The notes under the pieces were generated by a model. The model worked only from the letters and a program-made list of their open reading frames with translations. It was not told where the DNA came from and did not search any database. The translations under genes were made by a program, and so were the position numbers. From assembly GCA_033032865.1 (NCBI GenBank), contig JAWHQI010000004.1, positions 22,178,001 to 22,242,000 of the forward strand: a stretch of 64,000 nucleotides of DNA, in the 5' to 3' direction. Numbering within the stretch: the stretch's first letter is position 1; each line of letters starts with the position of its first letter. Source of the DNA: Dactylorhiza incarnata (lineage: Eukaryota > Streptophyta > Magnoliopsida > Asparagales > Orchidaceae). Positions 1 to 64,000 of the stretch are shown here, piece by piece.

Positions 1-113
1 AATCCTTCTTTGCACAAATGGGAGTTGAGGAGGTTCTGGAGCTCTCTGGTTCGTATGCACTCAGGAAGGGACTGGAATTCTCAAAAGCTTGGAATGCATG
101 AACCAAAGGAACC

Positions 114-121
114 AATTTATA
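114..121 (-). promoter_or_regulatory. TATA box of family H LTR
   Basis: The minus strand reads TATAAATT here. The same box occurs in the other family H LTR at 62149-62156. The palindrome cluster at 132-452 lies directly upstream in the direction of transcription, so the cluster is in U3. Confidence 0.6.
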
Positions 122-131
122 GAAATTCACT

Positions 132-452
132 GTCGCCTGGGCGACAGTGACTGTCGGAATTTTCCGACAGTGCTAAACTGCCGCTGGAGTGCCGTCGTGG
201 GTGGAGTCGTGGGCAGTTGGTGTAACCGTCGAGCTGTCGCCTGGGCGACATCGATGTCGGAATTTCCGACAGTGCAAAACTGCCGGTCGTGGGTGAAGAC
301 GTGGGCAGTTGTTGTAACCGCCGAGCTGTCGCCTGGGCGACATCGCTGTCGGAATTCCGACAGCGCAAAACTGTCTTTCGTCGATCTGCCGTGGAGGGAA
401 GTAGTTGTAACTTCTCTGCTGTCGCCTGGGCGACAGTGGCTGTCGGAATTTT
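132..452. repeat. Family H palindrome array, about 95-bp unit, four copies
   Basis: The perfect palindrome GTCGCCTGGGCGAC starts at 132, 236, 328 and 421, giving spacings of 104, 92 and 93 bp. Each copy is followed by a second inverted repeat, TGTCGGAATTTTCCGACA or a near variant. Between copies lies a conserved TGCAAAACTGCCG / GGGCAGTTG-TGTAACCG spacer. The short open frames that cross this region on both strands are by-products of the repeat. Confidence 0.85.
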
Positions 453-607
453 CCAACAGTGAAATTTTCCCACATTCAATTTTAGCTCTAGCAGCAATGT
501 GAACATCTCATACCTGTTATCTGCACACCATTAATGAAAATAGAATCAAATACAAAAGGGAGTTTGTTATTATCAAACCGGAGGAGTGCAAAACGCATGC
601 TCCAACA

Positions 608-1078
608 CATGTTTGACTCTATGTTCCACTCTGGGCTGTACTGAAGGTTACGATCTCGGTTCCACTGCAGCAATAGGTGTCGGGGCCACATCAGAAGTAT
701 GAGTAGTAGGTTGTGTAACACGTCCTGGCAGATTATTAATCATCTCAAAGACCGCTTCGGCGACTAATCTAATCATCTTAGCAGAAGTAGTGGTTGCTGG
801 TACCTCAGCAAACGCACTACTTTTAGCAGTGTTACGGGGTAAGACTGCCCCGTACCACTTCTAGTCACCAATAATCGTGTAATACACAATTTAGTGGTCG
901 AAAACATAGCAACAAATAAGCAAGGAACTCTCAGGTTCCACAAACAAGCATGTTTTTCATTCATTAGTGAACATTCTTATTAGTTTTTTATCGATTTGGG
1001 TGAACGCATATCACGTGCACACCACCCCTTAAAAGCAATTCAGCCTCAAATTCGCTAAACTACAGATCAACACCTATA
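608..1078 (-). pseudogene. Element E leader and gag N-terminal remnant
   Basis: This is the part of element E just inside its primer-binding site, cut at 607 by family H. On the minus strand between about 860 and 640 one frame is open and reads like the start of a Tekay-type gag, with SAKMIRLVAEAVFEMINNLP followed by a Thr/Pro-rich linker and then a stop. The start codon is not clear and no capsid domain is left. The assignment rests mainly on position between the E primer site and the H insertion; the protein match is weak. Confidence 0.4.
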
Positions 1079-1091
1079 GTCCGATACCAAA
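1079..1091 (-). promoter_or_regulatory. Primer-binding site of element E
   Basis: The minus strand reads TTTGGTATCGGAC immediately after the LTR. It matches the initiator-Met tRNA primer consensus TGGTATCAGAGC with a few changes. This sets the LTR end and the minus orientation. Confidence 0.65.
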
Positions 1092-1092
1092 T

Positions 1093-3141
1093 TGTTACAC
1101 CCGCCAGTACAAACAATATGACAATAGGTCCGACCGGGACCCCACACCATATTGAACACACTAGGTAGATGTTAATAAGCTGATAACAAAATAGAGACTA
1201 CACAAGAGTATCACAAGCGTGAGTGGAATCATTTAATAACATTACTTTAAAAATTGTGCATTATCCTAGGAATGAAACAATACAAAGTTATGGCCTTGAG
1301 GCCTTACATTTAAACAATGTATCTAACTCGAAGCATACTTCAACACGTTGGCCGGTAATATAAGGAAAGCAGTAAAACGGATGTTGGCCTTCAAGGGCCA
1401 ACACAGCATATGGCTTCAGCCCGCTACTTTCTGCTTGGCTCACCAGAACCTGCACCAACATCCAATAAAAGGTAAACGAGGGTCTTCTATGAGCTGACCA
1501 CAAACCGTGTAATGATCCCACCCCCTGCCATCTAGCCGACTCAAGGGCGTGTCACCACAAATCCTGCAAGTAATCCATACATGCAACATGTAATCAAATA
1601 AAGAAAGTGCAACTACACTACACGGGGTGAGGTTTCAAGCACAATCAATCTTCTAGGTTGAGAATCAAAGTAAAGGGAACCTAGGTATGCACATGATGTT
1701 GGTTGGGCTCACCCGGTAGATTCCCACAACCACCTAAGCAACTGCATGAGGCTAATGCCACATCAATCCACATCAAATCCACCCTAAGTAACACAAACTT
1801 ATGTGGGAAAAGAGATTTTTGGCCAGTCTAGATAAACACCTTCCACGACCTCTCCCAAGATCACACGGTGTACAAGAAGTTGGCACCTCTCATCGATCGG
1901 CATAGAAATGGGTTTGGTTCAGCTTTGCCCGTACTCTAGTCATCGTGATCTACTGCACTACGCGGGTACGACTTTGCCTCATCCTGTAAGGGTTTAACAC
2001 ATTCAAGTGCTATAAAAACGATGGCTACGCCTCCAATTCTTCCAAGAGGACTTAGGCTTCGCACACATAACAAAAGGATATACAAGACCGCTCCACTACA
2101 AAACACATGGTGAAGGTTTGCATTCAACCACATTCCAAGCAAGGGGCTTCCGTTAGGCTCTCCGAAAGATACCTAAATCTCAAGTCCCACATTACGATGC
2201 CATTTCTCATGGAGTCATTCTCCGGTACACATTCTAGGCTTAACCTAAATGCACATCACAATCAAGCATCACCGATCTGGGCTAACGGCCATGGGTAGGC
2301 TTCACACAAAATGCCTAAATCCATACATCTACCGGATTTCTACATCCAATATATGTCGGGGACGGACACAATCTACCCAGAGTTTGGAAGAACCATAGGA
2401 AGTCATACACTTCACTAATTAGTGAAAGAGACAACCTCAATATACATAAAAAAAGGAATGAAAGGACCAAACACGTCCTAAGACCGGGAGGAAGGATTGT
2501 TTCCCTTCCCGCTCTCTTCGGCGCCATGAATCCAAGATTTCAATCAGATGGAAGGAACCGCACCGAGCTGCTCTCCATGGATCAAGAAATGTCTCTCGAT
2601 TCGAAGCTCCGAAGCTCCGTCAATGGCGGAAGATGCCTTCTTCTTCTTCCTTGGGTTCTCAGCTTTCTCACGTTTGGAGAGAGGAGATGAAGGTAGAAAT
2701 AAACCTAAAGTTATCTTCCAAACATTCTTTAAAGGATTTTGAAATTATCCCAGCAGTCAGATTCATATTTCAGAAGGATCGAAATGATTTTAGACTTAGG
2801 ATTTGACGTCAAGCTCCGTCCAAATCGAAATAGGTAAAAACAACGCTATGTCTGCATTCGTCGAGTAATCACATTAATTCGTCGAGACATCAGAATTCGT
2901 CGAGTCATTACTATGAATCGTCGAGACCCCTCGAGACCATTCGACGATTTGTTGAAACACAGTGTTCGTCGATACTCACTAAACCCATTTGACGATTCCT
3001 CGATACCATTCGACAATTTGTAGAGACACTTCGGTAACACTTCAATTACTAAGTACAATTCGTCGAGACCACTTAAGTCCTTTCGACGAATCTGGGCAGT
3101 TCTTCCTTTCAGTCCCAATTTGGGAAAAGTGGGGTGTTACA
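1093..3141 (-). mobile_element. 5' LTR of element E (Ty3/gypsy, Tekay/Del-like)
   Basis: On the minus strand the LTR starts TGTAACACCC at 3141 and ends GGGTGTAACA at 1093. The ends form a 10-bp inverted repeat with one mismatch and are of Tekay type. Length is 2049 bp. Its repeat cluster (2855-3095) is near the 5' end of U3. The stretch around 2690-2650 resembles the leader of F near 55080-55110 (GGTTTTAT-rich, then TTCATCTCC), which suggests E and F are related families. Small open frames inside (for example 2548-2742) have no recognisable content. Confidence 0.75.
2855..3095. repeat. TTCGTCGAG / TTCGACGA repeat cluster in E LTR
   Basis: About ten copies of the word ATTCGTCGAG, or its reverse complement CTCGACGAAT and decayed variants, occur in 240 bp in both orientations. 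They lie in the first 300 bp of the LTR, that is, in U3. The same core is used by copia element B and by gypsy element F. Confidence 0.8.
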
Positions 3142-3689
3142 GATGACACGTGAATGTTACATTTGATTGTTAAATTTGGTCAATGAATACGCCTCACCCT
3201 GAGTGGGGAACATCACTGAAAGGGCTCATCCCCCTTGCATGTGGCTACGAAGTGAGTCTCGGGTGGATTTTGAATCATTGTATCTTTTCATGTTTTTGAA
3301 TTCTTGCTTATATTTTGTGTCACTAAAACATCTTACATGATTTATAAATGTTACACCAACACTCTTTTTATGATAGAAAAGCTCTTAGATCTCTCCATGA
3401 CACGACACGGTGTCCCTAGTTGGTAATCAATCGCTAGCCGTCGCTTCCCTACAATCATGCAAGACGGACAGGTGGAAAATGTCAGGACTTAACACTCATT
3501 TTCAATCCCCTTGGGCAGTCATTGGAGCCCGCTTGGACCCCCTCGCACGACTCCATATGACTTGAGCGGAGGTTATCCGGACTCCGACCCTCTCTGCAGG
3601 CACGTCTTACTTTCTCTTAACCACCGCACTAAGACCACTATAATCGCCCTCGTTCAGGTAACTCATGACTAACATACGTGGCAGGTGGA
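3142..3689. other. Unassigned stretch between E and C LTRs
   Basis: I see no convincing open frame, LTR ends, primer site or RNA gene here. The base composition is ordinary. It may be flanking sequence or the eroded edge of another element. Confidence 0.4.
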
Positions 3690-4110
3690 TGTTGGGAAAC
3701 TTATCTACAATGTTCCTGATTTTAAGAAGTCCTCAAGTCAAGGATAAATACACTTTGTATTTGATGCATAGGTTTAGAATGTTGTTTTCAAGTATTAGAC
3801 AGGACATGCCTAGTATAGGGCTAGACTTAGTGTCATCAGACATAGTTTTGTCAATGTAATTACTCATTATGCAAAACAACATGCCGACCAATGATCTAGA
3901 CTATATTGGACTTGTCACTCACTTAGTAACATGAGGAATGAAGGACTTGCAAGTGGGTTAGAGCAAATGATCTGAATTTAGAATGATTAAAAATTGACTA
4001 AGTCATATCATCTCGGAGAGTCCAAATATCGCCTTGTAGAGGTATCGATATCAGTTTGAAGACCTTAAGCTTCAAGACATTATCGTCTTGTAGACTCTCA
4101 GTAGAAGTCT

Positions 4111-4306
4111 CATATCGTCTTTATTAGAAGAAACAACCCAAGCTCCAAATATCGTCTTGGTAATACATTATCCAAGATGATATCATCTTAATAAGGACTA
4201 GATATACTCATATCGTCTTGATTAGAAGAAGCATCTCAAGCTCTAAATATCATCTTGGTAATACACTATCCAAGGCGATGCCGTCTTAACAAGGATCAAC
4301 TATACT
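4111..4306 (+). repeat. 98-bp tandem duplication in C LTR
   Basis: CATATCGTCTT starts at 4111 and 4209, and a decayed third start is at 4307, so the period is exactly 98 bp. Each unit contains an inverted pair, ATCGTCTTGG and later CCAAGATGAT or CCAAGGCGAT. Confidence 0.8.
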
Positions 4307-4483
4307 CATATCATCTTGAAGATAATCAACAAGATGTTTAGAAGCTCTTCGTTGAAGGAAGAATTTAGCTAAGTACTTTATCGTGGAGGTTATGTCAATT
4401 GTCATCAAGGACAAGTGAAATGTCATCGAGGAGCCTAGATGACATTTCAGAAATACAGAACACATTGAACATATTGAACAAAT

Positions 4484-4791
4484 AATTTGACTTGATAAGC
4501 TTAACATTTGGCAAGAAGACAATGATCGTATTGAACACAGAATTTGAAATGATAAGGTTAACATTCGGCTAGAAGACAGTGGAAGAATTTGACTTGATTA
4601 GCTTAACATTCAGCTAGAAGAGAGTGACAAAATTGGACTTGATAAGCTTAATCATTCGAGTAGAAGACATCGACCATGATGAACTCAGAATTCGACTTGA
4701 TAAGCTTGATCATTTGACTAGAAGACAACGACCATGCTGAACTCAGAATTTGACTTGATAAGCTTGATCATTTGACTAGAAGACAGTAGTA
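4484..4791 (+). repeat. Six-copy tandem array in C LTR
   Basis: AATTTGACTTGATAAGCTT or a variant starts at 4484, 4541, 4586, 4631, 4689 and 4747. The units are 57, 45, 45, 58 and 58 bp plus a last partial one. The 57-58 and 45-bp forms differ by a block near ATCGACCATGATGAACTC. Confidence 0.85.
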
Positions 4792-4973
4792 GTGAAATAC
4801 CATCTTGTAGACTACAAGTATCATCGAGAAGAATTAAAATATCATCGAGACAGCTAAAGATGCGGAAATACTCAGATTGACGCCGCCGATTGTGTCAATC
4901 AGATCATGGCTTTAATGAACGGAATATTTGACATTAAAGTATTCCTAGCTTTTGATCGTTATTTAAATATCCC

Positions 4974-4980
4974 TATAAAA
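4974..4980 (+). promoter_or_regulatory. TATA box of C LTR
   Basis: CCCTATAAAAGGG occurs about 180 bp downstream of the tandem arrays and about 730 bp before the LTR end. Transcription would start near 5005-5010. Confidence 0.65.
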
Positions 4981-5713
4981 GGGATGCGACAGGACAAAAT
5001 TAAACCTAATCATTACATTCAAAAGAAAGAGCTCTCCACCATCATCGTGTATTTTCTATGAAAGAGATCGAGAATAGAGGAGAAATACTTTGAAGCCAAT
5101 CAAATAATTCTCTAGAAGAAAAGACCAATCATCTGCTGATTCAAAAGCTTAATCATCTCTTTGCTAAAAGATTTTATAAGAAGCCATTTCCACAACAGGC
5201 TTCAAGAAGACTCACACTATTCAATCTAAACCATTCCGACTCTAAAGAATCTTTGTAATCAATTATCTCTTCTTCTATAGGATTTCTGGGTAAATATGAG
5301 TATAAGGTCTTCTGAGGCCTGAGTTTAGGATGTTGTGTTTGTATCTGAGGTAGGGAACTTGGTGCAGTTCCTGAGGTTGGATTCAAGTTGAATCTGAGTT
5401 ATAGGAGTGGTAAACTCTGAGCTGTAGGATCCTGTCTTTGGATCTGAGGTAGGAGACTTGGTCTCTGAGTTGTAGGATCCAAGGATCTGAGTTTAGGTTG
5501 AAGTTTGGTGAGGCTAGCTCATTGCTAGATAGGCGGTGGGGTAAAGAAGATGTAACCAACTCGGGGAACCACTATGGCCGTCTTTGCTTGTGTTGTGGAT
5601 TTTCTGTGATTGCGTGTTTGTTTCATATACTTTCATTATTCCACATTAAGTTTGAAAAGGTGACAACACCTATTCACCTCCTCTAGGTGACTAGATTACC
5701 CTAAACTTATAAG

Positions 5714-5724
5714 TAGTATCAGAG
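5714..5724 (+). promoter_or_regulatory. Primer-binding site of element C
   Basis: TAGTATCAGAG matches the initiator-Met tRNA primer site TGGTATCAGAG with one change, and follows the LTR end. Confidence 0.7.
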
Positions 5725-5779
5725 GGAAGTTGTTCAAAAAAGCTTAACAGCTTGAGCAAGACCCTCATCAGGGAAATAG

Positions 5780-6004
5780 TGTCAATTCACCTTGACTTGT
5801 GGAGAAAACTACAAGGAACTTAGTTCCATGAAGCTCCTATCTATAGAAAAGAGAATTTTAGAATTTGAAAGGAAAGAGTCAGACTGTTCATGGAAGCCTC
5901 TGTACCCAAGGATATTCATAATTGTTGAAGGACCTTTTATTCCAATGAAAGTCTCCACCATTAATGCCAATCTGTATGTTCCAAAGATATATACTGAAAA
6001 GACC
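5780..6004 (+). pseudogene. gag: Element C gag, N-terminal part (before insertion A)
   Basis: This is the N-terminal capsid region of a SIRE-like Gag, seen in GENY near 5804 and in GPFIPMKV near 5930. The start codon has been lost. The frame is cut at 6004 by element A, and the same frame resumes at 33533 after one copy of the AGACC target duplication, with no frame change across the insertion. Gag would form the particle that packages the element RNA. Confidence 0.7.
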
Positions 6005-6576
6005 TGTGAAATTTTCCGTAGATCTTGGAGTGAGCAGGAATCGTACAACTTAAAGTTACAGCCAACAACCAGAAGTACGTGAAACAAAGCAATCTTTATT
6101 GATAACAACAAGAATCTTCATTACAGAGCGAGGTATACACGGCAAGACATGATTTCGCCAGTACACAAGGAAAACAGAAGAAACAAGCAAAAAAAAGATA
6201 ACTTGCGGTTAGCCGGATTAGGACCACCGAAACCACCTAACCGCCTGTCAGCTGCGACTTGCTGCCTTCACCTGAAACCGGCTATCATCTAAGTCCGCTC
6301 AAACAGAACAGAACGAACACGAACAACAGTAACTCGCGGCCTTCCAGAACTTGACCTCTGATCTCCCGACCTCCTGCACACTGTTAGCTGCTACCCGCAG
6401 AACTGCTACCATACCGACTAGAAGAATAGCCGCAAGTTGCAATCAGCACAACCCGCAAAACCTGCACAGATGAGATCTATCAGCAAGACCGCCCGGTTAT
6501 AAAGATGTTAACTGCATCTTCCAGAAATGAGTACTGCTTACAGTTGGTTCGAATAATGAACAATGCCAGGGGGTCC

Positions 6577-6584
6577 TATTTATA
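6577..6584 (-). promoter_or_regulatory. TATA box of A 3' LTR
   Basis: The minus strand reads CCTATAAATAGGACCC. It is conserved in the other LTR at 32938-32945. Confidence 0.7.
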
Positions 6585-6654
6585 GGCACGGGACAAGATC
6601 CAGTCACCGCCCATGTGATAGTGTCATCACCACAAAACCGCATGATTAGAGCAA

Positions 6655-7125
6655 CTCGCGCGGCTAGCACCTCTGCCATAAATGAGCATCGCAGGCTAGC
6701 TAGACAAGAATTCATCAGACCGCCAATTTGAAGACCGTGCTACTAAGGCAAGAATGCTAAGTCGCCACCATCATTATCCGCATAGAGAGCTCGTGTGGAC
6801 ACCAATAGAAACCGCGCGGCTAGACAGATATACAGCCCGCGCACAAACACCATGGGCCCTCCTAGCGGGAATCACTGAGAAGACAGGACAGTTAAGCCGA
6901 AGCAAATACTGCCGGTCAAGATAGAGAACAAGCCGCGCGATTAAATAAGTTTAACCGCACGGCAACATTACCAAATCGCCACGCAGTCCGAGAAGCCAGA
7001 CCGCGCGGCAACACCCCGGGAGCACCTGAGCAGAAGTGAAGAACCAGACTAGCTGAACTAGCTAGTCGCCAGAATAGACCGCGAGACCGCCCGATCTCAG
7101 CGGCTACTGCGGTTAGCCATTGCTA
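6655..7125. repeat. CCGCGCGG palindrome cluster in A LTR
   Basis: CGCGCGG or CCGCGCGG occurs at 6657, 6812, 6932 and 7001, with related CCCGCGCAC and CCGCGAGACCGCCC words nearby. The cluster lies upstream of the TATA box. The matching words in the right LTR (33010-33480) are mostly decayed at CpG. Confidence 0.75.
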
Positions 7126-7160
7126 GCCGCCCAGCACCCTTTACTTAACAATTCAAAATT

Positions 7161-7997
7161 TCAACACTCCCCCTTGAAGTGGGAAGTGGAAACTAGCCCA
7201 AGTAAACTCCGCAACCGAGTGAACGGCCCCTTCGCCAGCGCCTTTGTAAATATGTCAGCAACGTTGTCCAGACTCCAAACATGCTTGACCGAAAGAGACC
7301 CATCCAGCACCTTCTCACGAATGAAATGATGCTCAATCTCGAAATGTTTGGTCCTCGCGTGACACACTAGATTAGTAACCAGTTTGAGTGCACTCTCATT
7401 GTCACCGCAGAGCAGAGTCGGACCCCGAATCTCCTTATGGACGTCTCCCACCAACCTCCTAAGCCAGATGGCTTCTTGAGCTACCAAGGCTGAAGCCTTG
7501 TATTCCGCTTCCGTGGTAGAGACAGACCTGGAATCCTGGTTCTTGCTGCACCATGATATAGCCGTAGGGCCCACCATGAAGACGAATCCAGACGTCAACT
7601 TCCGATCATCCGAATCTCCCTCGTAATCAGCATCCATGTACCCATGCACCTCAAAGCCCGCATCCCTCCTGTATAGGAGACCCATATCCGAAGTCGCCTT
7701 GACATACTTCAAAATATTCTTGGCCGCAAGTAGATGAGGCATCCGTGGTTCCGCCATATAACGACTCACCCTGCCAACTGCATACGCAATGTTAGCCCTA
7801 GTGATCGTCAGATAAATCAAGCTCCCAACCAGAGCTCAGAACACAATCGGATCTTCCAGAATCCTCCCTTCATCCTTCCGAAGTTTCGTGGCCTTCTCCA
7901 GAGGTGTAGAAATACATTTCCCTTCCATCAGGCCAAATCGCTACACGATTCGCTCCGCATATCCAGCCTGGGACACCAGCACTCCACTTTCCTTCCT
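7161..7997 (-). pseudogene. pol: Element A RNase H and end of RT
   Basis: Copia RNase H degrades the RNA of the RNA-DNA hybrid during reverse transcription. The long open part (7820-7161, 219 codons) shows DADYEGD, the STTEAEYKA block, CGDNESALKL and RTKHFEIEHHFIRE, a full set of copia RNase H motifs. The stretch 7821-7997 joins it to the RT in the same frame but carries stops. The pol stop codon lies inside the LTR: the purine tract is read as FKGEC and the TGA is bases 4-6 of TGTTGA. Confidence 0.88.
7167..7183 (-). promoter_or_regulatory. Polypurine tract of element A
   Basis: The minus strand reads CACTTCAAGGGGGAG directly before the LTR start. This primes plus-strand DNA synthesis and is also coding sequence for the pol C-terminus. 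Confidence 0.8.
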
Positions 7998-9101
7998 CTA
8001 CACTTCGAGTCCAAGGAAATGGTGGAGTTCACCCAAGTCCTTCATCTCAAATCTGATAGATAGCTCAGCCTGAAGTTTTGCTACCTCCTCCTTCGAATTC
8101 CCAATCACGATCATATCGTCGACGTAAAGCAATACGATGACTTGAAGCTCCCCGTTCTTCTTGACAAACAAGCTTGAGTCAGAGTCTGAAGCACCGAATC
8201 CACAGAATAGGAGATATTCTGTGATCTTCCCGTACCACGCCCTCAGCGCTTGCTGCAACCCATACAGGGCCTTCTTAAGCTTACAGACATAGTCTGGAAA
8301 ATCCTCAGATATGAAGCCTGGCGGCTGGATCATGAAGATATCCTTGTCAATCTTGCCATACAAGAAAGCATTCTTTACGTCGAGGTGCCAAATCTCCCAC
8401 CCACAAAATTCCGCCAACGCAATAATGAACAGCACTGAAGTCATCTTCGCCACCGGACTAAATGTCTCTTCATAATCTTCACCGTATTGCTGCGAGAATC
8501 CACGAGCCACAAGGCGAGCCTTGTATCATTCGATACTCCCGTCTACCTTTTTCTTGAGCTTATAGACCCATTTGCATGTCACAAGGGTGATACTCTTGGG
8601 CCTGGGCACCAAAGACCAGGTCTCATTCTTCTCAAGAGCTACCATCTCTTCTTTCATAGCCGAATCCCACTGTTTCACGCCTTTGGCCTTTTCAAAGCTC
8701 ACTGGTTCCCGCTCATCCAGGGGACCAGTGAAGAAACACGAGACAAAGCTCACCATGTTTCCTCCTGTATAGCGATCAGGGGCAATGATCGTTCGCTTCG
8801 ATCTCCTCAACACCTTCCCCTGACTTGCATTATCCTCAGCTGTTTCATCCCTAGCTCCCCTTCCAGTCGTACTAGGAGCATCGGTCCCCCTGCTTCCTGA
8901 TCCAGAAGCCTCCGTCTCAGAACAAGAAATGGATGGACCACCTGTTGACAAAGGCAGCTCCACCTGATGATTTTCCACAGCTCTCTCCGGCTCCTCCACC
9001 CTGCTTTCTGGTAACTCAACACTAGAACTTCCCTTGTACGGCGTAACCTTGTCAAACACGATGTCGCGAGATACAACAAATCTCCATGTATCCGGGTCCA
9101 T
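7998..9101 (-). pseudogene. pol: Element A reverse transcriptase
   Basis: The open stretch 8510-7998 holds the copia RT core: ETFSPVAKMTS, the LDVKNAFLYG catalytic Asp block, KKALYGLQQALRAWY and YVDDM near 8120-8130. The upstream stretch 9101-8526 holds the integrase-RT linker (Ser/Thr/Glu-rich) and the RT entry motif ending KWVYKLKKKVDGSIE. The two are in one frame, separated by a TGA at 8524-8526 that fits CGA decaying to TGA. Confidence 0.87.
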
Positions 9102-9113
9102 GCACTTCCAGCC

Positions 9114-9771
9114 CTACTTCCGATCATCATATCCCACGAAAACTAGCTTCCTTGCTTTTGCATCTAGCTTCATCCGAAGCGCATCTGGAACGTGCACATA
9201 GCAGGTGGAACCAAACTCCCGAAGGTGCGCCACACTTGGCTTTTCCTTGAACATCATCTCATGCGGGGTCAACATGTTGATGGACTGAGAGGCATCCTCT
9301 TGATGACGTAGGCGGCACAAGACATTCCCTCTGCCCAGAAGGACCTTGGGATACTCTTGGCATGCAGCCAACACTTGCAGGTCTCCGTCAGATGATGGAT
9401 CTTTCGCTCTACAACTCCATTTTGTTGTGGAGTATGCGCACAAGTAAGCTCCCTTCAGATGCCTGCCTTCCTGCAAAAACTAGAGAACTCAACAGAGGTG
9501 AAGTCTCCCCCGTTATCAGTTCTCAGCTTCTTTCTCCGCAGGCCTAGCCGACCCTCCACTAGCTCCTTGAACTCCACAAACTTTGCAAATGCCTCCGCCG
9601 TCTCCTTCAGGAAATAGACCCCAGCATATTTGGTGTAATCGTCGATCAACACAAGCATATACCTGCTGCCTCCGAGGCTGGGGTAGCAGTCGGTCCCATC
9701 AAGTCACCGTGGATACACTCCAACGGTACACTACTCCTTGTCTGCGACTTATCAAACGGCAGTCGATGAGA
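9114..9771 (-). pseudogene. pol: Element A integrase core and C-terminus
   Basis: The DDE core begins with MLVLIDDYTKYAGVYFLK and the second catalytic Asp is in RTDNGGDF (open 9658-9455). The C-terminal part with LTPHEMMFKEKPSVAHLREFG and a GYDDRK end is open in a different frame (9476-9114). Frameshifts near 9455-9476 and 9660-9770 and a TAG at 9112-9114 break it. Integrase inserts the cDNA into the host chromosome. Confidence 0.83.
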
Positions 9772-11220
9772 CTAGCCAAACTGACATCCCACGCAAACAT
9801 GACCGTCACCATAGGAAGATAGACTAGGCAGGCCCTTGACTAGACCTTTTATCGCCATAGCCTTCAGCTTATCCATCCCTAGATGCCCCAACCTCTCGTG
9901 CCATATAATGGCACTATCATTTGTCCTCATCTTGTCAACATAAGAACTTGTCGATAAAATGAACAAGTCTTCTGCCCTTCTCCTGACATGAATGACATCG
10001 ACCTTTACCGCCTCAACGTTTCGTAGAAACCTTACTTCTATTGGACCGAACAGAACGTGATACCCAGCGTCTACAGCGTTGGTCATAGAGAAGAGGTTTT
10101 TCCTCATTCCGGGCACATGATAGACACTCTTCAACGTTAGTGGACCCCTATCACTGCCCAAGGAAACAACCCCCACCTTCTCGATAGTATGCACAGTATC
10201 ATCAGTAGTTATGATAGCATCATTACCTGAGTAAGGCTTCGCTGAAGAAAGCTTTGACTCATCCCCGGTGAGGTGATGAACACACCTCGAGTCCACGATC
10301 CAGTCCTCCTGATAGTTGATAGGAGCCGCAGCTCCGACTGAAGCCGAGAAGGATCCTTCGCATCCTCCATCATTTGACCTGGCCTCAGTTTCCTCCTTCC
10401 CTGCAGCAGCATGCCCTGGCTGAAGATTCAGCCGGCAGTCCTTCCTGATGTGACCAAGCTTTCCGCACTTAAAGCATTTGGGTCCTTCTCCCTTCTTCTT
10501 CCCTTCAGCCTTGGGAGCATAGCCCCTCTCCTGCTGTCCAGAAGTTGAAGGCCCATTGCCTCCAGTGGTCTTCTTCTTATTATCCCATCTCTTCTTCTTC
10601 CCTGTGAAGAGTACCTCGCCTTCTCCCTCATACACGGACACCCCCACCATCTGCCTTGCCAGGCTCTCCTGCGACGCAAGAAGATTCTCAAGCTCCAACA
10701 GAGATGGCTGATTTGCCTAACCCTGCACCGACGTCACAAAGGATACATACTCCTTACGCAAGCCGCTGATGATGTGTCTCTTCAGCTTCGCCTCAAAAAT
10801 TGGCTCATCAGGATCCAATGCTGAAATCTCAGCGCACAGGTTCTTCATCTTCAGGAAGAACATAGAGATAGACAGATCTCCCTGAGCCGACCTAGCCAGC
10901 TCATTTTCCAGGAACTGTAGCCTCGCTACATTCTTCTTGTTAAACAGCCCGTCAGCTAATCCACACCCTAAGATGTGATCGAATAGGTCAGGTGATATTG
11001 CCCTTTTCAGAGTGCACTCTGCTTTCGCATTAATCCTCCTCCAATTCCTCACCTCATGACCATTATCCCCAACTAGGACAACTTCCTACGTACTATCTCC
11101 TCCAACAACCTCCCAGAGGTCCTCGCCCAGAAGATAACTCTACATGCACGACTTCCACTTCTTGAAGTTAGTCGACGTGAGCATCTCAATTCCAAGAACT
11201 CTTGCAAAACCTGATTCCAT
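9772..11220 (-). pseudogene. gag-pol: Element A gag, protease and pre-integrase domain
   Basis: The likely ATG is at 11220 (MESGFARVLG), with stops and a shift in the first 170 bp. The capsid region is open at 11052-10717. A TAG separates it from the frame 10698-9772, which holds the zinc knuckle CFKCGKLGHIRKDC, the protease site written VDSRCVHHLTG, and the HERLGHLGMDKL pre-integrase motif. The protease motif has Arg where active enzymes have Gly after Asp-Ser, so it is probably dead. Confidence 0.85.
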
Positions 11221-11296
11221 GGCTCTACCACTGGGTCCTTCTTCACAAAGGCGATGACAACTTTGAGTTGTTCACTGCTCTATCCACTCCAACCTC

Positions 11297-11308
11297 CCTC
11301 TAATACCA
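11297..11308 (-). promoter_or_regulatory. Primer-binding site of element A
   Basis: The minus strand reads TGGTATTAGAGG, directly joined to the LTR end at 11309. It matches the initiator-Met tRNA primer site except for one base in the first eleven. Confidence 0.8.
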
Positions 11309-11367
11309 TGTGAAATTTTCCATAGATCTGGGAGTGAGCAGGAATCGTACAACTTAAAGTTACAGCC
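11309..11367 (-). mobile_element. 5' LTR of A, inner fragment
   Basis: These 59 bp match 6005-6063 with two or three differences and then stop at CAGCC, where element B is inserted. The LTR resumes at 32425. Confidence 0.92.
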
Positions 11368-12890
11368 TGTTGGAACAACCCTATTACTGATTTGGGCTAG
11401 GATTACTATGTGTTGACTAGGATCAAGTTGACCCCCATTGTATAGTCTAAGGGTAAAAGTTATAGGCTGATTAGATAGCTAGAACTTAGAATTTCTCTAA
11501 GTTTCTGCGTTCGACAAATTCTATACTGGGTTCGACGAACTGCTCTCTGCGTTCGACGAAGGGCTGCTCCAGTCTCAGCATCTCAGCGGTCGACTATCTC
11601 CAGTTCTCAGCGGCTCAGCAGCTCAGCGGTCGACGAATTCTTCAGTTCGACGAACTCTATATTGAGATCGACGAACTCCAGCCTGAGTTCGACGAATCTC
11701 TATCAGATGTTCAGTTCGACGAACTCTTCCTTCAGGTCGACGAAATCTTATCTCAGATCGACGAATTTTCTCTCAGATTGCTCAGATCAGTCATTATATT
11801 TCTCTGAACTCAGTTCATCTATCACATTCAGTTCTATTCTTCATTTGGAGTTATTCTTCCAGATAAGACAAGTTTTATCCTTCCTTTAATTTTATTCTCT
11901 TTCCAATTCCATCTCTCAAGATAAAACAACAGTTTGGCTTGTTGGAAAAGGATATCATTTATTATGGAAAAGGAAAGGAATTAAGTTTGGCTGAATCAAT
12001 GGAAGTTCCAAGAAAAGGTTTATTGCAGATTATTCTATTCCTATTCAGAGAGATTTTGAAATTCAAATCAGTCGTCTTCTAAAAAGAAAATAGAATACCA
12101 AGAAGAAGGCAGACATACACAGAGATAGAAAATATCAGTGCTTCAGTCTAGAGAAAATATTCAAGAAGGAAAAAAGAAAAGTTCATCTTCCTCAAGTAGC
12201 ATCTCATTATCTGAGAACATCTTCAAGATCATTCTCTCATTCTTTCTGCTGCAGGTTTCAAATCTTCTATAGAGCAACAATAATCTGAGGAACATCTGTC
12301 TCTAAGATTCATCTGCTTATCAAGGAAGATATTTTCATTTCAAGAGAAAGCTCCATCCTCAAGCTGTCAAGAACTTCAATCAGACAGGGGGTGCTTTACA
12401 CCATCATCCACTAGAGTCTTCTCTCAGATTGTTGCCAGAGAAGAACTTCTTAAAATCTTTTATTCCATCTTGTACAGGGTTCTTACTGCCTTCAAAAGTA
12501 AACCTTTTGGTGACAGGGCACCTGAACAAAAACCTGTGGTTTGGTTAGAGTACCTGATCAAAAGCTCTTTGGTGTGTAGACACCTGATCAAAAATCCCTT
12601 GGTGCTAGGGCACCTTATCAAAAACCTAGTGGATCCTACCAAGTGTGGTAGAAGAGTAGACGTACCCAAATTTATTGGGGAACTACTATAAAATCCTTGT
12701 GTCTTTGTGTTTGTGAATTTTCTGTTATGCTGTGCTGTGCTGATTTGTTTTTATTTAGTTTTTTATAAATCACTCAATATACACATATATATATATCACT
12801 AATTTAATTCCGCTATAAAATTAAGGGAAAAGTTTTAATACTCTATTAACCCCCCTCTAGAGTAACATTAAGATCTAACCTCCACTTTCA
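11368..12890 (+). mobile_element. 5' LTR of element B
   Basis: It starts TGTTGGAACAACCC and ends CTCCACTTTCA, followed two bases later by the primer site. The TTCGACGAA cluster is in the first 400 bp. I found no clear TATA box, so the position of R is open. Confidence 0.93.
11508..11770. repeat. TTCGACGAA cluster in B 5' LTR
   Basis: TTCGACGAA, GTCGACGAA or GATCGACGAA occurs about ten times, together with four CAGCGG words. The corresponding cluster in the 3' LTR is 31018-31295. Confidence 0.85.
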
Positions 12891-12892
12891 AT

Positions 12893-12903
12893 TGGTATCA
12901 GAG
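12893..12903 (+). promoter_or_regulatory. Primer-binding site of element B
   Basis: TGGTATCAGAG is a perfect match to the initiator-Met tRNA primer consensus over 11 bases. Confidence 0.9.
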
Positions 12904-12991
12904 GGTAGTTGATTTTTACAGGCTAACACCTGAATCATAAAGATCACTTAGATCTTAATTTATTTTTAGAGTTTTATTTTCCAAAAAACTC

Positions 12992-15048
12992 ATGGCACAA
13001 AACAAAGAATATTCTAGCACAAGACCTCCTATGTGAAATCTCAGTAAGTTTGCACTATGGAAGGCAAGGATTAGGTTATACATGAATTCTATTGATGAGG
13101 AAATCTTCAATGTGATTTTTACAGGACCTCCATCTCCAACAGCAACAACAAGTGCAGAAGCACCAGCAAATAACAATGTTGTTCCACCACCTGAGTGGAC
13201 AGAGGCACAAAAAAAGTAAAGAAGTGCAGATGCAAAAGCAATGAACATTCTAGCACAAACAATGTCTAATGACATTTTCCAGAAAGTGGTAGAATGCACC
13301 TCTGCAAGAGAAATATAAATCTCACTCAACAACATGGTTGAAGGATCAGCTGATGAAAGAAAGGATAGAAGATCCCACCTCATTTCTCAATATGAGAATT
13401 TCAAAAAGGGAGAATCTGAAAGTGTAGCTGATATGTATAACTGGCTCATTCTCATAATTAATGAGCTGAAATCTTTGGACAAAGTTATCTCCATCACTGA
13501 GATAAATGATAAGATCCTAATGTGCTTCCCAAGCACATGGGACTCTAGGACTGTCCAATCAAGGAAGCCAGAAGCCTTAATGAGATCTCAACTGAGAACT
13601 TGTTAGGCAAACTAAAGTCCTACGAGCAGCTTATCAAAACCAGAGAAGCTGAACAATCTACTTCATCTCCAGCATCCAAGAAGGAGAGAAGCATAGCTTT
13701 TCAAGCTGAAGAAGAAGAAAAGGCTCCAAGAGATGAGGAGTTCATGAGCCTTCTAGCAAAAAGGTTCTATAAGATGGCCAAGAAGGATTTCAAAAAGAAG
13801 GACTCCAGATGAAGGGAAAAGCCAAGGTATGATAAGTCAAATCCTAAAGAAATTATCTGTTATGTTTGCAGGAAACCTGGACATATTCTGCCATAATATC
13901 TAGAGAATCAGAAGAAAGAAAAGAGAAAAGAGAAAGAGGACAAGAAGCACTCCAGCAAGTCTTCCTCCCATAAGCACAAACACAAGGGAAGAGGATTTGT
14001 AGCAGAAACTTGGAGTGAAACTGAATCAGAATCTTCATCAAGTTCTTCTGATGATGAAGAAGAATCAAAAGAAAAGGACCAATGCTTGATGGCCATTTAT
14101 GACTCAAGCTATGAGTCGGATCTTACATCTTCATCCAGCTCTTCTGATGATGAGGATAATGAAGAGGAAAAGAATTTCTGCATGATGGCTATCAATGCCT
14201 CAACAAACAACTCAGATGAAGAAGAATCAGGATCTGAAGCTGACAATGACACTGATCAAGTAATTTCTAATTTTGATTTCAATTCAGTTGAATTCAAAGA
14301 TGAATTCAAAGTTCTTTGCTTAGACTTAATAAAATTTGAGAAAGAAATAATCTCACTCAGAAATAAGCTAGCTGAATTAAGTGAAGAAAATGCTAATCTT
14401 AAGAAAGATTTGGCTGCCTCTAGAGAACAAATAATTCTCATTGAGAATAAACTTTCTGAGGCCAAGAAATTTGAAGAATCCCTAAATGGGAGAAGCATCA
14501 AACTAATGGACATTACAAGCACAGTAAATGCCAGATTAAATGGCAAACTAGGCTTGGGTGCATCATCAAGTGAGCCACCTCTTATTAAGAAGAACATACT
14601 CTCTACACCTATAAAATTCATTTCTGCTAAAAGCAAAGAGGTTGTAGATGAAAATAAAAACATTTCAAGCAAGGCTGTATAGAATAAGGGAATTCAACAG
14701 AATTCGTCGAACGGAGCTCGACGAAATCAGACGAATTCGTCGAACGGAGATCGACGAACTCTGAAGACAGACTTTCTGTATAGTCATTATTCGAACAACG
14801 CTCCACGAAAGCACATTCCTTCATCGAACGACGATCGACGAACTCAGGCCAGTTCGTCGAACAGGAGATATACAGAAAATTTGAAGAATTCTTTTTCTTC
14901 ACATACTCACAATCCTTACACTGAATGGTTAATTCCTCCATGGAGATATCATCCAAATGGTTATAAGGACCAGCCTGAAATGTCTTTTATTTCAGAGTTT
15001 TGTGGTAATATAAAAGTACCCAAGGTAGTCTGGGTCAAAAACAACTAG
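12992..15048 (+). pseudogene. gag: Element B gag
   Basis: The first ATG is at 12992 (MAQNKEYSSTRP). The capsid region includes ADERKDRRSHLISQYENFKK (from 13352), a frameshift lies near 13565-13600, and a zinc knuckle CYVCRKPGHI lies near 13858 whose last Cys is lost next to a TAA. An acidic Ser/Asp/Glu stretch and a coiled coil (about 14330-14490) follow. The tail (14700-14865) is written over the family TTCGTCGAA repeats and ends KVVWVKNN then TAG at 15046. At least five in-frame stops are present. Confidence 0.88.
14700..14865. repeat. TTCGTCGAACGGAG array in B gag-protease linker
   Basis: Words TTCGTCGAACGGAG and ATCGACGAACT alternate in opposite orientation, giving hairpin-capable pairs. 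This is the B LTR word inside coding sequence, and it reads as NSSNGxRR-type peptide repeats. Confidence 0.8.
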
Positions 15049-15060
15049 TTTATTTTTCTG

Positions 15061-15620
15061 TTTTGCAGGTACACAGCTATCCAAGCAAGAATGAACAATG
15101 GTATTTGGATAGTGGCTGTTCAAAGCATATGACAAGAAACAAGGCCAACCTGGACAACTACAAGGCAAAGCTTGGACCCAAGGTGATCTTTGGAGACTCC
15201 AACTGTGGACAAACCAAAGGCTATGGTCAAATCAAAGTTGGAGAAGTGACCTTCAAGGAAGTTGTCTATGTCAAGGGTCTGAAGCACAACCTCATCAGCA
15301 TAAGCCAGTTGTGTAATGAAGGTTATCAGGTAACTTTCAATCATTCCTTATGTCTTATTACCAATAACAAAAACATTAATGTGTTGTCTGGTATTAGACA
15401 TGGACATATTTATTTAGTCAACTTCGACTCTGCCAATTCTGATATTTGCTTATTCAATTCTATAAGTAAAACTAATGAATTAAGGCATAAAAGGCTTGGA
15501 CATATTAACCTTAGAACTATATCTAAGCTTTCTAAGGACAATCTTGTTAGAGGACTCCCATCTAGTTCATACAAGAGGGAAGGACTCTGAAGGGCTTGCC
15601 AATTAGGTAAGCAAACTAGA
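15061..15620 (+). pseudogene. pol: Element B protease and pre-integrase domain
   Basis: The aspartic protease motif WYLDSGCSKHMT is intact near 15100 and is followed by FGDSNCGQTKGYG and KGLKHNLISISQLC. The pre-integrase motif RHKRLGHINLRTISKLSK follows near 15485. A TGA at 15588-15590 interrupts just before CQLGKQTRSSF. The protease would cleave the polyprotein. Confidence 0.87.
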
Positions 15621-16540
15621 AGTAGTTTTAAGTCTTTATCCAAGAGTGATTCACCTAGGATTTTATATTTGCTGCATTTGGACCTTTTTGGACTTACTGC
15701 AATACAAAACTTAGGGGGGAAGCATTACTCTTTAGTGATTGTAGATGACTTCTCAAGATTCACTTGAGTGTTTTTTCTTAGGAACAAGTCAGACACCTTC
15801 GGTGTTCTGACAGACTTTCTCAGGTCCATTAAGATTGAGTACTCTACTATAGTTGCATTGATCAGAAGTGATCATGGCACTGAGTTTGAGTCTCTTCTGA
15901 TGAGAGAATTCTGTGGAAAAGAAGGGATCAGGCAGTGTTTCTCTGCTCCTAGAACTCCTCAACAAAATGGGGTAGCATAAAGGAAAAATAGAACCCTTAT
16001 TGAATCAGCAACTACATTACTTGCTGATGCAAACTTGCCACTCTCTTTTTGGGCAGAGGAAGTGAGCACAGCTAATTATTTGTTGAACAGAAGCCTTATA
16101 CATAAGCTTAAGGGCAAGAATCCCTATAAATTACTTAAGAATAAAAGGCTTAAGGTTAACTATTTTAAGATATTTGGATGTAAATGCTATGTGCATAACA
16201 ATGATAAGAAGTATCTCAGGAAGTTTGAAGCAAAAGTTGCTGAAGGCATTTTCCTTGGATATTCTCTTTCTAGTAAGGCATATAGAGTTTACAACAAATC
16301 CACTCTTAAGATAGAAGAGTCCATGCATGTATCCTTTGATGAGACTAACATGTTAATTGAGGAGAGGAACACCACCTCTACCAAGAATATTTTGCAGGTA
16401 CCAGCTCTATGTGAAGAGCTAAATGGACTAGATCTACAGAAAGAAGATTCTACACTTCCATCAACACAAAATCTTGAAGATGGTGAAGAAGAAGATCATC
16501 CAGATCTTGTTGATAGCTCAAATCAAGTGACAGCTGAACA
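15621..16540 (+). pseudogene. pol: Element B integrase
   Basis: All three DDE signatures can be placed. The first Asp is in HLDLFG (about 15678), the second in RSDHGTEF (about 15868), and the Glu position after TPQQNGVA is replaced by a TAA at 15978 where active copies have GAA. The C-terminal GxxxNYFKIFGCKCYVH and FLGYS motifs follow. A further TGA is at about 15765. Confidence 0.87.
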
Positions 16541-16544
16541 AATG

Positions 16545-17629
16545 CCCAAGTGGATATCATTACTGAACCAACTCCAACTGTTGACCACATCACAGTTAGA
16601 GATCATCCAATATCACAAGTGATTGGTGATATTTCAGCAGGTATTCAAAAAAGTCATCAACTACATCAAAATCAGATACATACTTGTTTCCTATCACAAG
16701 TTGAACCTCAAACCATAAAAGATGCAGAACAAGATCCAAACTGGATTCTTGCAATGTAAGAGGAGCTCAACCAATTTGAAAGGAATAAGGTTTGGGATTT
16801 TGTTCCAAGACCAAAAGGCCATCCAGTTATTGGCACCAAATGGGTCTTTAGGAACAAGCTTGACGATCAAGGAAATATAGTCAAAAATAAAGCAAGATTG
16901 GTAGCTCAAGGATATTCACAGGAAGAAGGCATAGATTATGACCAGACCTTTGCTCCTGTTGCAAGACTTGAAGCTATAAGGATCTTTGTAGCCTTTGCTG
17001 CTTTTAAGAAATTCAAGGTATATCAAATGGATGTGAAGAGTGCATTTCTAAATGGAGACATTAAAGAAGAAGTCTCTGTGGAACAAGCACCAGGTTTCAT
17101 CTCTCCAACTCACTCCTCCTATGTATTTAAGCTTAATAAAGATCTCTATGGTATCAAACAAGCTCCCAGAGCATGGTATGAGACCTTAGCTAATTTTCTT
17201 TTGGAAAACAATTTCTGTAGAGGCATAGTTGATAAAACCCTATTTTTCAGGATACATAAAAATCAAACATTACTAGTTCAAATATATGTAGATGATATTA
17301 TTTTTGGCTCTACTGATTCAAACTTATGCAAAAGATTTTCTAACCTAATGCAATCTAAAATTGAAATGAGTAGTATGGGTGAATTATCATACTTCCTTGG
17401 TCTTTAAGTGAAGCAAACTCCAAATGGAATCTTCATATCCCAATCTAAGTATGCTAAGGAATTAGTGAAAAGATTTGGTATGTCTGATTCTTCCACATGG
17501 AAACACCCATGCTCTCTAATGCTGTTGTTGATACTGATGAATCAGGGAAACCTGTTGATCAGAAGGTATATAGAGCAATTATTAGCTCTTTACTTTATTT
17601 AACAGCAAGTAGGCCTGATATAATGTTTG
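16545..17629 (+). pseudogene. pol: Element B reverse transcriptase, cut by B2
   Basis: The frame differs from the integrase, so a shift lies near 16540. Motifs in order are [66 protein letters not shown] (about 17282) and SYFLGL followed by TAA. After SKYAKELVKRFGM the frame shifts and ends at RPDIMF, where B2 is inserted. RNase H resumes at 27022. Confidence 0.88.
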
Positions 17630-17666
17630 TGAAAGTGCGCAGTTAACCTCACTAGAATTCTCTAGA

Positions 17667-17676
17667 GGGGGGGGGG
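17667..17676. repeat. Ten-base G run in B2 3' LTR
   Basis: This is a pure G homopolymer in the TCTAGAG-(G)n-TGAATAGAG context. The same tract has 21 G in the sister LTR (25725-25745). Confidence 0.9.
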
Positions 17677-18359
17677 TGAATAGAGATTTAAAAGTACTTT
17701 GTGCAAAGTTAACAAATATATATATATATATATATGTGTAATAATCTCTGAGTTAAGCTTCCCACACACACCAACAAGAATTAAGTAAAAAAAGAAAGAA
17801 ATAGCAAAATGAAAATCACAGCACAACACAAAGAAATATAGTGGTTCCCCAAACTTTGGGTAGTCCACTCTTCTACTCCCTTGGTAGGAATTCACTATCT
17901 TGTACTGTGTCTTTTGATAAGGAGACTCTTAGAACCAGACTGAGTCTTTTGTTAAGGAGACTCTTAGAACCAGTACAACTGAACTTTTTGAAGAGAGATT
18001 CTAAAAACTCTTTTACACTGTTTAAAAATGAAATGAAGATAAGAAGAAGAAGTAGAAGAAGTAATTGAAACAAGAAAGAATCTTCTTCCTAGCAAGAAGA
18101 TTAGAAGCACAAGAAATAGTGAATGAAATCTCTCTTCTATAGTGAGAAGGAGATTATAGGCCTTTTCTCTTTCAAAGAGAGCTATCAGAGATTGCAGCAG
18201 TATGGCTTCAGAAAGAGAGGATGAAGAAGGCTTGTTGTTTGCTTCAGCACACTATCACTTCTCTCTCCTTTTTCTCACTTTTCTCTTGGGAGCTTTTCCT
18301 CTATTTCAACTGGATGGAGTGGATCACATCTCTCTTCTGTTCTCTGCCGATTTCCATCT

Positions 18360-18367
18360 TATTTATA
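18360..18367 (-). promoter_or_regulatory. TATA box of B2 3' LTR
   Basis: The minus strand reads GAGCTATAAATAAG. It is conserved at 26421-26428 in the other LTR. Confidence 0.7.
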
Positions 18368-18645
18368 GCTCTGTTTACTCAAAGAATACTATAGGAGAAT
18401 AATCAATTAGCAGACAGAGAAATTGTAAGAGAGAAAAGATTCCATAATCAATATTTCTGTAGAAGGAAAGAGATTATTCTGATTTCAAATAATATCCATA
18501 ATAAACTTAATCAATTTAGCCAAGAATCATTTAGAAGGAAAGACTGATTCAAAACGGCTAGAAAAGAATAATATCATTCCATAAATTTAAGATCTACAGA
18601 TTGAAGGAAAGAGATCTGGCGTGTTTTTGAATTTGACATAGAAAT

Positions 18646-18880
18646 TGACGCACGTCGATTACTATTCGACGGAAGCATCGATTTCAGACTGGCTGGACAT
18701 CGAGAGGAGAATATGGAAGGTGCGTCGACTAAGATATGTCGACTTCACTAGATACGTCGACTAGAAGTCAGAGTTACGTCGACATAGGTTACGTCGAACT
18801 CTGTTTAGAGCTACATCGACTCATTCTGAGAGGAACGTCGACTATACTTCGACGTTGCGTCTAATACTATTCGACGCATA
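18646..18880. repeat. TGCGTCGA / ACGTCGAC cluster in B2 3' LTR
   Basis: About twelve copies of TACGTCGAC, TGCGTCGA, TTCGACGCA or variants lie about 280-520 bp upstream of the TATA box. The sister cluster is at 26708-26940. Confidence 0.85.
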
Positions 18881-18960
18881 TTTTACTTAGACTAATTTTT
18901 CATTCATAGAATTTATATTCTACTCATTTTTAGGGGTTAAGATAAATCATTTCCCCAACA

Positions 18961-18975
18961 ATCTCCCCCTATTTG
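18961..18975 (-). promoter_or_regulatory. Polypurine tract of B2
   Basis: The minus strand reads AATAGGGGGAGAT immediately before the LTR start TGTTGGGG. Confidence 0.85.
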
Positions 18976-19113
18976 TCTTAACCCTATTCAGGGAGAAATT
19001 GTATCAGCTTTTAATCAACACAGCAAGGCATTTATACAGAAAAGAAATACGTTAAGTACTCAGAAGAAGGTAGAGAAAGAAATCATGTAACATGTAAGTA
19101 TCTTTCACAGGAT

Positions 19114-20888
19114 TTAAACTAAGAACTTCTTGTTATACATGAAGTTGACAAAGACATAGTAAAGTTTCTTGGATAAATTTTCAATAGCTTCAAAAATGTA
19201 GGGCCTGGCTCTATCAGGATGCTCCTGAACATTTCTGATAATTGTTTGCAGCTTTGCCAGGATCTTTTCAGCATCAGGAAGGGTGTCATTTATGGAGTAG
19301 CCCTTGCTAATGATAATTGCTGCCTTTTCATCAATCATTTCAATTGTAATGCTATTAGGTTTCTTTTGTGTAGATTTGGGCTCAGATGGTCCTTTGTTGT
19401 CAACCTTGGGCCTATATTTTCTCTTCTTCTCTGATTCTTATTTCTCAGGGATCTCAGACTCTTTTCCTTTCCCTTTCCAGGGTGAACTATGCCATTTGTT
19501 TAATTTTACTGGCTTGTTAGGCTTTTTATAGGGAATGTAGATATCTTCTAAACACCCTACACCCCTTTTGTGCTTTTGTCCTTTGTCTAGGATAAGCCCT
19601 GCCTGAGGATTTTTCTTCTGATATGCTTCAACATCAAACAATATCTTTGGAAGTTTGATGGAAGATTCAGCAAGAATTTATTCTTTAGTCATCCCCTTCT
19701 TGATCTTTTCCATCCAGATATTCCTCTTATCCTCAGTCTCTTTCATTGCTGCTTCAAATTCATACAACTCACTTTCTCTTATTTCATCATGCCTGTTTTC
19801 CATGTCAGGATCATGGTACTCCTTTACAGGACTGGTAGGAGTGATATTAGGCATTCTTTAAAACCTTTTTATTTCCTCAACAGCCTTTCTGTATTTCTTT
19901 TCCTTTGCATAGTCTTTCCTTTCTTCTTTGGAGAATTTTTGCCAATGAGGGATGACTTCTCTTCTTATTTTCATTTGTTCTCTTGGTCTTTCCCTAGGTA
20001 GCATTTGTGGAGGTAAAGGTAGTAGATGAGGTAGAAAGGAAGGTTGAAGTGGTGGTAGAGGCAGAGGTGGAGATGTAGTTTTCTCTTTAGAAGGAGAAGG
20101 TGGAGAAGGAACTTTTGTAGGAGAGGGAATTTGTTCTGTAACAGGAGGCAGAATGTCCTTTGGTGGAGTAGACTGTGCTGAGGAATGTTTTTGTCCTTCA
20201 AACTCTTCTGGAGGAATATCCTCAAGTAGGGGTGTCTTGAGTTTGATATAGCTAGCAGAGAAGCCAGGAGAGTGATGCTGATATTCTTCACACACAAGGG
20301 TGCCTCAATCCAGACTTGCCCTTTTAGGTCATCAGAAATAGCTGTTTCTTCCTCCCCCTGGACTTCTATATTTTGTACTGCAACAATCTCCCCCTGAACA
20401 TATGGGGCATCTACTCTGAATGCTGAATCCACAACATGGTCTCCTTCTGTATGGTAGGAGGAGGATTCACCAAAGTGTTTGTTGAAGGTGTAATCAGAGT
20501 GATTGGAGAAGATTTGAGCCTATGGTAAAAGAAAAAATGAAGTTGGTTTAATACTTAGAGATAGTATTTAGAGATTGGAGAAGAGTTAGCCCTGAGCTTT
20601 AAGAAAATATAGAACCTGAATAGGGGGGTTTCTGGAGCAACTCTCCCCCAGGTTTATATCCTGCAGAAAGGATGTAAACCCTTTTGGCGACAGAGGTTGT
20701 TCTTTAAGAAGAACATGAAGATCAGGAAGAGAAGCAGACAGGTTGGCCAGTTTGGCTTCACAGGTAGTTAGCATGGCGGCACATTCGTTTGTGAAGTTGT
20801 TCAGTTGTGTCTGAAATTCATTCACGAGTTGTTCCAGAGCATCATTTATTTCTTGGATGACGGCAGATTGAACAGGAGTCGGCGCCAT
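19114..20888 (-). pseudogene. B2 ORF3 (third ORF after pol), broken
   Basis: The ATG at 20888 (MAPTPVQSAVIQ) opens a coiled-coil-like region (EINDALEQLVNEFQTQLNN). Later parts are a Pro/Ser-rich stretch, a Lys/Glu-rich helix (SKEERKDYAKEKKYRKAVEE), and a C-terminal block ending FVNFMYNKKFLV at 19114. The pieces 20295-19858, 19641-19438 and 19338-19114 share one frame and are separated by stops; the 5' piece is in another frame. The position equals the SIRE envelope-like ORF, but I see no signal peptide or clear membrane helix, so the function is unknown. Confidence 0.6.
20381..20398 (-). promoter_or_regulatory. Internal polypurine-tract-like site in B2 ORF3
   Basis: On the minus strand AGGGGGAGATTGTTG repeats the 15-base junction of the true polypurine tract and LTR start, 1.4 kb further inside the element. 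It could act as a second plus-strand primer. This is inference from sequence only. Confidence 0.4.
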
Positions 20889-20954
20889 TGATGCAGGTAG
20901 AAAGGTAGAAGACAAAGTTTTTGGCGGTTTGGGAGAGTAGGAGTTATGAAATAT

Positions 20955-20972
20955 GAGGTATTATTTAAAGGA
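20955..20972 (-). promoter_or_regulatory. TATA-like box upstream of B2 ORF3
   Basis: The minus strand reads CCTTTAAATAATACC about 75 bp before the ORF3 ATG and about 100 bp after the palindrome cluster at 21068-21268. It is a weaker match than the site in B. Confidence 0.35.
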
Positions 20973-21067
20973 GGTGAGACGTCAAAAAGGAAATAGAAAT
21001 CGAGGTATATTAGGTAATCCAATCGTCAAAAGAGGAAGGAAATATTTGTTTCCAGTTTTATCATGAA

Positions 21068-21268
21068 GTCAACGCATGCGTCGATATGGATTCTACGCTC
21101 CGTCGAATTTTTGTCAGCCTAGTGACTTGTCAACGTGTTCGCATATTTGCGTCGATAACAAGTCGACGGTACGTCGAGAAGGGATGGACGTATCTTTGTC
21201 TGTTAAGAAATCAATGCTAGCGTTGAGTTCTTTTTGACGGTGCGTTGATAGGTAATCGACGTATCTTC
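21068..21268. repeat. TGCGTCGA cluster in B2 pol-ORF3 spacer
   Basis: About ten copies of TGCGTCGA, AGTCGACG, ACGTCGAG or decayed forms occur in 200 bp between the pol stop and ORF3. This is the same word as in the B2 LTR. Confidence 0.8.
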
Positions 21269-21320
21269 AAGTGCTCTCTTTGTTTTTCTGACTTCTTTTA
21301 GATTTACCCAACAATGATGT

Positions 21321-21872
21321 TTACAAGCTTCCATCAAGCATTCCTAAGGTGTTGATGAAGTAGGTATGCTTAGTTTCATCCAAGGGTTTGGTGAAAATGT
21401 CTGCTCTTTGGCTATCAGTAGGGATATATTCTAAGGTTATCTTACCTTTTTCCACATTGTCTCTAAGAATGTGATGTCTGATTTCTATATGCTTGGTTCT
21501 ACTATGAAGGACTGGGTTAGATGCTATGGATATAGCACTGCAACTATCACAATAGATTTTAGAGTTATTGACTTCCAGTTTATAGTCAAGAAGCTGATTT
21601 TGCATCCATAGGATTTGTGAACAAGAGCTCCCAGCAGCTATATATTCAGCTTCAGCTGTTGAGGTTGAGACTGAGGTTTATTTCTTACTGAACCATGATA
21701 TTAATCTGTCACCTGAGAATAGGCAAGTACCAGATGTGCTTTGTCTATCAACTCTACAACCAGCATAGTCTGCATCTGAGAAACCTGTTAATTCAAAGTT
21801 GGTTTCTGCTAAGTACCATAAACCTAATTCAGGTGTTCCCTTTAGGTATCTAAGAATTCTTTTTTACAGAGG
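21321..21872 (-). pseudogene. pol: B2 RNase H
   Basis: It shows the SVSTSTAEAEYIAAGS block, YCDSCSAISIASNPVLHSRTKHIEIRHH and the terminal RADIFTKPLDE. A TAA falls where the conserved Lys-Gln is expected before TSVSTSTAEAEY, which fits CAA decaying to TAA. A frameshift near 21860 separates it from the RT. Pol ends at 21321. Confidence 0.87.
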
Positions 21873-23022
21873 AGAGATGGGATTCTTTTGGATCAACCTG
21901 AAATCTAGCACATATGCAGGTGGCAAACATAATGTCAGGTCTGCTAGCTGTTAGATAGAGAAGAGAGCCTATGATTGCCCTATAGGTCTTTTGATCTACT
22001 GATTTTCCCTTATCATCCTTTTCTATGATGACATTAGTTGTCATAGGTGTTTTCATGGTAGATTCTGATTCCATACCAAACTTTTTGATTAACTCTTTAG
22101 TGTATTTAGATTGTGAGATAAAGATCCCCACACTGCTTTGTTTTACTTGTAGCCCTAAGAAATAAGAGAGTTCTCCTATATTACTCATTTCAAATTTAGA
22201 TTGCATTAGATTAGCAAATCTTTTACAGAGTTTGGGATGGGTTGAGCCAAAGATGATGTCATCTACATAGATTTGAACAAGCAGAAGTTTATTCTTGTGG
22301 GTTCTAGTAAAAAATGTTTTATCTACTTTACCTCTTTCAAAAGAATTTTCTATCAGGAAGGTGGAGAGAGTTTCATACCAAGCTCTAGGTGCTTGCTTAA
22401 GACCATAAAGAGCTTTGTTAAGTTTATAAACAAAGTTAGGAGAGGAGGGATTGATGAAACCTGGTGGTTGCTCTACATATACCTCTTCTTGAAGGTCACC
22501 ATTCAGAAAAGCACTTTTGACATCCATCTGGTATACTCTCATCTTCATGAAAGCAGCATAGGCAAGAAAGAGTCTGATTGCTTCCAATCTGGCTACTGGA
22601 GCAAAGGTTTGATTGTAGTCTATTCCTTCTTCTTGTCTGTATCCTTGTGCTACAAGTCTTGCCTTGTTCCTGACAATTACTCCACTGGAATCCATTTTGT
22701 TTCTGTATACCCACTTTGTACCAATAACTGGGTAGTTTCTTGGTCTCTCAACTAAGTTCCACACTTTGTTTCTCTCAAATTGGCTTAGTTCTTCTTGCAT
22801 GGCTATGATCCAGTGAGGATCACAATTTGCTTCTTCAAACTTCTTTGGTTCAATTTGTGATAAGAAGCATTGGAGCATCATCCCACTGGAGACTTGGTGT
22901 CTTGTTCTTACCCCAGTATTGGGGCATCCAATTACTTGGGATTGATGATGATTTTTCATATTGATCCCTGTCCTGCTTGGATTTGTCAGATGTTCTTCTT
23001 CCTCATTAACAATGGGATCATT

Positions 23023-23024
<2 letters not shown>
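21850..23024 (-). CDS. pol: B2 reverse transcriptase (open, N-terminus enters homopolymer)
   Basis: This is the longest undamaged pol segment in the nest, open for about 390 codons. Motifs are [92 protein letters not shown] (about 22256-22280), [12 protein letters not shown] and [16 protein letters not shown]. At its upstream end the frame runs into the 45-base C tract (minus strand), read as poly-Pro, so there is no natural start. It can only be a fragment of a polyprotein. Confidence 0.85.

Positions 23025-23069
<45 letters not shown>
23025..23069. repeat. 45-base G homopolymer replacing B2 integrase core
   Basis: Forty-five uninterrupted G stand between the pre-integrase domain (ending [11 protein letters not shown]) and the RT linker (starting [12 protein letters not shown]). 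The DDE core, about 0.9-1 kb in the sister element B, is absent. Confidence 0.9.
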
Positions 23070-23070
<1 letters not shown>

Positions 23071-23685
23071 CATTCTTACCATTTGGTTTGAAGGATGATT
23101 TGGTCTGTTTTCCTAGTTGGCAAGGTCTACATGGAGAATCCTTGGAGTACCTCCCCTTTGGTAGGCCTCTGACTAGGTTATTCCTTGCTAGTTTACTAAT
23201 TGTCTTGTAGTTTAGATGACCCAGTCTCCTATGCCATAATTCACTTTTATCAATAATATTATTGAACAAAAAACTTCTGTGGGTGTGGAGATAAAGTCTA
23301 CTATATATACTTTCCATTTTCTGATTCCACTGAGTACTATGGCACCAGTCTTGACATCAATAATATGGCAAAACAGTGTGGTGAATTTTACCTCATACTT
23401 ACCACTGTCACATATCTGACTTATACTTATCAGATTGTGCTTCAGTCCTTTGACTACTGCCACATTCTTGAAGGTAACTTTCCCTTCTTTGAAATCTCCA
23501 AAGCCCCTGGTTTGCCCACAGCTAGAGTCTCCAAAGGTCACTGATGGTCCATGTCTATCTTCAAAGTTGGTTAGTAGATTGTTGTACCCTGTCATGTGCA
23601 TGGAGCATCCACTATCCAAGTACCACACCAGCCTGAATGTGTGATACATCTGCACATAAGATGTTAAACATTAGTTTGGACCCTG
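23070..23685 (-). pseudogene. pol: B2 protease and pre-integrase domain
   Basis: The protease motif WYLDSGCSMHMTG is intact near 23620, with FGDSSCGQTRGFGDF and KGLKHNLISISQIC following. The pre-integrase motif WHRRLGHLNYKTISKLARNN is in another frame, so a shift lies near 23215-23320. The domain ends abruptly in the homopolymer. Confidence 0.87.
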
Positions 23686-25589
23686 CTAAGCTGGGGTCCC
23701 TTCCTCCCAACAGTCATTAGTAATATTGCAGAAACAGTATTCATAATAAAAAGAAATGGATTGAGAAGACTTTTTGGAAAAGGAGATATTTCTGTTAAAT
23801 TGGTTGCGTCGATATGAATTCGATGTATGTTTAAGGTTGCGTCGAGTCGAAGTCGACGCTTCCTTCATTCTGTGTTCTCTTTTAGTCGAAGCATAGGATA
23901 GGTTGCGTTGAGTGGCAGTCGACGTATTATTTGAGTTGTGTTGAGTAGAATTCGACGCACGTCGATACTGATTCGACAAAAAAATTTTTTTCAGAGGATA
24001 TTTACCTAGGATTCCTTCATACATAGTGAAATTATTTTTAGTGAAAACAGTAGTTGTTTCTGGATTTTCTTGTGATTCTTCTCCTATGAGATTATTCTTC
24101 CTAGTGAAGTCGATAGGATGTCTCCAGACAAGTTTGCTGGGTGACTGAGGCCTGGGATCTAAGTCAGTATTAAACTCTAGTTGTATAGTGAGATTTTCAA
24201 ATATTTTCTTGAGTTTTTGACTTCTGCCATTTAGAGAATCTTCAAAGGCTTTTGCCTTTGCTAGCTCATTTTTCATTGTTTGATTTTTAGCATTTATTTT
24301 ATCTAGCTGATCCTCTGATCTAGAGAGTTCTTGACTGAGCTCATAGTTTTTATATTGTGTATCCATTTGTTTGAGATAGTTTAATTCATTTCTTAGCCTT
24401 TTTATTTCTTTCTCAGATTTGACTTGATCTAAACAAAATTCTTTGAAACTATTTTTAAAATCAGTAGAAGAAAAATCTATATCATCAGATATATTTACCA
24501 GAGAATCATCATGCTTCTCAGAGGCCATCAAACAGGTTTCCTTTTGCTTTGCCTCTTCTTGGTCATTTTCAGATGAGGTACTTTCTTTAGATTTTGAATC
24601 ACTCCATATTGAGCAATGAATCCTTTCTTTTTCTTCTTTTTCTTTAGATCTGTTCTTTTCAGATCTTTCTTATAGCTGAGTTCTTTAGGACATTCAGGTG
24701 CAATGTGTCCAGGTTTCCTGCAAGAGTAACATATAATCTCTTTAGTAGGGGTTTTGTTATACCTAGTTTTTGAATCTCTCCTTCTGGACCCTTCTGTTTT
24801 GATCCACTTTTTGGACCTTTTGGCCAGTAGACTGATCAGCTCCTCATCACTTGTAGAGGGTTCATCTGCAGTGGCCTTTAAGGCAATACTCTTTTCCTTT
24901 GAGAGTGAAGGAGTCTTTTCTTTCACTTCTTTCTCAGCTCTTATTTTTAACAACTATTCATAGGATCTTAATTTACCCAACAGAACATCTGTTGAGATTT
25001 CATTTTGGCTTCTGGAGTCTCTAATTGGCCAAATTCTTGAGTCCCAAGAACTAGGGAAGCAAGTTAGCAATTTGTCATTTATCTCAGTGAGAGATATGTC
25101 CTTCTCAAGTGTTCTTAACTCATTTGTTATGAGGCTGAATCTGGCATACATGTCAGCAACACTTTCACTGTCTTTCTTCTGGAAGTTTTCATATTGAGAG
25201 ATGAGTAATGCCTTTCTATCTTTTCTCTCATCAGCACTCCCTCCTACCATTTTACTGAGAGCTTCCCATATTTCCTTAGCTTACTCACATTCCGCAATCT
25301 TTTGGAAGGTTTCATCTGAGAGGGTTGAGACTAAGATATTCATAGCCTTGACATCACATGCATGAGCTCTCTTTTCTTCATCTGTCCATTCAGCCTTTGG
25401 AGCAAGTGTTTGTGTGACCTTTCCACTTGAGTCCTTCTTGAATGGCTTTGGAGGACCTGTCATAATAACATCAAATAATTCTCCATCAATAGAGTTTAGA
25501 TAAATTTTAATTCTTGTTTTCCAAAGTGCAAACTTTTCAAGGTTGCAAATTTGTGGTCTGGTGGAAGCATAATCTTTGATTTGTGCCAT
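23686..25589 (-). pseudogene. gag: B2 gag
   Basis: The ATG at 25589 gives MAQIKDYASTRP, matching B gag. The capsid ADERKDRKALLISQYENFQ and TEINDKLLTCFPSSWDSR are clear. The zinc knuckle CYSCRKPGHIAPEC (about 24735) is complete and a Lys-run follows. The C-terminal third (24531-23686) is a coiled coil followed by a Ser/Thr/Asn/Arg-rich tail written over the family repeats. Stops near 25280 and 24955 and a shift near 24540-24600 break it. Confidence 0.88.
23803..23980. repeat. TGCGTCGA array in B2 gag-protease linker
   Basis: Words GTTGCGTCGA, AGTCGACG, TTCGACGCACGTCGA and decayed GTTGCGTTGAG variants occur in 178 bp. The position matches the B array at 14700-14865. Confidence 0.8.
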
Positions 25590-25675
25590 GTGAGAAATAG
25601 TTTTTAGAAATCTATATATATGTATGAGGTACGATCTTTTTGATCAAGGAGTTACCCTTTTTAGATCAACCTCGC

Positions 25676-25687
25676 TCTGATACCAAT
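25676..25687 (-). promoter_or_regulatory. Primer-binding site of B2
   Basis: The minus strand reads ATTGGTATCAGAGCG directly after the LTR, a perfect initiator-Met tRNA primer site. Confidence 0.9.
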
Positions 25688-25724
25688 TGAAAGTGCACAG
25701 TTAACCTCACTAGAATTCTCTGGA

Positions 25725-25745
25725 GGGGGGGGGGGGGGGGGGGGG
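25725..25745. repeat. 21-base G run in B2 5' LTR
   Basis: It occupies the same position as the ten-base run in the sister LTR, so it has lengthened or shortened since insertion, or is a sequencing artefact. Confidence 0.85.
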
Positions 25746-26707
25746 TGAATAGAGATTTAAAAGTACTTTGAGGAAAGTTAACAAATATATATATATATAT
25801 GTAATAATCTTAGAGTTAAGCTTCACACACACAACAACAAGAATTAAGTAAATAAAGAAAGAAATAGCAAAATGAAAATCACAGCACAACACAAAGAAAT
25901 ATAGTGGTTCCCCAAACTTTGGGTAGTCCACTCTTCTACCCCCTTGGTAGGAATTCACTATCTTGTACTGAGTCTTTTGATAAGGATAATCTTAGAACCA
26001 GCCTGAGTCTTTTGATAAGGAGACTCTTAGAACCACTACAACTGAATTTTTTGAAGAGAGATTCTAAAAACTCTTTTACACAGTTTAAAATGAAATGAAG
26101 ATAAGAAGAAGAAGTAGAAGAAGTAATTGAAACAAGAAAGAATCTTCTTCCTAGCAAGAAGATTAGAAGCACAAGAAATAGTGAATGAAATCTCTCTTCT
26201 ATAGTGAGAAGGAGATTATAAGCCTTTTCTCTTTCAAAGATAGCTATCAGAGATTGCAGCAGTATGGCTTCAGAAAGAGAGGATGAAGAAGGTTGCTGTA
26301 TGCTTCAGCACACTATCACTTCTCTCTGCTTTTTCTCACTTTTCTCTTGGGAGCTTTTCCTCTATTTCAAATGGATGGAGTGGATCACATCTCTCTTCTG
26401 TTCTCTGCCAATTTCCCTCTTATTTATAGCTCTGTTTACTCAAAGAATACTATAGGAGAATAATCAATTAGCAGACAGAGAAATAGTAAGAGAGAAAAGA
26501 TTCCATAATCAATATTTCTGTAGAAGGAAAGAGATTATTCTGATTTCAAATAATATCCATAATAAACTTAATCAATTTAGCCAAGAATCATTTAGAAGGA
26601 AAGACTGATACAAAACGGCTAGAAAAGAATAAAATCATTCCATAAATTTCAGATCTACAGATAGAAGGAAAGAGATCTGGCGTGTTTTTGAATTTGACAT
26701 AGAAATT

Positions 26708-26940
26708 GACGTACGTCGATTACTATTCGATGGAAGCATCGATTTCAGACTGGCTGGACGTCGAGAGGAGAATATGGAAGGTGCGTCGACTAAGATACGT
26801 CGACTTCACTAGATACGTCGACTAGAAGTCAGAGTTACGTCGACATACATTACGTCGAATTCTGTTTAGAGCTACTTCGACTCATTCTGAGAGGAACGTC
26901 GACTATACTTCGACGTTGCGTCAAATACTATTCGACGCAT
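26708..26940. repeat. ACGTCGAC cluster in B2 5' LTR
   Basis: This is the sister copy of 18646-18880. Individual words differ by single changes, for example TACGTCGAC here against TATGTCGAC at about 18736. Confidence 0.85.
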
Positions 26941-27021
26941 ATTTTACTTAGACTAATTTTTCATTCTTATAATTTATATTCTACTCATTTTTAGGGGTTA
27001 AGATAAATCATTTCCCCAACA

Positions 27022-27631
27022 GTTTGCTACTTGTATTTATGCTAGGTTTCAAGTTAACCCCAAAGAATCTCACCTAATTTTATTAAAAAGAATTTTGAGA
27101 TATATAAAGGGTTGCCCTAATCTAGGACTTTGGTATCCAACAGCATCTGAATTTGAATTAACTGGATTCTCAGATTTAGATTATGTTGAATGCAGAGTAG
27201 ACAGGAAAAGCACATCAGGAACTTGCCAGTTTCTTGGTGATAGGCTTGTGTCTTGATTTTGTAAGAAACAAACATCTGTGTCTACATCAACAGCTGAAGC
27301 TGAATACATAGCTGTAGGTAGTTGCTGCTCACAGATATTGTGGATACAAAATCAGCTCCTAGACTATGGTGTCAAGTTAAATAATTCAATTATATTTTGT
27401 GACAATACTAGTGCAATATCTATAGCACAAAATCCAGTTCTCCATAGTAGGACTAAACACATAGAAATTAGGCACCACTTTATCAGAGATAATGTGGATA
27501 AAAATAAAATTGCCCTACAATTCATCTCCACTGATTTGCAAAGAGCTGATATTTTCACCAAACCCTTAGATGAAAAGAAACATATTTTCTTTATAAAGCA
27601 GTTAGGAATGATAGATGAAGATTCAATATGA
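27022..27631 (+). pseudogene. pol: Element B RNase H (after B2)
   Basis: Pol resumes at the second GTTTG with ARFQVNPKESH, then GFSDLDYVECRVDRKSTSGTC, TSVSTSTAEAEYIAVGS, CDNTSAISIAQNPVLHSRTK and RADIFTKPLDEKKH. The first acidic motif reads SDLDY rather than SDADY, and a TGA replaces the Trp codon in the conserved VSWFCKK motif. The terminal stop is TGA at 27629. Confidence 0.88.
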
Positions 27632-27662
27632 TAAAAATTAAATTTTCTATTTATCCCCTCAT

Positions 27663-27790
27663 TTCGTCGAACGGAGAACGACGAAATGCTATCATTCGTC
27701 GAACGGAGATCGACGATACTTAATAAGTCAGGATCGACAAAGACAAGCGCGATCGTCGAAAATTAATTTTTTCGTCGAACGCAGTCAGAC
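27663..27790. repeat. TTCGTCGAACGGAG array in B pol-ORF3 spacer
   Basis: Three full copies of TTCGTCGAACG occur, two continuing GAG, each paired with a downstream reverse-orientation AACGACGAAAT or ATCGACGAT. The array starts 32 bp after the pol stop. Confidence 0.85.
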
Positions 27791-27874
27791 AAAGCCCGAA
27801 GTCTTTTTGACTTCAGATTCTATTAGGTTTAGCTGAACCCTGCTCTACGAAAGTGTGTGCCCTTCTCCGATCTC

Positions 27875-27882
27875 TATATAAT
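27875..27882 (+). promoter_or_regulatory. Putative internal TATA box upstream of B ORF3
   Basis: TCTCTATATAATC lies 85 bp after the palindrome array and 127 bp before the ORF3 ATG. The order array, TATA, leader, gene copies the layout of an LTR promoter. No transcript evidence is available. Confidence 0.45.
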
Positions 27883-28008
27883 CAAAGTTTTTATCTTATT
27901 TCATCTTTGCGCCTACAGAACCTGCTCTTTCCCTCCAGTTCCCTTTGCACTTGATCGCTCTTTCTTTTACAGGTAAAAATAGCGATTTCGCAAGCAGTGC
28001 TTTCCTCA

Positions 28009-30690
28009 ATGAAGTTCGACGCTGGATTCGACATTGATTTCAAGTCCTTTGAACATTCTGATCAAGTTTTCCAGGACATTTTTCACCTGTTTGAAGAACA
28101 ACAACTAAAGAAGATCATGTCAACTAGAATCAAACTTCCAGTGGCTGAAATTAAGGAATGGGCTTATACAGTTAAGCCAGAGGATAATACTTTATCAGGA
28201 ACAATATCAGGAAATCAGGTTATTCTAACCCCAGTAACATTATCTGAGGTTTTTGGTTTAGTTAATGGAGATGATGATTTGGAAATCACATCTGATGAAT
28301 TTAATGCTGCATTGGTTAAAATAGGTTATTCTGGTGGAAACCCTAACAATCTTTTAAAGAAAAAATTATCTGTGGAGTATAAATTTTTGGCTGATGTAGT
28401 AGGCAAGGTTTTGCTAGGGAAAACTTCTGCCCATGACTACATTACAAGGCACCAATTTCTTGTGATGGTGGCCTTGGTTGAACAAAAGAAGATCAATTGG
28501 GGAATGGTCATTTTTGAATCAATCAGGAAGAAGATAAGCAAGGTAAATGTTGGTTATGGTAGGATTCTGGGAATCTATCTTGAGGAAAGGCATCCAGACC
28601 TCCTGGTCTCTCCAAAGGTTTTTATCAATGTCAGTAAAAGGCTGACTTTAGCCTTGTTTGGAAGATGGGAAAGGGTTATCCCTAAAAGGACTCCTAGAGC
28701 AGAACCATCAGATATAGCTTCAGAAGGCACAAGGACTGTGCAAGTCACTCCCCCAACTCTTCAAGAAGCTTCTCCTGTTGTTTCTCATCCTCCTCTCCCT
28801 TCTCTACCAACTATTTCATCTGAAGAAATTCCTCCTCCAACCTCTCCCATTATCCCTTCATCCTCATTGCCATCTTCTCCTATTCTTCAGACTCACCCAT
28901 CTGAAGAACCTTCATCCATCAATGACATTCCTTCCCCCATCAACATTGATTCTCAATCACCAACCCTTCCACAATCACCCATTATCCCTCATGATATCTC
29001 TCTTCCTCACTCCCCTACACACATTATACCTCAAGATATCTCTCCACCTCACTCACCTATTCATCCACAATCACATATTCATCCTCAGTCACCTTCTCCT
29101 ATCCACCCTCATTTCCCTATTCACTCTCATCCACCCATAGCTCATGCTACTAACATATCTTTCCCATACTCCATCCCATCTTCTTTAAATCCTAACCAAG
29201 ATCTTATCTTTATTGATTTTAAATCTGTTGCTGACCAAATCTATCAACACATTGCTCCACAGCTCAATGATTTACTGGATGCAAAACTTGCTCCAGTTCT
29301 TCAAGCTATTGCTGATCTCTCTGCCAAAATAGCTTCCTTCTCTTCACCCTCCTTATCTGTCCCTTCTTCTAGGGGCCTAGCTTCAGGTATTCCTGAAACT
29401 AGGCAGGGGGAGATGCCTGATGAAGAAGCTCCAGCTCTCACAGTTTTCAGTGCAGATGTTGTTATGTTTGAAGAAGCTCTAGATTCAGAGATGACAGAGA
29501 TGAATAATATCTCTATTAATTCATCTATAGATATAACTTATTTGCTTTCCAAGTTCAGTACAATTTTCAGTGGTTTGCCAGAATATCAGGTTATTCAAAA
29601 GCAATTGTTCCTTATATAGCTCCCAAAAATAAAATTATTCAAAGAAATTATCAAGAGTTTTGCAGTTCCAGCTCCTCCAGTTTCAGTTGAGGTTCCAGCT
29701 CCTCCAGTTTCAGTTCTTCCAGTTCAAGTTCCAACTATTATTGAAAGTCCAGCTCCTCCAGCTCCAGTTAATACTGAGAAAGACATTTCTAAAACCCTGA
29801 AATTGATTGATGCTCTTTATGATAATCCTCCATCATCTGATGACAGTGATAATGATGATAGTGATTCTGATTATTCTGATGATAGATCATCAAAGAAAAG
29901 GAAATCTAAGCATATGTCAAAGGCTGCTCCTAAGCCTCCTAACCCCAACAATGACATTCCTTATTATATTTTGCACAATATCACTCTTACCAAGGACACT
30001 CCAGCTTGGATGAAGATCTCAATGAATGAAGCAAACAGAGGAAAGAAAATGAAGAAGACTGGTTATTACTCTGACAAACCTGTCAAGTATAACCATCCTC
30101 CTCCTCCTCCTCCTCCAGCAGCAGGTGCAGTTGGATCAGGAAAGTTCTCTTCTTCCTACCAAAGATACCCCTCCCAGCAATCCAAGAGACCAGCTTGTTC
30201 TAGTGGTTCTCAAAGTTCTAGGTCTTCAAGACCTCCCTCAGGATCCTTAAAATTAGTATCTTCAGAATACAAGCTTCATATCTTTGATGGCCCTACTCAC
30301 AGAAATAAAAATCCTCAAGATCTTTTTTGTGCTCAAGACAATATTTCAGAGTATAACCCTTCTTTTCCCAATCCTGAAGAAGAAAGAACAGCTCAAATGG
30401 CAAGATTCCAAGAATCCATTGCAGTTGCCCAGATCAACAAAGCTAAAGCTGAAGGCAAAGATTTCTCCAAATTCTCAACTATGTCAGAGTTCAGAAAGAA
30501 AGAATTTGAAAAATACAAATCCAGAAATGCATTCAATGCTGAAGAATACATAGCAAAGCACGCAGAAGCTATGGTTCCTCATACCAAATCTCAAACCATT
30601 CTGGGATCACAGGATCTCTATAAGAGTAAGAAAGAATCAGAAAACCCAAACAGACAAATCATTTTCAAACCTACCTCTGCAAAGAAGTAA
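28009..30690 (+). pseudogene. Element B ORF3, large extra ORF with one stop
   Basis: From ATG 28009 one frame runs 893 codons to 30690 with a single in-frame TAG at 29617. The N-terminal 220 residues are globular. The pattern KFLADVVGKVLLG then INWGMVIFESI recalls the plant transposon-protein domain often found in ORF3 of SIRE-like elements; this is a family resemblance I could not search. Then come a 150-residue Pro/Ser/His region, a coiled-coil-like stretch, a second Pro/Val/Ala repeat, an acidic DSDNDDSDSDYSDD cluster followed by a basic KKRKSK (possible nuclear signal), a Pro run, and a charged C-terminus. No membrane helix is evident, so an envelope role is not supported. A pyrimidine tract with ACAG sits 37 bp before the ATG. 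Confidence 0.7.
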
Positions 30691-30864
30691 AAGGTTTAAA
30701 CTATTTGGTTTTGTTATTATTTCTATTTTATTGTAATGTTGTTAAAATCAGAGCACTACTTGTTTATCTGCTGAAATGGTTTTTCATTCTGTCAGATATA
30801 TTTATGCTCTGCTGTTTTTCTGTTATTTAATATTTGAAATTTGTCAAATAGTATCCTAACCCAA

Positions 30865-30876
30865 ATAGGGGGAAAT
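30865..30876 (+). promoter_or_regulatory. Polypurine tract of element B
   Basis: ATAGGGGGAAAT is immediately followed by the LTR start TGTTGG at 30877. Confidence 0.85.
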
Positions 30877-32419
30877 TGTTGGAACAACCCTATTATTGAT
30901 TTGGGCTAGGATTACTATGTGTTGACTAGGATCAAGTTGACCCCCATTGTATAGTCTAAGGGTTATAGTTTTAGGCTGATTAGATAGCTAGAACTTAGAA
31001 TTTCTCTAAGTTTTTGCATTCGACGAACTCTATACTGGGTTCGACGAACTGCTCTCTGCGTTCGACGAACGGCCATCTCTCTTCGTTCGATGAACGGTGT
31101 GCTCCAGTCTCAGCATCTCAGCGGTCGACGATCTTCAGTTCTCAGCGGCTCAGTGGTCGACGAATTCTTCAGTTCAATGAACTCTATATTGAGATCGACG
31201 AACTCCAGCCTGAGTTCGATGAATCTCTATCAGATGTTCAGTTCGATGAACTCTTCCTTCAGGTCGATGAAATCTTATCTCAGATCGACGAATTTTCTCT
31301 TAGATTGGTCAGATCAGTCATTCTATTTCTCTGAACTCAGTTCATCTATCAGATTCAGTTCTATTCTTCATTTGGAGTTATTCTTCCAGATAAGACAAGT
31401 TTTTTCCTTCCTTTAATTTTATTCTCTTTCCATTTCCTTCTCTCGAGATAAAATAGCTATTTGGCTTGTTGGAAAAGGATATCATTTATTATGAAAAAGG
31501 AAAGGAATTAAGTTTGGCTGAATTAGTGGAAGTTCTAAGAAAAGGTTTATTGCAGATTATTCTATTCCTATTCAGAGAGATTTTGAAATTCAAATCAGTC
31601 ATCTTCTAAAAAGAAAATAGAATACAAAGAAGAAGGCAGACATACACAGAGATAGAAAATATCAGTGCTTCAGTCTAGAGAAAATATTCAAGAAGGAAAA
31701 AGAAAAGTTCATCTTCCTCAAGCAGCATCTCATTCTCTGAGAACATCTTCAAGATCATTCTCTCAGTCTTTCTGCTGCAAGTTTCAAATCTTCTATAGAG
31801 CAACAATATTCTGAGGAACATCTGTCTCTCAGATTCATCTGCTTATCAAGGAAGATATTTTCATTTCAAGAGAAAGCTCCATCCTCAAGCTGTCAAGAAT
31901 TTCAATCAGACAGGGGGAGATTTACACCATCATCCACTAGAGTCTTCTCTCAGATTGTTGACAGAGAAGAACTTCTTATCCTCTTTTATTCCATCTTGTA
32001 CAGGGTTTTTACTCCCTTCAAAAGCAAACCTTTTGGTGACAGGGCACCTGAACAAAAACCTGTGGTTTGGTTAGAGTACCTAATCAAAATCTCTTTGGTG
32101 TGTGGACACCTGATCAAAAATCCCTTGGTGCTAGGGCACCTTATCAAAAACATAATGGATCCTACCAAGTGTGGTAGAAGAGTAGACGTACCTAGATTAA
32201 TTGGGGAACTACTATAAAATCCTTGTGTTTTTGTGTTTGTGAATTTTCTGTGTTGCTGTGCTGTGCTGATTTGTTTTTATTTAGTTTTTTTATAAATCAC
32301 TCAATATACACATATATATATATATCACTAATTTAATTCCGCTATAAAATTAAGGGAAAAGTTTTAATACTCTATTCACTCCCCTCTAGAGTAACATTAA
32401 GATCTAACCTCCACTTTCA
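30877..32419 (+). mobile_element. 3' LTR of element B
   Basis: It matches 11368-12890 and ends CTCCACTTTCA before the CAGCC duplication. It has about 20 bp more than the 5' LTR, mainly an extra TTCGTTCGATGAACGG segment near 31080. Confidence 0.94.
31018..31295. repeat. TTCGACGAA cluster in B 3' LTR
   Basis: This is the sister of 11508-11770. At least four words are decayed from TTCGACGAA to TTCGATGAA or TTCAATGAA. Confidence 0.85.
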
Positions 32420-32424
32420 CAGCC

Positions 32425-33527
32425 AACAACCAGAAGCACATGAAACAAAGAAATCTTTATTGATAACAGCAGGAATCTTCATTACAGAGCGAGGTATAGA
32501 TGGCGAGACATGATTTCGCCAGTACACAAGGAAAACAAAAGAAACAAGCAAAAAAAAGATAACTTGCAGTTAGCCAAATTAAGACCATCGAAACCGCCTA
32601 ACCGCCTGTCTGCTGCGACTTGCTGCCTTCACCTGAAACCGGCTATCAGCTGAGTCCGCTTGAACAGAATAGAACGAACACGAACAACAGTAACTCGCGG
32701 CCTTCCAGAACTTGACCTCTGATCTCCCGACCTCCTGCACACTGCTAGCTGCTACCCACCGAACTGCTACCAGACCGACTAGAAGAATAGCCGCAAGTCG
32801 CAATCCGCACAACCCGCAAAACCTGCACAGATGAGATCTATCAGCAAGACCACCCGGTTACAAAGATGTTAACTGCAACTTCCAGAAATGAGTACTGCTT
32901 ACATTTGATTCGATTAATGAACAGTGCCAGGGGGTCCTATTTATAAGCACGGGACAAGATCCAGTCACCGCCCATGTGATAGGGTCACCACCACAAAACC
33001 GCATGACTAGAGCAACTCACGCGGCTAGCACCTCTGCCATAAATGAGCACCGCAGGCTAGCTAGACAATAATTCCTCATACCGCCAATTTGAAGACTGCG
33101 CTACTAAAGCAAGAATGCCAAGTCGCCACCATCAGTATCCACATAGAGAGCTAGCACGAACACCAATAGAAACTGCGCGGCTAGACAGATATACGGCCCG
33201 CGCACAAACACCATAAGCCCGCCTAGCGGGTATCACTGAGGAGACAGGATAGTTAAGCCGAAGCAAATACTGCCAGTCAAGATAGAGAACAAGCCGCGTG
33301 ATTAAACAAGTTTAACCGCACGACAACATTACTAAACTGCCACGCAGTCCGAGAGGCCAGATCGTGCGGCAACACCTCGGGAGCACCTGAGCAGAAGTGA
33401 AGAACCTGACTAGCAGAACTTGCTAGTTGCCAGAACAGACCGCGAGACCGCCCGGTCTCAGCGGCTACTGAGGTTAGCCATTGCCAGCCGCCCAACACCC
33501 TTTACTTAGCACTTCAAAATTTCAACA
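32425..33527 (-). mobile_element. 5' LTR of A, outer fragment
   Basis: It is the continuation of 11309-11367 after B and matches 6064-7166. TATA is at 32938-32945. It ends CAAAATTTCAACA at the AGACC duplication. Confidence 0.93.
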
Positions 33528-33532
33528 AGACC

Positions 33533-35743
33533 AAGGATGAAGTAGTTTTGGCCACCATGGACAAAAGGGCTAAGAATATAATTGTGAGTCCTAAAGATGA
33601 CTCCACTTACCAAAACCTGATTCACTACAAAACTACAAAGGAAATGTGCGATTCACTAATTGTCTATATGGACGGCACCGAGGAAGTGAGAGATGATAGA
33701 AAATCTCTTCTCAAACAAGAATATGAGACCTTCAAGCAAGAGAAGAACGACTCAATTACCGACTATTCTGAGAAGTTATTTAAGATAGTCAATGGACTGA
33801 AGAATTATGGGAGAGAATTCTCCAATTATGATCTCAATGACATGTTCTTGATGTCCCTCAACAAGGAATGATACATCAAGATCTGTGCAATAAGGGATAT
33901 GGGGAACATAGCTAACATCCAGCTTCAAAAACTATATGGCAAGCTGCAATCCCATGAATTGCAGCGAAATACAAGAAAGGCTAAAGAAGAATCTTCTAGA
34001 TCCTATTATAGGTAGAAATCTACATCCTTTAATGCTGAAAGCTCCAAGAGGAGTAGAGAAGATTCCCCAGCCCTCACGGAGAGAGCTGCTGAAGAAGAAG
34101 AATCTGAGGACTGTTCCTCAAACTCAGATCTTATAGATGGAGAACTATCCTTGTTCTCCAGGTAGTTCAATAAGCTACTGAGCATGAGGAGGCAGTGGAA
34201 AAATAGACCCCCATTCTTCTCCAGCTCCAAGAAGAACTACAACAGCAATGACATGCAAAAGCACAATCCCAAAAGGGACATGCATGATCCTAAATAGGAT
34301 AAACATTTTACCTCTGACATTGTTTGTTATTGATGCAACATACCAAGTCATGTCATTACTGATTGTCCTGATAAAAGAAAGAAGGAGAGCTGATGAGAAA
34401 ATGTCTCATAAAGGTAAGAAGCCTAAGAAGAGCTTCATTGCCAAGAATCCTAAGACTTTGAGTGAGAGTGACACAAGCTCATATGAATCAAATAAGGAAG
34501 CCTACATTGGGCTCACTGCAATTTCAAAAGATGAGTGGGAGGCTGAATATCTTGCTACCAGTGTGTGCATAAGGGCACCCCTATCACTATGAGACATTGA
34601 GTCAGAAGAAGAGAACTACTATGGACTAATGTCCCTAATTGATGAAGAGAAGCCAGATAATTCATATCCTGATAAGGTACATATTAAAGCCTCACTATCT
34701 AACTCTGGATCTGACCTTGAGTCTGATGCTGGATCAGAAGCAAACTCATCAGTTGATGATGAGAGTGATTCTGAACTAGCAGATCAACATAATGATCTAA
34801 TAAATAAGTATGTTGCTCTATTAAACGCATTAAGGAATAACAAAGCCTTGGTCAATGCTCAATTTGAAGAAATAAAAATTCTTGAGCCATATAAATCCCA
34901 AGTGGATGAGAAAACCGAAGAAATAATGAGTATGACCTATAAGCTTATGATACTTCAAAAAGAAGTATGAAGCTCAGAGCAAAATAATAGTTCAAAAAGA
35001 AAGAGCCATCAAGGCTTTGGAGAACAAGCTTCTTATAGAACGGAAGTTTGTGGCAAACTTCTCTAAGCCAAAAACTATACTCCCTATTATAGACAACTTC
35101 TATTCTCCCTATAGAGGATGACTTGGCTATAATAAGGAAAAGGAAGAGACCTCCAAAGATAAAATCAACTTCCAAAAAGTTATATTGCCCTCCAATTTAT
35201 AAGAAAATGCTCTAACCTATGGATATCTCTCCAATGGGTGCTCTACTAATGGAACAAAGCCACAAAACTCAAAGAATTGAGCAAACATTGGACTAGTGCC
35301 CTCAAGGCACCGTATGAGGAGATTTAGATGAAAGATCATGGACCATTTGTACTTTGCTCTTCAACACCATCAGCCAAAGGAAAGGGAAAGGATCTTCCTC
35401 AAATGCCTATCCCTAAAGTGAAACCTATGGCTGTGCAGTCAACTTTCAATCCTGTGCACAACCACATGATTAGCTAAGAAATGCTAGAAATACAGCAGCC
35501 TGCTCTTCTGAGCATCGATATCATCACCCCACTCAGAAGTTGACTTAGAAGAGGATGTATAATAAATTTGAATGCTGGTGTTGTGGCAAGATTGACCACT
35601 TTATCATAGACTGTTGGTACAATCCATCAGTGCCTAGGGCATATAATGTGAAGGTTGCTAATAATTTAGTTATAAAGTATCATGCAATCAAGGCTAACAG
35701 GAACCAAGGACCCAAACTTATTTGGGTTCCTAAGGTAAACTAA
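33533..35743 (+). pseudogene. gag: Element C gag, remainder
   Basis: The frame resumes after insertion A with KDEVVLATMDKRAKNII. The capsid part GTEEVRDDRKSLLKQEYETF runs to a TGA at about 33869. A first zinc knuckle at 34325-34366 has the CX2CX4HX4C spacing with a TGA inside (CY-stop-CNIPSHVITDC). An acidic coiled-coil region (34629-34970) follows. A second, intact knuckle (WCCGKIDHFIIDC) lies near 35578. The tail ends IWVPKVN then TAA at 35741. Many stops are present. Confidence 0.82.
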
Positions 35744-36012
35744 TTTATTTTTTGTTGGTATGTCCAAAGACCAACAAAATGCTCATCTGGTATTTGGACT
35801 GTGGAAGTTCTAGGCACATAACGGAGATAAGAATCCTTTTGAAGAAATTTGCCCGTATGGAAGATAAAGACAAAGTAATCTTTGGTGGATTTGACAAAGG
35901 CATTATCAAAGGCTATGGTATGATTACCAATGGCATTGTCTCAATTACAAAAGTGGCTTATGTGGAAGGGTTGCAACACAACCTTATAAGCTTAAGCAAC
36001 TATGTGATTTAG
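35744..36012 (+). pseudogene. pol: Element C protease
   Basis: The motif reads WYLDCGSSRHITE where active SIRE proteases have Asp-Ser-Gly-Cys-Ser, so the catalytic triplet is changed. The later FGGFDKGIIKGYG and EGLQHNLISLS blocks are recognisable. Confidence 0.8.
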
Positions 36013-37060
36013 TCTTTGTCATTGAATTACACAAGGATAAGTGTCTGATCAAAAATTTTATAGACTTTGAAAAAATCCTTTTATGCACTAGGAGTGGAAA
36101 TGTTTATTGTTTGAATTTCTTATGTTTATATTCTTCCTCATATGTATGTCTTGTAGAAAATGAGAGAGTCTCTCTTTGTGTGCAATGAAAAAAGAGACTT
36201 GCTTACATAAACTACAAGACAATCAACAAGCTATTTTTAGAAAATTTAGTTAGAAATGGAGCTAACCTTAAATGCGTTAAAGAGGGTATTTATCATGCCT
36301 GCCAGATGGGCAAGAAGACTAGGACCACATTTAAGAGCATATGCTCCAAAGATTCTGAAAGACACCTATATCTATTGTTTATGGATTTATTTTGTCCTAT
36401 GCCAATTCATAGTTTAGGAAGAAAGTTATACACTCTTGCGATAGTTGATAACTTCTCTAGATATGCAAGAGTGTTCTTCCTCAAGAAAAAGTCTGATATC
36501 TTCGACAACTTTGTGTCCTTTGTCAAGCATGTTCAGAATGAGAAGAACTGCACTATGATAAAATTTGAAGTGACCATGACACAAAATTTCAGTCTGAACC
36601 AATGCCAAATTTTTGCAAAGAACAAAGTACACTTCAAGAATTTTCTTCTCCAAGAACCCCACGACAAAATGGAGTTGCTAAGAAGAAAAAATAGGACTCT
36701 CATAGAAGCTGGGAGAACCATGCTAAGTGACTCTTAACTACCAGAATACTTCTGGGCTGAAGCTGTCAACACTGCCTTCCATGTGTAGAATAGAGCTTCT
36801 ATCACCAAATATCACAAGAAGACCCCTTATGAATTAATGAAGGGCAGAAAACCAAATTTAGCCTACTTTACGATCTTTGAAAGTAAGTGTTTTGTACTAA
36901 ACAATGGAAAATCATACCTAACCAAATTTGTTGAAAAGTGTTTTGAGGACATTAGTTGGATATTGTAGCCACAACAAGGCTTGTAGGATATTCAACAAAA
37001 GTCCCATGTTGTAGAAGAATTAATACAAGTTGTATTTGATGAGACAATCATGATTCTTGA
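36013..37060 (+). pseudogene. pol: Element C integrase, heavily eroded
   Basis: Pre-integrase traces lie at 36180-36310. The core is open 36306-36737 with YLLFMDLFCPM (first Asp), VDNFSRYARVFFLKKKSD and RRKNRTLIEAGRTML. The second catalytic block reads FEVTMTQNF instead of a Ser-Asp-His-Gly-type motif, and the Glu block is shifted. FWAEAVNTAFHV and FGSKCFVLNN-like traces continue through stops. Confidence 0.75.
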
Positions 37061-37239
37061 AGGATTGTCCAGTTCTTCTAGTATTGCAGGAACATATTTG
37101 AAGCTAAACGAGCTAAGCCTAGAAGAGTCTATATCTCTAGACTTGATCATTGAAGATGGAGAACAAGTCGAAGGAGAATCACAAGAAATAATGCTTGGAC
37201 AACATCCATCTGAAACAGAGATTGTAGATAATTAAGGAG

Positions 37240-38155
37240 CATACCTCCAGCTTGGAGACATCATAACGACCACCAAAGTAGTCAAGTAATTGGAGATATA
37301 TGCCAAGGAGTGAGAACAAGAAGAAGTCCTCATAATGAGGCTCTATATCTGAGCTTTCTATCGCAAATTGAAACCAAAACTTTGAAGAAGCCGACTCAGA
37401 TCCCTCTTGGATCATGGCTATGCAAGAAGAACTAAGTTAGTTCAAAGGTGTAAAGTATGGAAGCTAGTTCCTAGGCCCCAACATGAAAATGTTATTGGAA
37501 CAAAGTGGATCTGTAGGAACAAGCTGTATGAGAATGGTGTCATCATAAAGAACAAAACAAGTTTGGTTGCAATGAGATACATACGGGAATAAAGGATTGA
37601 TTTTGATCAAACCCTTACACCAATAGCCAGACGTGATGCAATAAGGTTATTTCTAGCATACGCAGCTTACAAAGGATTCAAAGTATATTAAATGGATGTG
37701 AAGTTTGCCTTCATACATGGAGATCTCAAAGTGAAAGTATATGCAGAGCAACCTCCAGGTTTTGTTGTTCCTAACCTAACTAGTCATGTTTATTTCATGA
37801 GAAAAGCATTGTATAGGTTGCAACAAGCACCTAGGGCTTTGTATGAAACCTTGTCTAGCTTCTTCATTGAAAATAAATATTCAAGGGTGAAGATAGATAA
37901 GACATTATTTCTAAGGGAAGTAAGGGGAAAAATCTTGCCAGTACAAATATATGTTGATGACATAATATTTGGATCTACTAATGATAACCTTTGCAAGAAG
38001 TTTGCAAGCTTAATGCAAGGGAAGTTTGAAATGAGCAGCATTGGAGAGCTAAAGTATTTCTTAGGCCTCCAATTGAAATAGTCTGAAGATGTAATCATCA
38101 TCTCTCAGGCCAAGTTAACTAAAGAGTTGATCAAGAAATTTGGGATGTAAAGTGC
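37240..38155 (+). pseudogene. pol: Element C reverse transcriptase
   Basis: Traces of the linker and GTKWICRNKLYENG (37500) are followed after a stop by [50 protein letters not shown] (about 37947) and ELKYFLGLQ, then a TAG at 38080. Several stops make it inactive. Confidence 0.83.
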
Positions 38156-38651
38156 CTCTTCAATGAGAACTCCTATAGGATCCAATGTATCACTGGACAA
38201 AGATGAGAAAGGGAAACCTCTTAATGAAACCATGTACAGATGCATCATTGGTTCCCTTCTCTACCTAACTGCTAGTAGGCATGATATTTTGTTCTCTACA
38301 TGTGTCTGTGCCAGATATCAAGAAAACCCTAAGGAATCTCATTACTCTTATGTAAAAAAGAATCTTGAGATATCTCAAGGGCACACCAAAACTTGGCATA
38401 TGGTACCCTAGAAGTAATTACTTTGATCTAACATGCTATTCAGATGCAGAATTTGCAGATTGCAAAGAAGATAGAAAAAGAACATCAAACACCTGTCAAT
38501 TCCTTGGGAATAGGCTAATCTCATGGAGTAGCAAGAAGCAAACAAGTGTGCAATATCCACTGCTAAGTCAGAGTATATCTTAGCAGGGACTTGCTTTGCA
38601 CAATTGCTTTGGATACAACATCAACTGGAAGAATACAACATCAAGACCAGT
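38156..38651 (+). pseudogene. pol: Element C RNase H, truncated
   Basis: [29 protein letters not shown] and CYSDAEFADCKEDRKRTSNTC are clear. The sequence ends abruptly after the WIQHQLEEYNIKT position, before the second half of RNase H. The rest of C and its 3' LTR are not found anywhere in the window. Confidence 0.82.
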
Positions 38652-38854
38652 TGATTGTACATTATTTATAGTTTTTTATATAATATTTTAGTTGCAATTA
38701 ATTTATTTTTACATAGTTTTACTTTAATATATATCTAATTTACTTTGTTTTGTGTTTTCAGGTAATCTGGGCTTCTAATAGCAAATTTAAGCCTACAACT
38801 GTGTTCACGGGAATTAATGGAACAAATTGCAAAAATCCTCAATACGCGCCCTAG

Positions 38855-39300
38855 GTTACGCCTGTGACCTAGGGGCACGACAAGTGTCATGACCGTGTCC
38901 CGCCTTCAGCTCCCGGAAGACCTATACATGTCAGATTAAAATTACACGCCCATGTCACAGGCATGATAGGGGTGTGACCCTCAGGTCACGAGCGTGACTC
39001 GCCTAACAAGCCTTCAATACAAGCAGTTTCCAGATCACGCCTTCAGCTCATTTAATATTACACGCTCTCGGTCAAGGGCATGACCGAGGCCGAGACCCTA
39101 TCAATAACCTCCACATTCAGTAGTGATCGAGCCATTCCACTGTCTTTTCCAGATCTAGCTAGACACGCCCATGGACACGCCCATGTCCAAGGGCGTGTAA
39201 CTTTGTGCTAAGTCAATTTGGCAGTTTTTCTCCCCAACGTTCCTTGGTTTTCAAGACAGCGGTTACACACCTTACACGCCCTTGGTCATGGGCGTGAGCA
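38855..39300. repeat. CACGCCC / GGGCGTG / GTCACG cluster in D LTR
   Basis: It includes the perfect inverted repeat GTCACGAGCGTGAC (38985-38998), CTAGGT...ACCTAG around 38866, and several ACACGCCCATG or ATGGGCGTG words in both orientations. Confidence 0.75.
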
Positions 39301-39326
39301 ATGGTGTGACTCCCCATTTTTCTACC

Positions 39327-39333
39327 TATAAAA
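39327..39333 (+). promoter_or_regulatory. TATA box of D LTR
   Basis: CCTATAAAAGCTAGC lies 30 bp after the last GGGCGTG word. Confidence 0.7.
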
Positions 39334-40237
39334 GCTAGCTGCTGCAAAAGTGATCCCTCTCCAGTCCTTGCTTTAGATTTGATCATTTTCTTCATTTTAT
39401 TTGTATTTTCTTGTATGCAATTTTACTTTATGTCTTGCACCTTTAATTCCTAACATAGAATTTACCTTCCTTGCATTTATAATTTCATAATGTTCTTCTT
39501 TCAATTATGAGTAGCTAGTTTTATTGCATTCGATTGGAAGAATTCTTAAGTTTCGTATTTTGTAATGTCTCATTTTCATAGCTTTAGTTTTAGAATTTTT
39601 ACGATTCACTTATGGTTTTTATTTGATTGATTTCATATTTCTTTTATATGAATATCAATTCTTGATCCATTTTCTAGTTGATCGAGAGATCCGTGAAATT
39701 GTGTAGATCATTCATTTGTGGAAGGAGTTGCATGCACTCCTCGAGAGAGGATGACATAAATCTTCCAGATTGGAGTCAAATCCAATAGTGGGGTTCAATT
39801 ATTGAAAAGAGAGATTGAGGTCAAATCCAATAGTGGGGTTCTTAGGGGTTTCGACTGTCCGAGGGATCTTAATCGATCAACCTAAGATTATTTAGTAGAG
39901 TATTTTCGAGAGAGACGCTTTCATAATTTGGGAACCTCCACAGTCGAATTATTCTATCATATTTGTTATGAATTTAGATTTTACGATTTATTCAACTTAA
40001 GAAGGATTTCTGATCGAATGCTCCCTTCTTCCTTTTGCTCTTCATTATTCTAAATATCTTTTTATATTTACATACAAAAATATTAATTTGTGTGATTAGA
40101 AGTAATCAACTGGCCTGTAGAATACGACACTTGATATTTATTTTTAAATATCATATACTATGAACGATAGGTGCATTGGCCTATAGTTCGTAGAATTTGG
40201 AAAATAATTATATCATAAATTTTACATAACAAGTTTT

Positions 40238-40252
40238 TGGCATCGTTGCCGG
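40238..40252 (+). promoter_or_regulatory. Primer-binding site of D (tRNA-Asp type)
   Basis: TGGCATCGTTGCCGG matches the Asp-tRNA-type site TGGCGCCGTTGCCGG with two changes. The same type of site is perfect in element G. Confidence 0.75.
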
Positions 40253-40379
40253 AGATTATTTTGTTGATATTTTGAAAGAAGAAATTTTTTTAATTTTATC
40301 ATTCATTTTCTCCAACCCCAAATTTTGTAATTTTTTTAATTCTATTCTATTAAGTAACAGTGGTTTTGTTTTATAAATA

Positions 40380-40997
40380 ATGTTATCTCATTTGACCACA
40401 AAAATTGCTGAGCTTACGTACAAAATTAACATTTTGGAAGCCGCAAGTAAGTGTCAAATTGTTTGTAATTTTTGTGGTGCAAAACATTCTAGTGAAGAAT
40501 GTTCTTTTTATTATCAAAATTATCTTTGATATCAAAATGATTTTTCTATCGAATATCATTCTAATGAAATTCCTTATTGCTTCGATAGTAAGTATTCGTG
40601 GTGGCAAGATCACCCAGATAATTTACGGTGCGATGAATTAAATTCATTTAATCAAAATTTTTATTCTTCCACTTTTTACCTGCAAAACTCTTCTTCTCTT
40701 GGTGATTCTACGGTTCTTCCTATTCAATATTTGAATTGCTATTCTCAAGAAGAAGATAATTTTTTATACAAAGAATTTATTAAAGTAATAGGTGCACTGG
40801 ATGACATAACAGAAGAACATGTTTCTTCCCATACTCCACCCAGATCTTTTTTTCATGAATTTTCGCAAAATTCTTCTATTTTTGCTGAACATAAAATTCA
40901 TGACAACTTTGTGTTGGAAAATATTATTCCGCTTGGTAATGGACTAGATTTTTCTCATGAAAAAATTCATTTAGAAAAATCAACAAGCGACACTTAA
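40380..40997 (+). pseudogene. Element D short gag-like ORF with zinc knuckle
   Basis: From ATG 40380 the frame encodes about 205 residues with a single TGA at 40527. Residues 29-41 read CNFCGAKHSSEEC, a CX2CX3HX4C knuckle like those of Athila-type Gag. The remainder is Ser/Phe/His-rich with no recognised domain. It may be the C-terminal part of a larger gag left after deletion, or a compact protein of a non-autonomous family. Confidence 0.5.
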
Positions 40998-41309
40998 TTA
41001 TGTATTTTCACAAGAAACTCCTCCTTGTGACAATTTTTCTGACTCGCTATATATTGATTCTTTTTATACTAACGATTTTCATATAGATAAGCCATTGTAA
41101 TCCAACAACTTCACTGATCCATTTGCCGCTCATCTCCAGCACTCTAAATTAACTCAGGAATGTATACGTAATTTGGGTTCACAAGTTAAAGCTACTGGAC
41201 AATAAAAGAATCAAGAGTTTCCCGGAGGAGTCACCGGGCAACGAATTTCAGCATATTCACCTCAACATGAATTTAGGGAGTTGCATGTGCATTTTAAATT
41301 TAAATTTCC

Positions 41310-42457
41310 TTTTAGCTGACATTTAACGTCTAGCTCAAAGACGTTAAACAAAGCGCTCTTGTGAGGCACTCCTTGCTTATCTTTATTGCATTTTTTCTTC
41401 TCCTTTCAAGTTTTCTTCATACATAGTTTATAAACATGGGGGACAATGTTTATTTTTAAGTTTGTGGGTAAGTGTATTCTCTTATGTTTTGCTTTTATAA
41501 AAAATCCAAAATCAGAAAACTTTTTTAAATAAATAATCATAAAAAATTGTTTTTCTTTTCATTATTTTCAATTTTGTTATAAAAATTTCCAAAATGCAAA
41601 AAGAAAAAGTTTTCCTTTTCTTATCTTTTAAATCTTTGTGTCTTATTTTTCTTTTATGCAAATTAAAATACAAAAAATTACAAAATTATAAAATTTAAAA
41701 AATTTAATTTCTTGCGAAAGAGCTGTGTTGTGCTTTCATCCCATAAAACTGTCTCGTACCTTGCAAGCCCGTCATTGGGTAGCACTTCGGAAGTCCAAGA
41801 ATATAAAAATATTTATGTTTTATTTAAATATTAAAATCCAAATTTTTTGTACAAAATTTCTAATAAAATGAACTTTGTAATATTAAATTTCACAAAACTT
41901 CATTTTAGACTAAATTGATTTTAATTATGAGTTTTCTTTATAGGCTTTTTAAGGAGTTTTCCTTTCATGTATTTCTTTATTTTATGTCTCTTCCAAATTT
42001 GTTAGATTTAATTTATAGATGAATTTGATTTAATGAATTTTTCATTATTTTGATTTGTGTAGAATATTTCTTTGTTTTATTATCTCTCTTTAAAATATCA
42101 TGAATTAATTTTGTAGAAATTTTTCTAAAAATCATTAGATTTTACTTAGATTAATTTTAGCTCATGGATGCTTAAGATTGCTCAAAATTATTTTTTATGC
42201 TCTCAAAATATATTTCTTTAAAATTTTATAGCCTTTACACCCTAGCCCTTCCCCTACCATTTGTTCAACCTATTGATTGACAATATAAATTTAAGAGATC
42301 ATATGTCATGGAATGAGACGATAAAATTCATAATTTCTAAACCTATGCTCCCAAATTTGTAAAAGATTATATGACATGAAGTTGAGAGGATAAAATTCAT
42401 CACTCCTAAACATAAACATTTGGGATATTTCAAAAGAAGAAGAAAATTTAATAAAGG
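41310..42457 (+). other. Element D 3' non-coding tail
   Basis: AT-rich sequence with no ORF. It starts with the GACGTTAAACAAAGCGCT block (41339-41356) shared with G. A GGGGGACAATGTTTA motif lies at about 41438, and an imperfect 60-bp tandem pair lies at 42296-42423. Confidence 0.55.
42296..42423 (+). repeat. Imperfect 60-bp tandem pair in D tail
   Basis: AGATCATATGTCATGGAATG and AGATTATATGACATGAAGTTG begin two copies, each with ATAAAATTCAT and a CTAAAC-CAAATTT-like end. Confidence 0.7.
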
Positions 42458-42939
42458 TGTTGCGAACGACTAAAGGCTCCGGTAGACCGGACTAAATTGA
42501 ACCGTCTTAGCCCGGGAGCGCTCGAGCGTGCAAACAGTCACAGAAAAAAAAAATCTAACAAGGCAAATTTGTTAACATGGAAAACCGGTCAACTGGGTGA
42601 AAAACCACGCGGTCGGGTCCGTGACGACCAAAACTTCCAATATTTGTTGAATGTTGTACATGGATGATTTGAAGAACTCGAGGGTGACAGACTGCCTCTC
42701 GTTATAACTGTTGAAAGAGAGGTGCTTGAAGGGTGACAAGCCACCACTCACGGAGCTAAGCCTTTTGTCTGCAGCGGGGAATGTTGTGCTCTGAGCGCTC
42801 TAGAGATTTTGATTGCTTCTTGAAGGTTGGATCGATGTGCTCTGTTTGTCTTTGTCTCAGTGGCTTGCCTCCTGCTACGCGAGAGGAATTTGGAGTATTT
42901 GTCTTGACGGTGGCGGTCATGTTTGTTCATGAGCGCACA

Positions 42940-44440
42940 GAGACGTGCTTGCTCTGGAGCGCACGGAGGCGTGCTTGTTCTTGAGCATACGAAGGCGCAC
43001 TTGGAGAGGAGTGTACAAGGTCGCACTTAGAGCAGTGCACACGAAGGCACGCTAGGAGAGGCTTTGAGAGTAGAGCGCGCAGAGGCGCGCTTTGAGCAGA
43101 GCGCACGGAGGCGCAGTTGGAGTGAAGCGAACGGAGGCGCGTTTGGAGAGGCTTTGAGAGTGGAGCGCGCGGAGGCGTGCTTGGAGCGGCTTTAAGAGCG
43201 GAGGGCACGGAGGCGCACGGAGGCGGACTTGGAGCGGAGCACACATAGGCGTGCTTGGAGCAGCTTTATGAGCGGAGCGTGCGAAGCGGCGCTTAGAGCG
43301 GATTTGAGAGCGGAGAGCGGGGAGGCACGCTTGGAGTGGAGCGCACAGAGGAGCACTTGGAGAAGAGCGTAAGGAGGCGCGCTTGGAGCGGAGCGCACAG
43401 AGGCGTGCTTGGTGCGGAGCGCACAAAGGCGCTCTTAGAACAGAGTGCATGGAGGAGCACTTGTACCGGCTTTGAGAGCGGAGTGCGCTGAGGTGCGCTT
43501 GGAGAGGATTTGAGAGAGGAGCGTGCAAAGGCACGCTTGGAGTGGAGCACACAGAGGAGCGCTTGGAGTGGAGCGCACGAAGGCGCTCTTGGAGTGGAGC
43601 ACACAGAGGCACGCTTGGAGCGGAGTGCACATATACACGCTTGGAGCGGAGCGCACGGAGGCGCGCTTGGAGCAGCTTTAAGAGTGGAGCACGTGGAGGC
43701 GCACTTGGAGCTGAGCGCACGGATGTGTGCTTGGAGCAGAGCGCACGGAGGCGCGCTTGGAGAGGATTTGACAGTAGAGCGTGCGGAGGCGCAGTTAGAG
43801 CGGAGCGTACAGAGGTGCTCTCAGAGCTGACAAAGAAGAGGCATGCGCTAGAGCGCACACAGAAGAGACACGTGCAAGAGTGCTCAAGGAAGAGGCACAC
43901 GCGGGAGCGCGCAAGGAAGGGGCGCGCGCAGGAGTGCGCAAGGAAGAGGCGCGCGTGGGAGCATGAAAGGAAGCGGCGCATGCGGGAACGAGCAGGGGAG
44001 AGGCATGGGCAAGGGAGAGGTGCGTGTGGGAGCGCACAAGGCAGAGGCTCGCGTGGGAGCACGCAAGGGAGTGGCGCATGCGAGAGCGCATAAGGAGGAG
44101 GTGCGCGCAAAGCAGAGGTATGCGTGGGAGCTCCCAAGGTAGAGGCGCACGTGGGAGCGCATAAGGCAGAGGCACGCGTGGGAGTGCGCAAGGCAGAGGC
44201 GCGCATGGGAGCGTGCATGGGAGCGCGCAAGGGAGAGGTGCGTGCAGAAGCGTGCAAGGGAGTGGCGCATGTAGAAACATGCAAGGAAGCGGCGCGCATG
44301 AGAGCACGCAAGGAAGAGGAGCGCGCCTGAGAGCGCAAGGCAGAGGCATGCGCGGGAGCGCGCAAGTGCGAGGTGCTCGCAAGAGCGCACAAGGAAGAGG
44401 CGTGCGTGATAGGGAACAAGGAAGAGGCAATAGAGAGAGG
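42940..44440. repeat. GC-rich minisatellite, units about 24-30 bp
   Basis: The first half repeats GGAGCGGAGCGCACGGAGGC followed by GCGCTT. The second half (about 43820-44430) repeats GGAAGAGGCGCGCGCGGGAG-type units. Several frames stay open on both strands for 180-455 codons because of the repeat; their translations are low-complexity Ala/Ser/Pro/Leu/Arg or Arg/Glu/Ala strings with no domain. Confidence 0.85.
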
Positions 44441-44524
44441 AAATCGTAGGAGGAGGAGAGAGAAAATCCGTAGGAGGATTTTCTTGGGCCGAAAGGATCC
44501 TTCCTACTGATGGGGAATGAGGTC

Positions 44525-44532
44525 TATTTATA
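44525..44532 (-). promoter_or_regulatory. TATA box of J
   Basis: The minus strand reads ATCTATAAATAGACC. The minisatellite lies downstream, so it would be transcribed. Confidence 0.6.
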
Positions 44533-44583
44533 GATTTTAAGAGGGTCATACTGGTAAATTCCCCGGGTAACTATCAGACGGAC

Positions 44584-44856
44584 TATAATGCACCTGATTT
44601 TCGTTAATTATTTTGCATAGCCGCTTTGACGTAATTTTGGCGTAAGGGCGTTACGTCAGCTCGTCAGGTTTAGTTTTGGGCCTTAGCTTAGTTAAACTAT
44701 GTAATTTAGATCGAGCATGCGAGATTTCACGTCGTTTCAAGCTATAGAGAAGATTTTACGTAGTTATTAAGATCATAGCATCGGGAGGCTTTATCCTGAG
44801 TTTGGCTCGTCATAATTGAATTCTGACTTCGCCGTTTGATTTGTAGCGCCGAATTT
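44584..44856 (+). mobile_element. 5' LTR of F, first fragment
   Basis: This is the first 273 bp of the F LTR, ending at the AATTT target duplication (44852-44856) of element G. It contains no repeats or ORF. Confidence 0.65.
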
Positions 44857-45751
44857 TGATGCGCTATTTCGGCACTGCTAATTAGCAGGCACGAAATGCG
44901 ATACGACGGCAGTGTACCGGTCGCTCAAGTAATAAAATTGGGAGGAACTCCCCGAATATCAATCTCAAAGGACCGCAAGTTGGGTAGTACGATTTGCTCT
45001 AAACAGGAAATCAGTTAAAAGGAGTAATAAGTAACAACGGGGGGTTTGATTTGGTTTCCTACGCTATTGCAGAATGAAGAAAGATGCGGGTCAAAACTCC
45101 GCTTCGCAAGGCGAGATGGGTGCAACGGCGAAGATGTCGTGCTTCGGAAGGCGCATGGACGGGAAATCACTATGACGGTTGAGGGTCGCACACACCTCTT
45201 CTCAAAACATCACCACTAGCAATTTCTAGTGGCTTCACCCACAACGAATCACAGAAAATCACTAGGAACAAAGGGGCTATTCATGCCTCCACAACATCAG
45301 TGCATATGAAGGAAAGCAAAACTCCTTAAGATTAGCTTAACACGTGTTCAATCAACACAAAAATGAAGTATAAGCATTCAAGGTTAGAGAGGACCACAAA
45401 GAAGAAGTCACGGCTTGGGTTCACGGCCGGAATGAGAGGTTGTCGGGCTCTCTCCGGACTCGGCCCTCAGATGGTGAGCTTGGCTCTAAGGAGGCTGTCA
45501 CCGCTCCTACGATCTTCAGCGCTTCCTTGGTCTCCTTGGTGAGGAATTCTTGAACTAATGTTGGATGAAGCTTCCTAATGCTCCCGGATGGAAGGATGGA
45601 GGTGGAAATCACCGGAAATGGCCTTGATGGTGGAAGAGATGAAGGGGAAGCCTTCAGCCCTCAAGAGCAGCAGGAAGGAAGAGATTTCCCGCTCTCTGAA
45701 TCGCTCCCGGTCGTTCTCTATCGCTCCTCCGGTGACTGCCTCAATTCCTGC

Positions 45752-45759
45752 TTTTTATA
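45752..45759 (-). promoter_or_regulatory. TATA box of G 3' LTR
   Basis: The minus strand reads CCTATAAAAAGCAGG. The copy in the other LTR is at 54079-54086. Confidence 0.65.
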
Positions 45760-45779
45760 GGAAACAGGATGAAAATTGG

Positions 45780-46095
45780 TCACGCACAGTCGAACGCATG
45801 ATCGTGCGCAGACCGTGCGATATTAACGGATAAAATATGGCTTGGATAAGACGCTGCGCCGCCCGTGCTATTTGTTCACGCACGACGAACGCCGCCCGTG
45901 CGTTCAGACGCATGGGTAAAATCCGATGCTCTGAAATCACGAAGATACAGGTCGACCGTGCGTTTTACTCACGTACGGGCGAATTCGCCCGTGCGTTAAA
46001 ACGCACGAGTAAACTTCGACGCTCCATTTTATTCCCAGATACAAACGCACGACTGCATAGACCGTGCGTCAAGGAAACGCACGACCGTGCGATAT
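45780..46095. repeat. CGCACG / CGTGCG palindrome cluster in G 3' LTR
   Basis: About fifteen CGTGCG or CGCACG words lie directly upstream of TATA, with an 18-bp perfect palindrome centred on GAATTC near 45984. The sister cluster is at 54105-54425. Confidence 0.85.
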
Positions 46096-46350
46096 GCACA
46101 GAAATTACTTTTGGGGGAAAACGGGACGATCAGGTCACATGCAAACAAGATATACCAGCTGGGAATACACGTCCAACACAGAAATACATCAAAGAAGGGA
46201 AGGGGAGCACAATGTGCTTACCCCCAATAACGAGGAATGCAATTGAACACCGAAATGGGCTTAATGGTGCACCTAGCATGGAATAGTATATATAAATGAA
46301 AACGTGCCTAAAATATGGTGCAAACACTAGAATATCAGCCAAAATGAGTC

Positions 46351-46353
<3 letters not shown>

Positions 46354-46401
<48 letters not shown>
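46354..46401. repeat. TA microsatellite in G 3' LTR
   Basis: It has about 23 TA units here and only about five in the other LTR (54682-54692), so the change came after insertion. Confidence 0.85.
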
Positions 46402-46403
<2 letters not shown>

Positions 46404-46414
46404 GGGACTCATCT

Positions 46415-48256
46415 CACCCCTAGACTTAACCATTTGCACGTCTCGGGCAAACCACTCAGCTCTCCTTTCTGAATAATTGAATGTTAGAATGAGTTTGAGC
46501 GGTAGAGAATTATGCGAAGTCGCATGCTCTCGTGCGTAGAAATACATTAGAACAGAATTAAACTCAAGATTGTATCTAATTATTTCTAAAATAGTAAACT
46601 GAAATTTAATTTACTTGGATGGTGAATCCTGGTGAATCTTTCGGTCGCGCAAAAAGGGAAAATAGTGTGACTAATGAGTAAAGTATTACTCAAATCGAAG
46701 CTAGGGACAATCTCCTAAGAAATCCATCAAAGTCGGTGTCCATAGGCTTGCACGTTCGCACTCTCTCTACTGCATGAGACGACTGGTATCTAAAATTAAT
46801 AGGACTTATAGGCAATTATTGGGCTTAGGTTGAGTATAAGCTAGGTAAGTAGAAGGACGATGGGAATCGCACTCAACACAACCGTCGCACTCAAGAGAAT
46901 GACAATCACCAAAACAACATTTTCAGTACTTACACGACACCCCCGGACTTCAACTGAACATTAGGTGCGTGTTGAGCCAGATAAACAAAAATTTTGCCGA
47001 GAGAAAATTGTTATTGCACAACTCTTTTATTTTTCTTTTCTTTTCTTTCTTTTCTTTTCTCTTCTCTTTTCGGCAAAAGAACATTTTTAAGCGCAATAAA
47101 ACGACTCCTTTAGCTAAATTAAAGCTGCCATACACAATATAGATGACACCAAATGCGATCGAGAAAGAAATTTCTTTCAGCTCAATGGTTGGTGCGAAAA
47201 TAGGTTCGGCTGTATGGCTTTGGTTAAATTATTAGTGGAGCTAAACAAGGAGGAAGAGTAGGGTCAAATGGGCTTGCAACGGTGATTACGTAGGTAAGGA
47301 TTTCAAAAGCACAAAACGGATCAAGAGATGGCCTATATCATATTTCATGACGAGTACTTCAACACAATCGTGTCGAGAATCGCCTAGTGCAAGTTCTAGC
47401 CACCGAGAAAGGTTGTCCTTCCTTTAGACCATAGTAATAAGCTACTACTAGTCTGCTACTCGACCTATTGCTACCGTTGGATTCACTGGATTCACCACTA
47501 AAGTAAAATAAATTTCATCTACTATAACAGAAATAATTACATTACAACTCTGAATTTTATTCTATCCTAATTGAATTTCTAGGCGTGACGGGAGCATAAG
47601 ACTAGAGCACTACTCGAGTCAACATTTTTCTCTACTCCTCACTCAAACACTAACAATTCAATTCTTATGAGCGGGAAAACCTCGCAGCGATACCCAATAA
47701 GCACGCGTGATCAAGTGCGCGTGAACTAGGTGCAAGTGTATGCAACAAAATATAAATCCTAACTCAGCACATTCTAGCATGTCATGCAACGTGCGTGCAC
47801 GTGCACAGCTCTCTCTCTACCCCAGACTTGATTGAGAACATCTAAAATAAGTAATTCAAACATAAGTAAGAGAGGGGAAGAGTTGACCTATGCTCACAAA
47901 GGAGCATGCCAGAAGTGCGGTAATCCCAATTTCTTTAAAAATAAATCTCCTTCCACGCGAGAGCATAGCTTCACCTACATTGTTAGCAAAACTGAAATAA
48001 CAATACGCAAAAGGATTAAAAAGATAGACGGAACCGGGTGGTTCCCATGGGTTGTCTCCCAAGAAGCCCTTTTGTTTAACGTCCATTAAGGTGGACCAAA
48101 TACCTGTATTAATCATTGTTCAAAGTAGAAACTAAAATGAAAATTTCGCAGAATTATCCCAGAGATACAATCATATAACCAGCAGAAAAGAGATATAGGT
48201 TCAGCAAGATTATACAAATCATGCGATCGAATACAACAAAGTGACAAAAGAGAAAA
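46415..48256 (-). other. G 3' non-coding region
   Basis: No ORF above 90 codons with recognisable content lies here. The polypurine tract (minus strand CTAGGGGTGAGA) is at about 46414-46425. A CTTTT-type pyrimidine tract is at 47025-47070. GTGCACGTGCAC and CACGCG words lie at 47701-47807. The post-pol block GACGTTAAACAAAAGGGCTT is at about 48060-48082 on the minus strand. Confidence 0.7.
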
Positions 48257-48784
48257 TCACTCTAACACAATTGAGTCCGCTAGATACACTTTTTCACTGT
48301 CCTTCAAAACTGCGCCACCCTCATAGATTTTCAAGCGATGTCCATTCACCTTGAACTTCCCTTCTTTTTCACCAGAAATTTCAATAGCGCCAAACGGAGA
48401 GACACCAGTCACAGTGAACGGTCCACTCCATCGTGACTTCAGCTTTCCGGGGAATAGGCGTAGATGAGAGTTGTAGAGGAGAACACTATCTCCCGGAGTG
48501 AATTCTTTTGGTTTAATATGCCTATCATGCCACTGCTTTGTCTTTTCTTTATATGTGCGGGAGTTCTCGTAGGCAGAATGACGCAATTCTTCAAGTTCAT
48601 TCAACTGAGTGAGACGTCGTTCCGCGGTTACTGTGATGTCCATGTTTAGGAACTTAGTTGCCAACAAAGCCTTGTGTTCTAATTCCACTAGTAGGTGGCA
48701 TGCCTTTCCAAAAACAAGCTGAAAGGGTGACATTCCCAAAGGAGTTTTGAAGGCTGTACGGTAGGCCCACAAGGCATCATCCAC
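48257..48784 (-). pseudogene. pol: G integrase C-terminal part
   Basis: It shows the [20 protein letters not shown] motif and the [19 protein letters not shown] chromodomain-less C-terminus typical of Athila integrase. It is in frame with 49813-48794 and separated from it by a stop near 48791. Confidence 0.88.
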
Positions 48785-48793
48785 TTTCGTTGC

Positions 48794-49813
48794 TCAATCC
48801 TTTTTGTTCAAGTGGATTGACTTTTCTATTATTCTTTTAAGTTCTCTATTCAAAACTTCCACTTGTCCACACGTTTGCGGGTGGTAAGCTAAGGAGACTT
48901 TATGATGTACGCCGAATTTTTTTAGTAATTGCAAAAATTGTCGGTTGCAAAAATGGCTACCACCATCACTTATGATTGTCCACGGAGCTCCGAATATAGA
49001 GAAGATATTTGTATGAATATATTTCAAAACTGTACGGGCATCATTAGCAGCAACAGCCTCCGCCTTCACCCACTTCGAGACGTAATCCACCACCACTATT
49101 ATATAATGTTTTCTGTGAGACCTTGGGAATGGACCCATGAAGTCGATTCCCCAAACGTCGAAAGGTTCACAAACTAACATATTGTTGAGCGGCATCTCGT
49201 CTCTCCTCGAAATGTTATCAGTTCTCTGGCATTCATTGCATTTTAAGGCGTATGCGTGAGCATCCTTGTGCAACGTGGGCCAAAACAGTCCACATTGAAG
49301 CACCTTGCGTGCTGTCCTAGCAGCGCCCATATGTCCTCCAGCCTCCCTATCGTGGCAATGTTCGAGAACGGATCTAAACTCAGATTCCGGGACGCAACGT
49401 CTGATTACACCGTCGCTACAAGTACGAAATAACAATGGATCTTCCCAAAAATAATACTTTAAGTCAAAAAACAGCTTATTCCTCTGCTGAGGCATAAGAT
49501 TGGGCGAGAAAGTTTTACATGCGAGATAGTTCGCTATGTCAGCATACCATGGAGTTGCTGACGGATGCGTGGTGATGGCGAATAACTTCTCGTCCAGAAA
49601 ATAATCAGTTGTTTCCTCCTCTTTGTTGTTTGGAGAATCAGCCTCCATGTCGCTCTCTAGCCGCGATAAGTGGTCTGCGATAACATTCTCTACCCCCTTA
49701 TTATCTTTAATCTCTAAATCATACTCTTGCAACAGTAGGATCCAGCGGATCAGACGCGGCTTGGCCACCTTCTTGTTGAATAGATACCTCAGTGCGGCAT
49801 GATCTGTGTACAC
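48794..49813 (-). pseudogene. pol: G RNase H end and integrase core
   Basis: [14 protein letters not shown] and [12 protein letters not shown] are the end of RNase H. The HHCC finger is in the segment starting [14 protein letters not shown] with NECQ as its last Cys pair. The DDE core shows [22 protein letters not shown] and [11 protein letters not shown], so all three acidic residues are present. It is joined in frame to the RT across a TAA at 49817. Confidence 0.92.
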
Positions 49814-49819
49814 TATTAC

Positions 49820-51274
49820 TTAAGAGAGCACCAAGTAGGAGTGAAATTTCTCAAAGGCGAAGATCACGGCTAGCATTTCCTTCTCCGTGGTGGTGTAGTT
49901 TGCTTGAGCATTATTTAGAGTTCGACTAGCATATGCGATGGTGTGAAAGGTTTTGTCTTTCTTTTGACCAAGCACAGCACCCACGGCTACGTCACTAACA
50001 TCACACATGATCACAAAAGGCAAACTCCAGTCAGGTGCCACCAAGATCGGGGCAGAGATCAATTGCCCCCGTAGGGTTTCAAATGGTTGCATACACGCTT
50101 TATCGAAATGGAATGGGACATCTTTGCCAACTAAGTGAGAAAGAGGTTTTGAAATGGATGAGAAATCCTTGATAAATCTCCGATAGAATCCCACATGTCC
50201 GAGAAAGCTGCTGATACCCTTCACAGAAGACGGCGGAGGAAGGTTCTTGATGACGCAAACCTTCGCCTGATCCACCTCAAACCCTTGGCAGGAGACCTTA
50301 TGCCCCAGCACGATTCCCTCGCGCACCATAAAGTGGCATTTTTCCCAATTTAAGATGAGGTTGGTGTCCTCACACCGCTTCAAGGTCTTCTCAAGATTGG
50401 CAAGGCACGAATCGAAACTGCTGCCGAATAACGTGAAATCATCCATGAAGACTTCGAGAAAATCTCCTACCATGTCAGCGAAGATTGCAAGCATGCATCG
50501 CTGAAAAGTTGCGGGAGCATTGCAAAGTCCAAATGGCATTCGCTTGAACGCGAAGGTACCGGACGGGCAAGTGAATGTCGTCTTCTCCTGATCAACAGGG
50601 TCGATTAAGATTTGGTTGTACCCGGAGTATCCATCTAGAAAATAGTAGTAGTCATGCCCTGCCAACTTTTCCAACATCTGATCAATGAAAGGGAGTAGAA
50701 AGTGGTCCTTGCGCGTAGCATCATTTAGCTTGCGGTAATCAATGCAGACCCTCCATCCGGTGATCACACGGGTAGGTAATAACTCATTTTTCTCGTTGGG
50801 AACAACGGTGATCCCTCCCTTCTTTGGCACAACCTGAACTGGGCTGACCCACTTGCTGTCACTAATTGGATAGATAATGCCAGCGTCCAAAAACTTTATC
50901 ACTTCTGCTTTCACCACCTCTTGCATCTTCGGGTTCAGTCGCCTTTGGGGTTGGACTGATGGCTTGTACTGATCTTCGAGAAGGATCTTATGCATGCAGA
51001 CGGTGGGGCTAATTCCTTTAATATCGGCGAGGGATCGTCCGAAGACTTTTTGATATCTTCTTAGCAACCTTACCAACGCAGCTTCGTCAGCCTCAGACAG
51101 AGTTGCAGAAATAATCATCAGATGTGTGGTATTCTCTCCCAGGAAGATATATTTCAGAGAGTTCGGTAATTGTTTGAGAGCTGGGGAGCGTTCAGAATCC
51201 GATGGCATAATAAGTGATTCTCTGATCGGAAGCGGATCCTCAGACTTGTTTGAGGATGAACCTCCATTGCCCAC
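49820..51274 (-). pseudogene. pol: G reverse transcriptase and RNase H
   Basis: Open for 484 codons. Athila-type RT motifs are WVSPVQVVPKKGG, GWRVCIDYRKLNDATRKDHF, YFLDGYSGYNQI, MPFGLCNAPATFQRCM, FMDDFTLFGSSF (residues about 275-286) and GHKVSCQGFEVDQAK. RNase H begins with DVSDVAVGAVLGQ and has the TTEKEMLAV block. Nothing critical is missing, but flanking stops prevent a full polyprotein. Confidence 0.92.
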
Positions 51275-51955
51275 AAGGCCTTCTTGCTGCCAAAAAGTCT
51301 CACACTCCCCCGGACTTATATCAAACTAACTATCTGGTTCCTCGGTTGGCTCCGCCAGCTCGCAGTCTGTGATCTCAAATAGTTCCGCCGGGTTATGAAC
51401 ATTAAAAGATATGGCGTCCCGCCCCAATCTGAGAGTGAGCTCTCCCTACTCCACATTAATGATGGCATGTGCCATCGCGAGAAAGGGGCGTCCCAAGATA
51501 ATAGGAACTTTAGCATCGGCCTTCATATCAAGGATGACGAAATCAGCTGGAAAGGCGAGGTCATTCACCACAATGGTAAGGTCTTCCACAATCCCGACCG
51601 ATTTCTTGGTCGTTCTGTCGGCCAGCTGTAGCATTACTTGTGTCGGCTTCAAAATCCCCGCACCTAGCTCTTGAAAGATGGAGAGCGGCATTAGATTGAT
51701 GGAGGCTCCTAGATCACACAGTTCCTGACCGAATCGGTGGTAACCGATTTTGCAAGGGATAGTAAAGCTGCCCGGATCCCTACGCTTTGTAGGAATGTCG
51801 GCAATGATGGCGGAGCACTCCTCGGTGAGATCAATGGTTTTGAGGTCCTCCAGTTCCTTTCGCTTTGAAATCAGCTTCTTCAGGAATTTTGAGTAACCCG
51901 GTATCTGGGAGATGGCCTCAATCAGCGGGATGCTAACTTGTACTCCCTTCATCAT
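51275..51955 (-). pseudogene. pol: G protease
   Basis: KRRDPGSFTIPCKIG and LCDLGASINLMPLSIF mark an Athila-type protease; this lineage normally has Asp-Leu-Gly at the active site. ILGRPFLAMAHAIINVE is the second conserved block. In-frame stops lie at about 51444 and 51328. Confidence 0.9.
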
Positions 51956-52032
51956 TTCCAGGAATTTGCGAAATTGCTGTTCTGATTTCTCGTTCTGTAA
52001 CCTGTGAGGAAAAGGAGGGCTAACAATATTTT

Positions 52033-53060
52033 TTAGGGTTGTGTCGCGCTCGCAGAATCCAGCACAGTAGGGATAGGAGTCAGCTTCGTTGTCACATCTG
52101 CATCAGGCCTGTCCGTAGGATTCGTAAGCGGTTCCTGTAGCGCAGGTACTGGAGGCGTTTTCTGATGCTGGAGGTTTTTTACACTCCTGCCACTTCTTAA
52201 CTCCATGGCGTTCACATACTCGGGCGGATGGACCACAATCCCAGAGAAAACATCTATGAGAGCACTGATAGCAGAATCGAGCTGCTGGATTGCTGCGGAC
52301 TGTTCATTTATTTTGAGCAGCATATTGCCCACGAAAGTAACTAACCGCTCTGCTTGGTCTGCAGGAAGACATTCCTCTGCTCCATTAAGTGTTACTGCAT
52401 TAACTTCGCTAGTGCTCGGAGTGTGGGTAGAGTGGCTCCAATACTGACTGGTCTGTAATATATTCGCCACTATCTCCCAGGCTTCCTTCCCCAACTTATT
52501 AAACAGGGCGCCTCCAGCTGCAACATCAAAAAGCACACGGAACTTGTCCGTTACGCCGAAATAGAAAATCTGGATTAAAAAATCTTCTGACAAATCCTCA
52601 CGGTAATAGTCCCTATGTAAGGATTGAAAACTCACCCATGCGTCCACTAATGTCTCGTCCTTTCTCTGTCCGAAGGCATTCAGTTCCTTATGCCTATTCA
52701 TACCTCGCATGCGGTGTTGAAAATCAAACAGGAACTTCCTTTCAAATTGCTTCCAAGAAGTTATCTCAATCTTTCGGGTATCCCGGTACCATCCTTTAGC
52801 TTTATCATGCAGAGAGAATGAAAATGCTAGGATCTTCTGTTGGTCATTTTCAACTCCATTGAAAATACATGTATAATAGACTTCTAAGAATTCCTGCACA
52901 TGACATACTGCATCCTCATGTGTATCCCCGCTGAATTTGCAATTCTCAGAAATAAACTCAATGATATCAGTGGAGATCTTGGATGCAAGACATTTAGTTG
53001 TGGCTGATTTCTAAGATCGTCCAAGCTTCCCTGATACATACGTTGCTGGATAGAGGTCAT
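52033..53060 (-). pseudogene. gag: G gag
   Basis: The retrotransposon gag domain is clear: AFSFSLHDKAKGWYRDT, SWKQFERKFLFDFQHRMRG, FGQRKDETLVDAWVSF and WEIVANILQTS. A possible ATG is near 53060 (MTSIQQRMYQ). A frameshift near 52985 separates it from the main frame 52899-52033. The C-terminus is Thr/Pro-rich. Confidence 0.85.
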
Positions 53061-53160
53061 AGTAGACTTGCTTGCAAGATAATGGATTAGCGCACAACAA
53101 GAAAAACAAAATACCTTAAAACAAATTTCCCAATAAAAACAAATCAAACACGCTTGCACT

Positions 53161-53177
53161 CCCCGGCAACGGCGCCA
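53161..53177 (-). promoter_or_regulatory. Primer-binding site of G (tRNA-Asp)
   Basis: The plus strand CCCCGGCAACGGCGCCA equals the 3' end of plant Asp tRNA as I know it. It is seven bases from the LTR end. Confidence 0.9.
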
Positions 53178-53183
53178 AAAACT

Positions 53184-54707
53184 TGATGCGCTATTTCAGC
53201 ACTGCTAATTAGCAGGCATGAAATGCGATATGACGGCAGTGCACCAGTCGCTCAAGTAATAAAATAGGGAGGAACTCCCCGAATATCGTTTTCAAAGGAC
53301 CGCAAGTTGGGTAGTACGATTTGCTCTAAACAGGAAATCAGTTAAAAGGAGTAATAAGTAACAACGGGGGGTTTGATTTGGTTTCCTACGCTATTGCAGA
53401 ATGAAGAAAGATGCGGGTCAAAACTCCGCTTCGCAAGGCGAGATGGGTGCAACGGCCGCGATGTCGTGCTTCGGAAGGCGCCTGGAGGGGAAATCACTAT
53501 GACAGTTGAGGGTCGCACACACCTCTTCTCAAAACATCACCACTAGCAATTGCTAGTGGCTTCACCCACAACGAATCACAGAAAATCACTAGGAACAAAG
53601 GGGCTATTCATGCCACCACAACATCAGTGCATATGAAGGAAAGCAAAACTCCTTAAGATTAGCTTAACACGTGTTCATACAACACAAAAATGAAGTATAA
53701 GCATTCAAGGTTAGAGAGGACCACAAAGAAAAAGTCACGGCTTGGGTTCACGGCCGGAATGAGAGGTTGTCGGGCTCTCTCCAGACTCGGCCCTCAGATG
53801 GTGAGCTTGGCTCGAAGGAGGCTGTCACCGCTCCTACGATCTTCAGCGCTTACTTGGTCTCTTTAGTGAGGAATGCTTGAGCTAATGGTGGATGAAGCTT
53901 CGTAATGCTCCCGGATGGAAGGATGGAGGTGGAAATCACCGAAAATGGACTTGATGGTGGAGGAGATGAAGGGGAAGCCTTCAACCCTCAAGAGCAGCGG
54001 GAAGGAAGAGATTTCCCGCTCTCTGAATCGCTCCTGGTCGTTCTCTATCGCTCCTCCGTTGACTGCCTCGATTCCTGCTTTTTATAGGAAACAGGCTGAA
54101 AATTGGTCACGCACAGTCGAACGCACGATCGTGCACAGACCGTACGATATTAACGGATAAAATATGGCTTGGAGAAGACGCTGTGCCGCCCGTGCGATTT
54201 GTTCACGCACGACCAACGCCGCCCGTGCGTTCAGACGCACGGGTAAAATCTGACGCTCTGAAATCACGAAGATACAGGTCGACCGTGCGTTCTACTCACG
54301 CACGGGCGAATTCGCCCGTGCGTTAAAACACACGAGTAAACTCCGACGCTCCATTTTCTTCCTAGACACAAACGCACGACCGCACTGACCGTGCGTCAAG
54401 GAAACGCACGACCGTGCGATATGCACAAAAATTACTTTTGGCGGAAAACGGGACGATCAGGTCACCTGCAAACAAGATATACCAGCTGGGAATACACGTC
54501 CAGCACAGAAATACATCAAAGAAGGGAAGGGGAGCACAATGTGCTTACCCCCAACAACGAGGAATGCAATTGCACACCGAAATGGGCTTAATGGTGCACC
54601 TAGCATGGAATAGTATATATAAATGAAAACGTGCCTAAAATGTGGTGCAAACACTAGAATATCAGCCCAAATGAGTCCAAAAATATATATATAAATGGGA
54701 CTCATCA
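53184..54707 (-). mobile_element. 5' LTR of G
   Basis: It is collinear with 44857-46414 and ends CTCATCA before AATTT. It contains TATA at 54079-54086 and the palindrome cluster at 54105-54425. Confidence 0.94.
54105..54425. repeat. CGCACG / CGTGCG palindrome cluster in G 5' LTR
   Basis: It includes a perfect 26-bp palindrome at 54298-54323 whose half-site is ACGCACGGGCGAA. The sister LTR has one C-to-T change in it. Confidence 0.88.
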
Positions 54708-54834
54708 AATTTCTGTTTAGGTGCAAATTTCGTAGAAGTCCGAGGTGATTTAGTCTTCGTTGTAGTTTAAATAGAATGGGAAGAATAATTATGTAATTAT
54801 TACATTATTATTCTTCGAGTGAGTTCGAAGAACT

Positions 54835-55022
54835 CTGCGTTCGATGAACTCGAGGTGAGCTGCGTTTGACGAACTCGAGGTGAGCTGCATTCAATAAACT
54901 CGAGGTGAGCTGCGTTCGACGAACTCGAGGTGAGCTGCTTTCGACAAATTGAAGGTGAGCTGCGTTCGACGAACTGGAGGCTGCGTTTGACGAACTGGAG
55001 GCTGCGTTCGACAAATTTCCTT
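54835..55022 (+). repeat. 25-bp tandem array with TTCGACGAA in F LTR
   Basis: CTGCGTTCGACGAAC or a variant starts at 54835, 54860, 54885, 54910, 54935, 54960, 54981 and 55002. The spacing is 25 bp five times and then 21 bp twice. Most units contain CTCGAGGTGAG. The array ends about 45 bp before TATA. Confidence 0.9.
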
Positions 55023-55065
55023 GAATTCGAAGAGAAATTCTGGTTCTCGGCGAGCAATTTAAGCT

Positions 55066-55075
55066 ATATATATAA
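55066..55075 (+). promoter_or_regulatory. TATA box of F LTR
   Basis: GCTATATATATAATAATAAG directly follows the 25-bp array. Confidence 0.65.
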
Positions 55076-55520
55076 TAATAAGCTTAGGTTTTATCTTTTT
55101 TTCATCTCCTTCCCCTTTCGGCCGACCTAGAGTTCTGTCGGGCGTGAGAGCGAGAGCGGCGTGCCGTGGAGCTTCCGGCCGGCGATTCGAAGGCTGTAGT
55201 AGTCAGAATCTTTTTTGGAGAGTGAATTTGGAAAGCTCTCGGCGAGATCTTCGTTATAGTGGTAAGATTTTCCCATTTCGTGGCATTTTTGGAGTTAGGG
55301 TAGTGACCTAACTCCTCCCTTTTGATCCGAAAAGCTTCTGGTTTCCATGCTCGAATATTGCCTTGGCTTTTGGAGAGGAGAAATTAGAATTTTAGCATGG
55401 TTAAGGCAAGTGGCTATCCCCTCCTTGTAGTCGTTCTCTTAAAGAACTATTTTCTGTGGTTATGTGTTCCTGATGTGTTTTGGCATGTGATTTTTATGGT
55501 CGTGTCATTTTGATCTCGAA

Positions 55521-55545
55521 CCCCCCCCCCCCCCCCCCCCCCCCC
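55521..55545. repeat. 25-base C homopolymer in F LTR
   Basis: Twenty-five uninterrupted C lie between ATCTCGAA and TTGATCC, just before the CTCGAG array. Confidence 0.9.
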
Positions 55546-55565
55546 TTGATCCTTGCTTTCGAATT

Positions 55566-55827
55566 CTCGAGAAAACATAGTCCCTACCTTGGGATTTCTC
55601 GAGAAATCATAATCTCTGCTTGGGATTTCTCGAGAAATGATTGACCCTGCCCTTGGGATTTCTCGAGAAAGCATAGTCCCTGCCCTTTGGATTTCTCGAG
55701 AAATCATAATCTCTATTTGGGATTTCTCGAGATATGTTTGACCCTGTCCTTGGATTTCTCGAGAAGCTCCTACTACCTGCCTTTAATTCTCGAGAAGTCA
55801 TGTTCTCTGTCTTTCTTTTCTCTCGAG
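55566..55827 (+). repeat. CTCGAG array with 31-33 bp period
   Basis: CTCGAG occurs at 55566, 55598, 55629, 55662, 55695, 55726, 55758, 55789 and 55822. Spacings are 31-33 bp throughout. Most copies sit in GGGATTTCTCGAGAAATCAT-type units. It is downstream of TATA, so it is transcribed. Confidence 0.92.
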
Positions 55828-57281
55828 AACTATAGGTTCTTAGCTTTTGATTCCTCAAGGCATGCCCCTTTGTCTCTTGTGTTTGAGCTATGCCTCCAAT
55901 TTCTCCTCCTCCTCGAAATCTTGTGTCTTCTTAAGGGTGCAAGTAGTTGTAGATATTTGTGTTGTGCCCTTGATCATGAGCACCTTCGGCCTAAGTTCTT
56001 ACATCTGTTGTGATTACCCAATCTCTGAGTCTTCTCTTATGAATCGGCATATGCAGTGTTTACTTCATTTGTGACCCTATCCTTAGGGTATCCTGGTGAT
56101 TGTTTTTCTCGGGCTTTGTCCCGTGCCTAATTAATGAAATTAATTAATAAGAACCATTTTCTTTAGCCTTGCACGGTAGTCGTGTTTGGTGGATAGTGGA
56201 GAATTGTTGTAGCCTTGCACGGTCGACATTTTAGTGGTGAACCGCAGGCTTGGCCTGTGGTCCCGTGGGTCGTGTTTGGGTGGTTGGGGATAGTGAAACC
56301 CCCACCCATTTTTGGCTTTGGGTGGCAGAGTATAAAGGACCGCCCACGCTTAATTTGAGATGATCAGTCTCTTTAATTAAATTTAACATGATAAATGAAC
56401 TTTACTTGTATCTCTATTTGCTATTTGGTGCACTTGGTGCATTGTTTAGTTCTGTGCTTGGAGCTTCCTTTCCTGTAATTGTTGGGCTTGGGTTGGTACC
56501 CCTTATGCCTTGTTTACTTTGTTTTCCCTTATTTTCTGCCACTTGTAATTCCCTTGCTGAGGCGTTCTTTGTTTTATTGAATGCCTCAGGTTCTGAGCCG
56601 TAGCGGCTAGCAGTGTAGCCCAGAGTCTTCAGGAGCTTTAGTTGTTGTTTTACCCCACTGCTGCGAGGTAGTTGTTGTTAGTTTTCTTCTTGTATTCAGA
56701 CAAGCTAATTTTGATCCAACGGGTTAGCGCCAGGTTGTTGACGCCCATTGTGCCCTTTTGATAATTTATAGCTTACTTGCCAGTTAAATACCACTACTTT
56801 TAGATCTTGTGTATCTTGCTCACTGGGAATGATTTATGTCTAGGTGCTTTATAGTTATAAAAAAATGGTTTTTCTTTCATCCTCATTGCATTCTTTTTAA
56901 CTGAAATCCTTATCTTTTAAGTCGCCTAAAGATATTTTCTATACTTATACTACACCTAGATATGTGCATATCATTTACTTTATGTCCTATCATCACGTGC
57001 ATTTAGGACCTTAAGTGAACTAAATCAAGTACTTTCCACTGCAATTACATATATTTTCTCGGTGGACTAGTTGATCCACGAACTGAGAGTCACAGTTCTT
57101 ACCCCCAAACCCTAATAAATGATTTCAAATGATGACCTATCATGTAAACATGTTTTGATTAAGTATGTAATAGGTTCCCGCCTGAGCATCTGCAGTTGTC
57201 TCCTACATGACGTGACATCATGACGCGTATTTTCTCTTACTTTGATATTCCTAAATTCGGAGAAAATGCGGGTTGTGATAG

Positions 57282-57294
57282 TTGGTATCAGAGC
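57282..57294 (+). promoter_or_regulatory. Primer-binding site of F
   Basis: TTGGTATCAGAGCC is a perfect initiator-Met tRNA primer match. Confidence 0.9.
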
Positions 57295-57960
57295 CAGGTT
57301 GTTCGACGAGTCGGTCGGACAACAAATTCTGATATAGTAGTTGTTTTTGGTTTCATTGCATACACACACTAATGTGTCATTAGTACATCTTGGCCGAAGC
57401 ATGAACACTACACTCATAACATGATAAGAATATACGGGTCATATTATGTAGTACGGGATGCATAATATGTGTCTGTATATGGATCTACCATAGGTGGCAA
57501 CACGTGACGGTTATGTAGTATGGGATGCATAACCATCATCACATGGATGCCCATTAACATGTTTTCTTTTTGTTACATGTGATATTATGTAGTATGGGAT
57601 GCATAATATTTCATGTGTATGCCGCCCATAACATGTATTAAGGCCTTTATTAGATTGCATAGCACAACATACATTACATAGCATTGCATAAGCACACGCG
57701 CGAAGTTAAAGACTTATATGATGACACACATACACCCATGATTTCAAAACGAATAGAAAATTCATGCATTCATGACCTTTGCACATGAGTCAAGAGGGAT
57801 GATGTAGTATCATTCCCCCAAATTTAGCATAGCATCATGAAAATATCCCAGAGAAAGGTAGTGGAAATGGCAAGTATCTGTACATGTATGTTCTGAACCA
57901 AGCAGTGTAGTTCTAGTGCAAGGTTAAGTTTTAATTATAGGTTTATGCGGATTAGCAGAG
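57295..57960 (+). other. F 5' leader
   Basis: No ORF. ATTATGTAGTA(C/T)GGGATGCATAA repeats three to four times between 57440 and 57610, in an imperfect tandem. Confidence 0.65.
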
Positions 57961-59191
57961 ATGGCGCGCAAGCGAGTCACGATTAGGTAGACTCCTCATT
58001 CGGAGGGTGAGTCATCCGGAGCGCAGAGTGAAGCTTTGATCGAGAGTCTGCGCTAGAGAAATGAGGCTCTGACGAGGCAAATGGATGCGTTGCAGTTGCA
58101 AGTTAAGGCGTTGTTGTCTGCCGGTGCAAGGCAGCAAACCACGATGCAGGCCCCCATAGTAGGATAGACAGCACATACTCCTCATACTCCCCTGGTACCC
58201 CTAGTAGCGATACCTCCAGAAATGAATTTCATTTCGCACTTTCAAAGGTTGGGTCCTCCATCGTATGATGGTCGAGCCGAATTCGTGGCCTTAGACGATT
58301 GGCTTATAGCCATTGAGGAGATGTTCTCGTATTCAGGAATCACCATAGATCAGAAGGTGATGGTCGTCGCGTACCAGCTTAAGGGTCTCGCAAAGAGTTG
58401 GTGGTTGAGGGAGAAGGAAGACCTTTCCGAAGGATGTTCGTGGGAAACCTTCAAAGGAATGTTGTTAAGAAAGTTTCTGATGTCGGTAGAGCAAGACCAA
58501 TTGATGAATGATTTCCTACATCTGAAGCAGAGACAACTCTCGGTGAGAGAGTAGGAGATTGAGTTTTGCAAGTTGAGCAGGTTTTCTCCGGCCCTAGTAC
58601 CCTCAGAAGAAGGAAGAGTGAAGAGATTTCTGGGTGGTCTCCGCAGTGACATCCAGCAGTTGGCCAGCGCGTACAGGTCGGAGAAGTACACTGAGGTAGT
58701 TGAGGCAGCGCTGAAGGTTGAGGCAATTGATAATGCCAAGAACCGAGGATCAATGATGAAGAAGGAAATGAGAAAGGCTGGAGAAGAAGGAAATTCTGGT
58801 GCGCCTGCCTCGGTCTTGAAGAAAGGAGGTGGCGGGGTCTGCAATTTCTGTGGCCGCTCTGGCCATCCTTTTGAAAAGTCTGTCAAGAGGAAAGGAGTTC
58901 AGAAGCAGCATCGAGTGCTGGCAATTTAGGTTGCTCCGAAGGGTGAGGTGCTCTGCCAGTTGTGCAAGCAGAAGGGGCATGATGTGGCCCAGTGTTGGAC
59001 CAAGGAGAATGTCTGCTTCCAGTGCGGACAGAAAGGGCACATGAAGTTTCAATGCCCGTGAGTTCAAGCCCCGTTGCAGCCAGTTCCTCTTCGAGCCTTG
59101 CCACCACCCCAGCATCAGGATAAAGGAAGCGGAAAGCTGAACGTGTTAACCCAGGAGAAAGCGCAGTCTTTGACCCAAGTGATCGCAGGTT
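57961..59191 (+). pseudogene. gag: F gag
   Basis: ATG 57961 (MARKRVTIR) opens one frame of about 410 codons with seven stops counting the last: six TAG and one TGA. The capsid shows RLGPPSYDG, WLIAIEEMFSYSG, KSWWLREKED, LRKFL and FLGGLRSDIQQLA. The knuckle CQLCKQKGHDVAQC is near 58950 and CFQCGQKGHMKFQC near 59020. An earlier one (CNFCGRSGHPFEKS) has lost its last Cys. The frame is otherwise intact, so point mutations alone silenced it. Confidence 0.88.
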
Positions 59192-59260
59192 AGACCTTAA
59201 GCCAGCTGTTAAGTCTTGATTCCTTTTAGTTTTGATGTATTAGACTCGTTTCTTTTTCAG
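59189..59260 (+). other. Intron-like segment between F gag and protease
   Basis: A 72-bp segment starts CAG|GTTAGA and ends TTTCTTTTTCAG|G, with stops in all frames. Joining the flanks would not give the protease frame without one further indel, so this is only a candidate. Confidence 0.25.
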
Positions 59261-59261
59261 G

Positions 59262-59434
59262 CTTATAGGGAGATTTAAGGTAAAGAATCGTTGGGCATGT
59301 GTTCTGTTTGATTCGGGTGCTACCCATTCGTTCGTAGCAAGGGCTTTCGTCGAGCGTCACCGTTTGACACCTGAGCTGGGTAACGATTCGTTCCTCGATA
59401 AGTTCCCTTCTGGTGATTTGGTATCCTCGAACCA
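59262..59434 (+). pseudogene. pol: F protease
   Basis: CVLFDSGATHSFVARAF is an intact Tekay-type protease site. The frame then shifts near 59435 into the long pol frame, whose first residues ([16 protein letters not shown]) are the end of protease. Confidence 0.85.
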
Positions 59435-61009
59435 GTGCGTCCGAAGTTCCCCATTCTCTTAGGAGATTTCTTGGCTGTTGCTGATCTCAAGGTGTTGGAC
59501 CTAGAAGACTTTGACGTGATATTGGGTATGGACTGGTTGTCTAGTTATGATGCTGTCATCCGATGCAAGGAAAAGCGTCTGGACTTTGTGATGGACAACG
59601 GTCATCCCATGAGCATTTTTGGATCCCCGTGCCAGAGTTCCCCGATAATTTCCGTGGTATGTGTTCGGAAACTGTTAAATTCTGGTTGCTTGGCTTACCT
59701 TATTTTGGTGTTAGAAACAATTAGTGGTTCGCCGTGTATCGAGGGTGTTCCGGTGGTGCGTGAGTTTCCTGATGTATTCCCTGTCAGTCTTTCTGGTCTT
59801 CCTCCTGATAGAGATGTGGAGTTCATTATTAATCTTGAGCCTGGTACTCGTCCTATCGCTAAGGCACCATACCATATGGTCCCGCGTGAGCTAAAAGAGT
59901 TACGAACTCAATTAGATGAGTTGTTGCATTGTGGATTCATTAAACCAAGTTCTTCGCCCGGGGGAGCTCCAGTTTTGTTCATGAAAAAGAAGGACGGTTC
60001 TATGAGGTTGTGCATAGATTATAGAGAGTTAAACAAAGTGACTATCAAGAATAGGTATCTGTTGCCGAGGATAGATGATATGTTTGATCAGTTGCGTGGT
60101 AGCACGGTGTTTTCAAAGATTGACCTTCGATCAGGCTACCATCAGTTGAGGATCCGTGAGTCGGACGTTCCCCAGACTGCCTTTCATTCCCGTTATGGTC
60201 ATTTTGAGTTTCTGGTTATGTCTTTTGGTTTGATGAATGCACCCTCTACATTTATGGACATGATGAACCGCATGTTCAAGGATTTTCTGGATCATTTTGT
60301 AGTGGTATTCATCGATGATGTGTTGGTATATTCCAGAAGTGCTGAGGAGCATGTTATGCATTTGTGCTTAGTATTGTCTACTCTTAGAGAGCACAAGCTG
60401 TATGCGAAGCTGAGTAAGTGTGAGTTCTGGATTTCTCAGGTATCCTTTCTGGGTCATGTGGTGAACAAAGATGGAATTACTGTAGACCCCACTCAGATTT
60501 CTGCTGTGTTGGATTGGAAGACGCCTTCAATGCCTAAGGAGATAAGGAGTTTCTTAGGGTTGGCTGGGTACTACAGGAGATTTGTTCAAAGATTCTCAGT
60601 GTTGTTGGCACCTTTAACTAAGAATACCCAGAAGAATACCTCTTTTGTTTGGAGCGATAAGTGCGAAGAAGCCTTTCAGGAATTAAAGAGGTGTTTGTGC
60701 AGTGCTCCTGTGTTGGCCTTGTCGATCGAAGGAATAGAGTATGCTGTTTATGTGGACGCATCTCACATTGGTCTAGGGTGTGTTTTGATGCAAGAAGGAA
60801 AGGTGATTGCCTATGGGTCTAGACAACTGAAGGTTCATGAAAGGAATTACCCTACGCATGACTTAGAATTTGCGGCAGTGATTTACGCCTTAAAGCTTTG
60901 GAGACATCTTCTTTATGGAGTGTCATGCAAGATTTATACGGATCACAAGAGTCCGAGGTATGTCTTTACCCAGAAAGAGCTGAATTTGCGCCAACGTAGG
61001 TGGTTGTAG
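59435..61009 (+). pseudogene. pol: F reverse transcriptase and RNase H
   Basis: Open for 524 codons. The order is protease end (residues about 28-45), [16 protein letters not shown] entry ([16 protein letters not shown]), [65 protein letters not shown] (about 291-299), [11 protein letters not shown], then RNase [15 protein letters not shown] (about 437) and [16 protein letters not shown]. The TDHKSPRY motif has Pro where Leu is usual. It ends at a TAG inside RRWL-Y. The best preserved gypsy RT in plus orientation here. Confidence 0.92.
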
Positions 61010-61369
61010 TATGTGGCAGATTATGAAGTTGATATCCTGTATCATCCGGGTAAGGCTAATGTAGTGGTCGATGCCCTGAGTAGAAAGACCGTGCAAATCT
61101 TCAATATTTCCGTGCAGTCCTTGGTAGGTATTGTATCCCCGCGTTGGATAATATTCAGGCAAAGATCTGTAGTGAAGCGCAGAACTCTAGTCTTTCCAAT
61201 CATCCTGGTTCCACAAAAATGTACAAAGACCTGAAGCAGAACATTTGGTGGTCAGGTATGAAGAATGATATAACCAGATATGTTTCTGAATGTTTAACTT
61301 GTCAGCACGTGAAGGCGGATCAGAAGAGGCCTGGAGGTAAGTTGAACCCGTTGGATGTGTTGGATCGTG
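61010..61369 (+). pseudogene. pol: F integrase N-terminus, cut by H
   Basis: YHPGKANVVVDALSRK ends RNase H. After a shift the HHCC finger appears: MYKDLKQNIWWSGMKNDI then CLTCQHVKADQKRPGG. The protein stops at LNPLDVLD, where the family H LTR starts. Confidence 0.85.
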
Positions 61370-61382
61370 TGACGCCCTTAGA

Positions 61383-61401
61383 GGGGGGGGGGGGGGGGGG
61401 G
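61383..61401. repeat. 19-base G run in H LTR
   Basis: It has the same U5 position and the same GGTGAATA continuation as the runs in B2. Confidence 0.9.
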
Positions 61402-62148
61402 TGAATAAGGGTGTGTTTAAATTATAATTTTTTAACTTAAGAATTTTTAAACAAATTTTACTTTTCTAAAAATTACTTAAAAAAAATTTCAAACCAATGT
61501 AATTTTTAAATTAATTCAAACACAAATTTCTAAGTTAAAGATTAAGCAACCAAATTTGCAATTAAAGAAAAAGTCATAATTTTTGTAATCATGAAATTCA
61601 CATACAATAAAAATGATCTTAACAATGCTTAAGATCAATGCACAAATATGATAATAAACTTTTAACAATTTGAGTTTACCAATCCTTCTCCCAAGGATCG
61701 GAAGGCTATCACTTGTCTCTCCCTAGACCAAGCCCAAGCCTATCCTCTAGATCTTCCCAAGATCTAGACGTAGCACACAAGGCCACGATTTCCTACCAAG
61801 CCACGCAAGGACTTGGACGCTCCACGTAAGGAAGCGATTTTCCACTAAGTCACGCAAGGACTTAGACGTCACGCACAAGGAGACGATTTCCCTACCAATA
61901 CAAAGTGAAATGTATATAAATGAAAATACAAAATCAAATGAAGAACTCCCTAGAAATTTAGATCCCTGAAAGGAAGGTTGAAGCCTCGAGATGATCGTTG
62001 ATGTAGAAGCGCGTCCGATCTCGTCTTCAATTTCAAACCTTCTAAGCACAAATGGGAGTTGATGAGGTTTTGGAGCTCTCTGGTTCTTATGCACTCAGGA
62101 AAGGACTTAGAATTTTAAAAGCTTGGAATGCACGAACAAAACGAACCA

Positions 62149-62156
62149 ATTTATAG
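62149..62156 (-). promoter_or_regulatory. TATA box of second H LTR
   Basis: The minus strand reads TATAAATT. The remaining palindrome units follow at 62164-62300. Confidence 0.6.
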
Positions 62157-62443
62157 TTTTCACTATCGCCTGGGCGACATCGCTGTCGGAATTGCGACAG
62201 CGCCAAAATACTGTTCATCGTGCTGTCGTGCGGGCTGCTGCTGTAACTTCTGTCCTATCCCCTGGGCGACAGTAGATGTCGGAATTCTGACATCGAAATT
62301 CTCCATATAGTTAAATTGAGCTCCAATCAGAATTGTGAACATCTTATACCTGTTACCTGCATACCATCAATAAAAATAGAATCAAATACAAACGGGATTT
62401 TGTTATTATCAAACCGGAAGAGTGCGGAATTCATGCTCCAACA

Positions 62444-64000
62444 ATCTCCCCCTTTTGATAATAACAAATCCGTATAAAAAGAAATCATGTCTATTTAGGT
62501 TGTTGTTTTTAACATATGGTGTGTGCACAAAAATAACATGATATATTCCTCTTAAATGTAAGCTCCCCCTAGATGAATGCTCCCCCTAAATGAATGCTCC
62601 CCCTAAATGTTATAGTAAATTGAAATGATGTATTGTTTAGGTGGAAGATTTAGGTGAAATTGTTCTTATTGTTCTTTGATTTCTTGAATATACTTATAAT
62701 TCTCCCCCTTTTGGTATTAGCAAAAGTTAATTTGAACTGAATGAGTAGTTCTTAAGGGAAGAGATAGGATGTAGAAAATAAGAGTAGGCGGAAGCACTTG
62801 TGTTGAAAATGATTGAAAGTCTTGAAATAATAGTAATATGCCATAGTATTGAATAAATTCATGAAGAGATGGTATAGCCATATGAAGTAGTAGAAAAAAA
62901 ATAACTTAAACATGATTAATGTCATTTTAAAGTATCATAGAAAGACACAATTGTTTATACAAGTTTGGAATCTTTTCCGTCCAATTCTCATGAGATGAAG
63001 GTTTATATAACATAATGATGTGTACAAGTGTTGCTTTGATCAAACATATGAAATTATTTAATTTACATGATCATTGGAATAAAAAAACATAACATAAGCA
63101 TAAAAAAAAACTTTGACCTTGAAGATATAACACAATAAGAATAGAATACCATTTTTTATTTTGCACAAGACACTTTATAATACTTTCCAAGGTGCTCAAC
63201 GTCATAATGCTTATTAAGACTTATCAGGAGGGTAAGTAGTGCTTGGTGGAGTATCCTTGTCCTCAATTTAAACTTTTTGTTGATCACATATTTTGTGATA
63301 TCTTAACTTTGTAGTTTGTATAGATATTTATATATAGTTTTATTTTTAATTGACCAAGGATCTCCGAATTCACTTGAATCGCAAAAGATAGTGTATATTT
63401 GGTTGTGCTAACAAATCAAGCTTGAAAGTAGTATTTATGAAATGCTATTGTATTATGTTAAAGCAAATATGATTCATGTATATATTAAATAGAAAGACAT
63501 ATGTATGGATCAAAAGAAGTGAACGTGATAGCTCATTATTATATATAAACTATTTCTCATACTTAGAGGCATGCGAAAACAATTTCCAATAGTCTAAACC
63601 ACTTAGCAGGAGTGTCAATACTATGATAGAGTGGAAATGAAATCATATAATCATGTAAATAGCCATTTTTAAAAAAATAAAAAGCACATGGTTTGGCATC
63701 AATTCATGAGTTGTGGCATTAATAATGACATATAACTAGTGTAGAGTATCAGAGAGACCAAAATTGAAGATAAATCAAATTTGGGAGCTGTCGGAATTTT
63801 CCGACACGCACTGTCGCCTGGGCGACAACTACAAGTATGAAAACGGCTAAAAAATGGGTCAAACCCGATTGTACATAATTTTCTGGACTGGAAGGCGAGA
63901 GGAAGGTGTCGGAGTGCGGCGACAACCCTAGATCTAAGGTATGTTTGGTTGATTTTTAGGTTTTTGACTTAAATTTTTGAAATAAGGTATGTTTGAATCT
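62444..64000 (-). mobile_element. Family H interior, 3' non-coding part
   Basis: The polypurine tract (minus strand CAAAAGGGGGAGAT) abuts the LTR at 62444-62458. Three exact 17-bp-spaced CTCCCCCT copies follow at 62563, 62580 and 62597, and another lies near 62702. No ORF of note is present to the window end. The family palindromes reappear at 63788-63925. Confidence 0.8.
63788..63925. repeat. Family H palindromes inside the element
   Basis: CTGTCGGAATTTTCCGACA is followed by CTGTCGCCTGGGCGACA (to about 63825), then decayed GTGTCGGAGTGCGGCGACA near 63907. They lie about 1.35 kb from the LTR. Confidence 0.8.

Follow-up and report, generated by a model that had tools for sequence, protein, structure and literature searches.

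Repeated, partly symmetric boxes lie upstream of the TATA box in the U3 of Tnt1 and in other LTR enhancers, in each case in single families under host-factor regulation. Sirevirus LTRs carry repeated motifs (RM boxes; Bousios et al. 2010), described in the available sections of PMC2829016 as an element-specific, high-copy, dyad-symmetric word that forms a CpG island directly upstream of TATA, with extra copies upstream of the envelope-like gene; these sections call the motif Sirevirus-specific, note a CGG-CCG core in 12 of the 13 elements, and report no agreed function for either the motif or the gene. A 2016 study by Bousios, as relayed in the accessible parts of PMC10760457 and PMC5311732, found fast-evolving clusters of palindromes within the regulatory part of the LTR and interpreted them through small RNAs; the same parts of PMC10760457 cite the idea of LTR-enhancer arrays and describe maize Ty3 elements as generally without an obvious structure peak. 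VANDAL transposons bear short family-specific tandem motifs in several noncoding zones and encode a fast-evolving, sequence-specific anti-silencing protein, VANC, for which binding and demethylation have been shown, the VANC21 motif YAGTATTAY being free of CpG (PMC5735166 and PMC10398659, available portions). Sunflower Athila elements encode an additional 3' ORF with partial similarity to PF20167 (Transposase_32) and a nuclear localisation signal (PMC11728184, sections available).

The window (the whole 64-kb stretch of DNA analysed) holds several LTR retrotransposon families with comparable clusters, as follows.

132..452, minus strand: double word GTCGCCTGGGCGAC plus TGTCGGAATTTCCGACA of H (Sirevirus-type); word search, shuffles
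116..121, minus: TATA box of H, 24 bp past the last word; TATA distance scan
2857..3090, minus (strand and element end inferred): cluster of E, six copies of TTCGTCGA; word search, shuffles; no TATA found
6658..7010, minus: CCGCGC words of A (copia); word search, not above shuffles
11532..11766, plus: U3 cluster of the 5' LTR of B (Sirevirus-type copia), nine TCGACGAA, 21-bp spacing in 5/8; word search, shuffles
13897-14679, plus: open frame taken as B gag
14703..14862, plus: internal cluster of B past the putative gag frame, dyads TTCGTCGA N7 TCGACGAA; word search
27663..27780, plus: internal cluster of B ahead of ORF3; word search
27875..27881, plus: TATA-like box TATATAA between that cluster and ORF3; read from the sequence
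27997..29616, plus: first part of B ORF3, up to an in-frame stop; PF20167-type domain at the N-terminus, scoring 30.0 bits against a Pfam cutoff of 45
31020..31292, plus: word cluster of the B 3' LTR; word search
18653..18876, minus: U3 cluster of the B2 (Sirevirus-type) LTR, nine CGTCGA; word search, shuffles
18362..18367, minus: TATA box of B2, 291 bp past the last word; TATA distance scan
23805..23966, minus: internal cluster of B2 within the open frame taken as gag; word search
21079..21262, minus: internal cluster of B2 downstream of pol, not followed by any detected ORF3 domain
38945..39296, plus: U3 words GGGCGTG/CACGCC of D (gypsy-like by primer binding site); word search, shuffles
39327..39332, plus: TATA box of D, 36 bp past the last word; TATA distance scan
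45803..46091, minus: U3 cluster of G (gypsy), 11 CGCACG; Pfam, word search, shuffles
45754..45759, minus: TATA box of G, 49 bp past the last word; TATA distance scan
54122..54411, minus: cluster copy in the right-hand LTR of G, 12 CGCACG; word search
54865..55015, plus: TTYGACRAA cluster of F (gypsy), six copies, with CTGCGTTCGA common to B and T4; Pfam, word search
55065..55070, plus: TATA box of F, 58 bp past the last word; TATA distance scan
55564..55808, plus: second array of F, palindrome TTTCTCGAGAAA, downstream of TATA; tandem repeats, shuffles

Each LTR or LTR part was scored against 200 shuffles of its own sequence, leaving out 6-mers built from only one or two different letters. One CpG-bearing 6-mer occurs in 6 to 12 copies inside 300 bp and beats all 200 dinucleotide shuffles in 21 of 24 (E, F, and H entered as partial LTRs whose ends are inferred), and the family-own repeated CpG words that a sequence-only reading had proposed for U3 are real. 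The exceptions are A (165/200 shuffles as good; the filter removes its CCGCGC, and with the filter lifted A reaches 4, its own shuffle maximum), H2 (7/200), and S2 (1/200 for its CpG word), the last of which instead repeats a non-CpG word, TTGACC: its first 900 bp hold 18 copies, where shuffles average 0.7. In 250 kb fetched at arbitrary places, 14 of 15 LTRs beat their shuffles; these LTRs are partly interrelated (S1/S3 and S8/T3/T4) or kin of window families (S6/B and T1/G), and the count includes S6 and T4, whose target duplications are not established, and leaves out five candidate pairs without clean ends (S10, S12, S14, T5, and T6). In this large plant genome, most sampled retrotransposon families repeat a short CG-containing word of their own directly ahead of the promoter.

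The individual words fared unevenly. CGCACG of G is present where reported, and for B2 and D the clusters stood with uneven word counts: CGTCGA (nine copies) in B2 and GGGCGTG (six copies) in D recur, whereas TACGTCGAC and TGCGTCGA in B2 and GTCACG in D occur just twice each. The word given for A, CCGCGCGG, has just two exact copies, and CCGCGC reaches seven with overlaps; the long tandems reported for C are present as TRF tandems, our sole view of that family. The word GTCGCCTGGGCGAC of H, an imperfect palindrome centred on TG, has four copies (at 132, 236, 328, and 421), and TTCGACGAA occurs five times in B and, exactly, twice in F. As for palindromy, the words are often dyad-symmetric, but strict enrichment is weak: perfect CpG palindromes (arms of at least 5) top the maximum of 50 shuffles in 3 of 19 U3 stretches, and for this reason we prefer the safer wording "repeated CpG word, often dyad-symmetric."

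The layout is common to copia and gypsy, lineages assigned by Pfam for A, B-type elements, and S9 (copia) and for G, F, S3, and S11 (gypsy); S1, D, and T1 are gypsy by primer site or LTR similarity. Judged by the polypurine tract, most copia families here appear to be Sireviruses: the genus is marked by AGGGGGAG at 10 bp upstream of the 3' LTR together with several linker copies; B2, S9, and H have AGGGGGAGAT directly ahead of the LTR, B has the variant AGGGGGAAAT, and the H element of C1 holds five AGGGGGAG (linker copies were counted for H only). One exact 16-base Sirevirus-type junction of the tract with the LTR alone has 40,716 matches in the genome, against 0 for a reversed control.

With hand-chosen words, a TATA-type hexamer follows the last word within 330 bp in 15 of 17 LTRs and within 60 bp in 7. 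For T1 the script found none owing to a stray later word, and by eye a TATA box lies 49 bp past the word at 580. The order of cluster and then TATA, claimed for H, A, B2, D, G, and F, was located in H, B2, D, G, and F; no nearby TATA was found after the U3 words of B, T2, or E, as had been claimed for B and E. The TTTCTCGAGAAA array is the strongest of F and sits downstream of that family's own TATA, and the array of S13 lies 3 kb deep in a 4.5-kb LTR.

Aligning G with T1 leaves 65 of 66 word positions identical versus 211 of 287 at other positions; whole words, not CpG alone, thus appear to be kept letter by letter while spacers diverge. This conservation, kept up against a high CpG mutation rate, the pre-TATA position, and the recurrence of the same word ahead of ORF3 all back the proposed promoter module. 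That the arrays are a functionless by-product of tandem duplication is hardly credible: some are true tandems (S7 at 21/35 bp, F at 21/25 bp), but duplication accounts neither for conserved words between diverged spacers nor for one word recurring at two or three distinct sites and the same pre-TATA position in most LTRs.

CpG density might itself be the signal, read like a CpG island by methyl-CpG or demethylation factors with the letters irrelevant. Its observed/expected ratio ahead of TATA is 0.81 to 1.55 in all 13 elements measured, against 0.0 to 0.15 in the rest of the LTR in B, B2, and S4. We nevertheless consider this reading very improbable, given that every letter of the words is conserved beyond the CpG, that the S2 word is CpG-free, that 8 of the 13 elements are not poor in CpG in the remainder of their LTR, and that CpG decay is no lower in the cluster zone than elsewhere. 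Between an element's two LTRs, 95 of 1,033 CpG sites differ in the cluster zone versus 62 of 691 elsewhere in the LTR (summed over 13 elements). The Sireviruses B and B2 are almost without CpG except in their words, yet cluster-zone CpGs decay after insertion as fast as others, which points to selection, not protection; the suggestion that the clusters handle CpG methylation by protection is not supported.

The suggested 3' RNA hairpin zone survives for part of the sample. Against 30 shuffles each, 8 of 16 clusters fold at z of −3 or below, and the accessible sections of PMC10760457 report LTR structures in maize Copia and a small-RNA excess at palindrome clusters; such hairpins at the RNA 3' end, with a role in silencing or during the life cycle of the RNA, have been proposed for maize Sireviruses. 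As a general property this fails: B, S4, S6, and T4 have no clear folding excess in these tests (z of −0.2 to −1.4), the excess is weak in A and S8, and exact letters are kept, not pairing alone. We regard hairpins as an improbable explanation of the words.

The third gene, ORF3, offers a candidate reader. A family's own U3 word reappears upstream of it in B, S5, S6, S9, and H, and in both pairs compared the identity of the word goes with the divergence of ORF3. For the predicted N-terminal domain, modelled on the S9 relative of B ORF3, the top solved structure is VANC21 on its target DNA, with an E-value that is not significant; VIA-align of the full-length model gave coiled-coil matches in nearly all rows. 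Pfam scans of the ORF3 N-domains matched PF20167 alone with an E-value below 0.01 and did not detect DUF1985 or DUF287, and PDB profiles gave no sequence link between ORF3 and VANC21. In the protein database, the S9 query found no ORF3 homologue, the S5 query found one (P0001), and P0001 found itself alone. The placement of ORF3 near the family word and its VANC21-like predicted shape hint that these elements may encode a reader of their own word.

An entirely host-based account is a real possibility, if short of probable: the arrays would be enhancers made of host transcription factor sites only, a different factor being captured by each family, and ORF3 would do something else. It fits the word GTTCGACGAA with CTGCGTTCGA flanks common to copia B, gypsy F, and T4, the failure to find ORF3 in the gypsy elements examined, and the 18 boxes of S2, whose TTGACC is the WRKY core. 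Transcription factor sites are also informative in plant LTRs, according to the available text of PMC11656987. Host factors alone leave unexplained why, in B, S5, S6, S9, and H, the word ahead of ORF3 is the one found in that family's U3, as well as the (nonsignificant) VANC21 fold match of the ORF3 model.

The explanation we propose, to which we give nearly an even chance, is that the arrays are binding sites for sequence-specific regulators of the LTR promoter, which in Sirevirus-type families would be the element's own VANC-like ORF3 protein. Each cluster would be a homotypic array of candidate sites for a DNA-binding regulator acting on the promoter from directly upstream of TATA. In Sirevirus-type elements we infer that ORF3 plays the part that VANC has in VANDAL transposons. 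The protein would attach to the family word in U3 and likewise at the ORF3 promoter, oppose methylation, and permit transcription, with word and protein changing in step. Families that bear another's word but yielded no ORF3 (F and T4 carry the B/S6 word) would borrow that factor. More tentatively, and with some doubt, we extend this to a general scheme in which the envelope-like ORF3 of the Sirevirus group is a VANC-like anti-silencing factor reading a private CpG word at the LTR and at its own promoter, word and protein coevolve, and other families, gypsy included, copy the word to exploit the factor.

Among known systems, Tnt1 shares the repeated, partly symmetric boxes upstream of TATA and differs in that cases of its type are single families under host-factor regulation. 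The 2016 palindrome clusters likewise evolve rapidly in the LTR regulatory region, but the sources available interpret them through small RNAs. The additional ORF of Athila resembles ORF3 in its 3' placement, partial PF20167 similarity, and nuclear localisation signal, and the accessible sections of PMC11728184 state no target word or VANC link for it. VANDALs likewise repeat a motif peculiar to the family in noncoding zones of the element that encodes the protein (one B2 cluster lies inside an open frame), and the predicted ORF3 domain resembles the fold of that protein, at a nonsignificant E-value; they differ in being Mu-like DNA transposons, whereas the elements here are retrotransposons with LTRs, primer binding site, polypurine tract, and reverse transcriptase, and in that binding has been shown for VANC but is only predicted for ORF3, to which no sequence-level homology was found. 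The literature searched (mostly without subscription papers, and including the available parts of PMC11728184, PMC12844716, and PMC13317346) offered no previous connection of VANC with ORFs of LTR retrotransposons. If ORF3 binds its own word, element-encoded anti-silencing would reach beyond one DNA-transposon group to a class of plant retrotransposons that is abundant, to judge by the junction matches.

The sequence-only reading knew of no general rule of this kind, which is only partly right, since Bousios et al. had set out this architecture for Sireviruses in 2010 (PMC2829016, available sections). As with RM boxes, a symmetric word, of weak strict palindromy, is repeated in U3 upstream of TATA in H, B2, S4, S5, S6, and S9 (B has the U3 cluster but no clear TATA), and further copies precede ORF3, taken as the envelope-like gene; a shared word at both promoters and a VANC-like fold would tie the repeated motifs to that gene. 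Unlike RM boxes, the words have the CGG-CCG core only in the second word of H, TGTCGGAATTTCCGACA, it being missing from the main words of B, B2, S4, S5, S6, and S9; B and B2 each add a third cluster close to the gag end; and word and ORF3 diverge together in the two pairs compared. Clusters in gypsy families (G, T1, S1, S3, S11, D, and F), of which the literature searched, mostly without subscription papers, gave no description, differ from the 2010 account, and a layout that gypsy shares would amount to a broader rule for LTR promoters in plants, one needing a reader from host or element.

Elements of the window, C2629:22178001-22242000 in a genome of 3.27 Gb, are LTR retrotransposons nested in one another, and self-comparison of the window gave the LTR pairs of four of them, as follows.

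Element A: window 6058-7166 and 32419-33527
Element B: window 11368-12890 and 30877-32419
Element B2: window 17630-18960 and 25688-27021
Element G: window 44856-46369 and 53183-54696

Target duplications of 5 bp are perfect in B, B2, and G. The host of B is an LTR of A (target duplication CAGCC; window 11350-11372 and 32415-32424), and that of B2 is B (GTTTG). Pfam matches and RT motifs place A in copia and G and F in gypsy; the polypurine tract adjoining the LTR is of Sirevirus type in B2 and H and of a variant form in B.

The sequence-only reading had claimed that most LTR families carry, usually just upstream of TATA, clusters of CpG palindromes built from a family-specific word. The words are present where it placed them, most weakly in A, and clusters were recovered without words picked by eye: the commonest CpG-bearing 6-mer within 300 bp exceeded all of 200 dinucleotide shuffles in 21 of 24 LTRs or LTR parts (exceptions, A, H2, and S2). 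As a guard against picked families, LTR pairs were taken from 200 kb plus 50 kb at arbitrary places (families with S and T names); 14 of these 15 LTRs, some of them mutually related, pass the shuffle test, a count that leaves out five pairs without clean ends and retains S6 and T4, whose target duplications were not established. At least six copies were found in 7 of 56 internal 1300-bp segments from 13 elements, five of the seven carrying the element's own word and the remaining two lying in S11. In 15 of the 17 LTRs measured, a TATA box comes no more than 330 bp after the last word. Several results speak against the claim: of the 19 U3 stretches, just 3 have more strict palindromes than 50 shuffles, S2 has an array of a word without CpG, the cluster of S13 lies deep within a 4.5-kb LTR, and the strongest array of F is downstream of TATA.

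The S2 LTR (C2629:5011267-5016955, piece L010) is a giant of 5.7 kb, with CpG-free TTGACC 18 times in its first 900 bp versus 0.7 in shuffles and 5 times in the remaining 4.8 kb, an array resembling the WRKY W-box. A GC-rich tandem array of the GAGCGCACGGAGGCGCGCTTG type (window 42931-44478) contains an antisense open frame of 455 aa with no match in Pfam, and gypsy S11 combines a GAGCGC array with an antisense ORF weakly matching PF04195, an arrangement like the one published for Retand (PMC11963269). Runs of 45 G (window 23025-23069) and 25 C (window 55521-55545) are perhaps artefacts of assembly or reverse transcription.

Word CpGs appear to be under selection rather than protected, being lost like any CpG after insertion yet kept over longer times. 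We compared the two LTRs of each of 13 elements, counting as a site any CG in either LTR and as cluster zone the stretch of 500 bp that leads up to TATA (450 bp in B, where TATA is lacking). CpG sites differ at 95/1033 in the cluster zone versus 62/691 elsewhere, and other positions at 165/5343 versus 275/9733; by the two cluster-zone figures, CpGs there mutate after insertion at about three times the rate of other letters, as any CpG does. Between related families, CpGs were kept at 21/22 in words versus 11/21 outside (G and T1), 13/18 versus 2/7 (B and S6), and 7/9 versus 14/25 (S8 and T4), with word positions picked by exact match in one sequence and so biased to copies intact there. When B is cut into 59 windows of 200 bp, 96 of its 109 CpGs fall within 8 that contain word clusters or border on them, and B2, taken in one piece, looks similar; a CpG-poor remainder is not general, the rest of the LTR having an o/e of 0.79-1.06 in eight of 13 elements.

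The words recur outside U3, including before ORF3, the third gene of Sirevirus-type elements. B and B2 carry theirs at three places (U3, near the end of the putative gag frame, and behind pol) and S5 and S9 at two (U3 and before ORF3); in the U3 and pre-ORF3 zones no sibling's word was found beside that of the element itself, and the short word of S5 has three further occurrences elsewhere. S6 has the B word in U3 and again before ORF3, followed by TTTATAATC, and ATATCGTCGTAA words with a TTATAAATAG box precede another ORF3 (piece L028). An H-family element has its ORF3 in antisense orientation; read on the strand of this ORF3, H double words stand ahead of the ATG and one stands behind the gene.

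C1:21408-32482: young H-family Sirevirus (L001-L008), PF20167-type ORF antisense, LTRs 99.4% identical

All six elements with a detected ORF3 domain (B, S5, S6, S9, L028, and H) have a word cluster or double word ahead of it; B2 has the cluster behind pol, with no ORF3 domain detected. CAG|GT, like a splice junction, stands just before ORF3 in four elements.

B: window ~27972
S5: element position ~6982
S9: element position ~7074
S6: before ORF3

One in-frame stop interrupts ORF3 in B (window 29617-29619) and S5 (element position 8839-8841), each with a further in-frame stretch after it, be it read-through or decay; the ORF3 of S9, unlike these, is open throughout.

S5 and S9, whose words differ, can be aligned over pol, U5, and the initial 240 bp of U3 but not over the cluster zone and the stretch behind it; their identity is 91% in RT (164 residues) and 40% in the ORF3 domain. 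B and S6, which have the same word, are 88% identical in RT (185 residues) and 72% in a 146-residue piece of ORF3. Judging from these two pairs only, word change and ORF3 divergence seem to run in the direction predicted by co-evolution. Words also cross lineages: GTTCGACGAA is shared by the copia families B and S6, by F of gypsy, and by an S8 relative, T4. The T4 LTR (C11:3017670-3018360; L030:7670-8360) has two words, S8-type AGCGC..GGCGCTA and B-type TTCGACGAA.

The cluster architecture was described for Sireviruses and called Sirevirus-specific (Bousios et al. 2010, PMC2829016), and the available part of that paper also reports repeated motifs upstream of the envelope-like gene and contains no gag-end word cluster. 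Here, in contrast, gypsy or gypsy-like elements account for seven of the clusters (G, T1, S1, S3, S11, D, and F). In maize Ty3 elements, according to PMC10760457, a structure peak is generally absent, an observation compatible with word clusters. The question whether additional ORFs affect the methylation of the LTR retrotransposons that carry them is left open in PMC12844716. The architecture is thus a known one, now with gypsy clusters, and the mechanism proposed for it is specific and testable.
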